A stretch of DNA of 64,000 nt from Komagataeibacter intermedius TF2 (lineage in GTDB: Bacteria > Pseudomonadota > Alphaproteobacteria > Acetobacterales > Acetobacteraceae): contig NZ_BANF01000075.1 of NCBI RefSeq assembly GCF_000964425.1, forward strand, positions 1 to 64,000. The letters are read 5' to 3'. The notes below the pieces were generated by a model. That model saw only the letters and a list, made by a program, of their open reading frames with translations. It did not search any database and was not told where the DNA came from. Positions 1 to 64,000 of this stretch are shown here, piece by piece. Each line of letters starts with the position of its first letter. Position 1 is the first letter of the stretch. The position numbers were made by a program, and so were the translations under genes.

Positions 1-311
1 CGCGCGCCCCACATGTTGCCCAGCAGGTTGCCGCTGGTATCCAGTCCGTTATCCGCGCCTGTATCTGTTGTCGCCGCCTGCTGCGCATCGGCCTGCGCGC
101 GTTCTGAATCGCGCACGGTGGCGGGGTCGATCTGCTGGATCAGCGGGGTGGAATTGCCCAGGCGGGCGCGGTCCTGCGCAATCTGTGTCTGGACCTGTGC
201 ATGGGCGTAGGAACCGCACGTGCCGATCAGACCACAGGACAGAAGGCCGGATGAAAGGAAAAGGGTTCGCATGCGGCCATATCGCGCCGGGCCGGAAAAA
301 AGAAATTTCAT
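1..311 (-). CDS. OprB-like carbohydrate porin, N-terminal part only (runs off the window)
   Basis: Only the first ~103 codons are present. Seen: a signal peptide with a hydrophobic core and a cleavage-like SYAHA-Q junction, then a Gln/Ala-rich segment, then LLGNMWGAR just before the edge. That last motif resembles the N-terminal barrel entry of OprB carbohydrate porins (G-x-W-G-x-R), so an outer-membrane sugar porin is inferred from a few residues. Two in-frame ATGs are possible, at 311 (GGGA about 9 nt upstream) and at 272 (shorter n-region, no clear ribosome site). The gene lies about 150 nt downstream of a cobalamin riboswitch on the same strand, so vitamin B12 should repress it. A TonB-dependent receptor start is the main alternative. 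Confidence 0.6.
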   Translation of the reverse strand, partial: MKFLFSGPARYGRMRTLFLSSGLLSCGLIGTCGSYAHAQVQTQIAQDRARLGNSTPLIQQIDPATVRDSERAQADAQQAATTDTGADNGLDTSGNLLGNMWGA

Positions 312-360
312 GAAAAGACATCCCGTCAGGATGGGTCCGGCCATATGGGGCCGGAAAAGG

Positions 361-381
361 GTGGCCCGGCGGGCGGGCCAC
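361..381 (-). terminator. hairpin between riboswitch and porin start (candidate expression platform)
   Basis: Perfect 7-bp stem (GTGGCCC/GGGCCAC, 7-nt loop), followed on the minus strand by CCTTTTCC. It lies between the B12 box and the porin start codon. It may be the switching terminator, but its U tract is weak, so control could equally act on ribosome access. Confidence 0.4.
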
Positions 382-459
382 TGCTGGCACGGGGTGACGG
401 AATGCTAGCTGGTCGTGTTCATGTCTCATGCCCATCTTCGGTCAGCCCGCCCGACGATA

Positions 460-670
460 TCGTTACAGGACAGCGGCAGGTCTCCTGGCTTACGGGTCGC
501 TGCATTTCATCTCCCTTCCCGGCCGGAGCCAGTGGTTGCCGCAGGGGCGGCAGCAGATGAAACACTCTCCGTTTACAGTTGCGGGTACAGCTGCCGACTC
601 CACCCCCGGATATGACATCCCGCCGGGGTTTACGGCATTCCCTTTCCAACCCGTTTGCACGGGACCGCTG
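460..670 (-). promoter_or_regulatory. cobalamin (adenosylcobalamin) riboswitch
   Basis: Read on the minus strand, the region carries the class landmarks in order: a GGTCCCGTG start, GGAAAGGGAA, a GTCGGCAGCTGTACCCGC segment running into CAACTGTAA, and the B12 box AGCCAGGAGACCTGCC at 490-475. The order and spacing match the known cobalamin aptamer. It precedes the OprB-like gene at the left edge, which it should switch off when cobalamin is abundant. 3' boundary approximate. Confidence 0.93.
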
Positions 671-683
671 ACTTATGGCCCGG

Positions 684-711
684 ACTATAGCGTTTACAGT
701 CCATTAGGCAA
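684..711 (-). promoter_or_regulatory. sigma-70-like promoter of the riboswitch transcript
   Basis: On the minus strand TTGCCT (711-706) and TATAGT (689-684) are separated by 16 nt. Transcription would start near 677, right at the 5' edge of the aptamer. The -35 box overlaps the end of the intergenic gap behind the ribokinase gene. Confidence 0.55.
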
Positions 712-713
712 GA

Positions 714-1658
714 TCAGGCCGGGGGTTGCCGGTCCAGCAGGTCTGTCACCTCATCCATGGTGGGCGCGGCCTGCGCGGCCCCCGGGCGGGTCGTGGCCAG
801 CGCGCCGCATGCGGCGGCGAAGCGCACCGCTTCCCCAATGGCCGCCCCGCGGGCCAGCGCACTGGCAAGTCCTGCATTGAAACAGTCCCCTGCCGCCACC
901 GTATCAATCGCCCTGACGCGGAAGGGGGGCACGAACCCCTGCGCATCTGGCGCGGAATATACGACGCCCCGGTGCCCCAGCTTGATGATGGCCGTGCGCG
1001 TGCCACGGGCATGCAGGATCTGTGCCGCCTGCAGGGCGGTCGCCTCATCCGTGGGTTCGATGCCTGTCAGGTCGCCGGTTTCGCGCTCGTTGGGGGTGAT
1101 GATGTCCGCCACAGCGTACAGTTCGGCGGGCAGGCCACGCGCGGGAACCGGGGCGGGGTCCAGCATGACGGGTATGCCCCGTTCCCGTGCGGTCCGGGCC
1201 ATGGCCAGCACCAGCGCGTGGCGCATTTCCATCTGCATCATCACCAGCGTTGCATGATCCAGGACGGGTGACAGCAGCGGGCAGGCCTCCGCCCCATGCG
1301 CCATGTTCGCCCCGCCATCCACAAGGATCTGGTTTTCCCCCGCATGGTTGATGGTGATGAAGGCCCGGCCGGTGCCGGCCGCGGGGTCTTCCATAAGACA
1401 GTGCGTATCCACCCCGGCCTGTTGCAGCGTGGTGCGCGCCATGGTGGCCAGCATGTCCGTTCCGGTCCAGCCCGCCAGCGCCACGTCCTGTCCCAGCCGC
1501 GCCACCGCGATGGCCTGGTTGGCGCCCTTGCCCCCCAGCCCGGTGGTGGAAGCATGGACATGCAGCGTTTCGCCCGGCTGTGCGAAGCGTTCGACATGCG
1601 CGACGAAATCGATATTGGTGCTGCCGATGACGGCGATATGGGGGGACGATGCGGGCAT
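714..1658 (-). CDS. rbsK: ribokinase (PfkB family)
   Basis: ATP-dependent kinase predicted to convert D-ribose to ribose 5-phosphate in the cytoplasm. The 314-residue length fits ribokinases. Seen: an N-terminal GSTNIDFV strand, the sugar-binding GGKGANQA motif at residues 42-49, a nucleotide-binding TIIKLG-like region, and DTVAAGDCFNAG at 252-263 with the catalytic Asp at 258. The AAGD form is normal for RbsK. The start at 1658 (MPASSPHIAVIG) was chosen over an upstream in-frame start because family members begin just before this strand. Downstream of rlmJ in the same orientation with an 82-nt gap. Another PfkB sugar kinase specificity cannot be excluded. Confidence 0.88.
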   Translation of the reverse strand: MPASSPHIAVIGSTNIDFVAHVERFAQPGETLHVHASTTGLGGKGANQAIAVARLGQDVALAGWTGTDMLATMARTTLQQAGVDTHCLMEDPAAGTGRAFITINHAGENQILVDGGANMAHGAEACPLLSPVLDHATLVMMQMEMRHALVLAMARTARERGIPVMLDPAPVPARGLPAELYAVADIITPNERETGDLTGIEPTDEATALQAAQILHARGTRTAIIKLGHRGVVYSAPDAQGFVPPFRVRAIDTVAAGDCFNAGLASALARGAAIGEAVRFAAACGALATTRPGAAQAAPTMDEVTDLLDRQPPA

Positions 1659-1740
1659 GAAGGAAACCTTGGACGATGGAAAACACGGATAGGCCACCCT
1701 ATCATCGCCAGTTACCGGCATACAGGCGGCCGGGGCCGTT

Positions 1741-2592
1741 TTATTCAGGCACGACCCATTCCACTTCGGCGTGTGTTTCCCCATCGCCCAGATAATGGCG
1801 CAGGGTGGTCAGGATGGCGCGTGCACTCTGTTCGAACCGGAACGGCGGATTGGCGATCAGCAGCCCGCTGCCATTCAGCCGCGACGGGTCCAGCGGTGGC
1901 CGCAGGGTCAGTTCAAGGGCAAGCAGGTTGCGCTGCCCCGCATCTTTCAGCGCGTTGTGGAAGGCATGCGTGGGTGCGCGGTGCTTGATGGGATACCACG
2001 CGGCGATGATGCCATTACCAAAGCGCTGGCGGGCCGCGATGATGGCTTTTGCAAGGGTATGGAACTCATCCGTCCGTTCAAAGGGCGGGTCCATGAGTAC
2101 AAGTCCGCGCTTTGCGTGCCGTGGGGGCAGCAGGGCGGTGACGGCCTCGTATCCGTCGCGACCATGTACGGAAACGGCGGGATTGCTGCGGAACAGGCGG
2201 CGCAGGCTGCGCTGGTCCTCGGGGTGCAGTTCACAGCAGGTCAGCGTATCGCCCGGCCGCAGCATGGCCGCCACAATGGCGGGGGAGCCGGGATAGAACA
2301 TCTGCCCGTCATGCGCCGCGATCGTGGCGCGCACGATATCCAGCCATTCCCCCATGCATGACGGTGCCCCCGGGTCGGGCGGGGCGTCCAGCAGGCGGCC
2401 GATTCCCCCGTGCCATTCCCCCGTTGCCTGTGCCTCGCGCCCCGACAGGTCATACATGCCGATACCGGCATGCGTATCGAGGACCGAAAACGCGGACGGC
2501 TTGCGACGCAGCGCATCGATCAGGGCCACCAGCACGACATGTTTCATGACATCGGCAAAATTGCCGGCGTGATAGCTGTGTCTGTAATTCAA
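1741..2592 (-). CDS. rlmJ: 23S rRNA (adenine-2030-N6)-methyltransferase
   Basis: SAM-dependent enzyme that methylates A2030 of 23S rRNA. Seen: the RlmJ N-terminus NYRHSYHAGNFADVMKH, a SAM-binding LDTHAGIGMYDL region, and the catalytic DPPF motif in VLMDPPFE. The 283-residue length is typical. The start is inferred to be TTG at 2592, preceded by GGGGCGG, because homologues begin M-L-S-Y-R-H-S; GTG codons further upstream (2616, 2607) remain possible. The preceding gene on the same strand is the c-di-GMP enzyme, 153 nt away. Nothing unusual apart from the non-ATG start. Confidence 0.93.
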   Translation of the reverse strand: MNYRHSYHAGNFADVMKHVVLVALIDALRRKPSAFSVLDTHAGIGMYDLSGREAQATGEWHGGIGRLLDAPPDPGAPSCMGEWLDIVRATIAAHDGQMFYPGSPAIVAAMLRPGDTLTCCELHPEDQRSLRRLFRSNPAVSVHGRDGYEAVTALLPPRHAKRGLVLMDPPFERTDEFHTLAKAIIAARQRFGNGIIAAWYPIKHRAPTHAFHNALKDAGQRNLLALELTLRPPLDPSRLNGSGLLIANPPFRFEQSARAILTTLRHYLGDGETHAEVEWVVPE

Positions 2593-2745
2593 GGTCTGCC
2601 GCCCCACGGATTGCACGCCCCACGAACGGGGTCCGCAGGACTGTTACTGGATCGTGGCGGCTTTTTCCATGCCGGCATGCGGCACGCCCCATATGGACGA
2701 CAAGGGCAGGACGGGACGGCGCATGTCCCGCGTTTACGGCGCGTG

Positions 2746-5277
2746 TCAGGCGACCGGGACGGCTTCGGACCTGCGTTCCCTGATCCATGTGTCGAGGGAT
2801 GCCGTCGTCATCGGGCGCCCGAAATAATATCCCTGCACGACATCGCAATCGATATCCCGCAGCCCCGCGCATTGCGCGGCGTCTTCCACACCTTCGGCAA
2901 TGACGGTCATGCCCAGCGTGTGCCCGATGCGGATGATGGCGGTCACCACCTGCCGCACGTTGCCGGTGCTGCCAAAGCCATTCATGAAGCTGCGGTCGAT
3001 CTTCACCTCGCTTATGGGCAGGCTGGCCAGGTTGGACAGGCTGGAATACCCGGTGCCGAAATCATCCATCGACAGCCCGATGCCAAGTTTGCGGATGGCG
3101 GTCGCGGTGGTCACGGTCTGGTCGAAATTCTCGATCATGGCGGTTTCGGTCAGTTCCACGATCAGCCGTTCGGGCGGCACGCCGGTCTGGTGCAGGATGG
3201 TCGCCAGTTGCGATACCAGTTCGGGGTCCTGGAACTGGATGGCGGACATGTTGACTGATACGGTGGGTACCGGAATGTCGCGCGCGATCCATTCCGCCAT
3301 CTGTTCACATGCGACCCGCAGCGACCATGCGCCAAGGGCGCGGATCTGCCCCGTTTCCTCCGCCACGGGAATGAACCGTCCTGGTGACACCATGCCCAGC
3401 ACCGGGTCATCCCAGCGTGACAGGGCCTCCACGCCATGCAGTTCGCCCGTGCGCAGGTTGACCTGTGGCTGGTACACCAGCGTCAGGCGGCTGTCGGCAA
3501 TGGCTTCACGCAGTGCGGAAGCCAGGATGACATGATCATCCGCCTGCCGGTTCATGGATGGATGGAAGAAGCGGTAGCAGCACCGCCCCGCCTTCTTGGC
3601 CTGCGCCAGCGCGGTATAGGCCTGACGCAGGGATTCCTCCGCATCCTGCCCTTCGCCGCTGAAGGTGCTTATGCCAATGCTGCCGGAAATGCTGACGGGA
3701 ATGCCATCAACGGTAAACGGGTCTTCAAGGTTATGGATGATCCGTTCCGCCAGAAGGGTGACATCGGGTGCATTTTCTTCCGTCAGCACCACGAATTCAT
3801 CGCCTTCCGTGCGCACCAGCACGTCGCGGCCCACCATTGCGTTGCGCAGGCGGGTGGCCAGTTCCAGCAGAACCTGGTCGGCACGTCCCTGTCCCAGCGC
3901 CTGCACGATCTTGCGGAAGCGGTCGAGGTCGATGACCATGATGCTGAGTGGCGCTGCCGGTGGGCGGGCGGCCAGTTCCTGCATGCGGCGGTTGAGCCAC
4001 ATGCGGTTGGGCAGGCAGGTCAGCCGGTCAGTATAGGACAGGCGGATGATTGAATCCCGGCTGCGCTGCTGTTCAATGGCCAGCATGGCCAGATGCACGC
4101 AGGCGCCGACAATGCGCCGGTGCCATGCCCCCGGCTGACCGGGTGTGCGGAAATACAGGGAAAAGCTGCCCGCCACGTCCCCGTTGCGCAGGATGACGGG
4201 AACCGCCCATTCCGCGGCAATCCCGTGCCGCGCGGCAACAGTGCGCAGGGCGGGCCAGCGGGTCTCGGTCGTGAAATCGGGCACGACCACTTCCTGCGCC
4301 GTGACGATTGCGGTGCCGCAGGCCCCGCCCGCCGTGCTGGCTTCCAGCCCGTCGAACGCCTGCAGGACCGGCATGGGCAGGCTGCCATGCCCGCCGGTGC
4401 GCAGGACGCCGCCCGTGCCCAGCATGACGGCCGCCATGCAGTCGGGGGCGATCAGTTCGATGCGGCGGCACATGAAATCCAGCAGTTCGTGCAGGGACAG
4501 CTGATCGGTCAGCGCCTCCACAACGTCGCGCTGCAGTTCGCGTAACTGCCGGTCATGGGTAATGTCGTGCAGGATGACGATAATGTCCGCAAGCTGTCCG
4601 TCATCGCCATAATGTGGTGTGACCGCGCAACGCAGCCACAGGTCCCGCCCCTGCCGCCCGCGGGTATGGATATCCAGTTCAAAGCCCGTGCGCCGCGCCA
4701 GATGCTGGCGGAACTGCCGCAGGGTCGCGATATCGCTGTCGCCCCCCGAAAGCAGGGTGCCAAAAGGCGCGTCATGCAGGGCCGCAGGCTCCATCCCCAT
4801 CAGGTCGGTTATGGCGCGGTTGGCATGCGTAATGCGGTATTGTGGGTCCAGCACCAGAATGCCCCGGTCCGTCGCCTGCACGATCAGGGCGCTGATTTCG
4901 GCATTCTCGCGCGCCTGTTCTTCTTCCGTAAGGTCAAGCAGCGCAACCAGTTCATACAGGGCGCCGTCCCAGCTTATGCTGTCACGGTACAGGCGTACGG
5001 GCACGCCCAGCCCATCCCTGCGGCGCAGGGTGGCGCCGCCGTCATCTGCCGTGGTCCTGTCCTGCGATGGGGACGGGTCCAGCGGGGGCACGACATCGAC
5101 GGCCCGGTCGGGGAAAAGCCAGCCCAGACGCGTTTCAGCCAGATCCGCGGGGGTATAGCCGGTCAGGGCGCAGGCGCGCGGGTTACCGTACACGACGCGA
5201 CCCGATACATCCGCCATCATCACGGCCATGGGTAGTTTCTCCAGAAGAGGAGAGGAAATCTGTGTGATGTCCGGCAT
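2746..5277 (-). CDS. PAS-PAS-GAF-GGDEF-EAL c-di-GMP phosphodiesterase
   Basis: 843-residue cytoplasmic signalling protein with no membrane segment. Domains in order: PAS (about 12-115), PAS (about 130-245), GAF (about 260-405), GGDEF (about 415-575), EAL (about 590-830). The EAL domain looks complete: VEALSRW at 616-622, NMS at 676-678, a Mg-site DDFGTGYSSL beginning at 738, and QGYYFGRP at 815-822. The GGDEF site reads EGDEF at 491-495 and the usual substrate Asn before it is absent (FRKIVQ), so cyclase activity is doubtful; it may bind GTP as a regulator. c-di-GMP activates cellulose synthase in cellulose-making relatives, so a role in that control is inferred. Start set at 5277 (MPDITQ). 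Confidence 0.9.
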   Translation of the reverse strand: MPDITQISSPLLEKLPMAVMMADVSGRVVYGNPRACALTGYTPADLAETRLGWLFPDRAVDVVPPLDPSPSQDRTTADDGGATLRRRDGLGVPVRLYRDSISWDGALYELVALLDLTEEEQARENAEISALIVQATDRGILVLDPQYRITHANRAITDLMGMEPAALHDAPFGTLLSGGDSDIATLRQFRQHLARRTGFELDIHTRGRQGRDLWLRCAVTPHYGDDGQLADIIVILHDITHDRQLRELQRDVVEALTDQLSLHELLDFMCRRIELIAPDCMAAVMLGTGGVLRTGGHGSLPMPVLQAFDGLEASTAGGACGTAIVTAQEVVVPDFTTETRWPALRTVAARHGIAAEWAVPVILRNGDVAGSFSLYFRTPGQPGAWHRRIVGACVHLAMLAIEQQRSRDSIIRLSYTDRLTCLPNRMWLNRRMQELAARPPAAPLSIMVIDLDRFRKIVQALGQGRADQVLLELATRLRNAMVGRDVLVRTEGDEFVVLTEENAPDVTLLAERIIHNLEDPFTVDGIPVSISGSIGISTFSGEGQDAEESLRQAYTALAQAKKAGRCCYRFFHPSMNRQADDHVILASALREAIADSRLTLVYQPQVNLRTGELHGVEALSRWDDPVLGMVSPGRFIPVAEETGQIRALGAWSLRVACEQMAEWIARDIPVPTVSVNMSAIQFQDPELVSQLATILHQTGVPPERLIVELTETAMIENFDQTVTTATAIRKLGIGLSMDDFGTGYSSLSNLASLPISEVKIDRSFMNGFGSTGNVRQVVTAIIRIGHTLGMTVIAEGVEDAAQCAGLRDIDCDVVQGYYFGRPMTTASLDTWIRERRSEAVPVA

Positions 5278-5468
5278 GATGGCGTCTTTCACAATATAAA
5301 GGGTAGCCGCCGCCCGACAGGCCATAGTTGTCGGGGCATGTACGGTACCGCCTGTCAGGACGAATCTGTTAGTGTATCATTAATTACATTGCGGCAGCTT
5401 TGTGGCCCGTCTGGGTGTTATTACATGGGAATGCGACGTTTCGACTGTCAGTTCTGTTCTGCCCGATC

Positions 5469-5918
5469 TCAGTATTCCGGTTTTTCGCCCTTGGCGGGAA
5501 TGGAGGGCTGCGTGCCCGGTGTCAGGGCATAGGTCAGCAGCACGACGGTCTGTGTATCGCCGCTTTCGCCACGATGGATGTCATTGACGGATTCAGCGAA
5601 CGCTTCGCCCTGATGAAAGGTTTCCGTCTTTCCGCTGTCCCGGTCATGGATCGTCAGTTGTCCCTGCAGCACATAACCGGCATTGGGCACGGGATGGGTA
5701 TGCCATGGCAGGGCGGTGTGGGCGGGAATGGTCAGCCGGATCATCATCAGTTCCGGCTGGGTGGTGGGATATTTTTCATATGCCGAGCCATTCCATGAAT
5801 GAGTGGCCTGCAGCAGGATGTCACGATGCCCGGATGCGACCACCTGCGCATGGGTGGAGGTGGCAAGGACGGGACCAAATGCAAGGCAGGCGGTCAGGAC
5901 AGGTACTGATCTGTGCAT
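5469..5918 (-). CDS. secreted cupin-domain protein
   Basis: 149 residues with a signal peptide ending THAQ, so a periplasmic location is expected. The body is a single cupin: LPWHTHPVPNAGYVLQG supplies the first metal motif (two His), and GEAFAESVNDIHRG contributes the second histidine. Homologous small exported cupins are often annotated as cupin-domain proteins of unknown substrate. AGAGAG-like AGAGAGAAG lies just upstream of the ATG at 5918, favouring this start over one 13 codons upstream. Monocistronic, with a 190-nt gap to the c-di-GMP gene. The substrate is unknown. Confidence 0.8.
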   Translation of the reverse strand: MHRSVPVLTACLAFGPVLATSTHAQVVASGHRDILLQATHSWNGSAYEKYPTTQPELMMIRLTIPAHTALPWHTHPVPNAGYVLQGQLTIHDRDSGKTETFHQGEAFAESVNDIHRGESGDTQTVVLLTYALTPGTQPSIPAKGEKPEY

Positions 5919-5959
5919 CTTCTCTCTTTCCGGTCGGTCATCGTTATTACAGGCCATAG

Positions 5960-6280
5960 CGCCTGATGGCCCGATGCGGTTCCATGCCGGGGATCATGGG
6001 GGACTGCCCTCACATGATCTTGAGACGGAGAGGATATTCGTTTTTACAAAGTAACGGATCGTGCCGTCCCCCCCCATGCCTGACCAGCCATGAGGATGAC
6101 ATGACAGGCACGGATGACCCGCAGTGTCAGCCATCGTGTCCCTGGGGGTGTGTGGCCCCCGGATATTCGTGTCGGTCAGCATGCCGATTCCCTCCCTTAC
6201 CCGCTCCCTGCGGATTTCATACCCGCTGTTTGCGGATGCTGCCTGATACAAATAGGGAACAATAGGGACAGGAAAAACAC
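5960..6280. other. intergenic stretch without a recognised gene
   Basis: Short overlapping open frames occur on both strands but none has a convincing start site or protein-like composition. The right end runs into the tRNA-Tyr terminator. Confidence 0.5.
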
Positions 6281-6306
6281 AAAAAGCGCCGGGAAACCAG
6301 CGTTTT
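6281..6306 (-). terminator. Rho-independent terminator of tRNA-Tyr
   Basis: On the minus strand CGCTGG-TTTC-CCGGCG (one G-U pair) is followed by CTTTTTG. It lies 33 nt past the CCA end of the tRNA. Confidence 0.75.
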
Positions 6307-6338
6307 GAGACCGTATGTGATTGTTCGGGAAAGGTAGT

Positions 6339-6424
6339 TGGTGGAGGGAGTTGGATTCGAACCAACGTAGGCGTACACCAGCGGATTTACAGTCCGCCCC
6401 CTTTAGCCACTCGGGCATCCCTCC
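6339..6424 (-). tRNA. tRNA-Tyr (anticodon GTA)
   Basis: 86-nt class II tRNA with the 3' CCA encoded. Acceptor GGAGGGA pairs with TCCCTCC, the anticodon loop is CTGTAAA, there is a long variable arm, and the T loop is TTCGAAT. Single gene with its own terminator downstream. Confidence 0.97.
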
Positions 6425-6540
6425 GGGTTGGCGGGTAATTACGGGGAATGACGGGGGGTGTCAATAGGCCGCATGAAAAACTTCGCCCATTCCCGGTTTG
6501 GGGGAATGACGCAGGACACGGTTGGGCTTAAAGAACGGAC

Positions 6541-7368
6541 ATGAACATGCGCACTCCCCGTCGTCGCGGCGCGTCAGCCGCCCCCCATTCCGCCCCGTCC
6601 ACCCGTCCCGCATCCGACCGGGGCGGGCGCGGGGGGCGCGGCGCTGCGTCGGCCCCGCGCGGCACATGCTGGCTGTACGGGCTGCATGCGGTGCAGGCCG
6701 CCCTGGAAAACCCGGCCCGCAAGCTGCGGCAGCTTCTGGTCACGGCCGAAGCGCAGGATACCCTTGCCGCCCGGCTTGAAGGCGGTTTCCCCATTCAGGC
6801 GGTGCGCACCGAACGCGCACGGCTTGATACGCTGTGCGGGCCTGATGCGGTGCATCAGGGCATGGCGCTGCTGGCGGATGTGCTGACCCCGCCCGATCTG
6901 GATACCGTGCTGGAACATCCGGGGCCGGTTCTGGTGCTGGATCAGGTAACGGACCCGCGTAATGTGGGGGCCATCCTGCGCTCGGCTGCGGCATTCGGTG
7001 CGGTGGCGGTCGTGATGCAGGATCGCAATGCCCCGGATGAGACGGGAACCCTGGCGCGTGCGGCATCCGGCGCGCTGGAAATCGTGCCACTGATCCGTGT
7101 GGTCAACCTGTCTCGCGTGCTCGATGCGCTCAAGACCCGTGGCCTGTGGGTGGTGGGGCTGGATGCAGGTGGCGGCATACTGGATGGCGCGTCCTTCAGC
7201 CAGCGCCGCGTGGCTCTGGTGCTGGGGGCGGAAGGGGCGGGACTACGCCGCCTGACGCGCGAGCATTGTGACGAGATTGCGGGCCTTGCCATGAGCAGTG
7301 ATATGGAAAGCCTGAACGTGTCCAATGCGGCGGCCGTGGCATTATATGAAATGTACCGCCATCGCTGA
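6541..7368 (+). CDS. rlmB: 23S rRNA (guanosine-2251-2'-O)-methyltransferase
   Basis: SPOUT (TrmH-type) enzyme that 2'-O-methylates G2251 in the ribosomal P loop. 275 residues: a basic, Arg/Gly-rich disordered tail (about 1-40), the RNA-binding LYGLHAVQAAL domain, then the knotted catalytic domain with DQVTDPRNVGAILRSA (about 138-153), VLGAEGAGL and the C-terminal ESLNVSNAAAVALYE motif that forms the SAM knot. All three SPOUT motifs are intact. Transcribed away from tRNA-Tyr. Repeat copy A, with a perfect hairpin, follows the stop codon and probably terminates it. Confidence 0.95.
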   Translation: MNMRTPRRRGASAAPHSAPSTRPASDRGGRGGRGAASAPRGTCWLYGLHAVQAALENPARKLRQLLVTAEAQDTLAARLEGGFPIQAVRTERARLDTLCGPDAVHQGMALLADVLTPPDLDTVLEHPGPVLVLDQVTDPRNVGAILRSAAAFGAVAVVMQDRNAPDETGTLARAASGALEIVPLIRVVNLSRVLDALKTRGLWVVGLDAGGGILDGASFSQRRVALVLGAEGAGLRRLTREHCDEIAGLAMSSDMESLNVSNAAAVALYEMYRHR

Positions 7369-7400
7369 AAGCTGTGTGAAAACAGGCTGTTAATTAATAA

Positions 7401-7470
7401 GTAAAAGTTTTCCGGTACCGCCTTTTTCCAAAAAGGCGGTGTTTTCCGAAGCGTTTTGAACGATTTTTAA
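7401..7470 (+). repeat. three-way-junction intergenic repeat, copy A
   Basis: Contains a perfect 11-bp hairpin (ACCGCCTTTTT/AAAAAGGCGGT, 7417-7440) flanked by GTAAAAGTTTTCCGG and GTTTTCCGAAGCG. Compared with other copies the outer arm pair G-C is changed to A-T on both sides (compensatory). Lies after rlmB. The right part is degraded. Confidence 0.8.
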
Positions 7471-7507
7471 CGCATTCCGCCAGCCGGACGGATCATGAAA
7501 AACTATT

Positions 7508-7521
7508 TATGTTATAACATA
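7508..7521. promoter_or_regulatory. perfect palindrome TATGTTATAACATA upstream of the FUSC gene
   Basis: A 14-bp perfect palindrome 49 bp before the GTG start of the exporter, in an AT-rich promoter-like stretch. It looks like an operator for a dimeric repressor (TetR/MarR/GntR type). No such regulator is next to it. Confidence 0.45.
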
Positions 7522-7569
7522 TAGATTTATCCTGTCATTCTTGCCATTCGGGGCAAATGACACGGCTGC

Positions 7570-9801
7570 GTGATACAGATCGCCCCGGTGGCGACAGACC
7601 GATGGCCCGCTGCCTGCGTGGTTAGCGTCACGGGTGGCTGGCTGCGCCGTTTCCGGTGGCTGTATGCCCCGCGGGCGGCGGATTTCGGGTTTGCGCTCCG
7701 CACGACCATTGCCGCCCTTCTGGCGCTGGTCATTGCCCTGTGGATGGAAATGGACGACCCGCAATGGGCGGCCATGACCACATGGATCGTAGCCCAGAAT
7801 TCGCGCGGGCAGAGCATGTCCAAGGCGCGGTGGCGGCTGCTGGGCACGGTCTGCGGCGCGGTGGCGGGCGTGGCCCTGATTGCGGCCATGCCCCAGTCAT
7901 CATGGCTGTTCTTTCCGGTGCTGGCGGTCTGGGTGGGAATATGCTGCGGGTTTGCGACTTTCCTGCGCAATTTCCATTCCTATGCGCTGGTGCTCATGGC
8001 GTTCACCAGCGGCCTGATCGCCCTGAACGCAGCCAATGATCCGCGCGATGTGTTTGCCATCGCCCTGTCCCGGTCCACCTACATCTTTCTGGGCATTCTG
8101 TGTGAAAGCGGGCTGGCGTCGGTCTTCGCGCCCAACCTGGCCGATGTCGCGCACAGGGAGATCACGCGCCGGGTTGCGGCAACCGTGGGGCAGGCGGCGC
8201 AGGCCCTGACGGGCATGATGGCGGGCCATGACGCGGGGTTCCTGCGGTCGCGCACGCTGCTGGGGTCCGTGTTTTCCATTTCGGACCAGATCGAGTTCAG
8301 TGAAGTGGAAATGCAGCACCGAACCCATGCCGGCGACCATGCGCGCGCGGCCCTGGCAGCGGTGGCGGTGGTGATGTCGCGCGGGCTGGGGCTGGCCGCG
8401 CGCATACGCGAGGCAGGCGCCGTGCCCCCGGCCTTTACCAATCCGCTGACCATGGCAAAGGCGCTGTTTTCCGACATGCAGGCGCAGATGGCCGGCCCCG
8501 ACCCCGTTGCCGCCGTGCCCGGCCTGCGCGCGCGCATCCGCATGCTGGGGGCGGAATGCCGGCAGCAGCTGGTCAATGACATCATTGCCGTCAGCGGGCC
8601 GGCGCCCATGGATGCCGCGGGGTCCCGGACGCATCTGGACGGGTACATCCTCAATGCCTCGCTTGGTGTGCTGCTGGTCCGGCTGGATGCGGCGCTGGTC
8701 CATCTGGCGGCGACACAGGCGGCCCCGGCGCATGACCATTTCCATTTTTCCACCCCGCCATGGCGGGACCGGACGGATGCCTGGCATAATGGTGTCCGCT
8801 CCGCCGGGGCCGTCCTTATGGGCGGACTGGTGTGGGAAGTGACGGGCTGGCCCGACGGGGCGACCTTCGCCATGTTCGTCGTGGTGACATGCAGCCGGTT
8901 CGCCGCCCATGAAAACCCGGTGCAGGACAGCCTTGGCTTCCTGCGCGGGGCGGTCTGGGCGGTGGTGGTGGCGGCGCTCCTGACGTTTGTCGTGCTGCCG
9001 CGGCAGGCGGTGTGGGAAACGTTGGTCGCGTCGCTGTTCGTGCCCATGATGGTGGGCGGTCTTGCGCTGCGTGACGCCCGTACGGTGGGGACGGCGGCGC
9101 CCTATAACAATTTCCTGCCGTTCATGGTTTACCCCGGCAACCAGTCGCGGCTGGATGAACTGACCTTTTTCAATACCAACAGTGCGGTCGTGCTGGGGAT
9201 ATGGTGCAGCGTGCTGGTGTTCCGGCTGGTGCTGCCATTCGATCAGGATGCGGAACGCTGGCGCATGCGCCGCCAGATGGTGGGCGACCTGCGGCGTATC
9301 GCGCGCGCCGCCACCATTCCCGATACCGGGGCATGGGTGAACACGCTGACCGCCCGGTTCGCACGTCTGGTCCGGCATTCCGCCACCATGTCCGATGCCC
9401 AGACCAACGCCTATCTGGACGGGGTGCTGGCGGCCATGACCGTGGGGCTGAACCTGATCCGGCTGCGGCGCATGCTGGACCGTGGCGGCCTCCCGCCCGA
9501 TGCGCGGCAGGCCGTGGAACGGACGGTCGCGGGGTTCGCCGCATGGCGGGGCCAGCCGCCTGTTGCTCTGGCCCACAAGGCGGCGGAGGCGCTGGCCTGC
9601 GTGCGGGCGCGGGTGGCGGGGGAGGGGAACCTGTCGCGGCGCCTCGATCTGGGGTGGAGTGCCGCCTATCTGGAAATACTGGTGCGCGAACTTGTGGCGC
9701 ATGCCCGGTTTTTCGATATTACCCACCGTTTCCATGTCCCGCCCGATTCGCGATCCATCAGGCCGGGCATCCCTGCCGCAACATCAAGGAGCCGCCCATG
9801 A
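7570..9801 (+). CDS. FUSC-family inner-membrane exporter (AaeB/fusaric-acid resistance type)
   Basis: 743 residues with the FUSC layout: a first membrane block (about 35-170), a soluble region, a second membrane block (about 410-560) with WPDGATFAMFVVVTCSRFA, and a soluble C-terminal domain. Members export aromatic acids and related toxic compounds, usually with a HlyD-type adaptor and outer-membrane channel; neither is adjacent here, unlike the second FUSC gene at 47.8 kb. The start is GTG at 7570; no ATG is in frame nearby. The stop overlaps the RidA start (ATGA), so the two are translationally coupled. A palindromic operator candidate lies upstream. The substrate is unknown. Confidence 0.88.
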   Translation: MIQIAPVATDRWPAACVVSVTGGWLRRFRWLYAPRAADFGFALRTTIAALLALVIALWMEMDDPQWAAMTTWIVAQNSRGQSMSKARWRLLGTVCGAVAGVALIAAMPQSSWLFFPVLAVWVGICCGFATFLRNFHSYALVLMAFTSGLIALNAANDPRDVFAIALSRSTYIFLGILCESGLASVFAPNLADVAHREITRRVAATVGQAAQALTGMMAGHDAGFLRSRTLLGSVFSISDQIEFSEVEMQHRTHAGDHARAALAAVAVVMSRGLGLAARIREAGAVPPAFTNPLTMAKALFSDMQAQMAGPDPVAAVPGLRARIRMLGAECRQQLVNDIIAVSGPAPMDAAGSRTHLDGYILNASLGVLLVRLDAALVHLAATQAAPAHDHFHFSTPPWRDRTDAWHNGVRSAGAVLMGGLVWEVTGWPDGATFAMFVVVTCSRFAAHENPVQDSLGFLRGAVWAVVVAALLTFVVLPRQAVWETLVASLFVPMMVGGLALRDARTVGTAAPYNNFLPFMVYPGNQSRLDELTFFNTNSAVVLGIWCSVLVFRLVLPFDQDAERWRMRRQMVGDLRRIARAATIPDTGAWVNTLTARFARLVRHSATMSDAQTNAYLDGVLAAMTVGLNLIRLRRMLDRGGLPPDARQAVERTVAGFAAWRGQPPVALAHKAAEALACVRARVAGEGNLSRRLDLGWSAAYLEILVRELVAHARFFDITHRFHVPPDSRSIRPGIPAATSRSRP

Positions 9802-10148
9802 CCATCACACGCCTGCAACCTGAAGACCGGCTGACCGGCGCCGTCGTGCATGGACATACAGTCTATCTGGCCGGACAGGTGACTGATGACCCAAACCTTG
9901 ATGCCGAAGGCCAGACGGCGGATATCCTGCGCCAGATCGATGCCCTGCTGGCGGAAGCAGGGACCAGCAGCGCACGCCTGCTGTCGGTACAGATTTTCCT
10001 GAGCGACATGAACGATATGGCTGCGATGAACCGTGCATGGGACGCCTGGCTGGACCCGACCGCCAAACCTGCCCGCGCCACGGTTGAGGCCCGTCTGGCC
10101 GATCCGCGCTGGAAGGTCGAAATCACCGGAATTGCAGCCCTGCCCTGA
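9798..10148 (+). CDS. RidA/YjgF-family protein
   Basis: 116-residue protein of the Rid superfamily, which includes deaminases that remove reactive enamine/imine intermediates. Seen: VYLAGQVTDDP near the N-terminus, QTADILRQIDALLAEAG, the SVQIFLSDMNDM strand-loop, and PARATVEARL near the C-terminus, with the Arg that usually binds the substrate carboxylate. AAGGA lies 7 nt before the ATG. Its start overlaps the exporter stop by 4 nt, suggesting that the two proteins deal with the same toxic metabolite (inference). It differs from canonical RidA at several positions, so it is more likely a Rid paralogue than the housekeeping enzyme. Confidence 0.88.
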   Translation: MTITRLQPEDRLTGAVVHGHTVYLAGQVTDDPNLDAEGQTADILRQIDALLAEAGTSSARLLSVQIFLSDMNDMAAMNRAWDAWLDPTAKPARATVEARLADPRWKVEITGIAALP

Positions 10149-10257
10149 TCCACAGGCGGCCCTGAAGGCCGGTTTTCATGCAACCGTGGGGTGGGCGGGC
10201 TGTTCAGATTCGTGAATGCGGTCCCATGGATCCGCCCATGATACGGAGCATCCCGCC

Positions 10258-11259
10258 ATGCCAGATGACACCAGCCATTCCTCATCCCGCCGCCAGATCC
10301 TGACGGGTGCTGCGGCAGCCGGTCTTGTTACCGCTGCTGCCGGCCGGTCCCATGCCGCGGAAATGGCGGCCCCCACGCCTGCGCTGGTGGACCCGGAAAA
10401 CGCCTATCCCCGGCCGCCCTTTCCCCAGCAGTCCCAGCCATGGCCCGGCCTTGCGGGCAAGATGACGCCCCGGCCCGACCATGGGGAAACCAGCTATCGT
10501 GGGTCCGGCAGGCTGGCGGGGCGCAAGGCGCTGATTACGGGTGGGGATTCGGGCATTGGCCGGGCTGCCGCCATTGCCTATGCGCGTGAAGGGGCGGATG
10601 TGGCGATTGCCTACCTGCCACAGGAAGAACCGGATGCGCGTGAGGTCATTGCCCTGATCCGCGCAGCCGGGCGCAAGGCCGTGGCCCTGCCCGGTGACCT
10701 GCGGGACCGCAAATACTGCGACAGCGTGGTGAAACGCGCGCATCAGGAACTTGGCGGACTGGATATCCTGGTCAGCAATGCCGGTCGCCAGCACCATCAG
10801 GACACTATCCTCGATATCAGTGACGAACAGTTTGATGAAACGTTCCGCACCAATATCTACGCGCTGTTTTATCTGGGCAAGGCGGCCATCCCGCTTATGC
10901 CACGCGGGGGCGCGATCATCGCCACGGCGTCGGTCAATGCGTTCAGCCCGTCCGAAATCCTGCTGGATTATTCCGCGACCAAGGGGGCGATCGTCGCCTT
11001 CGTCAAGTCACTGGCCAAGCAGATGGTCCACCGTGGCATCCGCGTCAATGCCGTCGCCCCCGGCCCGTTCTGGACCGCGTTGCAGGTCAGTGGTGGCCAG
11101 ACGGAGGAAAACATCCACAATTTTGGTGGCGAGACCCCGATGGGCCGCGCGGGCCAGCCTGCGGAACTGGCGCCTGTCTATGTCCTGCTGGCATCGTCGG
11201 AGGCCAGTTACATTACCGGTCAGGTCTATGGCGCGGCTGGCGGGACGGGTGTGGGCTAG
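10258..11259 (+). CDS. Tat-exported short-chain dehydrogenase/reductase (YghA-like)
   Basis: 333 residues. A Tat signal (SRRQIL at 10-15, then an Ala-rich core ending SHAAE) precedes a full SDR domain. Seen: cofactor loop TGGDSGIG (94-101), SNAG (173-176), catalytic Ser225, Tyr238 and Lys242 in YSATKGA, and a PG-motif VAPGPFW. The linker with [11 protein letters not shown] resembles E. coli YghA, an NADPH aldehyde reductase, but the Tat signal implies folding with cofactor and export. ACGGAG precedes the ATG at 10258, favoured over an upstream start because it places the twin Arg near the N-terminus. The periplasmic substrate is unknown. Confidence 0.88.
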
Positions 11260-11300
11260 GGTCGCGCAATGTCCTTGCGGTGCGGCTGCGGCAATGGCAC

Positions 11301-11423
11301 ATGGCATGGATGCGTATTGTCATGTCCTGCCTGCTGATGCTGCTGGGGGTCGCGGCGTGTTATTATGCCTTTGGCATGATTACGGATGCCGGGCGTTTCA
11401 TATCCGATTCCCATCCCTGGTGA
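11301..11423 (+). CDS. possible 40-residue membrane peptide
   Basis: A short frame with one strongly hydrophobic segment (about residues 5-25) followed by a polar tail ending DSHPW. It starts 41 nt after the SDR stop. No strong ribosome site is visible and an internal ATG at 11310 is also possible. Not recognised. It could be a chance frame. Confidence 0.3.
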   Translation: MAWMRIVMSCLLMLLGVAACYYAFGMITDAGRFISDSHPW

Positions 11424-11601
11424 TCCCCTGTCCTCCCGTCGCCTGACGGGGGCGTGCGGCTGTCCGGTAGGGAACACGGGCCGGTCATGTTTCATGTTGC
11501 GTACCGTTATGAATCATGCACCCGATCGTGCATTTCCGGCGTTGTACATGACTTCAACACTGACATGTTTCCCGCAGGCATGACCTGTGGTGGAGGTTGC
11601 C

Positions 11602-12039
11602 ATGATCCGTTTTCCCGCCCTGCCCGCCCTTGTCGCCGCCAGTATCGTGGTGGCCTCGCCCGCCCTTGCCGCCACCGTGCGGCTGGATGGTCATTTCACC
11701 CCTGAACATGGCACGACCAGCCAGCCCGATGGCACCGTTCAGGCCACGCTGAACACGCGCACGAACCTTGTGAAATATACCCTGACATGGACCGGGCTGA
11801 GCGGACCTGTGGTGGCCGCCCATTTCCACGGCCCCGCGCCAGCAGGGGAGGAAGCGGGCGTGCTGGTGCCCATTCCCGGCCCCTACAAATCCGGCCAGCA
11901 TGGGTCCGTCCTGCTGTCATCTGAACAGGCGGAGGCCCTTCAGAACGGTCAGGTCTATGTCAACCTGCACACCGCCGCCCAGCCCAATGGCGAGGCCCGC
12001 GCCCAGCTTGCGCCGGTCCGTCCCGGTGAAACGAAATAA
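11602..12039 (+). CDS. secreted CHRD-domain protein
   Basis: 145 residues. A signal peptide ends ALAA, then one CHRD domain: VRLDGHFTPEHGT at its start, GTVQATLN, HFHGPAPAGEEAGV (the usual H-x-H-G motif) and VYVNLHTAAQPNGEARAQL at the end. CHRD domains occur in periplasmic and extracellular bacterial proteins of unknown role. The start at 11602 has GGAGG 10 nt upstream; an in-frame GTG 15 nt earlier is less likely. Single gene between the SDR and the DUF1134-like protein. Confidence 0.85.
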   Translation: MIRFPALPALVAASIVVASPALAATVRLDGHFTPEHGTTSQPDGTVQATLNTRTNLVKYTLTWTGLSGPVVAAHFHGPAPAGEEAGVLVPIPGPYKSGQHGSVLLSSEQAEALQNGQVYVNLHTAAQPNGEARAQLAPVRPGETK

Positions 12040-12183
12040 ACTGCAAGTCATTGGGATCGTGTCCATGATATAGTTTGCATGGCTGCTATTTGTGCGGCAC
12101 AGTGCAGTGGATGACATGGAAATCATGTCGGTCATGTAAGGACGCGGGGTGACTGTGCCCGCCAGAAGTCATGGAGTCCGCTT

Positions 12184-12687
12184 TTGCGCCTAGTATCTCT
12201 GGCCGCTGTCGCGGCGGCCGTGTCCCTGTCCGGTCTCGCCCCTTTCACCTGTGCCCATGCTGCGGATGCGCTGGGGCAGAATACGGCAACGATTACCTTT
12301 ACCCTGTCGGCGGCCGATCTGGGGGCAGGAATGTCGTGGGGGAAAGGTGTTCTGACGTTCGAGGGACATGACTACCCCTTCCGCATCCGCGGCGGTTCGG
12401 GGGCGGCCATCGGCTTTTCCAGAACCCATGCCACTGGCACCGTCTATAACCTGTACCGCGTTGCGGATATCGAGGGTACATACTGGTCCGTCCAGGGCGA
12501 GGCGACGGTCGGCGCGGGCAAGGGTGCCGCCGTCATGGAAAATAACAACGGTATCCATATCAAGTTCTCGTCACGCAGCACGGGCGCGCGGCTGGCGTTT
12601 TCGGTCGAACGTCTGACCATAAGCCTGACCCCGGAAGAAAAGGCCGGCCTTGCAACCGCGAGTGCCACCCCTGCTTCCCATGAATAG
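12184..12687 (+). CDS. secreted DUF1134-like protein
   Basis: 167 residues starting at TTG, with GGAG 8 nt upstream. A signal peptide ends AHAA. The body has the glycine-rich lipid-binding-like pattern of the DUF1134/YSC84 group: SWGKGVLTFEGHDYPFRIRG, VYNLYRVADIEGTYW, and a late NNNGIHIKF strand. DUF1134 proteins in Alphaproteobacteria act at the cell envelope. The family call is from memory of this pattern and needs a profile search. The C-terminal tail (ATASATPASHE) is low complexity. Confidence 0.7.
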   Translation: MRLVSLAAVAAAVSLSGLAPFTCAHAADALGQNTATITFTLSAADLGAGMSWGKGVLTFEGHDYPFRIRGGSGAAIGFSRTHATGTVYNLYRVADIEGTYWSVQGEATVGAGKGAAVMENNNGIHIKFSSRSTGARLAFSVERLTISLTPEEKAGLATASATPASHE

Positions 12688-12748
12688 GCAGTCCGCCCCC
12701 TGATCGTGCATGGTAGGCTCCATCACCTGAACGGATGGAGCCACCAGC

Positions 12749-13618
12749 ATGACAGAAGATACCCATACATTTGGCGATGGCCGGCTTGCGGCCAGCGTGC
12801 GTGCCCATGGCGCGGAGCTGTGCGCCCTGCGTGCGAATGGTCGTGACCTGTTATGGGCCGGGGGGGAGCCGTGGCGGCGGCAGTCACCCGTACTGTTTCC
12901 CATCGTGGGGCGACTGGTGGATGATGCGGCATGGGTTGACGGGCAGGCTTACCGCATGACCCAGCACGGCTTTGCCCGTGACTGCACATTCCGCTGGCTG
13001 GAACGTGACGAGACCGGCTGCCGCCTTGAACTGTCCGATACGGAGGCGACGCGCAGGGTCTATCCTTTCGCCTTCAGCCTTGTCATTGACTACCGCATTG
13101 AACAGGGCAGGCTGCGGGTTGGGTACTGCGTGACCAATCCCGATGCGACGCGTGTCCTGCCCGCATCACTGGGCGCGCATCCCGCCTTCGTCTGGCCGCT
13201 GTCGCCCGATGTGCCCAAAGACCGGCACGTCATTGAATTCGACCAGCCCGAACCCGAAGGCGTGCGCCGACTGAAGGGGGGGCTGCTGCTGCCCGACTCC
13301 TTCCCCACGCCTGTGCGCGGACGCGTGCTGCACCTGGATGAATCCCTGTTTGCGGCGGATGCGTTGATTCTGGACCGACTGGCCAGCACGGGACTGACCT
13401 ACCGCATTCCGGATGGCCCGGGTCTGCGCCTGACATGGGAAGGCTTCCCGCAACTGGGAATCTGGATGAAACCCGGTGGTGATTTCCTGTGTATTGAACC
13501 GTGGCATGGCATGGCCAGCCCGGTCGGATTCAAGGGCGATTTTTCCACGCGTCCGGGTGTATTTCACCTGCGGCCGGGGCAGGAATGGCGCGCGTCCTGG
13601 CAGGTTGGCTGCATCTGA
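12749..13618 (+). CDS. aldose 1-epimerase family protein (LacX-like), cytoplasmic
   Basis: 289 residues without a signal peptide. Galactose-mutarotase fold: GAELCALRANGRDLLWAG near the start, SPVLFPIVGRL, a QHGFARDC segment with the catalytic His, SLGAHPAFVWP, and CIEPWHGMASP with the catalytic Glu. This pattern matches the LacX/YeaD branch acting on sugars or sugar phosphates rather than classical GalM. A second, exported epimerase lies at 28.4 kb, giving one on each side of the membrane. Transcribed alone after a 61-nt gap. Confidence 0.88.
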   Translation: MTEDTHTFGDGRLAASVRAHGAELCALRANGRDLLWAGGEPWRRQSPVLFPIVGRLVDDAAWVDGQAYRMTQHGFARDCTFRWLERDETGCRLELSDTEATRRVYPFAFSLVIDYRIEQGRLRVGYCVTNPDATRVLPASLGAHPAFVWPLSPDVPKDRHVIEFDQPEPEGVRRLKGGLLLPDSFPTPVRGRVLHLDESLFAADALILDRLASTGLTYRIPDGPGLRLTWEGFPQLGIWMKPGGDFLCIEPWHGMASPVGFKGDFSTRPGVFHLRPGQEWRASWQVGCI

Positions 13619-13804
13619 TCCATGCCCCTTCCGGCAGGTGTCTTTTCCATGCAACACCTGCCGGAATAAGCTTTGCGAAAAAAGCATGGATGGCCCCGGA
13701 AATCTGCGAAAATATCGTATTTTCAACCCCCCGGTTGCGTCGTAGCGTGCGCGCAGGAGCAGCATGCGGCAGTCTCGCCCGCTAGGCTCACGGGAAACGC
13801 CTTG

Positions 13805-14032
13805 ATGCGTAGTTTTTCTCCTGTCCCCGCCGTGGGATTTTCCCCTTCTTCCAATCCCCTTCCGATCCGCACACTGCGCCAGCGCGTTGTGGGCTGGGTT
13901 GGTGCGGCCTACCGCAAACAGGGGATGATGCTGCTGGCGACACTGCCCAGTATCGCCGTGCCATCAGGCTGCCATGCGGGGATGGAGGGATCGCCCTCCC
14001 TGCTGGCGCTGCGGGGCTGGGACCGGTCCTGA
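13805..14032 (+). CDS. uncertain 75-residue open frame
   Basis: Begins with MRSFSPVP, has a basic TLRQRVVGWVGAAYRKQG stretch and ends LRGWDRS. No domain is recognised and GGGAAACGCC before the ATG is a weak ribosome site. An antisense frame overlaps it. It lies in a 550-nt gap (13619-14172) that otherwise shows nothing identifiable. It may be non-coding. Confidence 0.25.
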   Translation: MRSFSPVPAVGFSPSSNPLPIRTLRQRVVGWVGAAYRKQGMMLLATLPSIAVPSGCHAGMEGSPSLLALRGWDRS

Positions 14033-14172
14033 GCGGACCAGCCAGCCTGGGGCGGGCTGATCCTGTATCATGATATATGGCGGCGCATCCCGGTGTGCCG
14101 CCATATTCATTGGACGCGATATAAGGGGAGCGTAAAATACATCTGACAGGGCAGCTGGGAGAGCGGAAGGAC

Positions 14173-14799
14173 ATGGGTAGACAGATGCCACGACGCGCGG
14201 CATGGCTGGTGATTGCGGCACTGGCGCAGATGGGAACAGCCCATGCGGCCACGACCGCGTTCAACAAGCTGCCTGATTACGAGAAATTCGGGATTACGAT
14301 CACCAGCGCCTATCACGTGCGCCGCTGCGGGGTAACGGTTACGGTCGACCAGTCCCGTTTTGCCGACAGCGCCAGCGCGCTGGAAAATGAAGGCATACTT
14401 GATAATGTCACGCCCGCCATTATCAGCCGGCGCCCGGCCTACTATATCGGCCAGGCCATGCATGAAATCGTGCCGACCATCATCTACCATACCTTCCTGC
14501 GGTATACGGACGCGGTGAACTGTCACTTCGTATTCCATACGAAAGGGGGCGAGGACGAAACGCTGTACGGCGAAGTCGAGAATTCCTCCCCTGCTTTCCT
14601 GAGTTTTGTCGTGAACAGCCATACCCATACGCAGGTGGACTGGTACAAGGCCAGTTTTGATGAAATCCGGGAAGTCGCCTCGAAATTCGAGGAAGATCCG
14701 GCCTATGCCGCCCCCCTGACACCGGAAGAGGGCGCGCCCCCGCAACCCACGCCCGCAGATCCCGATGGTATCCAGGACGTGACAGACCGCCTGCAATGA
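14173..14799 (+). CDS. secreted protein of unknown function, coupled to bluB
   Basis: 208 residues. A signal peptide ends AHAA, and the mature part contains YHVRRCGVTVTVD and AVNCHFVFHTKGG, whose two cysteines may form a disulfide. The C-terminal tail is acidic and proline-rich (EEGAPPQPTPADPDG). GGAAGG lies directly before the ATG; a second in-frame ATG four codons later is possible. Its stop overlaps the bluB start (ATGA), so the two share a transcript. Family not recognised. A link to cobalamin or lower-ligand metabolism is only suggested by the coupling. Confidence 0.7.
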   Translation: MGRQMPRRAAWLVIAALAQMGTAHAATTAFNKLPDYEKFGITITSAYHVRRCGVTVTVDQSRFADSASALENEGILDNVTPAIISRRPAYYIGQAMHEIVPTIIYHTFLRYTDAVNCHFVFHTKGGEDETLYGEVENSSPAFLSFVVNSHTHTQVDWYKASFDEIREVASKFEEDPAYAAPLTPEEGAPPQPTPADPDGIQDVTDRLQ

Positions 14800-15455
14800 A
14801 CGAAAGAAGGGGCATGATGTCCATGCCCGAATTCTCCCATGCCTTTCGGGAGCAGTTGCAAGACCTGTTCCGCTGGCGGCGTGACGTACGCCATTTCCGC
14901 CGTGATCCGGTGCCTGAACCCGTGCTGGGCGACCTGCTGCGCACCGCGTGTCTTGCCCCATCGGTGGGGCTGAGCGAACCCTGGCGTTTCGTGCGTGTGG
15001 ACGACCCGCGACGCCGGGCGGCAGTGCGTGAGGACTTTGCCCGTTGCAATGCCCGTGCGCTGGCTGATCATATGGGAGCGGACGCTCGGAATTATGCCCG
15101 GCTGAAGCTGGCGGGGCTGGATGACGCGCCGCATCATGTGGCGGTCCTGTCCCATCCCGACCCCACGCAGGGGCGTGGTCTGGGGCGCGGGACGATGCCA
15201 CAGACCACGACATGGTCCACTGTCATGGCCATCCATACGTTCTGGCTGGCGGCCACGGCGGTGGGTGTCGGGGTGGGGTGGGTCTCCATTATCGATCCCG
15301 ACCGGATCAAGACCGTGCTGGACATGGACCCCGCGCTGGAACTGGTGGCCTATCTGTGCGTGGGTTACCCGGCCCAGCCTGCCAGCACGCCGGAACTGGA
15401 ACGTCGCGGCTGGGAACGGCGCGCGCCCGAACGGCGGGAATGGATCCGGCGTTAG
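14796..15455 (+). CDS. bluB: 5,6-dimethylbenzimidazole synthase
   Basis: Flavin-destructase that cleaves FMNH2 with O2 to make 5,6-dimethylbenzimidazole, the lower ligand of vitamin B12. The 219-residue nitroreductase-fold protein shows FRWRRDVRHFRRDPVP at the N-terminus (with the conserved RRDVR and its Asp), APSVGLSEPWRFVRV (flavin-binding), QTTTWSTVMAIHTFWLAA, and VGVGWVSIIDP, the usual BluB pattern. In-frame ATGs at 14796, 14814 and 14820 are possible; the first overlaps the preceding stop by 4 nt. Together with the riboswitch at 0.5 kb it indicates that the organism makes cobalamin. Confidence 0.93.
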   Translation: MNERRGMMSMPEFSHAFREQLQDLFRWRRDVRHFRRDPVPEPVLGDLLRTACLAPSVGLSEPWRFVRVDDPRRRAAVREDFARCNARALADHMGADARNYARLKLAGLDDAPHHVAVLSHPDPTQGRGLGRGTMPQTTTWSTVMAIHTFWLAATAVGVGVGWVSIIDPDRIKTVLDMDPALELVAYLCVGYPAQPASTPELERRGWERRAPERREWIRR

Positions 15456-15483
15456 GGCGGCATATGCGTTGCGATGAAAACAG

Positions 15484-15566
15484 TAAAAGTCTTTGGTGAA
15501 GCTTTTTTTCAAACAGCTTCAGGAAACGCCGCCTTTTTGAAAAAAGGCGACACCCAAAAACTTTTA
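15484..15566 (-). repeat. three-way-junction intergenic repeat, copy B (inverted)
   Basis: Full-length copy in reverse orientation. Outer arms TAAAAGTCTTTGG and CCAAAAACTTTTA, inner hairpins GAAGCTTTT...AGCTTC and GCCGCCTTTTT...AAAAGGCGAC. Lies 28 nt after bluB. Confidence 0.85.
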
Positions 15567-15926
15567 TTTTTTATCAGTGGCTTATGTTTGGATGGTCCCT
15601 GTGACACTGTGCATTGTCATGCGATGCCGTACGGTGCGGGTGCCGGTCATGGGCGCGGGATTGCAGCACAGGTCGGACGACTGCAGGGTCGTGATCAGGG
15701 AAGATGACGAACAGGAAAAAAATGGGTGGCAGATATTCGCTAAAGCCGGTTTTGCTGCCGCCCTGTTTCACCCATTGTGCCTGCCGGGTTTCGGGCTGGT
15801 CATATTCAGGTGATGCGCGTTCGCCCACCTGCTGGCATTCCCCCGTGGCCGGCGGTCTGGTTCTGTCGGCGCCGGTGTAAGGGACGCTGGATTCATGCCC
15901 GTTATCCGGCGATGGAGGACTGAACG
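15567..15926. other. intergenic stretch without a recognised gene
   Basis: Open frames of 60-85 codons exist on both strands but lack good start sites and look like chance frames. The last 15 nt hold the ribosome site of dedA (GGAGG at 15914). Confidence 0.45.
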
Positions 15927-16580
15927 CTGCTGCATCATTTTGAATATCTGTTCCAGCATTACGGATATGGGGTCATTACCTTTATCGTGATGCTGGAAAG
16001 CATGGGGCTGCCGCTTCCGGCTGAAACACTGATTATTTCAGCGTCCATCTACTGTGCCGCCACCCATAAGCTGGATATCCAGTGGGTGGCGCTTGCCGCG
16101 GTGACGGGGGCTGTGATCGGGGATAATATCGGCTACCTGATCGGGCGGAAAGTCGGCCTGCCGCTGCTGCAGAAATACGGATCACGCATCAAGCTGACGC
16201 CCGACAGGCTGCTGCTGGGGCGTTTCCTGTTTCGCCATCATGGCAGTGGTATTGTGTTTTTCGGGCGGTTTATCGCCCTTCTGCGCGTATTCGTGGCCCT
16301 GCTGGCCGGTGCCAACCATATGCCATGGCCCCGCTTCATGCTGTTCAATGCGCTGGGCGGTCTGTGCTGGGCGGGTGGATATGCCACGGGTGCGTATTAT
16401 CTTGGCCGCAAGGTAACCCAGGTTTCCGGTCCCGCCAGTATTGCGATGGGGCTGGCGGTGGCGGTCGGGCTGGTGCTCAGTGCCCTTTTCCTGCGTCGCA
16501 ATGAAGAACGCCTGACCCGGCAGGCTCTGCGTGAAGCCCGTGCGGATGCGGCGGCACAGGGGGCGGGAACTCCGTCCTGA
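15927..16580 (+). CDS. DedA-family inner-membrane protein, CTG start
   Basis: 217-residue DedA/VTT protein; the family includes flippase-like transporters needed for envelope integrity and proton-motive-force homeostasis. Seen: ESMGLPLPAETLI (conserved acidic residue and E-x-x-x-x-P-x-P-E pattern), GDNIGYLIGRKVG, FGRFIALLRVFVALLAGANHMPW (conserved Arg-rich motif) and a GGLCWAGGYATGAYYLG helix. Codons 15927-15986 continue the family N-terminus (HHFEYLFQHYGYGVITFIV), but an in-frame TGA sits at 15921 and there is no ATG/GTG/TTG before that segment. CTG at 15927, 8 nt after GGAGG, is therefore the likely start. Confidence 0.88.
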   Translation: MLHHFEYLFQHYGYGVITFIVMLESMGLPLPAETLIISASIYCAATHKLDIQWVALAAVTGAVIGDNIGYLIGRKVGLPLLQKYGSRIKLTPDRLLLGRFLFRHHGSGIVFFGRFIALLRVFVALLAGANHMPWPRFMLFNALGGLCWAGGYATGAYYLGRKVTQVSGPASIAMGLAVAVGLVLSALFLRRNEERLTRQALREARADAAAQGAGTPS

Positions 16581-16620
16581 TCCCCCGGGGCTGCAACAGG
16601 TGTAAAGGTAAGGGCAGGGT

Positions 16621-17121
16621 TTATTGCAACGTGGGGCGGCTGGTGGCCTTGACGGGTGCGGGCGGCGGCATCCGGGGACCGGGCAGGCGTTCGCGCAGCA
16701 TGGCATGTTCCTCTGGCGGCAGCAGGTCCGCCAGCGTCGTTGCGTCCAGCACGCTCATGAAGGCGCCCAGCGCCATCGACAGCACCCCGCGCAGGCGGCA
16801 CATGTCCGACAGGATGCAGCAACTGTTGTTTTCGGCACCGGATGGCTCGCAATTGACGAGGCGCATGTCATCCTCGGTCTGGCGCACGACATCACCGATA
16901 CGTATGTCCTTGGGCGCATGGGCCAGCAGCAGCCCACCGCCCCGGCCACGCCGTGCGTCAATCAGCCCAAGGCGCGACAACCGATGAATGACCTTGACCA
17001 GGTGATTTTCGGAAATGTCGTACGCGCTTGCGATCTCATGAATGGAAACACGTCTATCTGCATGGATTCCCATGTATAGCAACGTGCGTAAGGCGTAATC
17101 AGTGTGCAGGGTCAGGCGCAT
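16621..17121 (-). CDS. Rrf2-family Fe-S transcription regulator, NsrR-like
   Basis: 166-residue winged-helix repressor. The N-terminal MRLTLHTDYALRTLLYMG and the RRGRGGGLLLA wing match the Rrf2 family. Cysteines at 91, 101/102 and 108 can hold a [2Fe-2S] or [4Fe-4S] cluster; the spacing is closer to NsrR (nitric-oxide sensor) than to IscR, though one gap is longer than in the E. coli protein. The C-terminal tail is Pro-rich. Start set at 17121, matching family N-termini. An inverted repeat upstream (17170-17184) resembles NsrR sites, so autoregulation is likely. No NO-detoxifying gene is adjacent. Confidence 0.85.
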   Translation of the reverse strand: MRLTLHTDYALRTLLYMGIHADRRVSIHEIASAYDISENHLVKVIHRLSRLGLIDARRGRGGGLLLAHAPKDIRIGDVVRQTEDDMRLVNCEPSGAENNSCCILSDMCRLRGVLSMALGAFMSVLDATTLADLLPPEEHAMLRERLPGPRMPPPAPVKATSRPTLQ

Positions 17122-17169
17122 GAGGCTATCTAACATGGGGACAATCAGCAGAAACAGGCCCCTATATTT

Positions 17170-17184
17170 TGCATTTAATATGCA
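17170..17184. promoter_or_regulatory. inverted repeat TGCAT-TTAAT-ATGCA, candidate NsrR-type operator
   Basis: Perfect 5-bp arms around 5 AT-only bases, 49 bp upstream of the Rrf2 start. It resembles the known NsrR consensus (ATGCAT-type half-sites separated by T/A-rich bases). Confidence 0.5.
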
Positions 17185-17410
17185 GTTTATCTGTTAAATT
17201 ACGCTCCAGCCCTTGGTTTAGGTCAGCAGAAGGCAAATAAAGGCGACGTAAACAGTCCTGTAATATCACGCAAATGTGATTGCAACGGGGCGCAAACGCC
17301 TTCATCTCGCCCCAAAGTGTCGGGTGCGAGTTCGCTCAGGCGCCGGTTGTGCCTGCAGCACCCGTGCGGGCGCCATGTGCGTGCCGTCTCAACGGCTGTG
17401 GGCAGTCCCG

Positions 17411-17998
17411 TTAGTGGGTGCCCGATTCTGTCATCGCGCCAGATGGCGCGGCGGATGGCTCCATCATCCGGTCCATCATGGCCAGCATCAGGCCCGACAC
17501 GACAAACGCCAGGTGGATGCCCACGCTCCATGCCAGTGTCCGGCTGGAAATCTCGTTCACCCGGATGAAATCCGCCAGGACATGGATCGCGGACATGGCC
17601 ACGATGGAGGCCATGAGCTTGATCTTGATGTCCCCGAACGTGACATGACCGATCCAGTCGGGAAAATCCCGATGAGTGCGCACATCGAGTTTGGAGACGA
17701 AGTTTTCATACCCCGCGAACATGACGATCAGCAGCAGGTTGGCCAGCAGCACCAGGTCGATCATGTCGAGGATGCCGACAAACACATCATCGAATTCCAG
17801 CGTGTAGCTATGCCTGACCAGCGTCCACACGGTCTGGAAGAACTTGACCAGTATCACCAGCAGCCCGGCCGTCAGCCCGAGGTATAATGGCGCGCACAAC
17901 CACCTTGCCCGAAAAAACAGTCGCTCCAGACCGCTTTCCAGCCATGGTGTCCCCTCAGCCGGGACCGGAGACGACGCCTGCGGCGTGTGATCATGCAT
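17411..17998 (-). CDS. yqhA: UPF0114 (YqhA/TIGR00645) inner-membrane protein
   Basis: 195 residues with four predicted membrane helices: about 31-54 (WLCAPLYLGLTAGLLVILVK region), 72-95 (VFVGILDMIDLVLLANLLLIV region), 128-148 and 160-178. Family landmarks are LEFDDVFVGILDMIDLVLL, MFAGYENFVSK and DWIGHVTFGDIKIKLMASI. Function unknown; members are widespread and have been proposed to be membrane channels or stress proteins. An 18-bp inverted repeat lies 21-38 bp upstream of the start, a possible operator. Divergent from the symporter gene. Confidence 0.9.
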   Translation of the reverse strand: MHDHTPQASSPVPAEGTPWLESGLERLFFRARWLCAPLYLGLTAGLLVILVKFFQTVWTLVRHSYTLEFDDVFVGILDMIDLVLLANLLLIVMFAGYENFVSKLDVRTHRDFPDWIGHVTFGDIKIKLMASIVAMSAIHVLADFIRVNEISSRTLAWSVGIHLAFVVSGLMLAMMDRMMEPSAAPSGAMTESGTH

Positions 17999-18018
17999 AC
18001 GGGCTTGTATAATCTCAT

Positions 18019-18036
18019 CCTACCCGAATGGGTAGG
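18019..18036. promoter_or_regulatory. inverted repeat CCTACCC-GAAT-GGGTAGG upstream of yqhA
   Basis: Perfect 7-bp arms and a 4-bp centre in the divergent yqhA/symporter gap, immediately before yqhA. It has no T-run, so it is more likely an operator than a terminator. Confidence 0.45.
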
Positions 18037-18276
18037 TCTATATTGCAGCACTCATTTTTTTTATAGGATTTTTTTCCTTTCCCATTCCGTAATGATGACG
18101 ATTATGTGTTCCCCATCCCGTTCCCCGGGCGGGATCGCACGGCGTGACGGCACGGTCAGGCGGAATGCGCAGGCGACGCATGGCGGGCGATGCGGGCGTG
18201 ATGCGCGGCCGTCTTGCATGACGGGGGGACGCCGCGCTACTTCCCGCGTGTCTTCCACAGCTACAGGACGCTGATA

Positions 18277-19536
18277 TTGGCCCATCCCAGCAAAAGTAAT
18301 GCGAACCACCGGACGCGCGCCATTGTCGTGGCGCTGGCGCTGGGTGTTGTGGCGGGGCTGGTCCTGCATGCGGTCGGACCTGCGGCCAGCGAACCCGCCG
18401 CCCGGTTTGCCAGTCTGCTTACGGGCCTGTTCCTGCGGCTTGTGCGCATGATCATTGCTCCGCTTGTCTTTGCAACACTGGTGTCGGGCATTGGCAGCCT
18501 GGGTGATGGGGCGCAGGTCCTGCGCATCGGGGGGCGCATCCTGCTGTGGTTTATCGTGGCGTCCTTCCTGTCGCTGGTGACGGGGCTGGTCGCGGCCAAC
18601 CTGCTGCAGCCGGGATCCGGGTTCACCACCCCGCTATCGGTCGGGGACCTGGGGCTTGCGCATGGTCATTTCGACCCGATCGAATTCGTGCTGCATGTGG
18701 TGCCTACCAGTATCTTTGACGCCATGGGCCGCAACGACATCCTGCAGATCGTGGTGTTTTCCATCCTGTTCGGCCTGGCCCTGCCGGCGGTGGGGAAGGG
18801 TGCGCAGCGCATGATCCTGCCCTGGACGGGGGAACTGGCGCGCATCATGCTGCGCATGACCGACATGGTCATGTATGCCGCGCCAGTTGCGGTATTCGGG
18901 TCCGTCATGGGCAGCGTGGCCCATAGCGGGGCAGGCATACTGGGTACGTTCGGCCTGTTCCTGTGCAAGTTCTATGGTACGCTGGGGGTGCTGTGGGTGT
19001 TGCTGACGTCCATGACCTTCTGCGTGCTGGGGCGGCGTGTCTTCGCCCTTGCGCGGCTGCTGGTGCAGCCCATCCTGCTGGGCTTCGCCACGGCCAGCAG
19101 TGAATCGGTCTATCCGCTGCTGGTGGAACGGCTGGAGCAGTTTGGCGTGCCTGACCGTATCAGCGGCTTCGTGCTGCCGCTGGGTTACAGCTTCAACCTT
19201 GACGGGTCGGTGCTGTTCCAGTCCTTCGGTGCGTTGTTCATCGCGCAGGCCTATGGCATCCACATGCCAATGGGCCAGCAGATCGCGATGGTGCTGGTGA
19301 TGATGCTGAGCAGCAAGGGCATTGCCGGCGTGCCACGTGCGGCCCTGGTCACGCTGGCGGCGGTCATGCCGCAGTTCGGCCTGCCCGAAGCGGGACTGGC
19401 GCTGATTCTGGGGATCGACCACTTCCTCGACATGGCGCGTACGGCAACCAATGTGCTGGGCAATGGCTATGCCGCTGCTGTTGCGGCGCGGTGGGAAGGG
19501 GCGCTGGAAACCCGCCCACTGGCAGAGGGGGAGTGA
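18277..19536 (+). CDS. dicarboxylate/amino acid:cation symporter (DAACS family)
   Basis: Inner-membrane symporter of the GltP/DctA family, 419 residues. Seen: MIIAPLVFATLVSGIGSL (TM3 region), a serine-rich re-entrant loop ASSESVYPLL, the sodium/substrate motif SFNLDGSVLFQ, the second re-entrant loop SSKGIAGVPRAAL and TM8 DMARTATNVLGNG. The ASSES loop differs from both E. coli DctA and GltP, so dicarboxylate versus glutamate/aspartate is undecided. The likely start is TTG at 18277 with AGGA 8 nt before; longer non-ATG starts reach to 18214. Followed by repeat copy C and a strong terminator before convergent icd. Confidence 0.9.
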   Translation: MAHPSKSNANHRTRAIVVALALGVVAGLVLHAVGPAASEPAARFASLLTGLFLRLVRMIIAPLVFATLVSGIGSLGDGAQVLRIGGRILLWFIVASFLSLVTGLVAANLLQPGSGFTTPLSVGDLGLAHGHFDPIEFVLHVVPTSIFDAMGRNDILQIVVFSILFGLALPAVGKGAQRMILPWTGELARIMLRMTDMVMYAAPVAVFGSVMGSVAHSGAGILGTFGLFLCKFYGTLGVLWVLLTSMTFCVLGRRVFALARLLVQPILLGFATASSESVYPLLVERLEQFGVPDRISGFVLPLGYSFNLDGSVLFQSFGALFIAQAYGIHMPMGQQIAMVLVMMLSSKGIAGVPRAALVTLAAVMPQFGLPEAGLALILGIDHFLDMARTATNVLGNGYAAAVAARWEGALETRPLAEGE

Positions 19537-19541
19537 ACGGG

Positions 19542-19575
19542 TAACAGTTTTCGGGGGCCGCCCTTTTTCAAAAAT
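19542..19575 (+). repeat. three-way-junction intergenic repeat, copy C (truncated)
   Basis: Only the left arm and half of the first hairpin remain: GTAACAGTTTTCGGGGGCCGCC, CCTTTTTCAAAAA. It is followed by an unrelated terminator. Between the symporter and convergent icd. Confidence 0.6.
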
Positions 19576-19598
19576 GTCTTGGGTTTTCAGGATGTGGA

Positions 19599-19634
19599 AC
19601 GGGACGGCTGACCAGCCGTCCCGTCCGTGTTTTT
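19599..19634 (+). terminator. Rho-independent terminator of the symporter gene
   Basis: Perfect 11-bp stem (ACGGGACGGCT/AGCCGTCCCGT, loop GACC), then CCGTGTTTTTA. The T-run reaches the icd stop codon. On the minus strand the same stem has no T-run. Confidence 0.8.
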
Positions 19635-20853
19635 ACGCCCTGGCCAGCGCCGCGCCCAGCTTTTCATCCAGCACGTCAAGGAAGGGCTGGGTATCGAGCC
19701 ATTTGGTGTCCTTGCCCACCAGCAGGGCAAGATCCTTGGTCATCTGGCCGCCTTCGACGGTTTCGACACACACGCGTTCCAGCGTCCGGGCGAAGTGGGT
19801 CACATCAGGCGTGTCATCGAATTTGCCGCGATAGGCCAGGCCCCGTGTCCATGCGAAGATTGACGCGATGGGGTTGGTGCTGGTGGGCCGCCCCTTCTGG
19901 TGTTCGCGGAAATGACGGGTGACGGTGCCGTGGGCGGCTTCGGCTTCCACCACATCGCCTGTTGGGTTCAGCAGCACCGAGGTCATGAGGCCAAGGCTGC
20001 CAAAGCCCTGCGCCACGATGTCGCTTTCCACGTCGCCATCATAGTTCTTGCACGCCCAGACATAGCCGCCCTTCCACTTCAGCGCACAGGCCACCATGTC
20101 ATCGATCAGGCGGTGTTCGTAGGTCAGGCCCAGTTTTTCGAACTCGGCCCGGAATTCCCGTTCGTACACTTCCTGGAACACATCCTTGAACATGCCGTCA
20201 TAGGCCTTGAGGATGGTGTTCTTGGTGGACAGGTAGACCGGCAGCCTGCGGTCGCGCCCGTAGGCCAGCGACGCGCGCGCAAAACCTTCGATCGAGGCGC
20301 GGGTGTTGTGCATGCCCAGCGCCACGCCGGGACCCTTGAAGTCATGCACGTCGAGCACCTGCTCGGGGCCGCCATCGGCAGGGGTGTAGCGCAGGGTGAC
20401 CTTGCCGGGACCGGGAATGCGGGTTTCAGCAGCGCGGTAGATGTCGCCATAGGCATGGCGGCCGATCACGATGGGCTGCGTCCAGTGCGGGACAAGGCGC
20501 GGCACGTTGGAACAGATGATCGGTTCGCGGAAGATCGTGCCGTCAAGGATGTTGCGAATGGTGCCATTGGGCGAACGCCACATCTTCTTCAGGCCGAATT
20601 CCTCCACCCGTGCCTCATCGGGGGTGATGGTGGCGCATTTCACGCCTACGCCGTACCGGCGCACGGCCTCGGCGGCTTCAACCGTCACGCGGTCATCGGT
20701 CTCGTCACGGTGGCGGATGCCAAGGTCATAATATTTCAGGTCGATATCCAGGTACGGCAGGATCAGCCGTTCGCGGATGAAATGCCAGATAATGCGGGTC
20801 ATCTCGTCGCCGTCCATTTCGACAACGGGATTTTTGACCTTTATTTTTGCCAT
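19633..20853 (-). CDS. icd: NADP-dependent isocitrate dehydrogenase (eukaryotic-type, dimeric)
   Basis: TCA-cycle enzyme converting isocitrate to 2-oxoglutarate and CO2 with NADP. 406 residues, the size of the type II dimeric enzymes also found in mitochondria. Seen: [11 protein letters not shown] near the N-terminus, [20 protein letters not shown] (substrate loop with catalytic Ser and Arg), [24 protein letters not shown] (metal-binding Asp), [18 protein letters not shown] and [13 protein letters not shown]. Homologues in acetic acid bacteria are of this type. ATG at 20853. Convergent with the symporter; transcribed singly from the gap at 20.9 kb. Confidence 0.97.
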
Positions 20854-21082
20854 GGTACGTTTGTCTGCCTTTATGATTCAGTTTTTGTAATGACTGTTTT
20901 TTCTATGGTTTTTCTGGCGCCCGTTCGCGCAGCGGGCCTCCCGGCGGTCGCATTATTAGGCGTGCCGACAGGGGATAAAAAGCATTGCCGCATGCGGGTT
21001 CATTCACAAACGTGCCATCTCCCTGCCGCATGGGTGTATGCGGGGGCTACCCGCGCGCGGGGGCGTGTGACATGAAACGGTC

Positions 21083-22732
21083 ATGATCGCCCGTCCCCCC
21101 CCGGATACGGCCTGCTGGCGTGCACGCTGCCAGCATATCTGGCCCGATATACTGTTTGGCCTTATGGCCGCCCTTGCGCTGCTGCCCGCCTGCACGGCGT
21201 TGCAGGGGGTGGTGCGGTCGGTGGCGCTGTGGGCGGTGATCGCGCTGCTGGTCAACAGCAGGCGGGTTCTGCTGGCGCTGCTGCTGCCAGTGGTCGTGCT
21301 GATGCCGGCTGCGCTGTATTACATCGGCATAGGTGGCGCGCCGCCCGGCTATCCGCTGTGGCTGATCCTGTTTTACTGCTCGTTTCCCGTTATGGTCGGG
21401 TACGTCTGGCCTGTCCTGCCCTATCTGGTGGCATGGACGTTGCTGTGGGTGGGCCTGACCGGGGTGTACCTGTCGCGGCCACGTGGCGCGGTGGTGGGCT
21501 GGCGGGGCCGTACGCGCCTGGCCTGCGTGGCGGTGCTGCTGGGGTGGATCATTGTTCCCACCGTGCAGTTGTGGCGGCACCTGCCCCCCACGCGGGGCGG
21601 AACCGAAAACCCGCTGGTGCCCATCCATTCCCGCTTTGACCGGGCATGGCCGTGGAGCATGGCGACCGGCTATGTCGCCGCCCGGCGTGAAACCCGGCGC
21701 GTGACCGACATGGCACGACGGATCAGCCATGAACCGATCCATTTCGATCCGCTGCCGCCCACCACGGCACAGGTGATCGTACTGGTGATCGGGGAAAGCG
21801 CGCGGCGTGACCACCATCACATCTATGGCTACGGCCCGCCCACCACGCCGGAAATGGAACAGGTGCCGGGACTTGTACACTTTGATGACATGGTGACCCC
21901 CTTCGATTATACGGTCGGCGCGGTGCCGGTCATCCTGTCGGGATATGACCGGCTGCGGCCCGGTGCGGCGCCGGGGCATGACCTGGTGTCAGTGTTCAAC
22001 GCGGCGGGATTTGATACGTGGTGGATCAGCAACCACCCCCGGCTTGGCCCGTATGACAGCGTGATTGGCGCCTATTCGGAACAGGCCCGCCATATTGCCT
22101 ACACTACCGTGCATGACGGGGTGATGAGCAGCCCGGTGCTGGATCAGCGCATGCTGCCGGTCGTGGACCGGGCGATAGCGGATGCGCACGGCCCCGTCTT
22201 TATCGTGTTGCACCTGTTTGGCAGCCATGAAAACGCGGCTGACCGGTATCCCCGTGGTTTTGCCAGTCTTGGCACGCCCTATGACAACAGCATTGCCTAT
22301 ACCGATCACATGCTGGCCCATGTACGCGCCGCGCTGGCGGCGCATGGGGGAGAATCCGCGCTGTTTTACGTATCCGACCATGGGGTGCGGGTTACGGAAT
22401 GCACGGGCGGGATTCCCGCGCATGGGGATGTGCGCGCGGCGTATGAAATACCATTCTATCTGTGGACATCCGACGCATGGCAGGCAGCCCACCCGCAGGC
22501 GGCACAGGCCGCGCGTGATAATGTGCATGTCCCGCTGACGCTTGCGGCCCTGCCGCCAAGCGTGCTGGACGCGGCGGGGTTGCATTACAGTGCGGCGGAT
22601 GCAGCCCTGTCGGTGCTGTCAGCCCACCCCGTTCACGTGCCGCGCATCGTGCATGGGGACAGCGGCACCAATCAGAACGTCGATTATGACCACAGCCATG
22701 ATGATGGCAGGTGCCATATCGTACGGGACTGA
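21083..22732 (+). CDS. lipid A phosphoethanolamine transferase-like protein (EptA family)
   Basis: Inner-membrane protein with a periplasmic sulfatase-fold domain; the family adds phosphoethanolamine to lipid A or other surface glycans and lowers binding of cationic peptides. 549 residues: four or five membrane helices (about 22-165), then the catalytic domain with LVIGESARRDH (metal-binding Glu238), DYTVGAVPVILSG (nucleophile Thr277), HLFGSHENAADRYP and YVSDHGVRV (metal-binding Asp-His). The stabilising cysteine pairs of Neisseria EptA are absent, so this is a divergent member and its acceptor is not certain. ATG at 21083. Repeat copy D follows. Confidence 0.87.
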   Translation: MIARPPPDTACWRARCQHIWPDILFGLMAALALLPACTALQGVVRSVALWAVIALLVNSRRVLLALLLPVVVLMPAALYYIGIGGAPPGYPLWLILFYCSFPVMVGYVWPVLPYLVAWTLLWVGLTGVYLSRPRGAVVGWRGRTRLACVAVLLGWIIVPTVQLWRHLPPTRGGTENPLVPIHSRFDRAWPWSMATGYVAARRETRRVTDMARRISHEPIHFDPLPPTTAQVIVLVIGESARRDHHHIYGYGPPTTPEMEQVPGLVHFDDMVTPFDYTVGAVPVILSGYDRLRPGAAPGHDLVSVFNAAGFDTWWISNHPRLGPYDSVIGAYSEQARHIAYTTVHDGVMSSPVLDQRMLPVVDRAIADAHGPVFIVLHLFGSHENAADRYPRGFASLGTPYDNSIAYTDHMLAHVRAALAAHGGESALFYVSDHGVRVTECTGGIPAHGDVRAAYEIPFYLWTSDAWQAAHPQAAQAARDNVHVPLTLAALPPSVLDAAGLHYSAADAALSVLSAHPVHVPRIVHGDSGTNQNVDYDHSHDDGRCHIVRD

Positions 22733-22739
22733 AGACAGG

Positions 22740-22786
22740 GGGCCCGGACGCCGCCTTTTTAAAAAAGGCGGCGCCCAGGAACGTTC
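22740..22786 (+). repeat. three-way-junction intergenic repeat, copy D (first hairpin only)
   Basis: Perfect stem GCCGCCTTTTT-A-AAAAAGGCGGC (22750-22772) with short flanks; the second hairpin is missing. It lies between the convergent eptA-like gene and the gene at 22824. Confidence 0.8.
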
Positions 22787-22823
22787 ATTCCTGTTTATCA
22801 GGCGTCCCGGGTTGGAAGAGCCC

Positions 22824-23219
22824 TTATTTCCCGTTGGGGTGCTTCTTCAGCCATGCGTCATAACGACGCTTGTCCAGGCAGTAGGCAAGGTTCTTGTACA
22901 GCTGGATATGGCGCACATGCGTCACGTCTTCCTGGCAGGCGATCTTGTCGCTGTCCTGATATTCGTCCCATGCGGGCTGCAGGACCAGCGCGCGTTCCTT
23001 TTCCTGCGTGACGCAGACATTGGTGACTTCATCGCCAAATTCCGTCGTGCAGTCATCGACGATCGGATAATTGGGGAATGCCAGCGACGGTGCGGGCAGC
23101 TTCACTTCGGGCCGGATGTACAGCGAGTTCAGTTCCCCTTCCGGCACTTCGGCCCGCGCCGTGGAAATACCGCCTGCTGCCAGCACGCCCAGCAGGGCAC
23201 AGGTAATGAGCTTTTTCAT
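22824..23219 (-). CDS. small secreted protein of unknown function
   Basis: 131 residues. A clear signal peptide (MKKLITCALLGVLAAGG, cleavage after ARA). The mature part has five cysteines (DDCTTEFG, TNVCVTQEKE, DKIACQEDV, LAYCLDKRR) that could form disulfides, and ends with a basic KKHPNGK tail. AAAGG lies 8-12 nt before the ATG at 23219. The frame upstream is open but shows no protein-like sequence. Not recognised. Convergent with the EptA-like gene. Confidence 0.75.
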   Translation of the reverse strand: MKKLITCALLGVLAAGGISTARAEVPEGELNSLYIRPEVKLPAPSLAFPNYPIVDDCTTEFGDEVTNVCVTQEKERALVLQPAWDEYQDSDKIACQEDVTHVRHIQLYKNLAYCLDKRRYDAWLKKHPNGK

Positions 23220-23320
23220 GTCTGTATGCCTTTGTTCAAAACAGGATATGGCGGGCATGTGGCGAATGTGACCCTGTCGTTGCGCCATGCCAGGGGAAAG
23301 GGATAAACCGGCGCGCGGGT

Positions 23321-23920
23321 TTAGGGTAGCGGTCCCATCCACTTTCGCCATGCGGGCCAGCCATGGATGATCCCCGCCAGCGCCGCATAGCCGCCGCCTG
23401 CGGGGTGGGCGCCATCGCCACGGGCAATTTCGGCACACCATGACGGATGCGCCAGCAGCGGGTTCCAGACCGACAGGAAGGGAACGTCCAGCTGAGCGCA
23501 TAGGTCGGCCATGGCATGTGACAGTGCGTGCGTGCGGTCATCGGGACTGGCGCGGCCGACGGGGGTGGGGCCGATAACCAGAACCGGCCATGTCTGCCGG
23601 GCCTGTTGCAGGATGCCGCGTGCCGTCGCGATGCTTTCATCCTGCGGCACGCGTGGCGGACCATGCGCCGTGGCGGTGCAGTCATTGACGCCAAAGGACA
23701 GCACGACGCCGCCATCATGACGGCCCGCAAGGCGGGGCCGGGTTTCGGCATGCCATCGTACGGCGATGTCACGGCTGGTCTGTCCCCGCACGCCCAGATT
23801 GTAGGGCGTGACGTCGTATCCTGCCTGCCGTTCCATGGCGCAGAGACGTCCCACCCATCCCTGACAGGTTTCATCGCCCGTTCCCGTTACGTAGCTGTCG
23901 CCGATAAAACAGATTCGCAT
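23321..23920 (-). CDS. SGNH/GDSL-type hydrolase
   Basis: 199-residue esterase-like protein without a signal peptide. Block I IGDSYVTGTGD (nucleophile Ser9), block II LGVRGQTSRD with Gly, block III FGVNDCT with Asn, and block V GDGAHPAGGGY with the catalytic Asp and His are all present, so it should be an active SGNH hydrolase (lysophospholipase/acyl-esterase class). The start at 23920 (MRICFIGDS) follows family practice; an ATG 12 codons upstream has no sequence support. 101 nt after the secreted protein gene on the same strand. Substrate unknown. Confidence 0.87.
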   Translation of the reverse strand: MRICFIGDSYVTGTGDETCQGWVGRLCAMERQAGYDVTPYNLGVRGQTSRDIAVRWHAETRPRLAGRHDGGVVLSFGVNDCTATAHGPPRVPQDESIATARGILQQARQTWPVLVIGPTPVGRASPDDRTHALSHAMADLCAQLDVPFLSVWNPLLAHPSWCAEIARGDGAHPAGGGYAALAGIIHGWPAWRKWMGPLP

Positions 23921-24050
23921 TCCCGCATGATAGGCGTAATGGCGGTGGAAAACCATGGCGGAACGGATTGTCGCTTCTGCACTTTCTTATTTTGTTCTCA
24001 TGCTTTAGGGTTTGTGGAACACGTTGCGAACACGGGGTGGGAACACAGGA

Positions 24051-25127
24051 ATGCGGGCAGGGATCGTGCCATGGCTGGGATGCGGGCTGCTGCTGGTCCC
24101 ACAGGCCGCCATGGCAGGGCAGACAGGTTATGGCGTGCCCGCCGCAACCGTGGGCTGCATGCAGGCGGCGACGTTACAACGGGCGGACGGGCTGACTGTC
24201 ACTGCCACGCATGAGCGCATGCTGGCCCAAATGCATTGCAGGCGTGTGGACGGGACAGGAACCTGGCAGGTGCTGGGGCGTCATGGCGATACGGTGCTGC
24301 TGCGTCACCTGCCTGTCCGCAAAGGGGATGCGCCGCTTTATTTCCCTGCTGCTGCCGTGCGCCCCGTATCGGGGATGGCGGCGGTGCTGCCATCAGGCCC
24401 GTTACGTCTTGTCCTTGCGGGGGTGGGAGCGGTGCTGGCGTGGCCGCTGCTGCGGTATGGCTGGCGGTTTTTCCGTCGGCGGCGGGCATGGCGCATGTGC
24501 AGGCGTCTGGTGAACCGTCATGCCGACGCCCTGCGCATCCGGCGCAGGCAACTGGTGCAGGTCAACAGCTATGGCGTGGAACGTACCACCCGATGGCGGC
24601 GCGAACAGGCGGAATTCATCAAAACGGTTGTGCAGCCTGCGTTACGGGCGCGCCGCCTGCAATGGGCATGGCCGGTCATTGCGGACCGTGTGCAGGCCCG
24701 GATCGAGCATGTGGCCAGCCAGAAACTGTCGTGTGGAGAGTCCGCGCATGCCAGCAATGGTTACGCGCCGGATATGGACCCCATTGCATATGAACGTTAT
24801 TGCGCCGAACGCCTGCGGGCCTGTGGCTGGGATGCCCGGGCGACGCCGCCCGGTGGGGACCAGGGCGCGGATGTCATCGCCACGCGCGGCGGGATGCGTC
24901 TGGTCGTGCAGTGCAAGCTGTATCGCAATACGGTGGGGAATGAGGCGGTGCAGCAGATTTCGGCAGCCCGCCTGCATTATCAGGCGGATGTGGCGGCCGT
25001 GGTGTCCAACGCGGATTACACGACATCCGCCCGGCAACTGGCACGGTCGAATAACGTGGCCCTGCTGCATCATGATGAACTGTCTGCCTTTGCCGCCCGT
25101 CTGGCGCGGGCGCGGAAAAAGGCATGA
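24051..25127 (+). CDS. membrane-anchored Mrr-like restriction endonuclease domain protein
   Basis: 358 residues. Signal-peptide-like N-terminus (VPWLGCGLLLVPQAAMAG), a ~95-residue stretch with two cysteines that should be periplasmic, a membrane helix at about 118-136, a very basic segment (FFRRRRAWRMCRRL), then a C-terminal Mrr-type nuclease domain (242-345). Catalytic residues are visible: GADVIATRGG (Asp274), VVQCKLY (Gln287, Lys289) and an upstream Glu (about 248-253). Mrr proteins cut modified DNA or respond to stress. Here the nuclease faces the cytoplasm beneath a sensor-like outer part (inference). ATG 24051 was chosen over a TTG 13 codons upstream. Confidence 0.82.
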   Translation: MRAGIVPWLGCGLLLVPQAAMAGQTGYGVPAATVGCMQAATLQRADGLTVTATHERMLAQMHCRRVDGTGTWQVLGRHGDTVLLRHLPVRKGDAPLYFPAAAVRPVSGMAAVLPSGPLRLVLAGVGAVLAWPLLRYGWRFFRRRRAWRMCRRLVNRHADALRIRRRQLVQVNSYGVERTTRWRREQAEFIKTVVQPALRARRLQWAWPVIADRVQARIEHVASQKLSCGESAHASNGYAPDMDPIAYERYCAERLRACGWDARATPPGGDQGADVIATRGGMRLVVQCKLYRNTVGNEAVQQISAARLHYQADVAAVVSNADYTTSARQLARSNNVALLHHDELSAFAARLARARKKA

Positions 25128-25170
25128 GTATTCATTATGTCATAACATGACAGAATATGTCTGGCGGATG

Positions 25171-25192
25171 CGCGCCGGGTAGCCCCGGCGCG
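25171..25192 (-). terminator. GC-rich hairpin downstream of a tiny gene
   Basis: Perfect 9-bp stem CGCGCCGGG/CCCGGCGCG with a 4-nt loop, 7 nt past the stop of the 33-residue frame at 25199-25300. No T-run follows on either strand, so intrinsic termination is uncertain. Confidence 0.4.
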
Positions 25193-25198
25193 ACATGA

Positions 25199-25300
25199 TC
25201 AATCGCGTGAAGCTGCGGGAACAGGTGCGGAAGGACGATTGCGCGTACTCAACCGGACCGTGATCAGCAGATGGGCGATCATGCGTGCAGAGTTGCTCAT
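25199..25300 (-). CDS. candidate 33-residue protein with a strong ribosome site
   Basis: AGGAGGT is centred about 10 nt before the ATG at 25300, the best ribosome site in this neighbourhood. The peptide starts MSNSARMIAHLLITVRL, an amphipathic/hydrophobic basic segment, and ends VPAASRD. A palindrome (25327-25342) lies upstream and a GC hairpin downstream, so it has the layout of a small independent gene. It could be a small membrane-binding protein or a leader peptide. No family recognised. Confidence 0.5.
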   Translation of the reverse strand: MSNSARMIAHLLITVRLSTRNRPSAPVPAASRD

Positions 25301-25326
25301 GTATCATACCTCCTATCTTTCCTATA

Positions 25327-25342
25327 CATGAATCGTTTCATG
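25327..25342. promoter_or_regulatory. palindrome CATGAA-TCGT-TTCATG
   Basis: 6-bp perfect arms with a 4-bp centre, 27 bp upstream of the tiny gene's ATG, where an operator would sit. Confidence 0.4.
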
Positions 25343-25465
25343 AAAGCGAAGGTTTCTTGCAAAGTTGACGCAAATTTCGCGTGCCGTTGCGTTTCATGTC
25401 CGCCGTCCCCATCTCTACGGTCAGATATGACAGGGTGAGGGAAAAGTTTGAGACGACATCGTGTA

Positions 25466-25654
25466 ATGCTGGACGGGCGTGAACTGTATGCGGGCGCGCA
25501 ATGGACCCATGTCCAGCGGTTTGCGGATGCCCTGCGCGCCCGTGGGCATGACGCCGTGGCAATTCGCGACGAGACGCCGCTTCCTCCCCGGGCGCCGCGC
25601 CCCCGCCTGACGGGCCTGCCGCCATGCGGGGCAGGTCACAGACGCCGCCCATAG
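25466..25654 (+). CDS. possible 62-residue protein upstream of the SMR gene
   Basis: Starts MLDGRELYAGAQWTHVQRF and continues ADALRARGHDAVAIRDE, which looks like a compact helical protein, then a Pro/Arg-rich tail. The stop is 2 nt before the SMR start, allowing coupling. No good ribosome site is visible. An antisense frame overlaps. No family recognised; it may be only the leader region of the exporter gene. Confidence 0.35.
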   Translation: MLDGRELYAGAQWTHVQRFADALRARGHDAVAIRDETPLPPRAPRPRLTGLPPCGAGHRRRP

Positions 25655-25656
25655 GG

Positions 25657-25989
25657 ATGGCGTATATCTATCTGCTGGTTGCGATCGTGGCGGAAGTCAC
25701 CGCCACGTTCTGCCTGACATTGTCCAATGGCTTTACGCGTCTGGTGCCGTCCTGTGTCACGGTGGCGGGTTACGCCGTAGCGTTCTATTCGCTGTCGCTG
25801 GCGTTGCGCACCATTCCCACCGGCATGGCGTATGCCATCTGGTCCGGCATTGGCACGGTGCTGATTGCGCTGGTCTGCCGCGTGGTGCTGGGACAGAAGC
25901 TGGATCTGGCGGCCATTGCCGGCATGACGCTTATCATATGCGGCGTGCTGGTCATGAACCTGCTGTCCGGCGCGGGTCGGCACGGATAA
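25657..25989 (+). CDS. small multidrug resistance (SMR) exporter
   Basis: 110-residue inner-membrane protein with four helices. The essential proton/substrate Glu13 is present in VAIVAEVTATFCL, followed by GFTRLVPS, a second helix with YSLSLALRTIPTGMAYAIWSGIGT (family signature W-S-G-x-G), and LIICGVLVMNLLS. Members (EmrE, QacE, SugE) work as antiparallel dimers that expel quaternary ammonium compounds or guanidinium. The IPTGMAYAIW form is closer to EmrE/Qac than to SugE/Gdx. The ATG at 25657 is preceded by AGGGATAGGG-like bases. Confidence 0.93.
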   Translation: MAYIYLLVAIVAEVTATFCLTLSNGFTRLVPSCVTVAGYAVAFYSLSLALRTIPTGMAYAIWSGIGTVLIALVCRVVLGQKLDLAAIAGMTLIICGVLVMNLLSGAGRHG

Positions 25990-26019
25990 AAAAAGGCCGG
26001 TCCCGCAAGGGAACCAGCC
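25988..26019 (-). terminator. Rho-independent terminator of the glycine-rich lipoprotein gene
   Basis: On the minus strand GGCTGGTTCCC-TTGC-GGGACCGGCC is followed by seven T. It begins 8 nt after the stop codon and abuts the convergent SMR stop. Confidence 0.85.
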
Positions 26020-26026
26020 TGTTTCA

Positions 26027-26437
26027 TTACCGTCGGCCGCCCGGACCGCCACCACCGTGGCCGCCACCGCCGCCGCCATGACCACCACCGCCGGGACCGC
26101 GTCCGCCCCCACCGGGGCCACCGCCACCCGGTCCGCCGCCATGGAAGCCCCCGCCGGGACCGCCGCCACCCGGACCGCCACCATGGAAGCCTCCACCGGG
26201 TCCCCCACCGCCACCACGGGGTCCGCCGCGACCACCACCGCGGCCGCCGCCCCATCCACCGTCGCGTCCCATATAGATGGGGGCACCGCCGTAATAGTCG
26301 CCATATCCGCTGTAATAGCCGCCGGAGGGGCCGTAGCCATACCCACCATAGCCGCCATAATAGCCGGGACCGTCGACACAGGCGACAAGCGGGCTGGCCA
26401 ATGCCAGTACCGTCAATGACCGGGTCAGTCGTTTCAT
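26027..26437 (-). CDS. glycine-rich lipoprotein
   Basis: 136 residues. Lipoprotein signal MKRLTRSLTVLALASPLVAC with a lipobox (LVAC). The next ~35 residues are Tyr/Gly-rich (GYYGGYGGYGYGPSGGYY), and the rest is Gly-rich with Arg, Pro and His, including two identical GGGFHGGGPGGGGPGG-type units. Low complexity means that composition, not fold, defines it; surface or matrix association is a guess. The start at 26437 is fixed by the signal peptide. It has its own terminator and lies convergent to the SMR gene. The antisense strand looks like a long Ala/Thr frame but is a shadow. Confidence 0.75.
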   Translation of the reverse strand: MKRLTRSLTVLALASPLVACVDGPGYYGGYGGYGYGPSGGYYSGYGDYYGGAPIYMGRDGGWGGGRGGGRGGPRGGGGGPGGGFHGGGPGGGGPGGGFHGGGPGGGGPGGGGRGPGGGGHGGGGGGHGGGGPGGRR

Positions 26438-26599
26438 GGGAAAGAGCGTCCTTTTTCCATATACAGCTTCACGTCCTGATCCAGTCAGGTTTCCCACTGT
26501 ATAAAGAAAAAAGGCACAAAGACGACCATTGATGGCCGTCGCCACGCCGGGCGGGCGGCGTAATGCTGCACGCCGCCCGTTACCGGCGGGTTTCAGGAA

Positions 26600-26776
26600 T
26601 TATTTCAGGCCGTCGGCCTTGGCCAGTTCCTTGACGCGGCGCAGCAGGGAAACGGCGTAATCCTCGGCTTCCATGGCGGAACTGAAGCCGCTCAGCGTGC
26701 CGGTCAGGCCACCGATGTTGACTTCGAGGCTGTACTTGCCCTGTGCGTCGGGACCACTGGTTGCCACTTTGCTCAT
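26600..26776 (-). CDS. small cytoplasmic protein of unknown function (58 residues)
   Basis: Starts MSKVATSGPDAQGKYSLEVNIGG and continues with TLSGFSSAMEAEDYAVSLL and a basic helix RRVKELAKADGLK. AGGA lies 8 nt before the ATG at 26776. Balanced composition, a beta-hairpin-like N-terminal half (KYSLEVNIGGLTGTL) and a C-terminal helix argue for a real folded protein. A GC hairpin (about 26552-26580) follows the stop. No family recognised. Confidence 0.65.
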   Translation of the reverse strand: MSKVATSGPDAQGKYSLEVNIGGLTGTLSGFSSAMEAEDYAVSLLRRVKELAKADGLK

Positions 26777-26939
26777 GATAGCATCCTAATTCTTGTTCTG
26801 TAGGGGACACACGGCGTGTCCGTTCCCAATCACATGGGGTGGAACGGCATCGTGATCCATGGCCGCCGCCGCATGGCAGCCTGTCATGTCGCTCCCTTGA
26901 CATGGGGGTGGCCCATACGGGGGCGTGAAGCCGCCGTGC

Positions 26940-27149
26940 CTATTTCTGGCGGGCGAGTTCGGCTTCCAGCTTCCTGGCGCGTTCTTCAAGCGCGCGGGCA
27001 TGCTCGGGCCGGTCCTTCAGCGCAATGGCGTAATCCCGGCGGACCTGTTCAAGTTCACGTTGCAGATCCGTGGCGGAGGGAAGGTGGTGTCCTGCTGACA
27101 TAAAGAATTCCAGTTTTTTGTAATGGGCTGTTCTTTCATGTCGGAACAT
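26940..27149 (-). CDS. small coiled-coil protein of unknown function
   Basis: 69 residues. After a basic N-terminus, residues about 25-69 form one charged helix (LQRELEQVRRDYAIALKDR, then ALEERARKLEAELARQK) with heptad-like spacing, so a coiled coil is likely. GGGGG lies 4 nt before the ATG at 27149; an internal ATG at 27101 would give 53 residues and lacks a ribosome site. Same strand as the 58-residue gene, 163 nt upstream of it. Function unknown. Confidence 0.6.
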   Translation of the reverse strand: MFRHERTAHYKKLEFFMSAGHHLPSATDLQRELEQVRRDYAIALKDRPEHARALEERARKLEAELARQK

Positions 27150-27314
27150 GTTTCCCCCGCTGCAACCTGTCCTTTGTGCGGATGTGGTATGACATGGCCG
27201 GACAGCGGCTTGCGATGTCGGCCATCACTGGCATGATTGGCGGGTTTGTGGCCCACGGTGGCCCATGGCCGCCAGGCAGGGCTACCGGAACAGCGAGTAA
27301 GGGAGAAACCGGGC

Positions 27315-27491
27315 GTGGATTTCAAGGCAGGTGATATTGTGGTGGTCAAGGACGATGCGGCCGTCAAACCGGAACTGCGCGGCATGAAGGGCACGATTGT
27401 CGAAATTATCGAAAACGGACAGATTCGCGTGCGCAGCGACAGCACGGGAAATGACGAATGGTTTTCCGCATCCGACCTGCGGCATGAATGA
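27315..27491 (+). CDS. small KOW/SH3-like protein (58 residues)
   Basis: GTG start at 27315, preceded by AAGGGAGA at 8 nt. The whole protein is one small barrel: FKAGDIVVVKDDAAVKPELR, GMKGTIVEIIENGQIRVR, then SDSTGNDEWFSASDLRHE. The pattern G-D-x-V with a central G-x-K-G-x-I/V resembles KOW motifs seen in ribosomal and NusG-type proteins, but it stands alone. Likely a cytoplasmic conserved small protein. The longer open frame upstream (from 27237) is not protein-like and lacks a ribosome site. Confidence 0.65.
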   Translation: MDFKAGDIVVVKDDAAVKPELRGMKGTIVEIIENGQIRVRSDSTGNDEWFSASDLRHE

Positions 27492-27576
27492 ACGGGGCAG
27501 GGATCAGTCCCCATCCCACAGTCGCAGGAACGCGTAAGGATAGGCCCTGCAGGTCTGGACAAGGTGCCGCATCCGC

Positions 27577-27879
27577 ATGGACCAGTCGTGTGACGGGATG
27601 GAGGGCGCGCGGGTTGTCTGCATGGCCATGCTCCTTGCCTGTATCGGGACCGGCCCCGTGGCAGGGCAGGCAGCCCGGATGGTTCATGAATTCCGTAACG
27701 TCATACAGGCATGGAAGATGCACCGGCGGGCGTCACATCTGCATGAACTATCGCTGATGTGCGATACATGCATTGCGGCTGCGCACGCCGTGTTTGGACG
27801 CCTGTCCCTTCCGGGTGTTAGAAGGAACGGGGCCGGGCCTGCCGGTAACCCGATCGACAGACAGCGAAGAGATTTATGA
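27577..27879 (+). CDS. possible secreted small protein, coupled to the next gene
   Basis: 100 residues. A hydrophobic segment (VVCMAMLLACIGTGPVAG) could be a signal peptide with cleavage near GQA-A. The rest is basic with a CDTC motif. AAGGTG lies 9 nt before the ATG and the stop overlaps the next ATG by 4 nt. These features favour a gene, but the tail (GAGPAGNPIDRQRRDL) looks like chance coding. Not recognised. Confidence 0.4.
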   Translation: MDQSCDGMEGARVVCMAMLLACIGTGPVAGQAARMVHEFRNVIQAWKMHRRASHLHELSLMCDTCIAAAHAVFGRLSLPGVRRNGAGPAGNPIDRQRRDL

Positions 27880-28067
27880 ACCGCGGCAAGATTGTAAAAT
27901 GGGCCACCATCATGTCCCTGCTTCTGATGATTGGCAGCGTGGGGGTACTGGTGCGCGGCATGACCGCTGACGGGATTGGCCCGGTCTCATGGATGGTGGC
28001 CGAAGGGCTGGCGGGCCTTGGCCTGCTTGGCCTTGGGGTGATCAATATATGCGGCGGGCGCGACTGA
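27876..28067 (+). CDS. small membrane protein, two helices
   Basis: 63 residues with two hydrophobic helices (about 9-27, TIMSLLLMIGSVGVLVRG; and about 38-58, with GLAGLGLLGLGVINI) joined by a short loop, both termini charged. The topology suggests a hairpin in the inner membrane. The start overlaps the preceding frame (ATGA). A strong terminator overlaps the stop codon, which supports a real gene end here. Function unknown. Confidence 0.6.
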   Translation: MNRGKIVKWATIMSLLLMIGSVGVLVRGMTADGIGPVSWMVAEGLAGLGLLGLGVINICGGRD

Positions 28068-28088
28068 CCGCGACGCGCCCGCTTTTTT
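28054..28088 (+). terminator. Rho-independent terminator
   Basis: Stem GCGGGCGCG/CGCGCCCGC followed by six T. The left arm covers the last codons of the small membrane protein. It also precedes the convergent lipoprotein stop at 28095. Confidence 0.8.
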
Positions 28089-28094
28089 CCGCCT

Positions 28095-28268
28095 TCAGTT
28101 ACCCATGCCCGGGCCGCCAGACCCGCCGGGGCCGTCACTGGGCGCGTCCTGTCCTGGTGATCCGGTCATGCCGCCAACGCCGCCGCTTTCGCTCGGGTCG
28201 GTGGGAGGATGGCCGGACTGGCATGCTGTCAGTCCCGCCAGCAGTAGCAGAACGGCAAATTTTTTCAT
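28095..28268 (-). CDS. small lipoprotein
   Basis: 57 residues. Signal MKKFAVLLLLAGLTAC with lipobox GLTAC, then a short Gly/Pro/Ser-rich tail (GGVGGMTGSPGQD, SDGPGGSGGPGMG) with no fold. It would be lipid-anchored in the envelope. The ATG at 28268 is fixed by the signal peptide. Convergent with the small membrane protein gene. The short flexible tail is typical of many acetic acid bacterial lipoproteins of unknown role. Confidence 0.65.
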   Translation of the reverse strand: MKKFAVLLLLAGLTACQSGHPPTDPSESGGVGGMTGSPGQDAPSDGPGGSGGPGMGN

Positions 28269-28350
28269 CTGGGTCTCACGTCCTTCAATCACGCTATGGT
28301 GAGGTATGTAAGGATATTCCCCCCGGAATCAACGGCATTTCCCCATTACC

Positions 28351-29550
28351 TTAAGGATGGTGGCGCGGCACGGGTTGCACGCCCAGACGATAAAGGGTGG
28401 TTTCATCGTATGTCTGTCCCGGTTTCAGTTCGATACTGGGAAAAGCCGGGTGGTTCGGGCTGTCGGGATAATGCTGGGTCTCCAGCGCCACGGCGTCCGT
28501 CTGGCGGTAGGCTTGCCCCGAGGGACCGGCGTACCGCCCGTCAAGTGAATTGGATGTATAGACCTGCAGCCCCGGCTGCGTGGTCAGCACGTCCAGCACC
28601 CGCCCCGAGGCCGGGTCCCACAGGTGGGCGGCTGGTACCGGGATGCGTGACAGCCGGCTGTTGACGATCCAGTTCTGGTCATAACCATGCGGATACATCA
28701 TCTGCGGGTCCGTATCGCGCAGGCGCTCGCCAATGCGGTGGGGTGTCCGGAAATCAAGCGCCGTGCCCGCGACCGGCGCGACCGTGCCCAGCGGCACCGA
28801 TTGTGCGTCGGTTGGGGTGAAGCTGTCTGCATTGACCTGCAGCACCTCGTTTTCAATGGAGCCACTGCCCTCGCCATTCAGGTTGAAATAGCTGTGGTTG
28901 GTCAGGTTGACCACGGTGGGCCGGTCCGTTGTCGCGACGTAGTGCAGCGACAGTTCATTGCTGTCGTTCAGGCTGAAGGTGACATGGGTGGTCAGCGTGC
29001 CGGGAAAGCCTTCATCCCCGTTCGGGCTGACCAGCTTCAGGGTCACGCTGGCGCCATTGGCGGTGGTGCCAGCGTTTTCCACTGTCCATACATGTTTGTC
29101 GAATCCCCTGCGGCCACCATGCAGGGCGTTGGTCCCCTCGGTCCGGGGAATGTGGCAGGTATGTCCGTCCAGCACGAAGGTGCCATTGGCGATGCGGTTG
29201 GCCACGCGCCCCACAGTCGCCCCGAAAAACAGGCCGCCACGGGCGCTGTCGCGGGTATATCCCTCCAGCGTCGGGAACCCCAGCACGACATCCGCCACAT
29301 GGCCGCGTGCGTCCGGCGCATCGATTGCGGTGATGGTTGCGCCATAGGTCATGACCTGCACGCGCATGCCGTGCCGGTTGGCCATGGTAAAGCGTTCGAT
29401 CACCTGACCATCCGCCATGCTGCCAAATGGCGCGCGGTCCAGCGTGACGGGTAGGGCGGCATCAGCGCGCGCCGCTGTTGCCATTGCTGCCGCCAGCAGC
29501 AGCCCCACAAGGGAAAAACGGTATTCCGGGCGCGAAAGAGAAGCGTGCAT
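28351..29550 (-). CDS. galM: periplasmic aldose 1-epimerase (mutarotase)
   Basis: Interconverts alpha and beta anomers of aldoses such as glucose and galactose. 399 residues: signal peptide (1-30, ending ARADA) and a full GalM domain. Seen: NALHGGRRGFDKHVW (substrate His), NLTNHSYFNLNGEG (catalytic His), DFRTPHRIGERL and VALETQHYPDSPNHP (catalytic Glu). Export suits an organism that oxidises glucose with periplasmic dehydrogenases that are anomer-selective (inference). Single gene on the minus strand; ATG at 29550. Divergent from the gene at 29695. Confidence 0.94.
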   Translation of the reverse strand: MHASLSRPEYRFSLVGLLLAAAMATAARADAALPVTLDRAPFGSMADGQVIERFTMANRHGMRVQVMTYGATITAIDAPDARGHVADVVLGFPTLEGYTRDSARGGLFFGATVGRVANRIANGTFVLDGHTCHIPRTEGTNALHGGRRGFDKHVWTVENAGTTANGASVTLKLVSPNGDEGFPGTLTTHVTFSLNDSNELSLHYVATTDRPTVVNLTNHSYFNLNGEGSGSIENEVLQVNADSFTPTDAQSVPLGTVAPVAGTALDFRTPHRIGERLRDTDPQMMYPHGYDQNWIVNSRLSRIPVPAAHLWDPASGRVLDVLTTQPGLQVYTSNSLDGRYAGPSGQAYRQTDAVALETQHYPDSPNHPAFPSIELKPGQTYDETTLYRLGVQPVPRHHP

Positions 29551-29694
29551 GGAGCATTCCTGTCATGATCCGACCGGTCGGAAGTCCTGTTGTCTGCTGT
29601 TTGTCTTGCCGCCATTGGCGCGATCCTGCAAAACAGGGCAATGAAACCGGTTCTGGTGTGTACGCGTGCGGTTCGTGCGCATGAAAGGGAGAAA

Positions 29695-30168
29695 ATGCGA
29701 TACAGGGTTGTGGTGGCGCTGGTGGCTGCGGGCATCGCCTGCGGCGGAACGGTAGACGGCGCATGGGCGGAACAGGCACAGGACCTGCCCCCATCCCCGG
29801 CCCCGCATGGCGAGACGGACCTGCAGAAGCTGCCACCGTACCAGAACAAGGTGAATGAATATATCGACCTTGCTTCGGTTCAGGTGCATGGCACGCATTC
29901 ATCCGCCACGTTCATCCAGGATTTTGACGAGGATATGATCCGTCACGGCCTGCCGTTCGCCTCGGTCAGGTTTTCCGTCATGTACAACTGTGCCGCAGAT
30001 ACGTACCGCACGCTGTCCTATGCCACATGGTCGGGCCATATGGGTACGGGGCACCGGATAGCGGACGGCCCGGTGCCACGGGGGGAAATGACGGTCGATC
30101 CTTCCTTACGTGATGGCAGGCGCATCGCTTGCGCCCATGTGGGGCATAATCATGCCGGTGGGCAATAA
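29695..30168 (+). CDS. secreted protein, surface-adhesin E-like pattern
   Basis: 157 residues. Signal peptide with cleavage near AWAEQ, then a Pro-rich stretch. The core IDLASVQVHGTHSSATFIQDF, SVMYNCAADTYRTLSYATW resembles the pattern D-x-x-S-V...Y-x-C-A-x-x-x-Y-R of the small surface-adhesin E/CNP-like fold (from memory; needs a profile search). The last part has a second Cys (RRIACAHVG). GGGAGAAA lies just before the ATG at 29695; a longer frame from 29590 is unlikely because the signal peptide begins here. Confidence 0.65.
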   Translation: MRYRVVVALVAAGIACGGTVDGAWAEQAQDLPPSPAPHGETDLQKLPPYQNKVNEYIDLASVQVHGTHSSATFIQDFDEDMIRHGLPFASVRFSVMYNCAADTYRTLSYATWSGHMGTGHRIADGPVPRGEMTVDPSLRDGRRIACAHVGHNHAGGQ

Positions 30169-30259
30169 TCCCCGTTTGGGGATAACCCGGAAATGATGTG
30201 GATAACAGCGTGGATGGGTCAGCGCATCATGCGCTGAATGGCTGGGGGAACTGCTAAAA

Positions 30260-30640
30260 ATGAATGATAAGGTTTCTGTGGATAGTCATGTAATCGATGC
30301 CGTGGCGGCGTCGTTGCCCACCACCACGGGCCCTGATATGGCATCCGTCCCGCCACAGGACCAGGCGCGTGTTTTCCTGCAGCATCTGGCGCAGCGGGGC
30401 CTGACGGTCGCCCCGGCCGAAAGAACGGATGGCGCATCGGCCCTGCACCAGATTTCGGAGGGGCTGATCGACCTGTTTTCCAGCGAGGATCGCAAGCTGA
30501 AATACAGCGCCCTGCTGGTGCTGTTCCTTGTGCTGGTGGTGCTGTACATCCAGCCGCTGGTCATCCTGTTCGGTCTGCTGCTCAGCGGCGTGGTCTTTTT
30601 CATATTCGCGCTGACGCGCCGTAACCAGACCGCCGACTGA
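30260..30640 (+). CDS. membrane protein of unknown function
   Basis: 126 residues. The first 80 are soluble and include a helix QDQARVFLQHLAQRG and an ISEGLIDLFSSEDRKLKYS segment. Two closely spaced membrane helices (about 83-118, YSALLVLFLVLVVLYIQ and PLVILFGLLLSGVVFFIFA) end with a short basic tail TRRNQTAD, so both ends probably face the cytoplasm. A perfect DnaA-box-like TGTGGATAA lies upstream at 30197-30205. Not recognised. Confidence 0.65.
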   Translation: MNDKVSVDSHVIDAVAASLPTTTGPDMASVPPQDQARVFLQHLAQRGLTVAPAERTDGASALHQISEGLIDLFSSEDRKLKYSALLVLFLVLVVLYIQPLVILFGLLLSGVVFFIFALTRRNQTAD

Positions 30641-30690
30641 CCCGGAAATTTTTATTTTTCTTTATCAATGCACTGGATTCAAACGACTTC

Positions 30691-31614
30691 TCAGGGGGAA
30701 CCTGCGGGGGCGGCCGGTGTCCCGCCCTGCTGTGCCGGGTTCCTGGCGGGCATGATGTCGTCGCTGCCGCTGGAGCCGGAGACAAGCTGCCATTGCCGCC
30801 GGTCATCCTGATAGCGTGACAGGCACATCAGCAATGCCTGATATTTTTCCAGCCGCCCCGGATCGCTGACCAGCGACAGGCAGGCGGCGCGCAGGTCGCT
30901 GTCATAACCGGTCCAGTGCGCGGTCAGGGCTGTCTGGCTTTTCTGCTCGGCAGACACGCATTCGCCATCCGTATCCTGCATTTCAATATGGGCGCGGTCA
31001 CAGTTGGCCGCGATGTCATATTGCGGCAACGTCAGCCTGCGCCCATGCTGGGTATCGTAGGGGTGGTGGGCCAGCTTTTCTATATCCACCACCGGGGCCG
31101 TCGCATGGGGTGCGGGGGCGGGTTGCAGCGGTGGCGGCAGGCTTTCGCCGTGCTGGGTCGCATACCGGGCCAGGTCATCAAGTGCCGCCAGCGCTCCCTT
31201 GACCGAAAACGGCACCGGTTCATGTTCGAAGGGGATCAGCGCGCCCGTGGCCGCGGCCTTCAGCGCATTGACCAGATCCGGCACGGTGTCCGGCTTCAGG
31301 TCGCCGCCAGCGGTGTCCCATTTCTGGTTGGTGCTGAAGATCTGTAGTGCAATGGTGAACTTGCCGATCATGACCATGGCCGTTTCCACCCCCTTGGGGT
31401 TGCGGTAACGACCGTGGCGCTGGTGGATGGCAAGGCCCACCGTACCGCTGGTCGCACGGTAGAACATGATATCCAGCGTGCCCTGATGGGACATGACCAT
31501 GGGTTGGCCGGCTGGTCCGCTATTGGCGAATATCCAGTCCGGGTCGGCGGCGTGCGCGTATGATGTGGCGCAGAGTGTCCCGATTGCCAGGATGGCAGCA
31601 GGTAGCAGGCGCAT
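30691..31614 (-). CDS. secreted protein of unknown function (307 residues)
   Basis: Signal peptide ends SYAHAAD. Mature part: a beta-rich half (LDIMFYRATSGTVGLAIHQRH, VMIGKFTIALQIFS), a helix LVNALKAAATGALIPFE, and VKGALAALDDLARYATQ. The C-terminal half is less conserved-looking, with four cysteines in NCDRAHIE, GECVSAEQ, AACLSLV and LMCLSRY. The pattern up to ALDDLARY parallels the divergent neighbour at 31983 (see findings). AAGGAAAGG lies upstream of ATG 31614; the frame before it is open but not protein-like. Confidence 0.65.
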   Translation of the reverse strand: MRLLPAAILAIGTLCATSYAHAADPDWIFANSGPAGQPMVMSHQGTLDIMFYRATSGTVGLAIHQRHGRYRNPKGVETAMVMIGKFTIALQIFSTNQKWDTAGGDLKPDTVPDLVNALKAAATGALIPFEHEPVPFSVKGALAALDDLARYATQHGESLPPPLQPAPAPHATAPVVDIEKLAHHPYDTQHGRRLTLPQYDIAANCDRAHIEMQDTDGECVSAEQKSQTALTAHWTGYDSDLRAACLSLVSDPGRLEKYQALLMCLSRYQDDRRQWQLVSGSSGSDDIMPARNPAQQGGTPAAPAGSP

Positions 31615-31982
31615 CCCGGCCCTTTCCTTCCAGTATCCATGAAATCCCGTTAGTGGCCCCATGATAACGGTGTGATACCGGCAGGCCAATGCCATGTGCA
31701 CAGGTCGCCCCTGTGGCGGCGGGAAAATGAAAATCTTCTTTACTATTATTTTTGCTGCCAGCATGGCACGCACCACGTTGAAGGGCTGGACATGCTTTGT
31801 CGCAGAGTGGCCATGATCCCGTGGGATGATGGTTCCGTTTCCAGATCATGGAAACAGGCATGCGGGGATTGTCCTTCCATGTCCTGAATTATGACAATAT
31901 ATGTCAGCGTCACGCTAAGGTGATGCTGGAATGATCCATCATCCCGATTCGTCGGTCTTTGTTACAATGGGATTGTCGCAAA
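31615..31982. other. divergent intergenic region
   Basis: Separates two divergently transcribed secreted-protein genes. Several AT-rich patches (about 31720-31750 and 31885-31900) are promoter-like. A 29-codon frame at 31727 is too weak to call. No other feature seen. Confidence 0.45.
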
Positions 31983-32594
31983 GTGAGCAGGAAACAGATT
32001 TTTCTTCTGGGCTGTATGGCACTGACCTCCCTGCCGGGGATCGCGCAGGCGCAGTCCTATGATGACCGGCCGCGCGCCGTGCCCGTGGCCATGCAGCCGG
32101 AAGACGAGAACAACAGCCCCAGCCCGTCGCAGATGCTGGTGGATGAACGCGCGGGTGGATGGGTTGCCATCCACCACACACCAGATGCGGGCGCGCATAC
32201 CGACCTGTGCATTGCCGGATCGGAAAGCGAGATCCTGATGTTCCGCGCCGATGCCGAATCGCTACAGGTACGCAGCGCCGATGATCATTGGACGCTGGCC
32301 AATGGCGAAAAAGGCAACATGACGGTTACGGTGGGAACCTATACCCGCGTGTTCCACATGCAGGCCAATGACGCCACGACCCTTGCGGCCGATATTCATG
32401 CCGATGACCTGACCCACCTGCTGGACGCCATGGCGAAGTCGCATGTGGCGCTGGTGAAATTTGGCGACCGCACGACGCTGAGCGTCAATCTGGCGGGCAG
32501 CGTCCCCGTGCTGGACCGTTTCCGGGGCTGCACCGAAACCCAGCATTTTGCCGATCTGGGGCAGGGCGCGGGACAGAAGGCATCGCCCTTCTAG
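31983..32594 (+). CDS. secreted protein of unknown function, possible paralogue of its divergent neighbour
   Basis: 203 residues from GTG 31983; a TTG eight codons earlier is also open and neither has a clear ribosome site. Signal peptide ends IAQAQ. Core: LCIAGSESEILMFRADAESLQVR, VTVGTYTRVFHMQ, then LLDAMAKSHVALVKF, LSVNLAGSVPVLDRFRGC. This strand/helix order (I-x-F, V-G-x-Y, then A-L-x-x-F and the final L-A-G-S-x-x-x-L) resembles small exported proteins of the IalB/DUF1176 kind. Two cysteines could pair. Convergent with GT25. Function unknown. Confidence 0.65.
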   Translation: MSRKQIFLLGCMALTSLPGIAQAQSYDDRPRAVPVAMQPEDENNSPSPSQMLVDERAGGWVAIHHTPDAGAHTDLCIAGSESEILMFRADAESLQVRSADDHWTLANGEKGNMTVTVGTYTRVFHMQANDATTLAADIHADDLTHLLDAMAKSHVALVKFGDRTTLSVNLAGSVPVLDRFRGCTETQHFADLGQGAGQKASPF

Positions 32595-32688
32595 GTAAAT
32601 GGGGACGGAAGTGTCCGGGTGCCGTCTCTGTAGAAAAAGGTCTTACCAGAAACGCCGTATATAATCTGCGGGATGTCTCAAGACAGGT

Positions 32689-33540
32689 TCAGCGCCCTGC
32701 GGGAACGGGCGCCACGCCGGCCTGCTGGTGGGTGCGACGGTGCCAGCGGTCAGGTAGCGCGTGGCCGTAATAGAACCCGCGCTTGAGGATATTTTCCACC
32801 AGCCGCAGGCCCGGATTGGCCGCAAAATACAATGCGCGTTCCAGACCGGTGGTGGTAGGCGCACTGACAAAGCGGGCATCGCCGATATAGGACGGGAATT
32901 CCCCGTTTTCCCGCGCCAGTCCGGGCCAGACGCTCAGTGCGCCAAGCCCGGTTTTCCATGGCTGTCCCATCAATGTGTCGATCGGGGTGGCGGTGTAATG
33001 CAGGCAGCGCAGGATCTTGCGTGCGCCGGACGGGCTGACCAGATAGGCATGGGCCCCGCCGGGCGTGGTGGAAATACGTGTCAGCCAGTAGTTCCGGCCC
33101 AAAGGTACAAGTTTGCGCTGAAGGCGGGTGGCGTGCTTGGCGTCGCCAAAAAAACGCACGAACTCCCATTCATCCCGTTGCCGCATCAGGGCCCGCACCA
33201 CGTACGGCCAGTCGGGGGAGAGCAGGACATCGTCCTCCAGAACGATCCACGGCCTGTCCTTTGCCGCGATCTGCTGCAGGGCCTTCCTGTGTGACAGCAG
33301 GCAGGCGATCTCCCCTGGATACAGGTCCTTGCCCATGAAAACCCGCCGCCTGTACCGATTGTATATCCCGTAATCACGTTCGGTCAGGCTGCTGGCGTCG
33401 ATCGCATCCATAAATTCAAAACCAAGACCGAAACCTGTCAGGTGTCTGGTTAATATTCCACGGCGCTGTGTGGCATACGGCAGGCTGATGATGAGGATGG
33501 GAGGGAATATATGTTCCTGATGGTGTGGTCGTGTCTGCAT
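32689..33540 (-). CDS. glycosyltransferase family 25 (LPS-type)
   Basis: 283 residues, no signal peptide or membrane helix; cytoplasmic, membrane-associated enzymes of this family add sugars to lipooligosaccharide. Seen: PPILIISLPYATQRR at the start (GT25 V-I-N-L-x-x-x-x-x-R pattern), FMDAIDAS, YPGEIACLLSHRKALQQI (conserved G-E-x-G/A-C-x-x-S-H), and the metal-binding WIVLEDDVLLSPD. HAYLVSPSGARKIL is the usual late motif. ATG at 33540; the region upstream is AT-rich and promoter-like. Donor and acceptor sugars cannot be told from sequence. Confidence 0.9.
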   Translation of the reverse strand: MQTRPHHQEHIFPPILIISLPYATQRRGILTRHLTGFGLGFEFMDAIDASSLTERDYGIYNRYRRRVFMGKDLYPGEIACLLSHRKALQQIAAKDRPWIVLEDDVLLSPDWPYVVRALMRQRDEWEFVRFFGDAKHATRLQRKLVPLGRNYWLTRISTTPGGAHAYLVSPSGARKILRCLHYTATPIDTLMGQPWKTGLGALSVWPGLARENGEFPSYIGDARFVSAPTTTGLERALYFAANPGLRLVENILKRGFYYGHALPDRWHRRTHQQAGVAPVPAGR

Positions 33541-33893
33541 TTTTATTTTCAGATCATTGTTTCTATATCAGAAGTATATTGACATAACCACATAATAGGA
33601 ACGGATCGCGGCACAGACTAGCGGTGCCATCCCCTGAAAGATAGAGATATATTTCTGGTCTCCATTGCTGTTCCTTCTCCACGATCTGCTCTGTTTCCCT
33701 GCGATTGGCTGGACATATGACGCCCCGCGCATGCGCGGAGATGACGTGGGTTGCGGCGGGTGGGACAGTCCCCGGTTGCACATGCATGGCAGCCCGCACG
33801 CTGGGCCGTGGTGACATTGGGCGTGTGTATGGCAAACATTCTTCCTTTCCGGATTGTCAGCGCTGGCTGACCTGCAGAAAAGGAAGACAGGAC
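33541..33893. other. divergent intergenic region
   Basis: Between GT25 (minus) and a secreted-protein gene (plus). The first 60 bp are AT-rich and promoter-like for GT25. Nothing else was identified. Confidence 0.45.
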
Positions 33894-34433
33894 GTGAGGG
33901 GACGTTTTCATCTTGGCGCGCTGGCCGGCGGGCTGGCCATCATCGCGGCGGGAACAGCGACGGCACCCGCCATGGCGCGGCAGGCAAAGGCACGCCATGA
34001 TGCCGCCCCCGCACCGGTCGCGACGCTGGATGTGGCGGCGTTCCAGACGCAGGCGCCGCAGTATGTGGGCAAGCCGGTGCGGATTGAGGGGTGTTACATT
34101 ACCTCGGCCAATTCAGGCGGGGCGGATTGCGCGGCCTTCCGTATTGCCGACCTGCCGGGGCAGGTGGACTGGAACGGTGCGGTGCCGCTTGATGGCCCGA
34201 CAATGGAGGAAGCCTCTTTCCACAAGGCCCAGCAGATCTGTGGCGACACGGGCAAGCATGAACAGTGCCAGGCCGAGGTCAGTGGCGTGGTGTACGATCC
34301 GTTCGGGGATATGGGCGTGCAGGGACAGCGCAATTTTGAACTGCGCAACGCCCGGATTCACTGGCTGGCGGAACCGGCGCCGCATAAGGCGGACCATCGC
34401 CATGTGGGCAATGAACGCTCCGCATCCCGCTAA
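33894..34433 (+). CDS. secreted protein of unknown function (179 residues)
   Basis: GTG start at 33894, preceded by AAGGAAGACAGGAC. Signal peptide ends APAMA. Mature part: VGKPVRIEGCYITSANSGGADCAAFRI, VDWNGAVPLDG, QQICGDTGKHEQCQAEVSGVVYD and ELRNARIHWL. Four cysteines, and a G-K-x-V-x-I-x-G strand followed by a V-S-G-x-V strand suggest an OB-fold-like barrel. No family recognised with confidence. Convergent with rmlA; repeat copy E lies between them. Confidence 0.65.
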   Translation: MRGRFHLGALAGGLAIIAAGTATAPAMARQAKARHDAAPAPVATLDVAAFQTQAPQYVGKPVRIEGCYITSANSGGADCAAFRIADLPGQVDWNGAVPLDGPTMEEASFHKAQQICGDTGKHEQCQAEVSGVVYDPFGDMGVQGQRNFELRNARIHWLAEPAPHKADHRHVGNERSASR

Positions 34434-34543
34434 CGGTCAGATCGCAATCCGGCATGGGGATGCTGTTTCTTCATGGCCGGATGGGATGGCCCGGCCGCTC
34501 AACCGTCATGAACGCCTGCAAGATGCCTGAAAAAGATCATTGA

Positions 34544-34594
34544 TAAAAAAGAAGTTCTTGGGCGCCGCCTTTTTTCAAAAAGGCGGCGTTTCTG
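34544..34594 (+). repeat. three-way-junction intergenic repeat, copy E (first hairpin only)
   Basis: Stem CGCCGCCTTTTT/AAAAAGGCGGCG (34563-34588) with left arm AAAAAAGAAGTTCTTGGG. The second hairpin is missing. Between a plus-strand secreted-protein gene and convergent rmlA. Confidence 0.8.
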
Positions 34595-34617
34595 GTTGTC
34601 CGATCGTTTTTATCCTT

Positions 34618-35532
34618 TCACGCCTGTAGCTGGCCGACCAGACGCAGCATGTAGCCCAGTTCGGTCTTGGCCATCCGTTTCGCCCGCGCCAGCAGGGCGT
34701 CACGATCAATAAACCCCATGCGGAACGCAACTTCGGTTGGCGACCCGACCAGCATGCCCTGCCGTGACTGGATGGTCTGCACGAAATTGCCTGCCTGCAT
34801 CAGGCTGTCGGGCATGCCGGCATCCAGCCAGGCGCAGCCGCGTCCCAACTGGTCAACATCCAGCGTCCCTTCTTCCAGATACATCCTGTTGAGATCCGTG
34901 ATTTCCAGCTCACCGCGTGCGCTGGGCCGGACCCGGCGTGCGAATTCCGTTACGCGGTGGTCGTAAAAATACAGTCCGGTCACGGCCCAGCTGGAATCGG
35001 GCTTTTCAGGTTTCTCGACAATATTCAGCGCGCGACCGTTCCCGTCGAACGAGACGACGCCATAGCGTTCGGGATCGCGCACCTGATAGGCGAAAACGGT
35101 CGCCCCATTCGCCTGCCGGGCCCGTTGCGCCGCTGCCTGCAGCAGGCTGCTCAGGTGGTCGGCAAAAATCAGGTTGTCTCCCAGCGCCAGCGCGCACGGC
35201 GCGCCATCGATCCAGTCTTCGCCGATGATGAACGCCTGCGCCAGCCCATCGGGCGTGGGCTGGACACGGTAGGTAAAACGGACCCCGAACTGCGATCCAT
35301 CGCGCAGCAGCCGCTGGAACTGCGGCATGTCCTGCGGGGTGGCGATGATCAGGATATCCTGAATACCTGCCAGCATCAGGGTGGTCAGGGGATAATAGAT
35401 CATCGGCTTGTCATAGACGGGCAGCAACTGCTTGGATGTTGCAATCGTCATCGGGTGCAGGCGTGTCCCGGCCCCCCCGGCCAGAAGGATCCCCTTCATC
35501 GGGCGGGTGTGTATGGCGGATGCGCTTGTCAT
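34618..35532 (-). CDS. rmlA: glucose-1-phosphate thymidylyltransferase
   Basis: Makes dTDP-glucose from dTTP and glucose 1-phosphate, the first step towards dTDP-L-rhamnose and related sugars. 304 residues; [16 protein letters not shown] (nucleotide-binding loop), [36 protein letters not shown] (metal Asp), [17 protein letters not shown] and GLYFYD are all intact. The start at 35532 overlaps the rmlB stop by 4 nt (ATGA); an internal ATG at 35499, just before KGILL, gives the more usual family length. The rhamnose-completing genes rmlC and rmlD are not in this window. Confidence 0.95.
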
Positions 35533-36593
35533 GCCCTGGTCCCCAGTCTGTGGCCTGTGTAGCGCTGCGCGCGGATGTTTTCCCACCATGCACGGTTGTC
35601 CAGGTACCACTGGACCGTGTGGCGGATGCCGGTTTCGAAATCATGTTGCGCTTTCCACCCCAGCGCCTGTTCGGCGTGGGTAGGATCAATTTCGTAACGG
35701 AAATCATGGCCCGGACGGTCGGCGACAAAGCGGATCAGGCGGTCACGCGGGCCAGCGGGGTCCGGCGCCAGTTCATCCAGAACGCTACAGATCGTCCTGA
35801 CGACCTGCAGGTTCGTGCGGGGCTGGCGCGCGCCAATGGCGTAGGTTTCCCCCGGCTGTCCGTGTTCGATGGCCCGGACAAGGGCTTCGGCATGATCCGC
35901 GACAAACAGCCAGTCGCGGATATTTTCGCCTTTGCCATAAACCGGCAGGTCCTTTCCCTCGATGGCATTGATGGTGACAAGCGGGATCAGTTTTTCAGGG
36001 AAATGCCAGATCCCGTAATTATTCGTCGTGTTGGTGACGAAAGTGGGCAGGCCATAGGTATGGTGCCATGCCCGCACGATATGGTCGGACGCCGCCTTGG
36101 ATGCGGAGTAGGGGCTGCGTGGGTCATAGGGCGTGGTTTCGGTAAAGGGCGGATCGCCTGCATCCAGATGCCCGAAAACCTCATCGGTCGAAATATGATG
36201 GAAACGGAATGCCTTCCGCCGGGGGGCATCCAGCCCCTGCCAGTAGGCACGGGCTGCGTCCAGCACTGTGTAGGTGCCCGTCACATTGGTCTGCATGAAC
36301 ACGCCCGGTCCATCAATGGAGCGGTCCACATGGCTTTCCGCCGCAAGATGCATGACGGCATCAGGCTGACAGGTGTCAAACAGGCGCTTCATGGCCGCAG
36401 CGTCAAGGATACTGGCGCGAACGTGGTGGTAACGGCTGCTGGAGGCGACCTGTGCCACCGTTTCGGGCGATGCGGCATAGGTCATGCAGTCGACATTGAT
36501 GACACTGTGCGCCGTCCTGTGCATCAGGTGCCGCACCACGGCGGAACCGATAAAACCGCAGCCTCCGGTCAATAATATTTTCAATGTATTCAT
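35529..36593 (-). CDS. rmlB: dTDP-glucose 4,6-dehydratase
   Basis: NAD-dependent extended SDR that turns dTDP-glucose into dTDP-4-keto-6-deoxyglucose. 354 residues. Seen: [15 protein letters not shown] (NAD loop at 9-16), [28 protein letters not shown] (catalytic Thr/Asp/Glu), [16 protein letters not shown] (Tyr and Lys) and [16 protein letters not shown]. First gene of the rmlB-rmlA pair with a 4-nt overlap. It provides the 6-deoxysugar precursor for surface polysaccharide, fitting with the GT25 and Kps genes elsewhere in the window. Confidence 0.96.
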
Positions 36594-37183
36594 ATGGTTG
36601 TTCGATTCAAATTCGGTATTGATCTGACCGTTGCGGCCAGAGTGATCCCATAAAGACCCGTCAGCCGGTGGCGCAGGCCATTCGGTTGCGCGACGCAGTA
36701 TCGGCGATGATGGTTAACCATTCCCTATGGGGAGCATCGGCCTGTGGGGCGAAGGGATGGCGGCGCGGCGTTACGGGCGTGCGCATGGGGCAGGCCCGGT
36801 CGCAGCCCCGAAATCTGGCATCCGGACGCGGGCGACAGGCTTATGCGTGTTGAGGGGAGATTATCCCGGCCCGTTCAGGCGGGACATCTGGCCGAACTGT
36901 TCAGGGCCAGGGGGATAAAAAACGGCGCAATGGCCCGACGTGCGGGCGACAGCCGCCCGCAGGGTCCGGCAGGACCGTGGCAGGACGGGAAACATGGATG
37001 GTGTCAGGCGCAGGCCAGCAGGCCCGTTCGGGGGATGGGCAGGTGGTGATGCGGGTACACATCACGCAATGCCCATGTTCCCCGGCGATCGCAACCGATG
37101 TGACGTGGGGCGCAGGACGTCATGCCGGCTTCATGCCGTACCCACCTGTCTTCGGCCGCTGGCCCTGTGGGCCGGGGTATTCC
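36594..37183. other. 590-nt stretch without a recognised gene
   Basis: Several open frames (60-150 codons) cross this GC-rich stretch on the plus strand but none has a plausible start or folded-protein composition. No tRNA, riboswitch or terminator signature was seen. Confidence 0.45.
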
Positions 37184-37363
37184 TTATCCGGCGTGCCCGA
37201 GCAGGTGCGACAGCAGGGTAAAGATCCCGCCGCACAGGACGCTGCCCATGACGACCATGGGCACGATCCACATTTCGCGCATAATGCTTTTCGCATGGTC
37301 CACGGCACGGCGCGTATGGATGCTGCGTGCGGAGGGCATTGGCGTATTGATCATGGTTGTCAT
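37184..37363 (-). CDS. small single-helix membrane protein (59 residues)
   Basis: Starts MTTMINTPMPSARSIHTRRA, has a VDHAKSIMREM helix and then a membrane segment (about 32-54, WIVPMVVMGSVLCGGIFTLL) and ends SHLLGHAG. Charge pattern predicts a cytoplasmic N-terminus. The ribosome site is weak, but codon composition and the single clean helix support a gene. It stands alone on the minus strand in an otherwise empty kilobase upstream of gntP. Confidence 0.55.
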   Translation of the reverse strand: MTTMINTPMPSARSIHTRRAVDHAKSIMREMWIVPMVVMGSVLCGGIFTLLSHLLGHAG

Positions 37364-37634
37364 GGCGTGACGTCCCGGGGTGCTGAGGCCCCAAAAAAGC
37401 GACTGCGGTTCGTGACCGGTGGCGCGTAATGCAGACAGGATCGAAACCTGTCAAGCAGGAAAATTCCTCCCATCCGGGGGCGACATGGCCATCACGTAAA
37501 AAAGGCCGGTTGGCCGCCATTTTTTCCACAGGATATGCTTTTCATGCGTGGCGGCGTTGCGGGCCGTGTCGGGATGCCCGATAAGATCCGTTTGGCCATG
37601 CGAAACTGGCCGTCCTTACGACGGGATTCCCTGC

Positions 37635-39035
37635 ATGACTCCGTTCGCGCTGATTCTGACCGGCATCGGTTCCATTGCCGTTCTGCTTCTGCTGATCCTG
37701 CGGATGCGGCTGCATCCCTTCGTTGCCCTGCTGATCGTGGCGGTGGGAGTGGCGCTGCTGACCGGCATGCCGGTGGCAAAGCTGGCTGATGCGGTTCAGG
37801 GCAGCATGGGCCGCACCATGGGGCATATCGCCATTATTGTGGCGCTTGGGGCCATGATCGGGCGGATGATCGACCTTTCGGGCGGGGCTGCCGTTGTGGC
37901 GCGCGGACTGGTGCGTCGTGTGGGGGCCGCGCATGTGCCACTGGCGCTGGTCATTTCCGCCTTCGGTGTGGGTATTCCGGTCTTTTTTGAAGTGGGCGTC
38001 ATCATGCTCATGCCGCTGGTCTATGGCATGGCGCGGCAGACGGGACGGCCGCCTGCGGTATTCGGCATTCCCATGGCGGTGACCATGCTGACGGTGCATG
38101 CGCTGTTGCCGCCCCATCCGGGCGCGGTTGCGGTTGCGGCGGCGCTGGATGTGGGGGCGGGGCACATGCTGTTGCTTGGCCTGCCGCTGGCGGCGGTGGT
38201 CACCGTGCTGACCTATGTGTTGACGCGCCCGATCATGGCGCAGCCCTTTGGCTGCTCGTCCGACATCCGCGCGGTGGTGGATGAGGCGCGTGATGCGGTA
38301 CGGAACCATGACGCGGCGGATGAATCCGCGCGCCTGTTCATGCAGGCAGGCCAGCACCGGCCGGTCGGCATGGGGGAAGTCATTACGGTCATCGCCGTGC
38401 CGGTGGTGCTGATGGTGGCGGGCACGCTGGCGGGGGAACTCATGCAGCCGGGCCGCCTGCGCTCGGTGCTGGTCTTTGCGGGGATTCCCTTTGTCGCGCT
38501 GGGGCTGGATGTCATGCTGTGCGCGTGGCTGCTGGGGCTGCGGCGGGGGCTGGCGCTGGCCACGGTGTCCGACGTGGTGGCCGCCGCCCTGCCGGGTACG
38601 GCCATCATCATCCTGATTACCGGCGCGGGCGGTGCGTTTGCGCAGGTACTGGTGGGCAGCGGTGTGGGTGATGCGCTGGGCGGGCTGCTGGCGGCCAGCG
38701 GGCTGCCGCTTCTGGTGCTGGCTTTTGTCCTGACCATGATCCTGCGTGTGGCGCAGGGTCCGACCACGGTGGCGCTGATGACCACGGCGGGCATCCTTGG
38801 CCCCATGATCGGGCGACTGCACCTGGACCAGACGCATCTGGCCCTTGTGGCGCTGGCCATGGGGGCGGGCGGCATGGCGCTGTCGCATGTCAATGACGCC
38901 GGGTTCTGGATCGTGACCCGCATGTGTGGCGTAAGCGTGCGCGAAGGGCTGCGCAGCTGGAGCATCATGACGCTGGTCGCAGCCGTGCTGGTCTTTGCCG
39001 GTGTCGCCACGATGTGGGCGGTGCTGCCTGCATGA
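37635..39035 (+). CDS. gntP: GntP-family gluconate:H+ symporter
   Basis: 466 residues with 12-14 membrane helices. Family landmarks: FVALLIVAVGVALLTGMP, a GRTMGHIAIIVALGAMIGRM segment, GVGIPVFFEVGVIMLMPLVYG (substrate region), VHALLPPHPGAVA, and late GPTTVALMTTAGI and ALSHVNDAGFWIV motifs. Members import gluconate or related aldonates with a proton. Acetic acid bacteria make gluconate in the periplasm from glucose, so uptake of that product is the natural role (inference); exact substrate is unproven. ATG at 37635 was chosen because the hydrophobic N-terminus begins there. Followed by repeat copy F. Confidence 0.92.
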   Translation: MTPFALILTGIGSIAVLLLLILRMRLHPFVALLIVAVGVALLTGMPVAKLADAVQGSMGRTMGHIAIIVALGAMIGRMIDLSGGAAVVARGLVRRVGAAHVPLALVISAFGVGIPVFFEVGVIMLMPLVYGMARQTGRPPAVFGIPMAVTMLTVHALLPPHPGAVAVAAALDVGAGHMLLLGLPLAAVVTVLTYVLTRPIMAQPFGCSSDIRAVVDEARDAVRNHDAADESARLFMQAGQHRPVGMGEVITVIAVPVVLMVAGTLAGELMQPGRLRSVLVFAGIPFVALGLDVMLCAWLLGLRRGLALATVSDVVAAALPGTAIIILITGAGGAFAQVLVGSGVGDALGGLLAASGLPLLVLAFVLTMILRVAQGPTTVALMTTAGILGPMIGRLHLDQTHLALVALAMGAGGMALSHVNDAGFWIVTRMCGVSVREGLRSWSIMTLVAAVLVFAGVATMWAVLPA

Positions 39036-39046
39036 AGGTAAAGCCA

Positions 39047-39122
39047 TAAAAGTTTATGGGTGCCGCCTTTTTTCAAAAAGGCGGCGTTTTTCGAAACTTT
39101 TGAAAAAATCTTCACCAAAAAC
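39047..39122 (+). repeat. three-way-junction intergenic repeat, copy F (full)
   Basis: Reference-like copy. Left arm TAAAAGTTTATGGGT, hairpin GCCGCCTTTTTT-C-AAAAAGGCGGC (39062-39085), second hairpin CGAAACTTTTGAAAAAATCTTC, right arm ACCAAAAACG. Between convergent gntP and uvrA2. Confidence 0.88.
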
Positions 39123-39134
39123 GTCTGTCTGTTT

Positions 39135-41675
39135 TCAGCCGGTCAATGGCAGCAGGAACGGTGCGGTGCGGCTGTCTGGCGCGCGGGCGACGTCATGCGG
39201 CGTGCTTGCGGCGACAATCCGGCCGCCCGCATCCCCCGCGCCCGGTCCCATGTCAATGACCCAGTCCCCGCGCGCTGCCACCCGCATGTCATGTTCGGCC
39301 ACCACCACGGTATGCCCTGCATCGACCAGCGATTGCAGATGGATCTGCAACCGGTCCACATCCGCCGGATGCAGGCCGGTGGTCGGTTCATCAAGGATAT
39401 ACAGCGTGTGGCTCCGGCGCTGTTTCTGCAGTTCGGTCGCAAGCTTGATGCGCTGCGCCTCGCCCCCCGAAAGCTCGGTTGCGGGCTGCCCCAGCCGCAG
39501 GTAGCCAAGACCGCCCTGTTGCAGCGTGCCCAGCGCGTTGGTCAGTGATGGCGTATCGGCAAAGAACGTGGCCGCGTCATCCACCGTCATGTTCAGCACG
39601 TCGGCAATGGATTTGCCGCGGATCGTGACCTCCAGCACATCCGGCTGGTAGCGCGTGCCGTGACAGGTAGGACAGGGGGAATAGACGCTGGGCAGGAACA
39701 GTAGCTCCACCATGACCGAACCCGCGCCCTCGCAGGTGGGACAGCGGCCTTTCGGCAGGTTGAAGGAAAAGCGGCCTGCATCGTAACCGCGTGATTTCGC
39801 AAGATCGGTTGCGGCATACATCTGCCGGATGGTGTCGAACAGGCCGGTATAGGTCGCAAGGTTGGAGCGCGGGGTGCGGCCGATCGGCTTCTGGTCGATC
39901 ATGACCAGCCGTTTGATCTGGCGGGCGCCTGCGGCGACATGTCCCTGCGGCGTGCCGATGGGCATGTCACCGATGTCCTCGCCGTCGGTGTCCTGCACCA
40001 GTGTCTGCCCCAGCGTGTGGGCGATAATGGCGGGCAGCGCCTGGCTGACCAGACTGGATTTGCCCGACCCGGACAGGCCGGTTACGGTCACGAACGTGCC
40101 CAGCGGAATATCGACGCTCAGGTCGCGGAGGTTATTCCACGTGATCCCGCCCAGTTTCAGCCACCCCTTCGGCGTGCGTGGCGTGCCCGCTATGGGCGCG
40201 TCACTGGCGAACAGGTAGGGCGCGGTGCGTGACAGCTTCACGCTGCGCAGGCCATCGGGCGGGCCGCTGTACAGCACGTCTCCCCCGCGCGTGCCCGCAT
40301 CGGGACCGACATCGACAATCCAGTCCGCGCGACGGATCAGGTAGAGGTTGTGTTCAACGATGAACAGCGAATTCCCGGCCGCCTTCAGTCCCTCCAGCGC
40401 ATCCAGCAGGTTATGGGCATCCGCCGGGTGCAGCCCGCTGGAGGGTTCGTCCAGCACATACACCACGCCAAACAGGTTGGAACGGATCTGTGTTCCCAGC
40501 CGCAGCCGCTGGTATTCCCCCGGCGACAGGGTGGTGACCGAACGGTCGGCCTGCAGGTATCCCAACCCCAGATGTTCCAGCACCCCGATGCGGCCGATCA
40601 GGTCTGCGGCCATGCGGCGGGCGGCAATGGCGGTGGCGTCGCCCGCCTGCGGCGTTTCTGCCAGCACCTGTGTGCCCTCGGCCAGCGGGGCAAGCGTGCG
40701 CGCGATGGTGGACAGGGTCTGCTGCGTCATCTGCGCAATGTTCAGCCCGGCCAGTGTCACGCGCAGGGCATCGGGGTTGAGGCGCTGCCCATGACAGGTG
40801 GGGCATGGGGTGGCGGTCAGGAAACGTTCGGCCCGCCTGCGCATGTTGGCGCTCTGCGACGTGGCGAAGGTGTGCAGCACGTAGCGCCGCGCGCCGGTGA
40901 ACGTGCCGTTATATGACGGCGGCACGTGATCGTGGATCGCGCGCTGCACGGCGGCGTGGTCCAGCCCGGGATAGACGGGATAGGTCGGAGTTTCTTCGGT
41001 ATAGAGGATCCAGTCGCGCGTTTCCTGCGGCAGGTCGCGCCATGGGCAGTCCACGTCCACGCCTTTGGTAATCAGGATGTCACGCAGGTTCTGTCCCTGC
41101 CATGCGGTGGGCCATGCGGCCACGGCGCGCTGGCGGATGGACAGGCTGTCATCGGGCACCAGAAGGGCTGTGGTGGTGTCCATGATCCGCCCCTGCCCGT
41201 GGCATTGCGGACACGCGCCCATGGGGGTGTTGACGGAAAAGGATTCCGCTTCCAGCCGTTTCATCCCGGCGGGATAATGGCCCGCGCGGGAATACAGCAT
41301 GCGCAGCAGGTTCGACAGCGTGGTGATGCTGCTGACCGAAGACCGCCCGGTGCCCGTGCCGCGCTGCTGCTGCAGGGCGATGGCGGGGGGCAGGCCTTCG
41401 ATTGCGGTCACGTCGGGCACCGGCATCTGCCGGAACAGCCGCCGGGCGTAGGGCGATACGGATTCCAGGTACCGTCGCTGCGCTTCCGCATACAGCGTCC
41501 CGAAGGCGAGGGATGACTTCCCCGATCCCGAAACCCCGGTGAACACCACCAGCCGGTCACGCGGCATGTCCACGTTTACGTCCTTCAGGTTGTGTTCGCG
41601 TGCGCCGCGCACATGCACGAAATCCGCCCGGTCGGATGAATCGGGGGCGGGATCGGAAAAAGGGCGCTGCGACAT
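39135..41675 (-). CDS. UvrA-like ABC ATPase (UvrA2/DrrC type)
   Basis: 846 residues, shorter than housekeeping UvrA (~940), and it lacks most of the UvrB-binding insertion. Two ABC halves: Walker [10 protein letters not shown] and [12 protein letters not shown] signature with [15 protein letters not shown] in the first; [22 protein letters not shown] and [15 protein letters not shown] in the second. Zinc modules [24 protein letters not shown] and CPTCHGTR are present. UvrA2 proteins bind damaged or drug-adducted DNA and can protect against DNA-binding compounds; no drug-synthesis gene is adjacent. Start ATG 41675 is favoured over 41690. Convergent with gntP. Confidence 0.92.
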
Positions 41676-41886
41676 GGACGAAGCCTTCATGCAATGTGCC
41701 GGTTACGGCGGTGCGTCTGTGCCCCGTTATAACGCGGGAGTGAGATTTTGTCTGGTCTAGCTTATAATGTTATCGCACGTTAGATAATTAGGTATGGTGA
41801 AGTCGCGGGCCGCCCGCTTGACCGATGGGACCGGGCAGCGCATCAGGAAGATTGATACAGAACGAACGATCAGGGCAGGCGAAAGC

Positions 41887-42351
41887 ATGAAAAGGTTCAT
41901 CATACTGGGCGCATCGATATGCCTGTTTTCCGGGATGGCCCATGCGGCGGGCACCGCCCGCCACGGGGAGGCGACGTCCGTCATCGCCGAGGCCGAGCGT
42001 CATGTCGCGGCCACGCTGCCTGATCCGCACGGGGTGACATTCCGCAACGTGGCGGTGCATCCCATGGATGCGACATCGGTGGTGTGCGGTGAAATGGCCC
42101 CGCACAATCCGCCCGCCGGCGGGGTGTTCATGAAGTTCGGCTATGTGCAGGGACAGGATGACCCGGTGATCTTCAGCGGCCGTGAAGTGCCGCAGAAAGT
42201 CGAGTTCAATGAAGTCAATTCATGGCTGAATGACAGCATCAAGCTTGAGGATCTGGAGGAAATGGGTTGCGTGCCCCGTGGCACCTACCATAGCTATAAC
42301 GAACGTCTGAACAAGGTCATGTCCCAGCGCAAGCAGTTTGGCGTGAACTGA
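41887..42351 (+). CDS. small secreted protein of unknown function
   Basis: 154 residues. Signal peptide ends AHAA. The mature part DPHGVTFRNVAVHPMDATSVVCGEMAPHNPPAGGVFMKFGYV follows the widespread pattern D-P-x-S/G-V-x-F-R-x-V ... V-C-G-E-x-N-x-x-N-x-x-G-G, seen in small periplasmic or lipoprotein families of unknown function (from memory). A second Cys lies near the end (EEMGCVPRG), probably paired. AGGCGA precedes the ATG at 41887; the open frame upstream lacks a ribosome site. Single gene. Confidence 0.68.
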   Translation: MKRFIILGASICLFSGMAHAAGTARHGEATSVIAEAERHVAATLPDPHGVTFRNVAVHPMDATSVVCGEMAPHNPPAGGVFMKFGYVQGQDDPVIFSGREVPQKVEFNEVNSWLNDSIKLEDLEEMGCVPRGTYHSYNERLNKVMSQRKQFGVN

Positions 42352-42550
42352 GGGCAGGGCAACTTGTGCCCCCGGCGTGTGTTATGCGGGGCATGTATCC
42401 GGGCGCCATGTCTGTGGCGACATCAATCGCAGCCTGTCTGCCGGCCTGTGTTGCCAGGGCGGCCCCGTGACCGGATGATCCTGTAATGATGGCGGGGTTC
42501 AGGCCGACAGGGTAGCGCGGTGTTTCATGCCGCGCAGGGAAGGGAAATTC

Positions 42551-42781
42551 ATGACAGATGTAACGCAGTCCATGCTGGGCCAGGATGTGTTCGCGACAGG
42601 TTCGGGCCGTATGGGCACGCTGACAGCCGTCAACACCAATGCGACCATCCAGATCACGGTTGATGGCCCGGCGGAAAGTACCTTCACCATTCCCGTATCA
42701 TGGGTGCAGTCCACCGATGGCGGCAAGATCCTGCTCAGCCATACGCTGGAAGATGTACAGTCCTATACCCCGCCCGCCTGA
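42551..42781 (+). CDS. small beta-rich cytoplasmic protein
   Basis: 76 residues with no signal peptide. Sequence pattern LGQDVFATGSGRMGTLTAVNTNATIQITVDG, TFTIPVSWVQSTDGGKILL, then TLEDVQSYTPPA looks like a small beta-barrel resembling DUF2171/PRC-barrel proteins. GAAGGGAAA lies just before the ATG at 42551; an ATG eight codons upstream is less likely. Role unknown; such proteins are common in Alphaproteobacteria. Confidence 0.65.
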   Translation: MTDVTQSMLGQDVFATGSGRMGTLTAVNTNATIQITVDGPAESTFTIPVSWVQSTDGGKILLSHTLEDVQSYTPPA

Positions 42782-42824
42782 ATGACGGTGCGCTGACCGC
42801 GTGATGTGATGGGAAGTGCCGCGC

Positions 42825-43547
42825 ATGCCGCATGAAACGCAACGGCAGGCAGCCCCGGTGACTGATGCGCAGCCGGACGGGGATACGTTCCGCGTGCCGC
42901 TGCGGCATGCGCCCGAGGTGCTGCTGGCTCAGGCGCGGGCCGCGCGCATGCCAGCCTTCGCGCCATCCCGCAGGGTGTCCGATCTGGTTGACATCACGCA
43001 GGTCGATCCGGCCGTCGCGCTGGATATCCGTTATGCCACGGCGCGGAATTTTCTGGGGTTTCCTGTCTATTCCGCTGCGCGCGCCTTCCTGCAGCATCCG
43101 GCGGCCCTTGCCCTGTCCCATGCGCGCAGGCTTGCGGCGCGGCATGGTTATGGGCTGCTGGTTTATGACGCCTATCGCCCCTGGCATGTCAGTTACCTGT
43201 TCCGGCAGGCGGTGCCGGACACTTTGTATGAATTCGTTGGTGATCCCGCTACCGGTTCCCGCCATAATCGCGGATGCGCCGTGGACCTGACCCTGTGGGA
43301 TCTGGCCACCCGGCAGGTCGTGTCCATGCCGTCGGGTTTTGATGAAATGACGCCGCGTGCCCATGTCACCTATGCAGGCGGTGATGTTGGGGCACGTGCC
43401 CGGCGTGACCTGCTGGCCCATATCATGACGGCAAGCGGCTTCGTGCCGCTGGCCGAGGAATGGTGGCATTTCGACTATGTGGACTGGCAGGATTATCCGG
43501 TCATGGACCTGTCTTTTGGTGTGGTCGGGAACGGCCTCATACGCTGA
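42825..43547 (+). CDS. ddpX: D-alanyl-D-alanine dipeptidase (VanX/DdpX family, M15D)
   Basis: Zinc dipeptidase that cleaves D-Ala-D-Ala. 240 residues. Seen: VDPAVALDIRYATARNFLGFPVY, the catalytic DAYRPW, the zinc motif SRHNRGCAVDLTL (His and Asp) and EEWWHFDY (Glu base and zinc His). No signal peptide, so a cytoplasmic location is predicted, as in E. coli DdpX, which recycles D-Ala from the wall. No vanA/vanH ligase or dipeptide transporter is adjacent, so recycling rather than resistance is likely. ATG at 42825. Confidence 0.93.
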   Translation: MPHETQRQAAPVTDAQPDGDTFRVPLRHAPEVLLAQARAARMPAFAPSRRVSDLVDITQVDPAVALDIRYATARNFLGFPVYSAARAFLQHPAALALSHARRLAARHGYGLLVYDAYRPWHVSYLFRQAVPDTLYEFVGDPATGSRHNRGCAVDLTLWDLATRQVVSMPSGFDEMTPRAHVTYAGGDVGARARRDLLAHIMTASGFVPLAEEWWHFDYVDWQDYPVMDLSFGVVGNGLIR

Positions 43548-43559
43548 CCGGACCCGGCA

Positions 43560-43871
43560 TCAGTCGTTATGGATGGTGCGGTCGATCGAGCGTCCGGCCT
43601 TTTCCGCCGGTCCCTTTGGCGGGTCGAAGGTATCCTGCATCTTGTCGCCGAAATGATCTATTTTCTCGCCCGTGGTTTCGTGGTGGCGCTTGCACGCGCT
43701 CAGCCCCGTGCCCGCCAGTACCAGCGCCAGACCAAGCGCGGTCAGCGAGCGCACGCGGCGGCGGGGCGGGAGTGTGGGGCGATCATGATGCAGGGACAGG
43801 CGGAACTGGATACGGGTCAATGCGGTGGCTGTGCCCGGTGATGTTGTGGGCGAAGACGTATGCGTATCCAT
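43560..43871 (-). CDS. small membrane/lipoprotein-like protein
   Basis: 103 residues. A long basic N-terminus (RRRVRS) precedes one hydrophobic segment (LTALGLALVLAGTGLSAC) whose end resembles a lipobox (GLSAC). The tail HFGDKMQDTFDPPKGPAEKAGRSIDRTIHND is charged, with a repeated D/E-K pattern. The ~45 residues before the hydrophobic segment are atypical for a lipoprotein; a GTG near the Arg-rich stretch (VRSLTALG) would give a normal signal. Convergent with the dipeptidase gene. Confidence 0.6.
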   Translation of the reverse strand: MDTHTSSPTTSPGTATALTRIQFRLSLHHDRPTLPPRRRVRSLTALGLALVLAGTGLSACKRHHETTGEKIDHFGDKMQDTFDPPKGPAEKAGRSIDRTIHND

Positions 43872-43953
43872 GTGCGGGTTCCTGCCGTGGTATGATGAAT
43901 CCTCAACTATGAAAACGCCACCCGGGTTCCGGTTGCACATAAATGTGAGCCGC

Positions 43954-44280
43954 CTAGCTGAACATGGCCCGGCAGTCCGGGCACAGGCGCAGGAAACGGC
44001 CATCCGCGACAAAGGCGGTATCGCAGTTCAGGCAGGTACGGCGTACCTGGTCCGGCCGGTCCATGGGCAGGGCGTTGCGGAGGCGGTGGCGGCGCAGATG
44101 GGCCTCCAGTGTCTTGATGTTCAGGCCCAGCCTGCGCGCGGTTTCACGATTGGAGCAGCCCTGCCTGCGTAACTGCGCAATGGCCGGGGCAATGGCCGCC
44201 CAATCCAGTCGTGGCGGGCGTGGGGGCCGGGGTGTGGGGGATGTCTGTGCGCTCTGTGCGGGTTTGTGTGCATATTCCAT
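43954..44280 (-). CDS. small HTH plus zinc-ribbon protein (possible DNA-binding regulator)
   Basis: 108 residues. After a Pro-rich N-terminus, IAQLRRQGCSNRETARRLGL, then NIKTLEAHLRRHRLR, is a helix-turn-helix like those of sigma-region-4 or Trp-repressor-like domains. The C-terminus has CLNCDTAFVADGRFLRLCPDC, a C-x2-C...C-x2-C zinc ribbon. The combination suggests a DNA-binding protein, unlike any family I can name. Divergent from the 86-residue gene at 44397; they share a 116-bp intergenic region that could be its target. Confidence 0.65.
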   Translation of the reverse strand: MEYAHKPAQSAQTSPTPRPPRPPRLDWAAIAPAIAQLRRQGCSNRETARRLGLNIKTLEAHLRRHRLRNALPMDRPDQVRRTCLNCDTAFVADGRFLRLCPDCRAMFS

Positions 44281-44396
44281 ACGGCATTTGTGTTAAAAAA
44301 ACACACAGGCAGCAAGAAAATAATGCGCCTCGGAAAAATATAACCATGCCCGCCAGATGTTTGTGTATTTTTTTCATACACATGCAAGGACACATC

Positions 44397-44657
44397 ATGC
44401 ACGATCCCCGTCTGCCCGCAGGCTGTACCCAGGCTGACATCGACGCCCGATTCGAACCGGAGGAACCCACATGGGTTGCATCCTATGTCACGCAGCTCCA
44501 GCATCGCCTTGACCGTCTGGAGATGATTCGGATGGAACTGGCGGCCGATTGCTTTGATGGCGCGTATGACGGGGCGGATATTCTGGGCTATCTGGACGAT
44601 GAAATGGAAACGGTCCGCATGGAAATCGGGCGCCCCCAGCTCATGGGCAGGGACTGA
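44397..44657 (+). CDS. acidic small protein of unknown function
   Basis: 86 residues, starting MHDPRLPAGCTQADIDARFE, with AAGGA 7 nt upstream. A central helix YVTQLQHRLDRLEMIRMELAA is followed by an acidic helix DILGYLDDEMETVRMEIG. Cytoplasmic, with no membrane segment. The pairing with a divergent HTH/zinc-ribbon gene suggests a regulated partner, but this is positional only. No family recognised. The frame upstream is open but includes an unlikely Cys-rich segment. Confidence 0.65.
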   Translation: MHDPRLPAGCTQADIDARFEPEEPTWVASYVTQLQHRLDRLEMIRMELAADCFDGAYDGADILGYLDDEMETVRMEIGRPQLMGRD

Positions 44658-44753
44658 TCCCATCCGGTCGGGCAGGGTCTGAATATTTCCATTTGAAAAT
44701 GAAATCGGGAACCGGCAGAAGCGAAGGGAAACCCCTTTTTGCATGGATATGGA

Positions 44754-45293
44754 ATGACCGAACCGACCTGCCTGCCCGATCTGGATCATGAATATTTCCT
44801 GCGGCAGTCCTTTGCCGTAGCGGAGCGCGCGCGTCAGGATGGCGACCATCCCTTCGGCTGCGTGCTGGTGGATGCACAGGGCAATGTGGTGATGGAACAG
44901 GGGAACGGATACACGGCGGAAGGCGGCGACATGACCGCCCATGCAGAACGCCTGCTGGCCACGCGGGCATCAAAAACCTATGCGCCGGACATGCTGGCGT
45001 CATGCACCATGTACACTTCCGCCGAACCGTGTGCGATGTGTGCGGGTGCGGTGTACTGGAGTGGGATCGGCCGCGTGGTCTATGGACAGAGCGAGGCCAG
45101 CCTGAAGGAGATAACGGGCAACCATCCCGAAAACCCGACCCTGGACCTGCCCTGTCGCACGGTGTTCGCAGCGGGGCAGCGACCGGTGGCCGTTATCGGT
45201 CCCCTGCTGGAAGATGAAGCTGCTGAACTGCAGCGTACGTTCTGGCGGGAAAAGAACGGGTCAGTCGTTGAGGGACCGGGTTCAAAGGAATAA
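44754..45293 (+). CDS. nucleoside/guanine deaminase (CDA fold)
   Basis: 179 residues. Zinc-dependent deaminase with HAE (Zn His, catalytic Glu) in MTAHAERLL and PCAMC (Zn cysteines) in SAEPCAMCAGAVYW; HPFGCVLVD near the start completes the pocket. The tail DLPCRTVFAAGQRPVAVIGPLLEDEA, EELQRTFW resembles guanine-deaminase-type members rather than tRNA-specific TadA, though this is not decisive. ATG 44754 follows GATATGGA; an in-frame TTG five codons upstream is the alternative. The stop codon is inside repeat copy G. Confidence 0.9.
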   Translation: MTEPTCLPDLDHEYFLRQSFAVAERARQDGDHPFGCVLVDAQGNVVMEQGNGYTAEGGDMTAHAERLLATRASKTYAPDMLASCTMYTSAEPCAMCAGAVYWSGIGRVVYGQSEASLKEITGNHPENPTLDLPCRTVFAAGQRPVAVIGPLLEDEAAELQRTFWREKNGSVVEGPGSKE

Positions 45294-45369
45294 AAGTTTC
45301 TGGGTGCCGCCCTTTTTCAAAAAGACGGCATCGTTCCAAAGCTCTTGAAAACAGCTTCATCATGAACTG
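45291..45369 (+). repeat. three-way-junction intergenic repeat, copy G
   Basis: The repeat begins with TAA, which is the stop codon of the deaminase gene. First hairpin TGCCGCCCTTTTT/AAAAAGACGGCA has two mismatches; second hairpin GCTCTTGAAAACAGC; degraded right end. Between convergent genes. Confidence 0.8.
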
Positions 45370-45393
45370 CTTATGATTTTCAGGCCTATGCTA

Positions 45394-45903
45394 TCAGAAC
45401 CCGTTGGTCGTGGTCTGTCCGTTGGCCATGGAATAGGAACAGGCCCGGTCCCCGTCGGTCACGACCAGCCATATGATATTGCGCAGCCCGGTATAGAACT
45501 GTCCCGCATCCTTCAGCGAGGTATAGCCGTGATGGCGGAACCATGAAGCGATGATGGTTGTGGGCTGGGCGCCAAAAGATTTCTTGATCGTTTCCAGCAG
45601 CTTGTCACATTGCCCACGCGTGAAACTGTCATGGTCCTGATACCAGATGCCGACCAGTATGCTGTTGCGCCGGGGGTCGAAATCGGCCACTGGCATCATG
45701 TCGCTGTCATAGCTGTCGGGCAGGCTGTCGATTTCATGTTGCATGGCGCGCTCGGCCCGGATCAGGCCAAGGTCCATCATGGTCAGCTTGTCGGCAAATA
45801 ATGTGCTGATCACCTGTGATGGAGATGTCTGGGCGGCCGCGGTGCCGCAATATCCGGACATAAGGGCAAGAAACAGAAACAGGTAACGCACGATATCCCC
45901 CAT
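45394..45903 (-). CDS. secreted protein of unknown function (169 residues)
   Basis: Signal peptide YLFLFLALMSGYCGTAAA (cleavage near TAAA-Q). Mature part: LRAERAMQHEIDSLPDSYD-like helices, ILVGIWYQDHDSF, FTRGQCDKLLETIKKSFG, AQPTTIIASWFRHHGY, and NIIWLVVTDGDRACSYS. Two cysteines (GQCDK, RACSYS) may pair. ATG at 45903 lacks a ribosome site; a GTG at 45891 has GGGGGAT close upstream, and an ATG at 45969 is also in frame. Not recognised. Confidence 0.65.
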   Translation of the reverse strand: MGDIVRYLFLFLALMSGYCGTAAAQTSPSQVISTLFADKLTMMDLGLIRAERAMQHEIDSLPDSYDSDMMPVADFDPRRNSILVGIWYQDHDSFTRGQCDKLLETIKKSFGAQPTTIIASWFRHHGYTSLKDAGQFYTGLRNIIWLVVTDGDRACSYSMANGQTTTNGF

Positions 45904-46095
45904 GACAGGAACTGGTTCGGGCCCATCCTTGTCACGGATGGGTCCGCTACGGACGGTCCTGTATTTCATGTCATGACATGGATTAAATAAAAATAACCTT
46001 TTAGGCCATCATACGTATCTTGAAAGTTATGCAAATAGGTCTTATCTGCCATGATAATAATAACTGACATGGCGGTGAACGGGAGTGCATGCGAT

Positions 46096-46317
46096 ATGAC
46101 ACGGATGAAACTTGCCCTGCGTGGCTGGGTACAGGTGGTCTGGGGTCAGGTCGTGCGTGAAATCGGATATGCCATCAGCCATGATCGCCTGCAGCGTCGT
46201 GGCATCCTGATCGAAAAGCTGGGCCATGGCCTGCTGTACCGTGCCCACCGCATGGGGGCGACGCCTGGTCCCGACATGGGCAGGGTTGATCCCTATTCCC
46301 CGCCGCCGCGCGCCTGA
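46096..46317 (+). CDS. CsbD-like small protein
   Basis: 73 residues. WVQVVWGQVVREIGYAISHDRLQRRG, then ILIEKLGHGLLYRAHRMG, follows the CsbD pattern (W-x-x-x-K-G-x-x-K-E-x-x-G-x-I-x-D-D-x-L...G-x-x-x-x-x-x-G). CsbD proteins are small general-stress proteins of unknown action. The usual lysines are largely replaced by hydrophobic residues, and the Pro-rich tail is unusual. GGGAG lies 10 nt before ATG 46096; earlier ATGs at 46051 and 46069 remain open. Moderately supported. Confidence 0.55.
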   Translation: MTRMKLALRGWVQVVWGQVVREIGYAISHDRLQRRGILIEKLGHGLLYRAHRMGATPGPDMGRVDPYSPPPRA

Positions 46318-46383
46318 GGGCAGTGCGATGCCTGCCATGACCGCGCGGGTAGCCGACAGGGCGACATATCAGAAAAAATTCAT

Positions 46384-46402
46384 ACGACTCTTAACGAGTC
46401 GT
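46384..46402. other. inverted repeat ACGACTC-TTAAC-GAGTCGT
   Basis: Perfect 7-bp arms and a 5-bp AT-rich centre in the gap behind the CsbD-like gene. It is next to a cluster of DnaA-box-like sequences. Could be a terminator-like stem or a protein-binding site. Confidence 0.4.
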
Positions 46403-46413
46403 GGAAAACACCC

Positions 46414-46488
46414 ACCTTATCCCCGGTTCCCAACGGTTCTATCCACAGGGTTGCCCGGATATTCGTCCCCTGAATCTGTGGATAAGGT
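46414..46488. other. cluster of DnaA-box-like sites inside an inverted repeat
   Basis: TTATCCCCG (46417-46425), CTATCCACA (46439-46447) and a perfect TGTGGATAA (46477-46485, reverse box) lie within 70 bp. The ends, ACCTTATCC and GGATAAGGT, form a 9-bp inverted repeat. No dnaA or other origin-associated gene is adjacent. Confidence 0.4.
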
Positions 46489-46506
46489 AAGGGCGGCACC
46501 AGAAAG

Positions 46507-46586
46507 AAGTGTTTGGTGAAGCTTTTCTCAAAAAGCTTCAGGGAACGCCGCCTTTTTGAAAAAAGGCGACACCCAAAAAACTTTTA
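46507..46586 (-). repeat. three-way-junction intergenic repeat, copy H (full, inverted)
   Basis: Left AAGTGTTTGGTGAAGC, hairpin GAAGCTTTT-CTC-AAAAAGCTTC, hairpin GCCGCCTTTTT...AAAAGGCGAC, right CACCCAAAAAACTTTTAT. Between the CsbD-like gene and the convergent HlyD-like gene. Confidence 0.88.
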
Positions 46587-46604
46587 TTCTTTTTGAACAG
46601 TTTT

Positions 46605-47555
46605 TTAACGATGTCCCGCAAGGTGCTGCATGTCATCGCCTACATGTCGCAATGCATCACGCACTGACATATGGCGGCGGTTGCCAGCTTCCGATACTAC
46701 GGTCACCGTTGCCGTCATGCCTGCGGCCAGTACAAGGTCGGGCGGAATGCTGTCGATTTTGACACGCACCGGGATGCGCTGCGCCAGCCGGACCCATGTA
46801 TAGACCGGGTCCACTGCCGGCAGGCCCTGTATGGAGGTCGCGGCGTTGTTGCTGGCGATACCGCGCGTGATGCTTTCCACATGGCCGAACAGGGGTTCAT
46901 GGAAGCCCATAAGGTCCAGCCGCACCGGCTCACCCACCTTGATGGAATGGATTTTCGTTTCCTCGAAATACCCGTCCACCCAGTATGAATCCGCATCGAT
47001 GATCTGGATGTTCACCTGTCCTGCATTGGCGTAATCGCCCGCGCGCATGGTCAGGTTCGTGACGTACCCGTTGATCGAACTGCGGACTTCGGTGCGTTCC
47101 AGGTTGATGCGTGCCTGCTTCAGGTCCGCAAGGGCGGCTGCGTACTGGGCTTCGGCCTGCTGGGCCACGGCCTCGAACTGCTGCTTTTCCTCGCCCGATA
47201 CGGCAACGCCCGAAATCTTCTGGCGGCGTTCGTACTGCGATGTCTTGAACTCCAGATCCGCGCGGCGTTCATTGACGGCGGCATCGGCGATATCCAGCTT
47301 CACCCGAAAATCGAACGGGTCGATGACATACAGCACGTCGCCCTTGTGCACGAACTGGTTGTCATGCACGCGCACTTCATTGATCTGGCCGGAAATGCGC
47401 GGTGCGATATTGGCAACCTGTGCACGGACCTGGCCGTTCCGTGTCCAGGGGGAGGCCGTGTAGTAATCCCACAGCACGATGGCCACGATGGCCGCGACCA
47501 GCAGGATGACAGCGGTAATCGCCACACGCACAAGGCGGTTTGCATATGCGAACAC
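46605..47555 (-). CDS. aaeA: HlyD-type efflux adaptor (AaeA-like)
   Basis: Periplasmic membrane-fusion protein linking the FUSC pump to an outer-membrane channel. 316 residues: N-terminal membrane anchor (about 10-29), barrel-sandwich halves VRAQVANIAPRISGQINEV and NGYVTNLTMRAGDYANAG around a coiled coil (about 85-150, AAVNERRADLEFKTSQYERR region), then DADSYWVDGYFEETKI and a PVRVKIDS beta domain. Last gene of a three-gene operon (FUSC, DUF1656, this), separated by 12 nt from DUF1656. The gene symbol follows E. coli AaeA, which exports hydroxybenzoic acids; the substrate here is inferred. Confidence 0.92.
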   Translation of the reverse strand: MFAYANRLVRVAITAVILLVAAIVAIVLWDYYTASPWTRNGQVRAQVANIAPRISGQINEVRVHDNQFVHKGDVLYVIDPFDFRVKLDIADAAVNERRADLEFKTSQYERRQKISGVAVSGEEKQQFEAVAQQAEAQYAAALADLKQARINLERTEVRSSINGYVTNLTMRAGDYANAGQVNIQIIDADSYWVDGYFEETKIHSIKVGEPVRLDLMGFHEPLFGHVESITRGIASNNAATSIQGLPAVDPVYTWVRLAQRIPVRVKIDSIPPDLVLAAGMTATVTVVSEAGNRRHMSVRDALRHVGDDMQHLAGHR

Positions 47556-47567
47556 GTCAGGATTCTT

Positions 47568-47762
47568 TCACAGGATCAGGGTATACAGGCCAACAAGGCA
47601 GATCAGCAGGCCGAACTGCGCCAGCGGCGGGTTCCAGACAAACCGCCACAGGTTGAGCCATGACAGCATGATGCGCAGCACCAGCAGCGTGCACAGCGCC
47701 AGCCCGAGGTTCATGACAAAGGCCGAGATCAGCACGCCTTCCAGATCGACAACCTGTCGCAT
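47568..47762 (-). CDS. aaeX: DUF1656 small membrane protein (AaeX-like)
   Basis: 64 residues with two membrane helices: AFVMNLGLALCTLLVLRIML and FGLLICLVGLYTLIL, separated by SWLNLWRFVWNPPLAQ, a typical DUF1656 linker with the W-x-P motif. Its ATG overlaps the FUSC stop (TGATG), so translation is coupled. DUF1656 proteins nearly always accompany FUSC pumps and HlyD adaptors; their exact role is not known. Confidence 0.92.
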   Translation of the reverse strand: MRQVVDLEGVLISAFVMNLGLALCTLLVLRIMLSWLNLWRFVWNPPLAQFGLLICLVGLYTLIL

Positions 47763-49825
47763 CAGCCGGCCTTTTCCACTTTGATGATGCCGTAATGCCG
47801 CAACCGGGGCGCTGCCGTCTGCCATGCCCGCAGGACGGCGTCCAGTCCGGCCAGCAGGTTGATGGCCGCGACCTGCGTCTTGGGTGGCAGTTGGGCCTGC
47901 GGGGCGGGGATTGCCGCGATGGCGTCGCGCATGCGCTGTTCCACGTCCCATGGTGCATGCAGCGACAGTTCGCGTTGCGCCAGTTCGGCTGCGGGGCGCA
48001 GCAGAGCGATCGCCTGTGCCTGATGGGCATAGGTCCGTGCCCGCGCCAGTGCGCCGTCCAGTTCGGCAAATGTCATGAAACTTTCCATCTGTCGTGCGCT
48101 GCTGGAATTGCCAGGCAGGCGGTCGGTCCAGAACTGCATCTGGGCCAGACGGTCATATGTACGGGTCAGGCGGGTCGGGCCATCAGTTTCGCCATGTCCG
48201 GTCATCTGGCGTTCCAGCGCGCGGACGACGGTGGATGCCATCCAGAACCGTTGCCGCCGGGGTGATGGCGGAAACAGCAGCACAAGGACGATGAACGCCA
48301 GCAGGGCCGCCAGCAGGTAAAAGATGTTGCGGTTGAGGAATTCCGTGGGGTTATAGCTCTGGTGGTTATCCAGACCCAGTATGGCGAAGAAGAATACGCC
48401 ATAATTGAACCCGATGGCCGCCGTTGACGGGCGCATAAGCAGAAGACAGGCCAGGAAGGTCTGCGGCAGCAGCGTCAGCGCCAGAAAGGGCATGTCCGCC
48501 CCGTGCAGCAGCACGAAGAAGTTCAGCAATGCGGCCGCCAGCACGCTGCATGGCAGGCCGATGATCGCCCCCATGCCGAAACGCGCCGTATCCACATTGG
48601 TCGCGGCAAGGGTCAGGGTCAGCGCGGTCTGGGCCAGTGCGACGGTCGCCCCCGGCAGGCCGGTGATCACGCAGACCCCGGCCGCGAACGAAAAGCCGAC
48701 CAGAACCCGCAGCGCCCCGATCAGGGCCAGCAGGTAATTGGGCTGGACCGCGATATTGACGGTCCTGCTGTGGCTGGCGCTGCCGGTGCCTTCGGTCAGT
48801 ACTTCCTGTCCGGCATGCATGCGGGTGCGCGCGGTCAGCATGCGGGCGGCGCGTTCAATGGCAAAGGCTTCGTCCGCATTGGGCACGTGTTCGGGCAGGG
48901 TCGTGCGCACGGCATCCAGTATATGCGTGGTGAAACCGGCCTGATCGGTGCGCAGGTCGGTCTGCCGCGCGACGCGGGCAATGGATTCTTCCACCACCGG
49001 GTCGATATTGCCATGACCGGTATGACGGCCCAGCCCGCGCGCGCAGTCCAGAATGGTCAGCATGGACACCATGGCCAGGCGCGCCCCGTTGGCGCGTGCG
49101 CCGCCCCGTTCCAGTTCCGTGCGGGCATAGGAAAGTGGCGTAGTCAGCGCCAGTATGCGCGCGCCCAGCCGGATGTCAGTCTGTGCGCCACGGTCGTACA
49201 TGTGCTGCAGGGCGGCGCGTGCGGTCTCGCTAAGCGGACGGATCAGCTGCTTCAGTCCATTGGCCAGCCCCCGCCATGCCTCGGGCGAGCCGGACAGGAT
49301 ATTGACCACCGCCACCGCAAAGACCCCGAGCGTAATGGCCGAAGCGCGGGATACCGCGATGTTGAAAACGTTCTGTGGCGTATCAATGCAGTTTACGGCC
49401 ACAAGGGCGACCGTATAGCCCGACAGCAGGGCGGCATAGGACCGGAAATCGCGCTCCAGCGACCCCACGAAGGCGCAGGCCGCAAGCCACAGTGCGACAC
49501 CCCCCAGAAAGGGGCCGCGCTGCTGGTTCCATACCGCCACCAGCACAATGGACACGCCCATGCCCACCATGGTGCCCAGCAGCCGGTAAAATGCCTTGGA
49601 CAGCGCCTGCCCGCGCAGGGGCTGCGCCAGGATCATGACCGTAACGCCCACCAGCAGGGGATTGTCCAGTTGCAGCCAGAAGGCCGTGGTCAGTCCGAGT
49701 ACCAGCGAGCACCATGTACGCAGGCTGAACCCCACCCAGCCCGCAGGCAGGCGGTCAGTCCAGGGCTGGAAGATGCGAATGATGCCGTGAATACGCCGCG
49801 CGCTTGTTGCCTGTAGGTCTGGCAT
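47762..49825 (-). CDS. aaeB: FUSC-family efflux pump (AaeB-like)
   Basis: 687 residues. Two membrane blocks (about 30-180 and 370-520), each with the FUSC helix pattern; RTWCSLVLGLTTAFWLQLDNPLLVG opens the first and PRRQRFWMASTVVRALE closes the second. Between them is a helical soluble domain with a Arg/Ala-rich segment, and a final soluble domain of ~150 residues. First gene of the aaeB-aaeX-aaeA operon, divergent from nothing close by. E. coli AaeAB exports p-hydroxybenzoate; related pumps handle fusaric acid. No LysR regulator (AaeR) is next to it. Confidence 0.92.
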   Translation of the reverse strand: MPDLQATSARRIHGIIRIFQPWTDRLPAGWVGFSLRTWCSLVLGLTTAFWLQLDNPLLVGVTVMILAQPLRGQALSKAFYRLLGTMVGMGVSIVLVAVWNQQRGPFLGGVALWLAACAFVGSLERDFRSYAALLSGYTVALVAVNCIDTPQNVFNIAVSRASAITLGVFAVAVVNILSGSPEAWRGLANGLKQLIRPLSETARAALQHMYDRGAQTDIRLGARILALTTPLSYARTELERGGARANGARLAMVSMLTILDCARGLGRHTGHGNIDPVVEESIARVARQTDLRTDQAGFTTHILDAVRTTLPEHVPNADEAFAIERAARMLTARTRMHAGQEVLTEGTGSASHSRTVNIAVQPNYLLALIGALRVLVGFSFAAGVCVITGLPGATVALAQTALTLTLAATNVDTARFGMGAIIGLPCSVLAAALLNFFVLLHGADMPFLALTLLPQTFLACLLLMRPSTAAIGFNYGVFFFAILGLDNHQSYNPTEFLNRNIFYLLAALLAFIVLVLLFPPSPRRQRFWMASTVVRALERQMTGHGETDGPTRLTRTYDRLAQMQFWTDRLPGNSSSARQMESFMTFAELDGALARARTYAHQAQAIALLRPAAELAQRELSLHAPWDVEQRMRDAIAAIPAPQAQLPPKTQVAAINLLAGLDAVLRAWQTAAPRLRHYGIIKVEKAG

Positions 49826-49926
49826 GGCCTCCCTGACCGTTCAGTGGCCTCATGGCGCTTGATACAATGGAAATAGCCGGGAATTCATAACAAAGGATGT
49901 ACAGGCACAAGGTGCATGGCTGGTAT

Positions 49927-51324
49927 TCACATAGGAGATATCACCCGGTGCCGGACCACTTCGCCCACAATGATCAGCGCGGGGCTGCCCACGTCGGCCT
50001 CGGCCGCCTGCCGCGCAAGCTCCCCCAGCGTGCCGGTCAGCACGCGCTGGTCCGCGCGCGTGCCGCGTTCGACAATGGCGGCAGGCCAGTCAGCGGGCAC
50101 GCCGTGGTCCATAAGCTGTGTACACAGGGCGGGCAGGGCGGATACCCCCATATAGATCACCACCGTCTGTCCCGGTCGCGCCATGCTGTCCCAGGGCAGG
50201 TGCAGCGTGCCATCAGCGCGGGCATGGCCGGTTACAAACATGCAGGCCTGCGCGCAGTCACGGTGGGTCAGGGGGATGCCGGCATAGGCGGCGCAGCCAT
50301 TGGCCGCCGTGATGCCCGGCACGACCTGAAACGGAATGGCGGAGTCCAGCAGGGCTTCGATTTCCTCGCCCCCGCGTCCAAAGACGAACGGGTCGCCCCC
50401 CTTCAGCCGCAGCACGCGCTGTCCCGCCCGTGCGCGGCGGACCAGTTCGGCGTTTATTTCTTCCTGCGGCATGGTGTGTCTGTTGCGGCGTTTGCCCACG
50501 AATACCAGTTCCGCATCGCGTCGCACCCGGTCCAGCAGGGCAGGGGAGAGAAGCTGGTCATACAGCACGCAGTCGGCATTCTGCATGAGGTGCAGCGCGC
50601 GCAGCGTCAGCAGGTCCGGATCACCCGGCCCCGCGCCGACCAGCCACACTTCGCCCCGCGTGCTGGTGGAGGCAATGATGTCGTCCAGTATGGCGCGCGC
50701 ACGTTCGTTTTCGCCCCGCCGGGCTGCCTGCGCGCCCGCCCCGTCAAGGAAGGTTTCCCACACCTGCCTGCGTCGCGAAATGTCAGGACACGCAGCCCCC
50801 ACATGCTCGCGCTGCTGCTGCATGAATACGGCAAGCTCCCCCGTGCCATCGGGTATGGTGCTTTCCACCTGTTCGCGCAGGCGGCGCGCCAGAACGGGGG
50901 CGGCCCCCCCGGTGGAAATGGCGATGCGGACCAGCCCGCGATGGATCTGGGCCGGGGTAATGAAGGTGGATGGCTGCGGGTCATCGACCGCGCAGACGGG
51001 AATGTTCATCTCCTGCGCCAGGGCCGCGACAGCGCGGTTGACAGTACGGTCATCGGTCGCGGCATAGACCAGGCGGCAACCGGGCATGGCGGCGCGCAGG
51101 GTGGCGGCATCGGCCGTGCTGGCCACATGGGTGATCGTGCCGTCTTCCTCCCATCGCTGCATTTCCGGATCAAGGCGCGCGGCAATGACCTCGACCTTCG
51201 CGCGGTGGGCCAGCAGCAGGCGGACCTTGTTGGCCGCGATCATGCCGCCGCCAATCACCAGCACCCGGACATTGTCCAGCCGCAGCGCGATGGGAAACCA
51301 TGCGGGTTCGGAAATATGGGTCAT
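49927..51324 (-). CDS. cysG: siroheme synthase (trifunctional CysG)
   Basis: Makes siroheme from uroporphyrinogen III for sulfite reduction: SAM methyltransferase, precorrin-2 dehydrogenase and ferrochelatase in one chain. 465 residues, matching CysG. N-terminal NAD-binding LVIGGGMIAANKVRLLL (22-38), ATDDRTVN, dimerisation region, then the methylase VWLVGAGPGDPDLLTLRALH (about 224), RLKGGDPFVFGRGGEEI, PGITAANGCAAYAGIPLTHR. All landmarks are present. Uroporphyrinogen III is also the branch point to cobalamin, which fits bluB and the riboswitch. Followed on the same strand by nothing within 100 nt; ATG at 51324. Confidence 0.96.
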   Translation of the reverse strand: MTHISEPAWFPIALRLDNVRVLVIGGGMIAANKVRLLLAHRAKVEVIAARLDPEMQRWEEDGTITHVASTADAATLRAAMPGCRLVYAATDDRTVNRAVAALAQEMNIPVCAVDDPQPSTFITPAQIHRGLVRIAISTGGAAPVLARRLREQVESTIPDGTGELAVFMQQQREHVGAACPDISRRRQVWETFLDGAGAQAARRGENERARAILDDIIASTSTRGEVWLVGAGPGDPDLLTLRALHLMQNADCVLYDQLLSPALLDRVRRDAELVFVGKRRNRHTMPQEEINAELVRRARAGQRVLRLKGGDPFVFGRGGEEIEALLDSAIPFQVVPGITAANGCAAYAGIPLTHRDCAQACMFVTGHARADGTLHLPWDSMARPGQTVVIYMGVSALPALCTQLMDHGVPADWPAAIVERGTRADQRVLTGTLGELARQAAEADVGSPALIIVGEVVRHRVISPM

Positions 51325-51411
51325 GCAGTCAAACAGCCGGTCGTGCCGGCATCCTGTGGCTGGGGAAGGGCGGGTCTGGATGGAAACGTGTGTAGCGGTG
51401 GTGTGGTGGCG

Positions 51412-51561
51412 TCAGTGGGAGGTGACGTTCTTCACCCCTTCGGCATAACCCCAGCGTGCCCATGTCGAACGGTCCTTGACCGATCCCGGCGTGTTGGTGG
51501 CGCATGCGGCCAGCGACAGCACGATGGCACAGATACCAAGAACGGGAAGAAAACGGGCCAA
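51412..51561 (-). CDS. small entericidin-like lipoprotein, TTG start
   Basis: 49 residues. TTG at 51561 follows AGGAGG by 6 nt, an ideal ribosome site, and begins the signal LARFLPVLGICAIVLSLAAC with lipobox SLAAC. The mature part is ~29 residues (ATNTPGSVKDRSTWARWGYAEGVKNVTSH). The size and layout resemble entericidin-type lipoproteins of unknown function, but the mature sequence does not match the classical Lys-rich ones. The longer frame upstream (from 51648) lacks a ribosome site. Just upstream of cysG on the same strand (87-nt gap). Confidence 0.68.
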   Translation of the reverse strand: MARFLPVLGICAIVLSLAACATNTPGSVKDRSTWARWGYAEGVKNVTSH

Positions 51562-51745
51562 AAAAACCTCCTGCACGACGCAATGGCCGACATAGCAGAA
51601 AAGCCATGCCTTCACCACGACCATATATGAATTGACGCGCGCCCTCACGCCCCATCGCGCATGTCATGGAAATGATGATATGCACCCTGCCTGAAACAGG
51701 CCGCTGGCGGAATGCCAGAGACAGACAGAGGTAAGGGCAGGCAGG

Positions 51746-52600
51746 ATGGAAACGATCAGCACCGTAGCCGGATTGCGCGCGCGTGTCAGGCAGTGGAAGC
51801 AGGCGGGCGCGCGTGTTGGCGTGGTGCCGACCATGGGCGCGCTGCATGACGGGCACCTGTCGCTGGTCCATGCGGCGCGGGCGCAGGCGGACCGGGTGAT
51901 TACCACGGTTTTTGTCAACCCGATCCAGTTTGACAATGCCGATGACCTGGCCACCTATCCGCGCACGCTGGAGGATGATGCACGCCTGCTGGCGGCGGCC
52001 GGGGTGGATATGCTGTACGCGCCCACCGTGTCACAGATGTACCCACCCGGTTTCGCCACCCGCATCAGCGTATCCGGCGTATCGGAAGGGCTGTGTGGAG
52101 GGGCCCGCCCGGGCCATTTCGATGGTGTGGCGACAGTGGTGTGCAAGCTGCTGATGCAGACGCTGGCGGACTGCGCTTTCTTTGGCGAGAAGGATTTCCA
52201 GCAGGTTCAGGTGGTCCGTCGCATGGTCACCGACCTTGACCTGCCGGTTGAGATCGTGACCTGTCCGACGCAGCGTGAGGCGGACGGCCTGGCCCTGTCA
52301 TCGCGCAACCGGCGTCTTGCGCCCCATCAGCGCCAGATTGCGGTTGCCCTGCCGCGTATCCTGCGGGTTTGCGCCGCCGATATTGCGGCGGGCGCGGATG
52401 TCCCTGCCGCATTGGCGCAGGCGGTAGTCCAGCTGGCGGATGCGGGTTTTGACCCGGTGGACTATGTGGAATTGCGGTCGGAACTGGACCTGCAACCACT
52501 TGCTGTTGTGAGCAGGGGCACGCCCGCGCGCCTGCTGGCGGCGGCATGGCTGGGTGATGTGCGGCTGATTGACGGCATGGCCGTGCCATTGCCGGAATAA
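51746..52600 (+). CDS. panC: pantothenate synthetase
   Basis: ATP-dependent ligase joining pantoate and beta-alanine in coenzyme A biosynthesis. 284 residues, nucleotidyltransferase fold. Seen: VVPTMGALHDGHLSLVHAARA (HxGH motif), VFVNPIQF, YPRTLEDDARLL, LCGGARPGHFDGVATVV, FGEKDFQQVQVVRRMV, LALSSRNRRL (KMSKS-equivalent) and DYVELR. All active-site motifs are intact. ATG at 51746. The stop codon TAA starts repeat copy I. Transcribed alone. Confidence 0.97.
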   Translation: METISTVAGLRARVRQWKQAGARVGVVPTMGALHDGHLSLVHAARAQADRVITTVFVNPIQFDNADDLATYPRTLEDDARLLAAAGVDMLYAPTVSQMYPPGFATRISVSGVSEGLCGGARPGHFDGVATVVCKLLMQTLADCAFFGEKDFQQVQVVRRMVTDLDLPVEIVTCPTQREADGLALSSRNRRLAPHQRQIAVALPRILRVCAADIAAGADVPAALAQAVVQLADAGFDPVDYVELRSELDLQPLAVVSRGTPARLLAAAWLGDVRLIDGMAVPLPE

Positions 52601-52676
52601 AGAAGTTTTTGGGGCAGCCTTTTTTCAAGAAGGCTGCATTCTTCGAAGCCTTTTGAAAAAAGCTTCACCAAAAAAT
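52598..52676 (+). repeat. three-way-junction intergenic repeat, copy I (full)
   Basis: Starts on the panC stop codon. First hairpin GCAGCCTTTTTT-C-AAGAAGGCTGC carries a compensatory change relative to GCCGCC/GGCGGC; second hairpin CGAAGCCTTTTGAAAAAAGCTTC; right arm ACCAAAAAAT. Between convergent panC and the Trm112 gene. Confidence 0.88.
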
Positions 52677-52694
52677 CCTGTTTTTATCAGTATT

Positions 52695-52889
52695 TCAAGC
52701 GTCCAGCTTGCGGGCTTCGTCGGGCAGCATGATGGGAATGCCGTCACGCACCGGAAAAGCCAGCCCTGCGCGCCTGCTGATCAGTTCACCGGCCTCGCGG
52801 TCATAGACCAGCGGCCCCTTGGTCACCGGGCAGACAAGGATGGACAGCAGCCGGGGGTCCAGCGGTGGGGCGGGCGGCTTTTCAGTCAT
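52695..52889 (-). CDS. Trm112-family zinc-ribbon-like protein
   Basis: 64 residues: [63 protein letters not shown]. The L-x-C-P-x-x-x-x-x-L and A-F-P-V-R-x-G-I-P-I/V-M motifs identify the family. Trm112 proteins are methyltransferase activators; bacterial versions have unknown partners. An ATG five codons upstream is possible but the GGGATC at 7 nt favours 52889. Lies just 3' of the LonN-domain gene and shares its strand. Confidence 0.9.
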
Positions 52890-52933
52890 GGCGGCAGATC
52901 CCATGCAGGTTGCAGTTATTCAGGCGACATTGG

Positions 52934-53701
52934 TCACGATGGGGATGCACCCTCATCGGGTTCATGTCCAGCCCCGTCCAGCAGATTGCGCAGGATCTGG
53001 GCGCGGGCGGCGGGCGTTGGCGCTTCCAGCATCATCTGGCGCGGTGCGGTGCCAAACGGGCAGATCATGGGCAGGGTGACCAGCAGGGCGGCGTCATCCA
53101 TCTGGCGCAGCGCGTCCCATTGCGTGCTGACGCCCTGGGCCTCGCAGAAATCATGCAGGGCGTTGAGCAGGCCTTCACGGTCGAAGGGAATGTCATCCCC
53201 GCCATCCGTCAGGTCGGATACAAAGGATGACGCGTCGATCCGTGCAACGCGGTAGCCACGGCGCATCTCCGTCTCGCGCAGCAGGCGGAAGCGGGCGATA
53301 CCCGTCAGCGTGATGGCATAGGTGCCGTCCGTGCGCTCGGTCATGGCGGTGATGCGGCCGATGCACCCTATATTATAAAGGGGCGGGGTTGTGCTGTAGC
53401 CATCATCCATGTCGGCATCTGTCGCATCATCCAGCGGGCTGCCGTCCATGCCATCCAGCGGGCGGGGCTGGATCATGCCGATCAGGCGGTTGCCCGCCAG
53501 CGCGTCTTCCACCAGCGCGATATAGCGCGGTTCGAACACGTTCAGCGGCAGCCGCCCCTGCGGCAGAAGCAGGGCCTCGTCCAGCGGGAACAGGCCCAGC
53601 TCCGCCGGGAAGTCCGCCAGTGTCATTTCCCCGATCTGCGGGATGCGGCGGGGGATGTCATCATGGATGATGATGGTCCCCCGAGGGTCATGACGCGTCA
53701 C
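52934..53701 (-). CDS. LON substrate-binding-domain protein (LonN)
   Basis: 255 residues consisting of the Lon N-terminal PUA-like and helical domain without the ATPase or protease. Seen: ELGLFPLDEALLLPQGRLPLNVFEPRYIALVEDAL, RLIGMIQPR, NIGCIGRITAMTERTDGTYAITLTGIARFRLL, and the C-terminal helical bundle. These stand-alone proteins are thought to bind unfolded substrates. The start overlaps the CnoX stop by 4 nt (ATGA), so the two are translationally coupled and may act together on misfolded protein (inference). Confidence 0.93.
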   Translation of the reverse strand: MTRHDPRGTIIIHDDIPRRIPQIGEMTLADFPAELGLFPLDEALLLPQGRLPLNVFEPRYIALVEDALAGNRLIGMIQPRPLDGMDGSPLDDATDADMDDGYSTTPPLYNIGCIGRITAMTERTDGTYAITLTGIARFRLLRETEMRRGYRVARIDASSFVSDLTDGGDDIPFDREGLLNALHDFCEAQGVSTQWDALRQMDDAALLVTLPMICPFGTAPRQMMLEAPTPAARAQILRNLLDGAGHEPDEGASPS

Positions 53702-54666
53702 GAAAACAGCAACGAGGACATGCGCCGACGCGCCGCGACCGTGTCGGGATCGGTCTGGCCCCAGGCTTCGAACAGGCGGATCAGCTGCTTGCGCGCGCCG
53801 TCGTCATTCCACTGACGGTCTTCTTTCATGATGGTCAGCAGTTCATCGGCCGCCTCCGCGCGCTTGCCCGCGGCGTTCAGGGCTGCAGCCAGTTCGAAGC
53901 GGGCGGCGTAGTCTTTCGGGTTGGCGGCGATGCGGGCGCGGATTCCCTCGGCTTCCTCAGCGGCCTTGCGGCCCTCGCGCTTGAGTTCCAGCGCGGCCTT
54001 CGCCCCTGTGATCTCGGCATGGTTGGCAATGGATTCAGGGGCGTCATTCAGGGCGGTTTCGGCGCCTTCCTCATCCCCCATTTCAATCAGGGCGCGGGCA
54101 AGTCCACCCCATGCGGCGGGGTTTTCGGGCTCGATTTCCAGCACCTGCGAAAACAGGCTGGCTGCGGCTTCGGCGCGGCCTTCCTCCATTTCCTTGCGGG
54201 CGGCTTCCACCAGGTCGGCGGCGGGCAGGGCGCCTCCTGCGGATTTCAGCACGTTTTCCACGAACCGGCGGACTTCGCTTTCGGACTTGGCGCCCTGGAA
54301 CAGGTCGAGGATCTGCCCCTGCCAGAAGGCGGCGACCAGCGGAATGGACTGCAGCGGCAGGCCGATCTGGGTCAGTTGCTGCGCCAGCGCGCGGTTGGCG
54401 TCCACATCCACCTTTACCAGCCGCACCCGTCCACCGGCAGCACGCACCACCTTTTCCAGAACCGGGGTCAACTGCGTGCAGGGCTTGCACCACGTTGCCC
54501 AGAAATCGACCAGAACCGGCATGTCGCGGCTGGCTTCCACCACGTCACGCATGAAGGTGTTCTGCGTGCCTTCCATCACCGGGTCGGGCCTGCCGCCTGC
54601 TGTCGGCGGGTTGCCCGCAGGGGCGGAACCGGCGGGGCGGGGTGTCTGGCCGATAATGTAGTCCAT
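53698..54666 (-). CDS. cnoX: thioredoxin-like chaperedoxin (CnoX/YbbN family)
   Basis: 322 residues. Thioredoxin domain (about 38-140) with FWATWCKPCTQLTPVLEK active site, so the CxxC (CKPC) is intact, then TPR-like helices: AARKEMEEGRAEAAASLFSQVLEIEPENPAAWGGLARALI and a second unit LAAALNAAGKRAEAADELL. YbbN/CnoX proteins hold unfolded clients and feed them to GroEL or DnaK; an intact CKPC suggests redox activity, unlike E. coli CnoX (SxxC). The start 54666 was chosen at MDYIIGQ. Coupled to LonN. Confidence 0.92.
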   Translation of the reverse strand: MDYIIGQTPRPAGSAPAGNPPTAGGRPDPVMEGTQNTFMRDVVEASRDMPVLVDFWATWCKPCTQLTPVLEKVVRAAGGRVRLVKVDVDANRALAQQLTQIGLPLQSIPLVAAFWQGQILDLFQGAKSESEVRRFVENVLKSAGGALPAADLVEAARKEMEEGRAEAAASLFSQVLEIEPENPAAWGGLARALIEMGDEEGAETALNDAPESIANHAEITGAKAALELKREGRKAAEEAEGIRARIAANPKDYAARFELAAALNAAGKRAEAADELLTIMKEDRQWNDDGARKQLIRLFEAWGQTDPDTVAARRRMSSLLFS

Positions 54667-54887
54667 CTGGTCACGTTCCTGTTGGTCTGGCGGCCAGCAT
54701 AGGGACGGGGGCATTGCCTGCCCTTATGCCCATGCCGGTCGGTTCACATGTTATGGTGATAGATTGGCATTCCCGGCCATCCCCGCAACCGCATTCTGCG
54801 GGGATGAAAAAAAACTTCGACAAAAGCATTTTAACCTCTTGCACGCCCATCGGGTTTGCCGTAAACACCGCTTCACCGACACGGAGC

Positions 54888-54962
54888 GCGGGCGTAGCTC
54901 AGGGGTAGAGCACAACCTTGCCAAGGTTGGGGTCGTGGGTTCGAATCCCATCGCCCGCTCCA
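54888..54962 (+). tRNA. tRNA-Gly (anticodon GCC)
   Basis: 75 nt including an encoded 3' CCA. Acceptor GCGGGCG pairs with CGCCCGC, anticodon loop TTGCCAA, T loop TTCGAAT. A terminator follows directly. Confidence 0.97.
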
Positions 54963-54983
54963 GATTAAAATAGTCGGTTTGCA

Positions 54984-55006
54984 AACGACCCTTCGGGGTC
55001 GTTTTT
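54984..55006 (+). terminator. Rho-independent terminator of tRNA-Gly
   Basis: AACGACCC-TTCG-GGGTCGTT stem followed by TTTTTG, 22 nt after the tRNA. Confidence 0.9.
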
Positions 55007-55364
55007 GTTTTCTGGCGGTTTGTCAGGAAACTGCTCCCGGTCTGAACTGCCGGAATCAGAAAATCAGGAACCATTGCAGGATTTCAGCCTGCCGATCCGC
55101 TTCATGCGGAACGTTTCCCGTGCTGGTGCGCTTTGACCCCGCATTGCACATTCATGCCGTTTTTCCGCGTTAGCATGATGACCTGACAGCGGGTGCTGAC
55201 GCGCCCATGGAAGGGGAGGGCTGGCGTAACCGTGTCGAAACGTTTTCCTGTCGTTTGCATGCAGGTTTCCAGGGTGATGTATTGATGGCTGGCGGGGCAT
55301 GCAGGCAGACAGAAAACAGACGTTTAATGCGTGCTTTTTCGGGGTTTCCAGCTTTGTGGGACAA
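55007..55364. other. upstream region of the polysaccharide export cluster, no gene seen
   Basis: No convincing open frame; several short frames on both strands lack start sites. This 350-nt gap with its neighbour (to 55509) is the likely regulatory region of the Kps cluster. Confidence 0.45.
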
Positions 55365-55517
55365 TCAGGTTCTTACCGTATGGTCAGTCAAAGTGTGATC
55401 TGATAAAAGGCCCCTGCGTTGCTCTTCTTTCCTGTCCATGAATGTATGCAGGCGCGCCTGCCTGGCCTGAATTATATTCTCGATCATCACTTTTAGCTGC
55501 GGTGCTACATTGACCAT
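55365..55517 (-). CDS. possible 50-residue helical protein antisense to the KpsD start
   Basis: MVNVAPQLKVMIENIIQARQ, then ARLHTFMDRKEEQRRGLLSDHTLTDH. GGAG lies about 9 nt before the ATG. The charge pattern is helix-like and unlike a random frame, but the N-terminal 8 nt overlap the proposed KpsD start. If real, KpsD must start later. No family recognised. Confidence 0.35.
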   Translation of the reverse strand: MVNVAPQLKVMIENIIQARQARLHTFMDRKEEQRRGLLSDHTLTDHTVRT

Positions 55518-56733
55518 TTCCTGTCTCCCGAAAAATTTGGGTTCAGTCTTACGGCATGTTCGGAAGGGTCGGCATTTTGCTGTGGCTGGCGGAATGGTTC
55601 TGCTGCTTGCCGGGTGCAACACCCTTCCTGACAGTGGTCCTACGGAATACAAGATCAACCACGCGCAGCGTGACCCCAAGAGGAACAGCGTAGGCTACAA
55701 TATTGTCAAGGTCAGCCCGGAACTGATCGGCCTGCTGGAAAGTCAGGAACCGCCGCTGTTCAGCAGCCTTGACGCGGATAATGCGCCTGTAAGCGTGCCC
55801 AGGAATGATACGATCGGGCCAGGTGATGTCCTGCAGGTTTCGATATACGAAGTGGGCAGCGCCCTGTTCAGCCCCAATAACGGGGGCATGTCCGCAGGGG
55901 GCAACATGTCCATGGCGTCCAATCTGCCGCCATTGAGCGTGGATGGAAGCGGGAATGTTGAAATTCCTTTTGGTGGTCAGATGCATGTGACCGGCATGAC
56001 CACCAATCAGCTGGCGGATGCCATTACGGCGCGACTGAAGCAGAAATCGCAGTCACCGCAGGTTCTGGTGCGCATCCTGTCCGATATTACCAATTCGGTC
56101 ATCGTATACGGCGGGGTGCGGCGGCCCAGTCGCATTCCCCTGACACCAAATCGTGAACATATCCTTGATGTCATTGCGCTGGCAGGGGGGGAAGACCGGA
56201 CGGTCCAGTCGGATGAGGATTATATCGTCCGCCTGACACGTAAGGACAAGATTGCTGAACTGCCGCTCAAGACCATAGAAAATGATCCGGCGCAGAACAT
56301 CGTGATGCAACCCGGCGATCGGGTGCAGGTCGTATATGAACCGCGCACCTTCTCCGTATTCGGGGCAACCGAACGGGTCACCCAGACGCAGTTTACAACC
56401 CCGACGCTGACCCTGGCCGAGGCCATTTCGCGCAGTGGTGGCCCGCTTGATTCCCGTGCCGATCCGAATGCCGTTTACCTGTTCCGCTTCGAGAACGCTG
56501 ATGTCCTGAAACGCCTGGGCCTGTCGGTTGATAATGGGGCGACAACCGGACCTGTAATTTATCAGTTGGATATGATGAACCCGAGTAATTATTTTCTGGC
56601 GGAACGCTTCATGATGCGTGATCAGGACATTATTTATGTCGCAAATGCCACCAGCAACAAGTTCTACAAGTTTTTCGGGTTGATCAGTACACTTATCGCA
56701 CCGGGGATCACTGCGGCATGGATGGCAAAATAA
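55510..56733 (+). CDS. kpsD: polysaccharide export outer-membrane lipoprotein (Wza/KpsD family)
   Basis: Outer-membrane channel for capsule/exopolysaccharide. Lipoprotein signal with lipobox LLLAGC, a Poly_export domain (DTIGPGDVLQVSIYEVG ... GSGNVEIPFGGQMHVTGM, then KSQSPQVLVRILSD), and SLBB domains (VYGGVRRPSRIPLTPNREHILDVIALAGG; ATERVTQTQFTTPTLTLAEAISRSGG), with a C-terminal hydrophobic helix (FFGLISTLIAPGITAAW). 407 residues from TTG 55510; TTG 55537 is an alternative. The start is uncertain because no ATG lies early enough. First gene of a plus-strand cluster. Confidence 0.9.
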   Translation: MTISCLPKNLGSVLRHVRKGRHFAVAGGMVLLLAGCNTLPDSGPTEYKINHAQRDPKRNSVGYNIVKVSPELIGLLESQEPPLFSSLDADNAPVSVPRNDTIGPGDVLQVSIYEVGSALFSPNNGGMSAGGNMSMASNLPPLSVDGSGNVEIPFGGQMHVTGMTTNQLADAITARLKQKSQSPQVLVRILSDITNSVIVYGGVRRPSRIPLTPNREHILDVIALAGGEDRTVQSDEDYIVRLTRKDKIAELPLKTIENDPAQNIVMQPGDRVQVVYEPRTFSVFGATERVTQTQFTTPTLTLAEAISRSGGPLDSRADPNAVYLFRFENADVLKRLGLSVDNGATTGPVIYQLDMMNPSNYFLAERFMMRDQDIIYVANATSNKFYKFFGLISTLIAPGITAAWMAK

Positions 56734-56863
56734 TGAAAAAATTTATGCGACATGAATGCTGCGGATGCGTGTCCGGGCCTGCTTTCAGGTCTGTCGTGGG
56801 TTACATTGGTGAATATGGTTCGGTGCGTGTCATGGTTGGTACTTCAGGACGGAATTGCATGTC

Positions 56864-58045
56864 ATGAATATTGATGTGTACCAGGAAGACAGAAATCAGT
56901 ATCAGGGAAATGATCCCTCTTTCCTGACGCGGGTGGGGAACTGGTTCCGTAATAAAATACAGAACCATCTGCCTTTCATGATTTTTGTTGTTCTGCCGAC
57001 CGGTCTGGTGTTTCTTTACCTGACCCTGATCGCAACGCCCCAATATATATCGGAAGCGCATTTTGTCGTGCGCGGACGGTCCGGCCAGTCCGGCATTTCG
57101 CTGAGTAACATCCTGCAGTCGAGCGGGGGGAGTGGCGCCACTTCCGAAAATACATACGTGGTGCAGGATTACATGCAGTCACGTGACGCGGCGGAACTGC
57201 TGGTCAAGCAGAACAACCTGCTTGATGTCTATCGGCGGCCGGAAGCGGATTTTGTCGCGCGTTATCCGATGTTTGGACTCCCACAGGATTTTGAACATTT
57301 TTACAAATATTATAAAAGGCATGTGCTGGTAGAGCAGGATTCGGAAACAAATATTTCCATCCTGACGGTCCGTACGTTCAGGGCTGATGATTCCCAGAAA
57401 ATTGCCCGTGCCCTGCTGGATGCCGGTGAAAACCTGGTCAATGATATCAACCGCAGGCAGCGGGAAAATCTGATTCATGCGACTTTGATGGAAGTTCAGG
57501 CTTCTGAAGCCAAGCTGCGTGATATTAACCAGAAGCTGGCTGAATACCGGAATGTGATCGCCCTGATTGATCCGATGCGGCAGTCCGTGCCGATGATCAG
57601 CTTTGTGACCACACTGCAGAATATGCTGACGACGACCAACATGCAGCTGGGTCAATTACGGAAATCGGCCCCCAACAGCCCGCTGATCGCGGCGTATCAG
57701 CGTCAGGCAGATATCCTGACTGAACAGATTAAAAAGTCCGGTGGGGAGATTACCGGGTCAAATGACTCCCTTGTCCCGAAGATTACCGGGTACGAGGATC
57801 TTATGGTGCAGCGTGAGATCCAGCAGCGGATCCTGGTCAGCAACGTGGCGTCCCTGGAGGCAGCCAAGCAGCAGGCCAACCAGCAGATGGTCTATGTTGA
57901 TGAAGTTGCGCAGCCCAACGCGGCGGACTGGCCGGAATATCCCCGTAACATTCTTGTTCTTGTTATTACATTCTTCTCTACATTGGGTCTGTACATAATG
58001 GGCAGGCTGCTGGTTGCAGGGGCGCAGGAACGTAATATCCGATAA
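56864..58045 (+). CDS. kpsE: inner-membrane polysaccharide export protein (KpsE/Wzz-like co-polymerase)
   Basis: 393 residues. Two membrane helices (about 35-57, LPFMIFVVLPTGLVFLYLTL, and about 361-385, NILVLVITFFSTLGLYIM) flank a long periplasmic region with a Wzz-like start (TPQYISEAHFVVRG, then SLSNILQSSGG) and coiled-coil stretches (LINRRQRENLIHATLMEVQ region; QASEAKLRDINQKLAEY). This is the KpsE layout. The ATG at 56864 follows AGGACGGA; a TTG three codons earlier is possible. More AT-rich than most of the window. 130 nt after kpsD. Confidence 0.9.
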   Translation: MNIDVYQEDRNQYQGNDPSFLTRVGNWFRNKIQNHLPFMIFVVLPTGLVFLYLTLIATPQYISEAHFVVRGRSGQSGISLSNILQSSGGSGATSENTYVVQDYMQSRDAAELLVKQNNLLDVYRRPEADFVARYPMFGLPQDFEHFYKYYKRHVLVEQDSETNISILTVRTFRADDSQKIARALLDAGENLVNDINRRQRENLIHATLMEVQASEAKLRDINQKLAEYRNVIALIDPMRQSVPMISFVTTLQNMLTTTNMQLGQLRKSAPNSPLIAAYQRQADILTEQIKKSGGEITGSNDSLVPKITGYEDLMVQREIQQRILVSNVASLEAAKQQANQQMVYVDEVAQPNAADWPEYPRNILVLVITFFSTLGLYIMGRLLVAGAQERNIR

Positions 58046-58133
58046 TTGAAGGCGTGTTTCCGACGGGCGTCATGGATCATATGATCCTGAGTGATCCGGG
58101 GGGTGCCATGTACGACAGAACAAAGAGTCCATA

Positions 58134-58781
58134 ATGTTACGCTGCATTGATATTGTTAAAGATTATCATGTTGATAACGGGCATCGTCGTATCCTTGACG
58201 GTATTAACCTGCAGGTTGAAAAGGGCGAAAAGCTTGGCATCCTGGGCCGGAATGGTGCTGGCAAATCGACACTGATCAAGATTATTGGCGGTGTTGAGCT
58301 TCCGACGTCTGGCCGTATCGAACATACGATGTCGATCTCATGGCCGCTTGCCTTTGGTGGCGCCTTCCAGGGCAGTCTGAGCGGGCTGGATAATCTGCGG
58401 TTTATCTGCAGGATCTATAACCTTGATTACACCAAAACGCGTAAATACGTCGACGACTTTGCTGAACTGGGCAAGCAGCTTATGGACCCGGTGAAAACGT
58501 ATTCATCCGGCATGCGCGCGCGTCTTGCCTTTGCCCTGTCTGTGGTGATCGAATTCGACTGTTACCTGATCGATGAAGTGATCATGGTGGGCGATGCCCG
58601 TTTTTATGAACGTTGCCGGGAGGAACTGTTTGTGAAGCGTGCTGATCGCGCACTGATAATTGTGTCACATGATATGCATTTCGTAAAAGAAATATGCGAC
58701 AGAAGCGTCGTTATACATAATCGGAAAATGGTTGAATGCGCATCCGTGCAGGAGGGGATCGATCTCTATCATTCGTTGTAG
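58134..58781 (+). CDS. kpsT: polysaccharide ABC transporter ATPase (KpsT)
   Basis: 215 residues. Walker A GRNGAGKST, Q-loop near FGGAFQGSLSGLDNL, signature YSSGMRARL, Walker B CYLIDEV and H-loop SHDMHF are all intact. KpsT drives group 2 capsule export across the inner membrane with the permease KpsM. No kpsM occurs in the window: neither the preceding nor the following genes are 6-TM permeases, so the partner must lie outside the window. 88 nt after kpsE. ATG at 58134. Confidence 0.94.
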   Translation: MLRCIDIVKDYHVDNGHRRILDGINLQVEKGEKLGILGRNGAGKSTLIKIIGGVELPTSGRIEHTMSISWPLAFGGAFQGSLSGLDNLRFICRIYNLDYTKTRKYVDDFAELGKQLMDPVKTYSSGMRARLAFALSVVIEFDCYLIDEVIMVGDARFYERCREELFVKRADRALIIVSHDMHFVKEICDRSVVIHNRKMVECASVQEGIDLYHSL

Positions 58782-59252
58782 GGATATGAATGATCATTGC
58801 GATTGTCTGTATGGAATATTTGATGAATACGGATCGTTATCTTGTGACAGTAAGGTGATGCGCCGGAATGGCGGGGGATTTCATGGGAAAGATGGGGTTT
58901 GTTTTCTTATCCCTGATATTTTAAAATGACCCGGAATGATGGAAGAAAGCAGCCAGGCAGGTCGGCAGAATGGAAAACCGGTATTCCGCGTATGTATATG
59001 TTCGGGCATAACTGCCACCGGTTGGGGCGCAGTCCGCTCATGACATTGCAAAACAGCAGGGAAGATCACGTCACGGCAGAATGAAGCCCTGATGTGTTCA
59101 TAAAGCATATCATTGCCATATGCTTGCCCCTATGTTCCCGTATATATCTATCGCTTTGTAAGCTCACATGAAGGTAGGCGATCTACACCGGTGCTTTCGG
59201 CTGCTTCCCAAGGAATTGGTATGCATGTCAAGCTCGAACAGACTGATATGTA
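58782..59252. other. 470-nt gap in the polysaccharide cluster
   Basis: A 47-codon frame (from 58786, MNDHCDCLYGIF) and a minus frame exist but are not convincing. An inverted repeat GCATAT-CATTGCC-ATATGC occurs near 59104. The KpsS-like gene may have its own promoter here. Confidence 0.4.
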
Positions 59253-60551
59253 ATGCTGAATATCTTACAGAACAACGCAGTGTCATCTTCCCGCCGCTTC
59301 CTGCTGCTTCAGGGGTTGATGGGGCCTTTTTTCCATGAGATCGGAAAGGCGTTCCGCAAGGCAGGATACGAAGTTTACAAGATAAATTTCAATGGCGGAG
59401 ATCAATTGTTCTGGCGTCTGCCGCATGGAATCAACTTCACGGGCAGCATGGATGAATGGCCCGGGTTCCTGATTGACGTCATTACGAAGCACGGCATTAC
59501 CGATGTCATGCTGTTTGGGGACTGCCGTCCCCTGCATCGCAAGGCCGCGTCCGTATGCATCGAACGTGGCCTGCGTGTTTATGTGTTTGAGGAAGGCTAC
59601 ATCCGTCCGGACTGGGTTACGCTGGAACTTGATGGGGTGAATGGCCATTCATCCCTGCCCCGGGACCCGGCGTGGTATCGTGAACAGGCCGCCCACCTTC
59701 CGCCTCTGCCGCCCCATGTCCAGGTTCCGTCTTCTTTCCGTCGGCGGGCGCTGGAAGCCGTTGCCTATAATGCGGCTGATCTGCTGACGCGCTGGTATTT
59801 CAAGAACTGGCATGACTACCGTCCATGGCATCCATGGACGGAAGGGGTCGGCTGGCTCAAGCGTCTGTGGCGCCGCGACGCAGCGCGCGAGCGTACGGAA
59901 AAAATCATGGCGGAAGTGGCCAGCCACAACCTGCCTTACATGCTGTTTCCGCTCCAGCTTGATGCGGATGCACAGATCCGGTTGCATTCCGATTTTGATG
60001 GCATAGCCGGCGCGATCCGGTTTGTGCTGGAATCCTTTGCACAATATGCTCCCAGGGACCTTTACCTGCTGATCAAGGAACATCCCCTTGATAACGGCGT
60101 CAAGGACTGGAGCGCCCTGACGCGGAAGATTGCGGGTCAGCTGGGCGTTGCCGATCGCGTACGTTATCTGGAAAGCGGCGATATTGCCCAGATGGTCCGC
60201 GCGGCAAAGGGCGTGGTGACCATCAACAGTACCACAGGTACTCTTGCCCTGATCTGCAATGTTCCTGTCATTACGCTGGGACAGGCAATTTACGATCTGC
60301 CGGATATTACCGATCAGGGAACGCTTGATCATTTCTGGGGCGCGCCCACGCCGCCAGATCCCGTGACATTCGAGGATTTCCGGCGTGTCCTGATCGACCG
60401 TTGCCTGATTGAAGGGGGCTTCTTTTCCCCTGAAGGGCTGAAGCTGCTGGTGCAGGGTACGCTCAGGCGGATCAACCGTACGACGCCTTCCGAGGACGGC
60501 AAGGTGTTCACCATATCGCACCTCCAGACAAGTTCTTCTTCCCGGCAGTAA
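59253..60551 (+). CDS. kpsS: capsular polysaccharide export/Kdo-transferase-like protein (KpsS family)
   Basis: 432 residues, no membrane segment. N-terminal RRFLLLQGLMGPFFHEIGKAFRK and DVMLFGDCRPLHRKAA, YVFEEGYIRPDWVTLELDGVNG, and the C-terminal LYLLIKEHPLDNG ... VTINSTTGTLALICNVPVITLGQAIYD are typical of the KpsS/LipB family (retaining beta-Kdo transferases that build the poly-Kdo linker on the lipid anchor). The conserved HPL and S-T-x-G motifs are present. KpsC, its usual partner, is absent here. Followed by a glycosyltransferase after 3 nt, so co-translated. Confidence 0.9.
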   Translation: MLNILQNNAVSSSRRFLLLQGLMGPFFHEIGKAFRKAGYEVYKINFNGGDQLFWRLPHGINFTGSMDEWPGFLIDVITKHGITDVMLFGDCRPLHRKAASVCIERGLRVYVFEEGYIRPDWVTLELDGVNGHSSLPRDPAWYREQAAHLPPLPPHVQVPSSFRRRALEAVAYNAADLLTRWYFKNWHDYRPWHPWTEGVGWLKRLWRRDAARERTEKIMAEVASHNLPYMLFPLQLDADAQIRLHSDFDGIAGAIRFVLESFAQYAPRDLYLLIKEHPLDNGVKDWSALTRKIAGQLGVADRVRYLESGDIAQMVRAAKGVVTINSTTGTLALICNVPVITLGQAIYDLPDITDQGTLDHFWGAPTPPDPVTFEDFRRVLIDRCLIEGGFFSPEGLKLLVQGTLRRINRTTPSEDGKVFTISHLQTSSSSRQ

Positions 60552-60554
60552 CTG

Positions 60555-61805
60555 ATGATGATAACGGACGCGCCACATATTTTTATGGATATATCCCGGT
60601 TGCTTTCCCGGGCGCGAAATCCGATCCCGACCGGCATCGACCGTGTTGAATATGAATATGTTTCTTACCTGCTGAAGAATGAGGCGCATCGCCTGACATT
60701 TGTTGCGTTTCATCCAGCCGGCTGCATAGGGACGCTGTCAACCCGGGCCGTATGTCACTTTGTGGACGCGATGGGGCAGGTATGGGATGGTGACAGGCCA
60801 TTGCGGGATCGTCTTCCCCATATGGCGCGGCGCCTGACCCAGTCCGTCCTCCTGTCATGTTGGGCGATGCCCCGGCATCGGGGCGACAGCATCTATCTTC
60901 TTGTATCCCATCATCATCTGACGCGCCCTGGACCGATTGAGAGATTCCTGTCCCATCATGGCAGCCTGTTCGTGCCGATGGTGCATGACCTCATTCCGTT
61001 GGAATTTCCCGAATATGCCCGTCCGGGTGAACCGCAGCGCCATGCGCGGCGCATGGAGACGGTCGCCCGTCTGGCTGCCAGCGTGATCGTTCCGGCCAGG
61101 GCGGTCGCCCACTCGCTGGCGCCCTATATGCAGCACCGCCCGGCCGAAAATCATGTGCATGTCGTGCCCCATGGCCTGCATCTGCAGCTTTCCAGCCTGT
61201 CCGATGCACCTGCATCGCGCCTGCCAGATGATGGCAGGCCCTATTTTGTGTATCTGGGAACCATCGAGCCACGGAAAAACCACCTGTTATTATTGAATTT
61301 GTGGCGTGCCATGGTGGAAGAAAAGGGCGCGGAGACGCCGCGTCTGGTTCTGGTGGGACGGCGTGGCTGGGAAAATGAAAATATTCTCGACATGCTGGAA
61401 CGCTGCCCGGCCCTGCAGGGAAACGTGCTGGAATATAATGACCTGTCGGATCCTGAAGTGGTCAGCCTGCTACAGGGGTCTCAAGGGCTGCTGTTTCCAT
61501 CCTTTTCCGAAGGGTTCGGGCTTCCCCTTGTTGAAGCCATGGTTCTGGGCACTCCCGTTGTCTGCAGTAATATTCCGGTATTTCATGAAGTTGCGGGAGA
61601 GAATGCGACATATCTTGACCCGACCGATGGTCCTGCATGGCGTAAGGCGATTGACGCCCTGATGGCGCAGAAGCCGCAAGGCAGGACAGCCGGGGAGGCT
61701 GCGGATATGAACCTGTTCAACTGGCCTCGTCAGGTTGCGGCAGGTATCGCTGTCGCTGACGGGACAGCGGCATTTTTCCGGTCGAATGGACTACGTGCGT
61801 CCTGA
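60555..61805 (+). CDS. glycosyltransferase family 4
   Basis: 416 residues, GT-B fold. N-terminal ISRLLSRARNPIPTGIDRVEYEY, VPMVHDLIPLEFPEYARPGE, VIVPARAVAHSLAPY, then the nucleotide-binding C-terminal domain YFVYLGTIEPRKNHLLLLNLW, VLVGRRGWENENI and the E-x7-E motif SEGFGLPLVEAM (Glu pair). Likely builds the exported polysaccharide. An ATG at 60555 lies 3 nt after the KpsS-like stop; the second codon is also ATG. Resembles the next gene in layout but is not its duplicate. Confidence 0.92.
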   Translation: MMITDAPHIFMDISRLLSRARNPIPTGIDRVEYEYVSYLLKNEAHRLTFVAFHPAGCIGTLSTRAVCHFVDAMGQVWDGDRPLRDRLPHMARRLTQSVLLSCWAMPRHRGDSIYLLVSHHHLTRPGPIERFLSHHGSLFVPMVHDLIPLEFPEYARPGEPQRHARRMETVARLAASVIVPARAVAHSLAPYMQHRPAENHVHVVPHGLHLQLSSLSDAPASRLPDDGRPYFVYLGTIEPRKNHLLLLNLWRAMVEEKGAETPRLVLVGRRGWENENILDMLERCPALQGNVLEYNDLSDPEVVSLLQGSQGLLFPSFSEGFGLPLVEAMVLGTPVVCSNIPVFHEVAGENATYLDPTDGPAWRKAIDALMAQKPQGRTAGEAADMNLFNWPRQVAAGIAVADGTAAFFRSNGLRAS

Positions 61806-61874
61806 TCCATGAGGGTGCATAGCTGTATGCGGCATGGATCTTTCATTATCCTGCAATAGGTAGCCACATCTTTC

Positions 61875-63110
61875 ATGACAGTACGTGCACATGCTGGAAA
61901 TGATGACCGCCAGCCTCTTTCAGACCTGACGGTATGGCTGGATAGCAGGAATATAGGCAGATCAGGCGGGACGGGAGTGGCCACCTATGTGCAGGGGGTG
62001 CAGACCTGCCTGACCCGTATGGGGTTTCATGTCCAGTATCTTTGGGACCATGATCCTGCCGATGGCAGTACGCCGCCCAACAGCAGCTGGCAGCGGATTG
62101 TCAGGTTTCTGAAAGCCTGCCTGCCCGTCCGGTTGATCAGACGCCAGCAGGGGGACATTACTGGCAGGTCGTACCCTTATATTTCAGACATTTACCGCAT
62201 TGCCCATATTCATTTTCAGATATGGAAGCGCCTGTTATGGTTACATGGCACGCAACCGCCGGATATTATGTTCTGGACTTATCCGTTACCAGTTCTGGTG
62301 AAAAATACGATCAATATCGTAACGGTTCATGACCTGATTCCCATAACCCATCCACATCTGACGGGAATCAACCCCCGGCGTTTGCAGCGTCTGCTGACCC
62401 AACTGGTTGCGCAGGCGGATGTCGTGGTGACGGTGTCGGAAACGGTCAGGCAGCAGATCATTGAAATATTTGATATTCCTGCCAGCAGGGTCGTCAATCT
62501 TTATCAGCTTGCGGGGGTCACGGCCACTGAACGCCAGCAGTTGGCGACTGCCCCGGTCGTGGCGCCTGCGGGCTGTTTCATCTGTATTGGTCGGGTGGAA
62601 AAGCGCAAGAACATTGAACGACTGGTGGAGGCGCATGCACGGAGCGGCACGGAGCGGCCATTAGTGCTGTTGGGCCCGGATGGCGATGACATGCCTGATT
62701 TCAGTCCCCGTACACCACGTCAGCAGGTTATCCGTGTGCCGTGGTGCAGTCGGGAGTCCCTGCTGCGCAGTCTGGCGAATGCCCATGCCCTTGTTTTTCC
62801 CTCTCTGGCAGAGGGATTTGGCCTGCCCATTGTCGAGGCCATGGCCCTGGGTGTGCCCGTCATGACATCCCGTGGCGGCGCGACCGAGGAAATTGCAGGT
62901 GGTGCGGCGCTACTGGTAGATCCCTATGACGTACAGGATATTGCCGATGTCATCGGTCACCTGGATCGTATGCAGCCTGATACGCCGCAGTGGGAGGCCC
63001 TGCGGCAGGGCGGGATGAAGCGGGCGGAAGTTTTTACGGAAGTCGCACAGATCGGGCGTTTGCATGCCTTTCATACGCATTTGCGTGACCTCTTTCCCGG
63101 CCGTTTGTAA
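61875..63110 (+). CDS. glycosyltransferase family 4
   Basis: 411 residues. N-terminal WLDSRNIGRSGGTGVATYVQGV (sugar-acceptor glycine loop), INIVTVHDLIPITHPHLTG, ADVVVTVSETVRQQIIEIF and C-terminal CFICIGRVEKRKNIERLVEA, VLLGPDGDD and the Glu motif LAEGFGLPIVEAMALG. Two GT4 genes plus KpsS suggest a heteropolymer or linker assembly. Separated from the previous gene by 69 nt. ATG 61875. A nearby short region in the middle (residues about 85-125) is less conserved-looking. Confidence 0.92.
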   Translation: MTVRAHAGNDDRQPLSDLTVWLDSRNIGRSGGTGVATYVQGVQTCLTRMGFHVQYLWDHDPADGSTPPNSSWQRIVRFLKACLPVRLIRRQQGDITGRSYPYISDIYRIAHIHFQIWKRLLWLHGTQPPDIMFWTYPLPVLVKNTINIVTVHDLIPITHPHLTGINPRRLQRLLTQLVAQADVVVTVSETVRQQIIEIFDIPASRVVNLYQLAGVTATERQQLATAPVVAPAGCFICIGRVEKRKNIERLVEAHARSGTERPLVLLGPDGDDMPDFSPRTPRQQVIRVPWCSRESLLRSLANAHALVFPSLAEGFGLPIVEAMALGVPVMTSRGGATEEIAGGAALLVDPYDVQDIADVIGHLDRMQPDTPQWEALRQGGMKRAEVFTEVAQIGRLHAFHTHLRDLFPGRL

Positions 63111-63823
63111 CCCGCCGCCATGCGACCTTGAAATATGATGTGAGGGGCGCGGATCATCGTTTTTTCTGGAGAGAGGATACAGAAAACGGATACCAAGGCT
63201 GATTGTGGCATGCAGGTGACAGTCCACACCTGACGCGTCAGTTTCCATTATTTGGCAGAAGAAATTATAAAATAGACGTATTCTTCATACATCTATGTCT
63301 CGAAGGATATTATATGCATCAAATAAGAATATTTTCATATAATTTATAATATTTTAATAAGATGTATTAAGTTCCCAATGCCTGGTTCGTGGGCATGACT
63401 GCCTTAAGTGTCCACAGTGTTGCAGGATGACATCAAAAATTAAACTAACATATTGAAATATAATATATAATTTATGTCTCTTGGCGGGACGTAGACTGCC
63501 GTTCATGGAATGCAACTTCCTTGGAAGAGGACTGTTACTTTGGCATGGGACTGTTTTCATGCAAATTTAAAGAATGGGTGTGGGAAATTTTTCCTAATTC
63601 GTTGTGTTGCAATAGGTTCGTGAAATGGACACAAACCGGATGTAACCATATATGAAAGTATGGAAAGAAAGATCACATATCCCGAAGAGATCGCTGCAGG
63701 CTAACAAAACAGGCATTATATGCCGTAGGATAGCGGGGCTGCATCCCTAAAATAAGTTGTCTATAATTGCTTGTTGGGGCAGGGATACGGGTTCATGCCA
63801 GACGGGAATGTTCGAGGGTCACC
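63111..63823. other. AT-rich 710-nt intergenic region
   Basis: No gene recognised. About 63250-63480 is far more AT-rich than anything else in the window, with many overlapping TATAAT-like hexamers. Its base composition is unlike its surroundings, suggesting transferred DNA or a large regulatory region. Confidence 0.5.
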
Positions 63824-64000
63824 ATGATGCAGCAGAAGCGTAGGATGAAGGAAGAGACTCCCCTTCGCCTGTTCAAAAATCCTGTGATGGAATCCCTGAC
63901 GCTGCTGTCCTTCGGTGTGTTCGCTGCGGTGTGGGCCATAATCATTCTGGCTGCTATGACTTTTGCGTGGCGGATGTCCGGTTCCATGAAGATGATGGGC
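63824..64000 (+). CDS. membrane protein, N-terminal part only (possible fatty acid hydroxylase/sterol desaturase)
   Basis: 59 residues to the window edge. GAGGGT lies about 8 nt before ATG 63824. After MMQQKRRMKEETPLRLFKNPVMESLTLL comes a membrane helix (about 30-52, SFGVFAAVWAIIILAAMTFAW) and RMSGSMKMMG. The start, with LRLFKNPVMESLTLLSF, resembles N-termini of fatty acid hydroxylases of acetic acid bacteria; this is from memory and weak. The product is otherwise unknown. Confidence 0.45.
   Translation, partial: MMQQKRRMKEETPLRLFKNPVMESLTLLSFGVFAAVWAIIILAAMTFAWRMSGSMKMMG

Follow-up and report, generated by a model that had tools for sequence, protein, structure and literature searches.

The window analysed here is a 64-kb stretch of the Komagataeibacter intermedius TF2 genome. 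It holds nine copies, A to I, of a short repeat, each located 3' of a plus-strand gene, and they form a genuine family. A covariance model was built from 30 copies of the same genome and the window was scanned with the filters off, recovering A, B and D to I. Copies B, F, G, H and I are among the 30 training sequences and therefore match by construction; A, C, D and E lie outside the training set.

Copy B (15484..15566, minus strand, 91.7 bits) is a full 82-bp core, reversed and situated between tandem genes. Copy H (46504..46585, minus strand, 90.9 bits) is also a full, reversed core, with orthologs in both orientations. The opposite orientation of B and H is absent from the earlier note on this DNA. 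Three further full cores lie on the plus strand. Copy F (39047..39127, 87.9 bits) is flanked by a GntP-family permease gene (+) and a UvrA-like gene (-), and its orthologous site carries both orientations across the genus. Hairpin 1 of this copy (39061..39086, plus strand) has the form TGCCGCC-T6-C-A5-GGCGGCG followed by a T run and, judged by its sequence, would be terminator-like on the plus strand. Copy G (45291..45372, 62.9 bits) contains the TAA stop of a deaminase-like gene (44754-45293). Copy I (52599..52680, 81.9 bits) follows the pantoate-beta-alanine ligase gene and overlaps its TAA stop (52598-52600); its orthologs in genomes G007, G010 and G005 have the opposite orientation. The repeat thus holds the stop codon of its host gene in G and I (genes ending at 45293 and 52600), as had been claimed.

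The remaining copies are degraded. Copy A (7402..7478, plus strand, 48.7 bits) is a weaker member, with hairpin 1 intact and the second half degraded. Copy E (34549..34612, plus strand, 39.0 bits, mainly from hairpin 1) is a relic that retains hairpin 1 only. Hairpin 1 alone also remains of copy D (22720..22787, minus strand), which scores 27.0 bits on the minus strand and 26.6 on the plus strand; its own score does not fix the orientation, and full minus-orientation copies occupy the orthologous site in G018, G015 and G011. Copy C (19542..19580, plus strand) scores 8.9 bits (E=8), which alone is not significant, and G007 has a full-length copy at the corresponding site (L343). C and D are confirmed as decayed family members by these full copies at orthologous sites.

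The earlier note described all nine copies as having an outer stem and two hairpins. This description fits B, F, G, H and I, and roughly A, but not C, D and E. It also placed seven copies between convergent genes, and our gene calls agree (C to I), with A and B between tandem genes. All nine lie downstream of a plus-strand gene, but not all directly so, E being 115 nt and H 186 nt away from the called genes. Above the Rfam gathering score, the window matches a cobalamin riboswitch and two tRNAs, with no match to the repeat.

The hairpin-1 arm changes reported earlier, ACCGCC/GGCGGT in A and GCAGCC/GGCTGC in I, are present. Among 30 copies, two-sided changes occur in 9 of 28 pairs, compared with a mean of 4.8 after shuffling (9 is reached in 8 of 500 shuffles), and in 15 cells, compared with 7.2 (15 is reached in none of 500). 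A control structure displaced by three columns reaches 9 pairs and 13 cells as well, but only 51% of its cells are paired, against 87%. The covariation is therefore above that of shuffles yet modest. The three-way junction is rarely predicted for single copies, appearing only in the centroid of H, and RNAalifold keeps five pairs of the 30-copy alignment, around hairpin 1. Of the proposal that the fold is under selection, the covarying arms stand in modest form and the junction receives little support. The arm covariation could alternatively arise from templated correction of a palindrome.

The full element and its insertion at stop codons

What survives as the 82-bp repeat is the core of a non-autonomous element of about 162 bp (a MITE) that carries no transposase gene. 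Its recognition followed from three sites, compared between the TF2 genome and G007, at which absence of the core was accompanied by absence of flanking sequence. Full copies have a 15-bp terminal repeat, GAGACTGTTTGAAAA, at both ends. Thirty-nine end pairings enclose a core, mostly 160-163 bp apart, two of them (in L196 and L235) being second pairings of an element already counted. Identical 3-bp flanks are found in 20 of the 39 pairings, and in 18 of these 20 the triplet is TNA. Target duplication of TNA is a defining feature of the IS5 family, and the terminal repeats and TNA flanks, the two features on which the assignment is based, are as expected of an IS5-type element. A mariner-type TA target, which the TA at either end of the core had hinted at, was abandoned when the larger terminal repeats and TNA duplications were seen. 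With the full element, its terminal repeats, the TNA duplications and unfilled sites all found, the MITE origin suggested by the earlier note is borne out; that note missed the larger element itself, the targeting of stop codons and the inversions in place.

Among 30 DDE_Tnp_1 loci of five genus genomes, the closest IS shares 13 of the 15 terminal-repeat letters with the MITE at each end. It is 884 bp long, with the repeat GAGCCTGTTTGGAAA (two mismatches per end) and flanks TTA and TGA, and its intact transposase of 274 aa matches NF033580 (E 5e-70). An 897-bp IS has three mismatches per end and TAA on both sides; a 930-bp element ends in GAGACTGATCCGAAAG, also between TAA triplets. Table 5 of PMC9818992 gives the length of IS1031A as 930 bp. 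Like IS5-family (IS1031-type) elements and their MITEs, the present MITE has terminal repeats starting with GAG and TNA flanks; beyond the terminal repeats, no likeness was seen between it and these IS. An IS5_3-type element (L362, G009) whose left terminal repeat is perfect was rejected as the parent because it is nested in a MITE and because GGGCCTGTTGGGAATT-like repeats terminate its relatives in the genus.

Insertion exactly at a stop codon is shown by orthologous sites with and without the element. At L365, G006 has TGA-MITE-TGA, and a single TGA is present in G004, G008, G015, G003, G018 and G016; four of these six unfilled genomes continue with ACGCCAGAA, as G006 does past its second TGA. 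Beyond its TGA, this site already had an older hairpin or core. At L387, the MITE of G015 stands between two stops (TAA-MITE-TAA), and G004 lacks the MITE and has one TAA. With the TAA or TGA duplicated, the gene stays whole. The four TNA triplets comprise TAA, TGA and the reverse complements of both, so that any TNA target is a stop codon on one strand, and the gene is therefore spared.

The distance from stop codon to terminal repeat is exactly zero in 12 of 53 cases, three of which (L235, L384, L398) come from pairings in which one end is poor or unusual. Contact with the stop was found at 8 of 27 sites (27 of 32 elements scored), compared with 3.8 expected for a random TNA within the gap (simulated P 0.012), an expectation that is slightly low since at some sites the stop was removed together with the duplicate.

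In the TF2 copies examined the ends have been lost. Among 43 copies scoring at least 50 bits, none has a recognizable terminal repeat on either side, and traces of arm A and arm B persist in seven and four, respectively. These copies are core remnants that closely follow stop codons and in most cases lie between convergent genes. Among 1158 ortholog rows of core-only copies, filtered for flanks of at least 87% and a gap of at most 60, no clean unfilled site was found; the 14 rows passing the filter are mostly partial deletions or shifted alignments.

Orientation of orthologous cores

What is new is the in-place inversion of orthologous cores. Comparison of orthologs shows that old cores have been inverted within an outer inverted repeat of approximately GTTTTTGG/CCAAAAAC while the flanks stayed unmoved. 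Of 614 ordered ortholog pairs with assigned orientation, 176 are opposite; these counts are not independent. Both orientations occur in 10 of 30 site groups (copies having an ortholog), with the outer ends unmoved, and at least 14 orientation changes are required on a one-gene tree. For 39 opposite pairs whose flanks reach 85% or more, alignment scores average 36.8 directly and 63.6 with the best inner inversion, the latter being optimized over breakpoints. Replacement by another copy is not supported, as locus-specific similarity is kept: its mean percentile is 0.65 after inversion (n=44) and 0.70 for same-orientation pairs (n=144).

Full MITEs comprise 33 canonical, no inverted and six unclear cases among the 39 pairings. 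Close pairs seldom differ: one of 12 oriented pairs between the TF2 genome and G007 is inverted, and neither of two between two K. saccharivorans strains. Among 211 copies, the hairpin-1 loop is canonical in 95 and scored as flipped in five (one being copy I, a doubtful match), and the hairpin-2 loop is canonical in 73 and flipped in two, the rest being unclassified in each case. Loop flips are thus rare, a pattern not expected if the mechanism were a purely generic one acting on palindromes.

Position at gene ends and predicted termination

The repeat is present in all 19 genus genomes searched, and also in named Komagataeibacter, Novacetimonas, Gluconacetobacter, Acetobacter and Gluconobacter. 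The hosts are vinegar and kombucha bacteria. The repeat is not described in the largely open-access literature searched, which included that on acetic acid bacteria. In 864 kb, 22 of 33 full matches lie in convergent gaps and one in a divergent gap, convergent gaps making up 84 of the 456 gaps of at least 60 bp; this count used 50 of 96 matches, after second-strand matches of the same copy and those below 25 bits had been removed by hand. In a set of 134 copies, 95 are in convergent gaps and four in divergent gaps. The enrichment at gene ends is supported by these genome-level counts, which favor convergent gaps.

A simple terminator score is passed by 22 plus strands and 17 minus strands out of 45 each, compared with six of 45 random intergenic pieces. 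The minus strand passes because of its T-rich tail; its median hairpin energy, -9.1, is weaker than that of the random pieces (-13.1). The full cores are not listed by a terminator scan, perhaps because the stem absorbs the T run. From its sequence, the repeat is predicted to be a bidirectional terminator, as the earlier note had proposed, less firmly so for the minus strand. A strict one-way terminator in tandem gaps is unsupported: the orientation bias there is weak (22 copies in the same and 13 in the opposite orientation), unlike that of a strong one-way terminator.

Origin and retention of the core

In the account we favor, an IS5-type MITE inserts at TNA and can hit a stop codon, which the duplication restores. 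The terminal repeats are then lost, and the structured core would be retained at the gene end to terminate transcription or to form the mRNA 3' end. In one direction hairpin 1 and a T-rich stretch might act, in the other the outer stem or the whole junction with a T-rich stretch. If the core works in both directions, both orientations would be tolerated between convergent genes. Inversion would be a rare replication-type event, at a palindrome or by template switching, and no programmed switch. For the whole of this account, from stop-codon insertion of a MITE to core retention as terminator or 3' end and rare in-place inversion, we estimate a probability of about 0.7.

The cores might instead be passive debris with no role as terminators: insertion elsewhere would be harmful, insertion into the TNA of a stop codon harmless, and a self-correcting palindrome would survive. 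The directly observed stop-codon insertions, at only about twice the random-TNA expectation, agree with this, as do the weak orientation bias in tandem gaps and the older hairpin or core at L365, and templated correction could preserve the arms. However, the same copies have lost their arms and terminal repeats but kept a recognizable core, and the divergent gaps, which are non-coding and larger in total (109,306 bases against 48,722 in convergent gaps), hold only four of the 134 copies. We consider this explanation unlikely. Much less probable still is a programmed inverton, in which a site-specific recombinase flips the terminator between convergent genes within populations. The segment between the outer inverted repeats is inverted between species with intact flanks, and outer inversions look commoner than loop flips, but the uninverted state of all 33 classifiable full MITEs, the rarity of differences between close pairs and the mere 56 bp or so between the repeats argue against such a switch. 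Independent insertions in opposite orientations at the same gene ends, without any inversion, are likewise disfavored and have as little probability; stop-codon targeting does make a site reusable, but the flanks and outer ends align around a reversed interior and locus-specific similarity is kept.

The elements RUP, Correia/NEMIS and ERIC are short, structured, intergenic and of high copy number, as is the present repeat, which differs from them in its TNA target, in possible stop-codon insertion and in the survival mostly of the core. Repeats of the REP/BIME class are structured and found at gene 3' ends, as here, but the full element here has terminal repeats and target duplications. Small inversions in chloroplasts are also located at gene 3' ends. 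At stem-loops they flip-flop in place between short inverted repeats, recurrently on the tree, and a table row records 5-base loop flips at a single locus (PMC6824564). Compared with the inversion recorded there, those seen here involve about 56 bp with two hairpins in a dispersed bacterial repeat. Inversion between inverted repeats is likewise shared with invertons and phase-variable switches, although here it concerns gene 3' ends and there is no sign of rapid switching.

A broader reading is tentative, and we rate it at somewhat under even odds: a transposon lineage targeting TAA, TGA and their complements may have supplied a large share of the gene-end terminators in a large group of acetic acid bacteria, its ends being shed after insertion and the near-symmetric terminator turning in place, so re-aiming termination between convergent genes. 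A mobile element can reach gene ends harmlessly where it both targets and duplicates the stop codon, and throughout a group of bacteria this one may have been co-opted to signal 3' ends. Its many sites also allow in-place inversions of a palindromic element to be mapped onto a tree. For Komagataeibacter, which is used for cellulose, a similar repeat at many gene ends matters for genome assembly and engineering.

Copies of the repeat and their position at gene ends

The covariance model was built from 30 copies of the structured core found in the source genome, among them window copies B, F, G, H and I. The earlier note had counted nine copies, A to I, in the window. Model and direct reading bear this out in part: B, F, G, H and I are full, A is weaker, just hairpin 1 remains in D and E, and C taken alone falls short of significance. 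Copies C and D are relics, with full copies at the orthologous sites in G007 and in G018, G015 and G011, respectively. Copies B and H lie in reverse orientation. The placement of seven of the nine between convergent genes was recovered with our own gene calls, made by a custom codon-usage script in place of a standard annotator.

At sites orthologous to that of copy I and lacking the repeat, the gap is very short (18 nt in locus L145, 20 nt in L134) or holds other sequence (63 nt in L146); repeat-less L144 has an unrelated GC-rich hairpin at the gene end. The window also carries a cobalamin riboswitch (458-684, minus strand) and tRNAs at 6342-6424 (minus) and 54888-54959 (plus).

The source genome yields at least 132 matches with E of 0.01 or better among the best 150 of 1305 candidates, some being the two strands of one copy. 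The model finds the family in all 19 genomes of the genus and, outside it, in one of 21 (G022, 12 weaker matches). An exact 33-base pattern from the core occurs in at least 120 stretches of named genomes, the genera among the matches listed being Komagataeibacter, Novacetimonas, Gluconacetobacter (G. entanii), Acetobacter and Gluconobacter. Sixteen Acetobacter and Gluconobacter loci, preselected for containing the 33-base piece, were searched with the model; all of them match, 14 above 70 bits. On contig C1 of G018, treated as circular, 84 of 149 copies among the matches listed are no more than 0.5 Mb away from its start, against 50.5 expected, and there is a trough at 1.25-1.95 Mb.

The enrichment at gene ends that had been proposed is supported. 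The 33 matches of at least 45 bits in 864 kb (the window and further stretches of its genome, collapsed by hand from the model search) comprise 22 convergent, 9 tandem, 1 divergent and 1 edge placements. Of 134 copies in a larger set, which are in part orthologous to one another, 95 are convergent, 35 tandem and 4 divergent, compared with 242, 684 and 348 among gaps of at least 60 bp. In convergent gaps the nearer stop codon is that of the same-strand gene in 67/95 copies and of the other gene in 26/95. Tandem gaps show a weak bias, with 22 copies in the same orientation and 13 in the opposite one.

The enclosing element and its insertion sites

Some cores are enclosed in a larger unit with terminal repeats (TIRs) GAGACTGTTTGAAAA. 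This 15-mer has exact matches in 18 of the 19 genomes of the genus; its reversed control, searched exactly, has none in the 19. A core lies between paired ends 39 times in the fetched DNA, mostly with a span of 160-163 bp; two of these pairings (L196, L235) are second ones for an element already counted. Identical 3-bp flanks occur in 20 of the 39, and in 18 of those 20 they are TNA. These triplets (TAA, TGA, TTA and TCA) are two stop codons and their complements. The distance from stop codon to TIR is exactly zero in 12/53 cases; zero-distance sites number 8/27 versus 3.8 expected, an expectation that is slightly low.

At locus L365, G006 has TGA-MITE-TGA. The corresponding gene end carries just one TGA in G004, G008, G015, G003, G018 and G016; in four of these six ACGCCAGAA comes next, as it does past the second TGA of G006. 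Further downstream lies an older hairpin, to which G008 adds a second hairpin and an outer end. At locus L387 one and the same element is present in G015, as TAA-MITE-TAA, and in G008; G004 shows one TAA without a MITE, and G006 and G018 have no MITE and a diverged gene end; in G016 the B arm is mostly lost and the core intact. With TIRs, TNA duplications and unfilled sites all found, the suggested MITE derivation is supported, each feature tested being present except an identified parent. No recognisable TIR is present in any of 43 source-genome copies scoring 50 bits or more, and two exact TIR 15-mers occur elsewhere in that genome. The window repeats are therefore best read as cores remaining once the element ends were lost.

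Such TIRs and a TNA target are features of the IS5 family, which the MITE fits in these two respects. Among 30 DDE_Tnp_1 loci compared from five genomes, an 884-bp IS with an intact 274-aa IS5-type transposase differs from the MITE TIR by two mismatches per end and has TTA on one flank and TGA on the other; an 897-bp IS, flanked by TAA, has three mismatches per end. A 930-bp element (L432, 80-1009) with TIR GAGACTGATCCGAAAG and TAA on both sides is probably IS1031-like and resembles IS1031A in length. A different IS5-type IS, with GGGCCTGTTGGGAATT-like ends, is embedded in the repeat: at least 4 of its 12 examined copies (L412, L416, L418, L429; IS ends near locus position 1501) are bordered by repeat sequence on either side, as if the repeat were a preferred target.

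Inversion of the core in place

Orthologous gene ends were aligned among the 19 genomes. The 170 query copies gave 1158 ortholog rows, which are ordered pairs and not independent; both members have an assigned orientation in 614, and in 176 of these the two are opposite. Copy I is plus in the window and G011 and minus in G007, G010 and G005; copy H is minus in the window, G008 and G018 and plus in G003, G006, G015 and G016. Both orientations occur in 10 of 30 site groups (140 copies), requiring at least 14 changes on a tree of one gene, some of whose nodes are weak. Locus-specific similarity persists in opposite pairs. Aligned as they stand, 39 close opposite pairs score 36.8 on average. The mean is 63.6 for the best inner inversion, with breakpoints chosen to optimise the score, 59.0 for inversion at the model ends and 52.3 if the flanks are inverted too. 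Possible breakpoints extend 10-12 bp into the element, as far as the outer stem (left 24/39, right 25/39).

None of the full MITEs shows inversion, 33 being canonical and 6 unclear. Between the source genome and G007, 1 of 12 oriented pairs is opposite; the comparison covers 30 G007 loci out of 146 matches, and of these 30 loci 11 lacked an ortholog in the compared sequence and 7 had a counterpart that was decayed or missing. Orientation is the same at 2/2 sites of two K. saccharivorans plasmids. The uninverted MITEs and the few opposite close pairs thus point to rare inversions accumulating after insertion.

Comparable repeats are the RUP, Correia, ERIC and REP elements; the literature searched, which includes few subscription papers, gave no description of this repeat. 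The core inversion resembles the small stem-loop inversions of chloroplasts (PMC6824564).

Predicted termination in both directions

In its own orientation the core has hairpin 1 with a T-rich stretch after it; read the opposite way, the whole junction precedes the CTTTTATTATTTTTTATC-like sequence of arm A or its remnant. A combined hairpin-energy and T-tail score is passed by 22/45 plus strands, 17/45 minus strands and 6/45 random intergenic pieces. Median hairpin energies are -15.4, -9.1 and -13.1 kcal/mol and median T tails 3.1, 3.5 and 2.4, respectively. Counted against a two-way terminator are the weak tandem bias, the weak fold statistics of some copies (z of -0.75 for G and -1.58 for E) and the RNAalifold consensus, which keeps 5 pairs only. 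The bidirectional terminator proposed earlier is accordingly a prediction that the sequences support, and do not show, more firmly in the plus direction. If the core does terminate transcription both ways, this would account for the tolerance of both its orientations.
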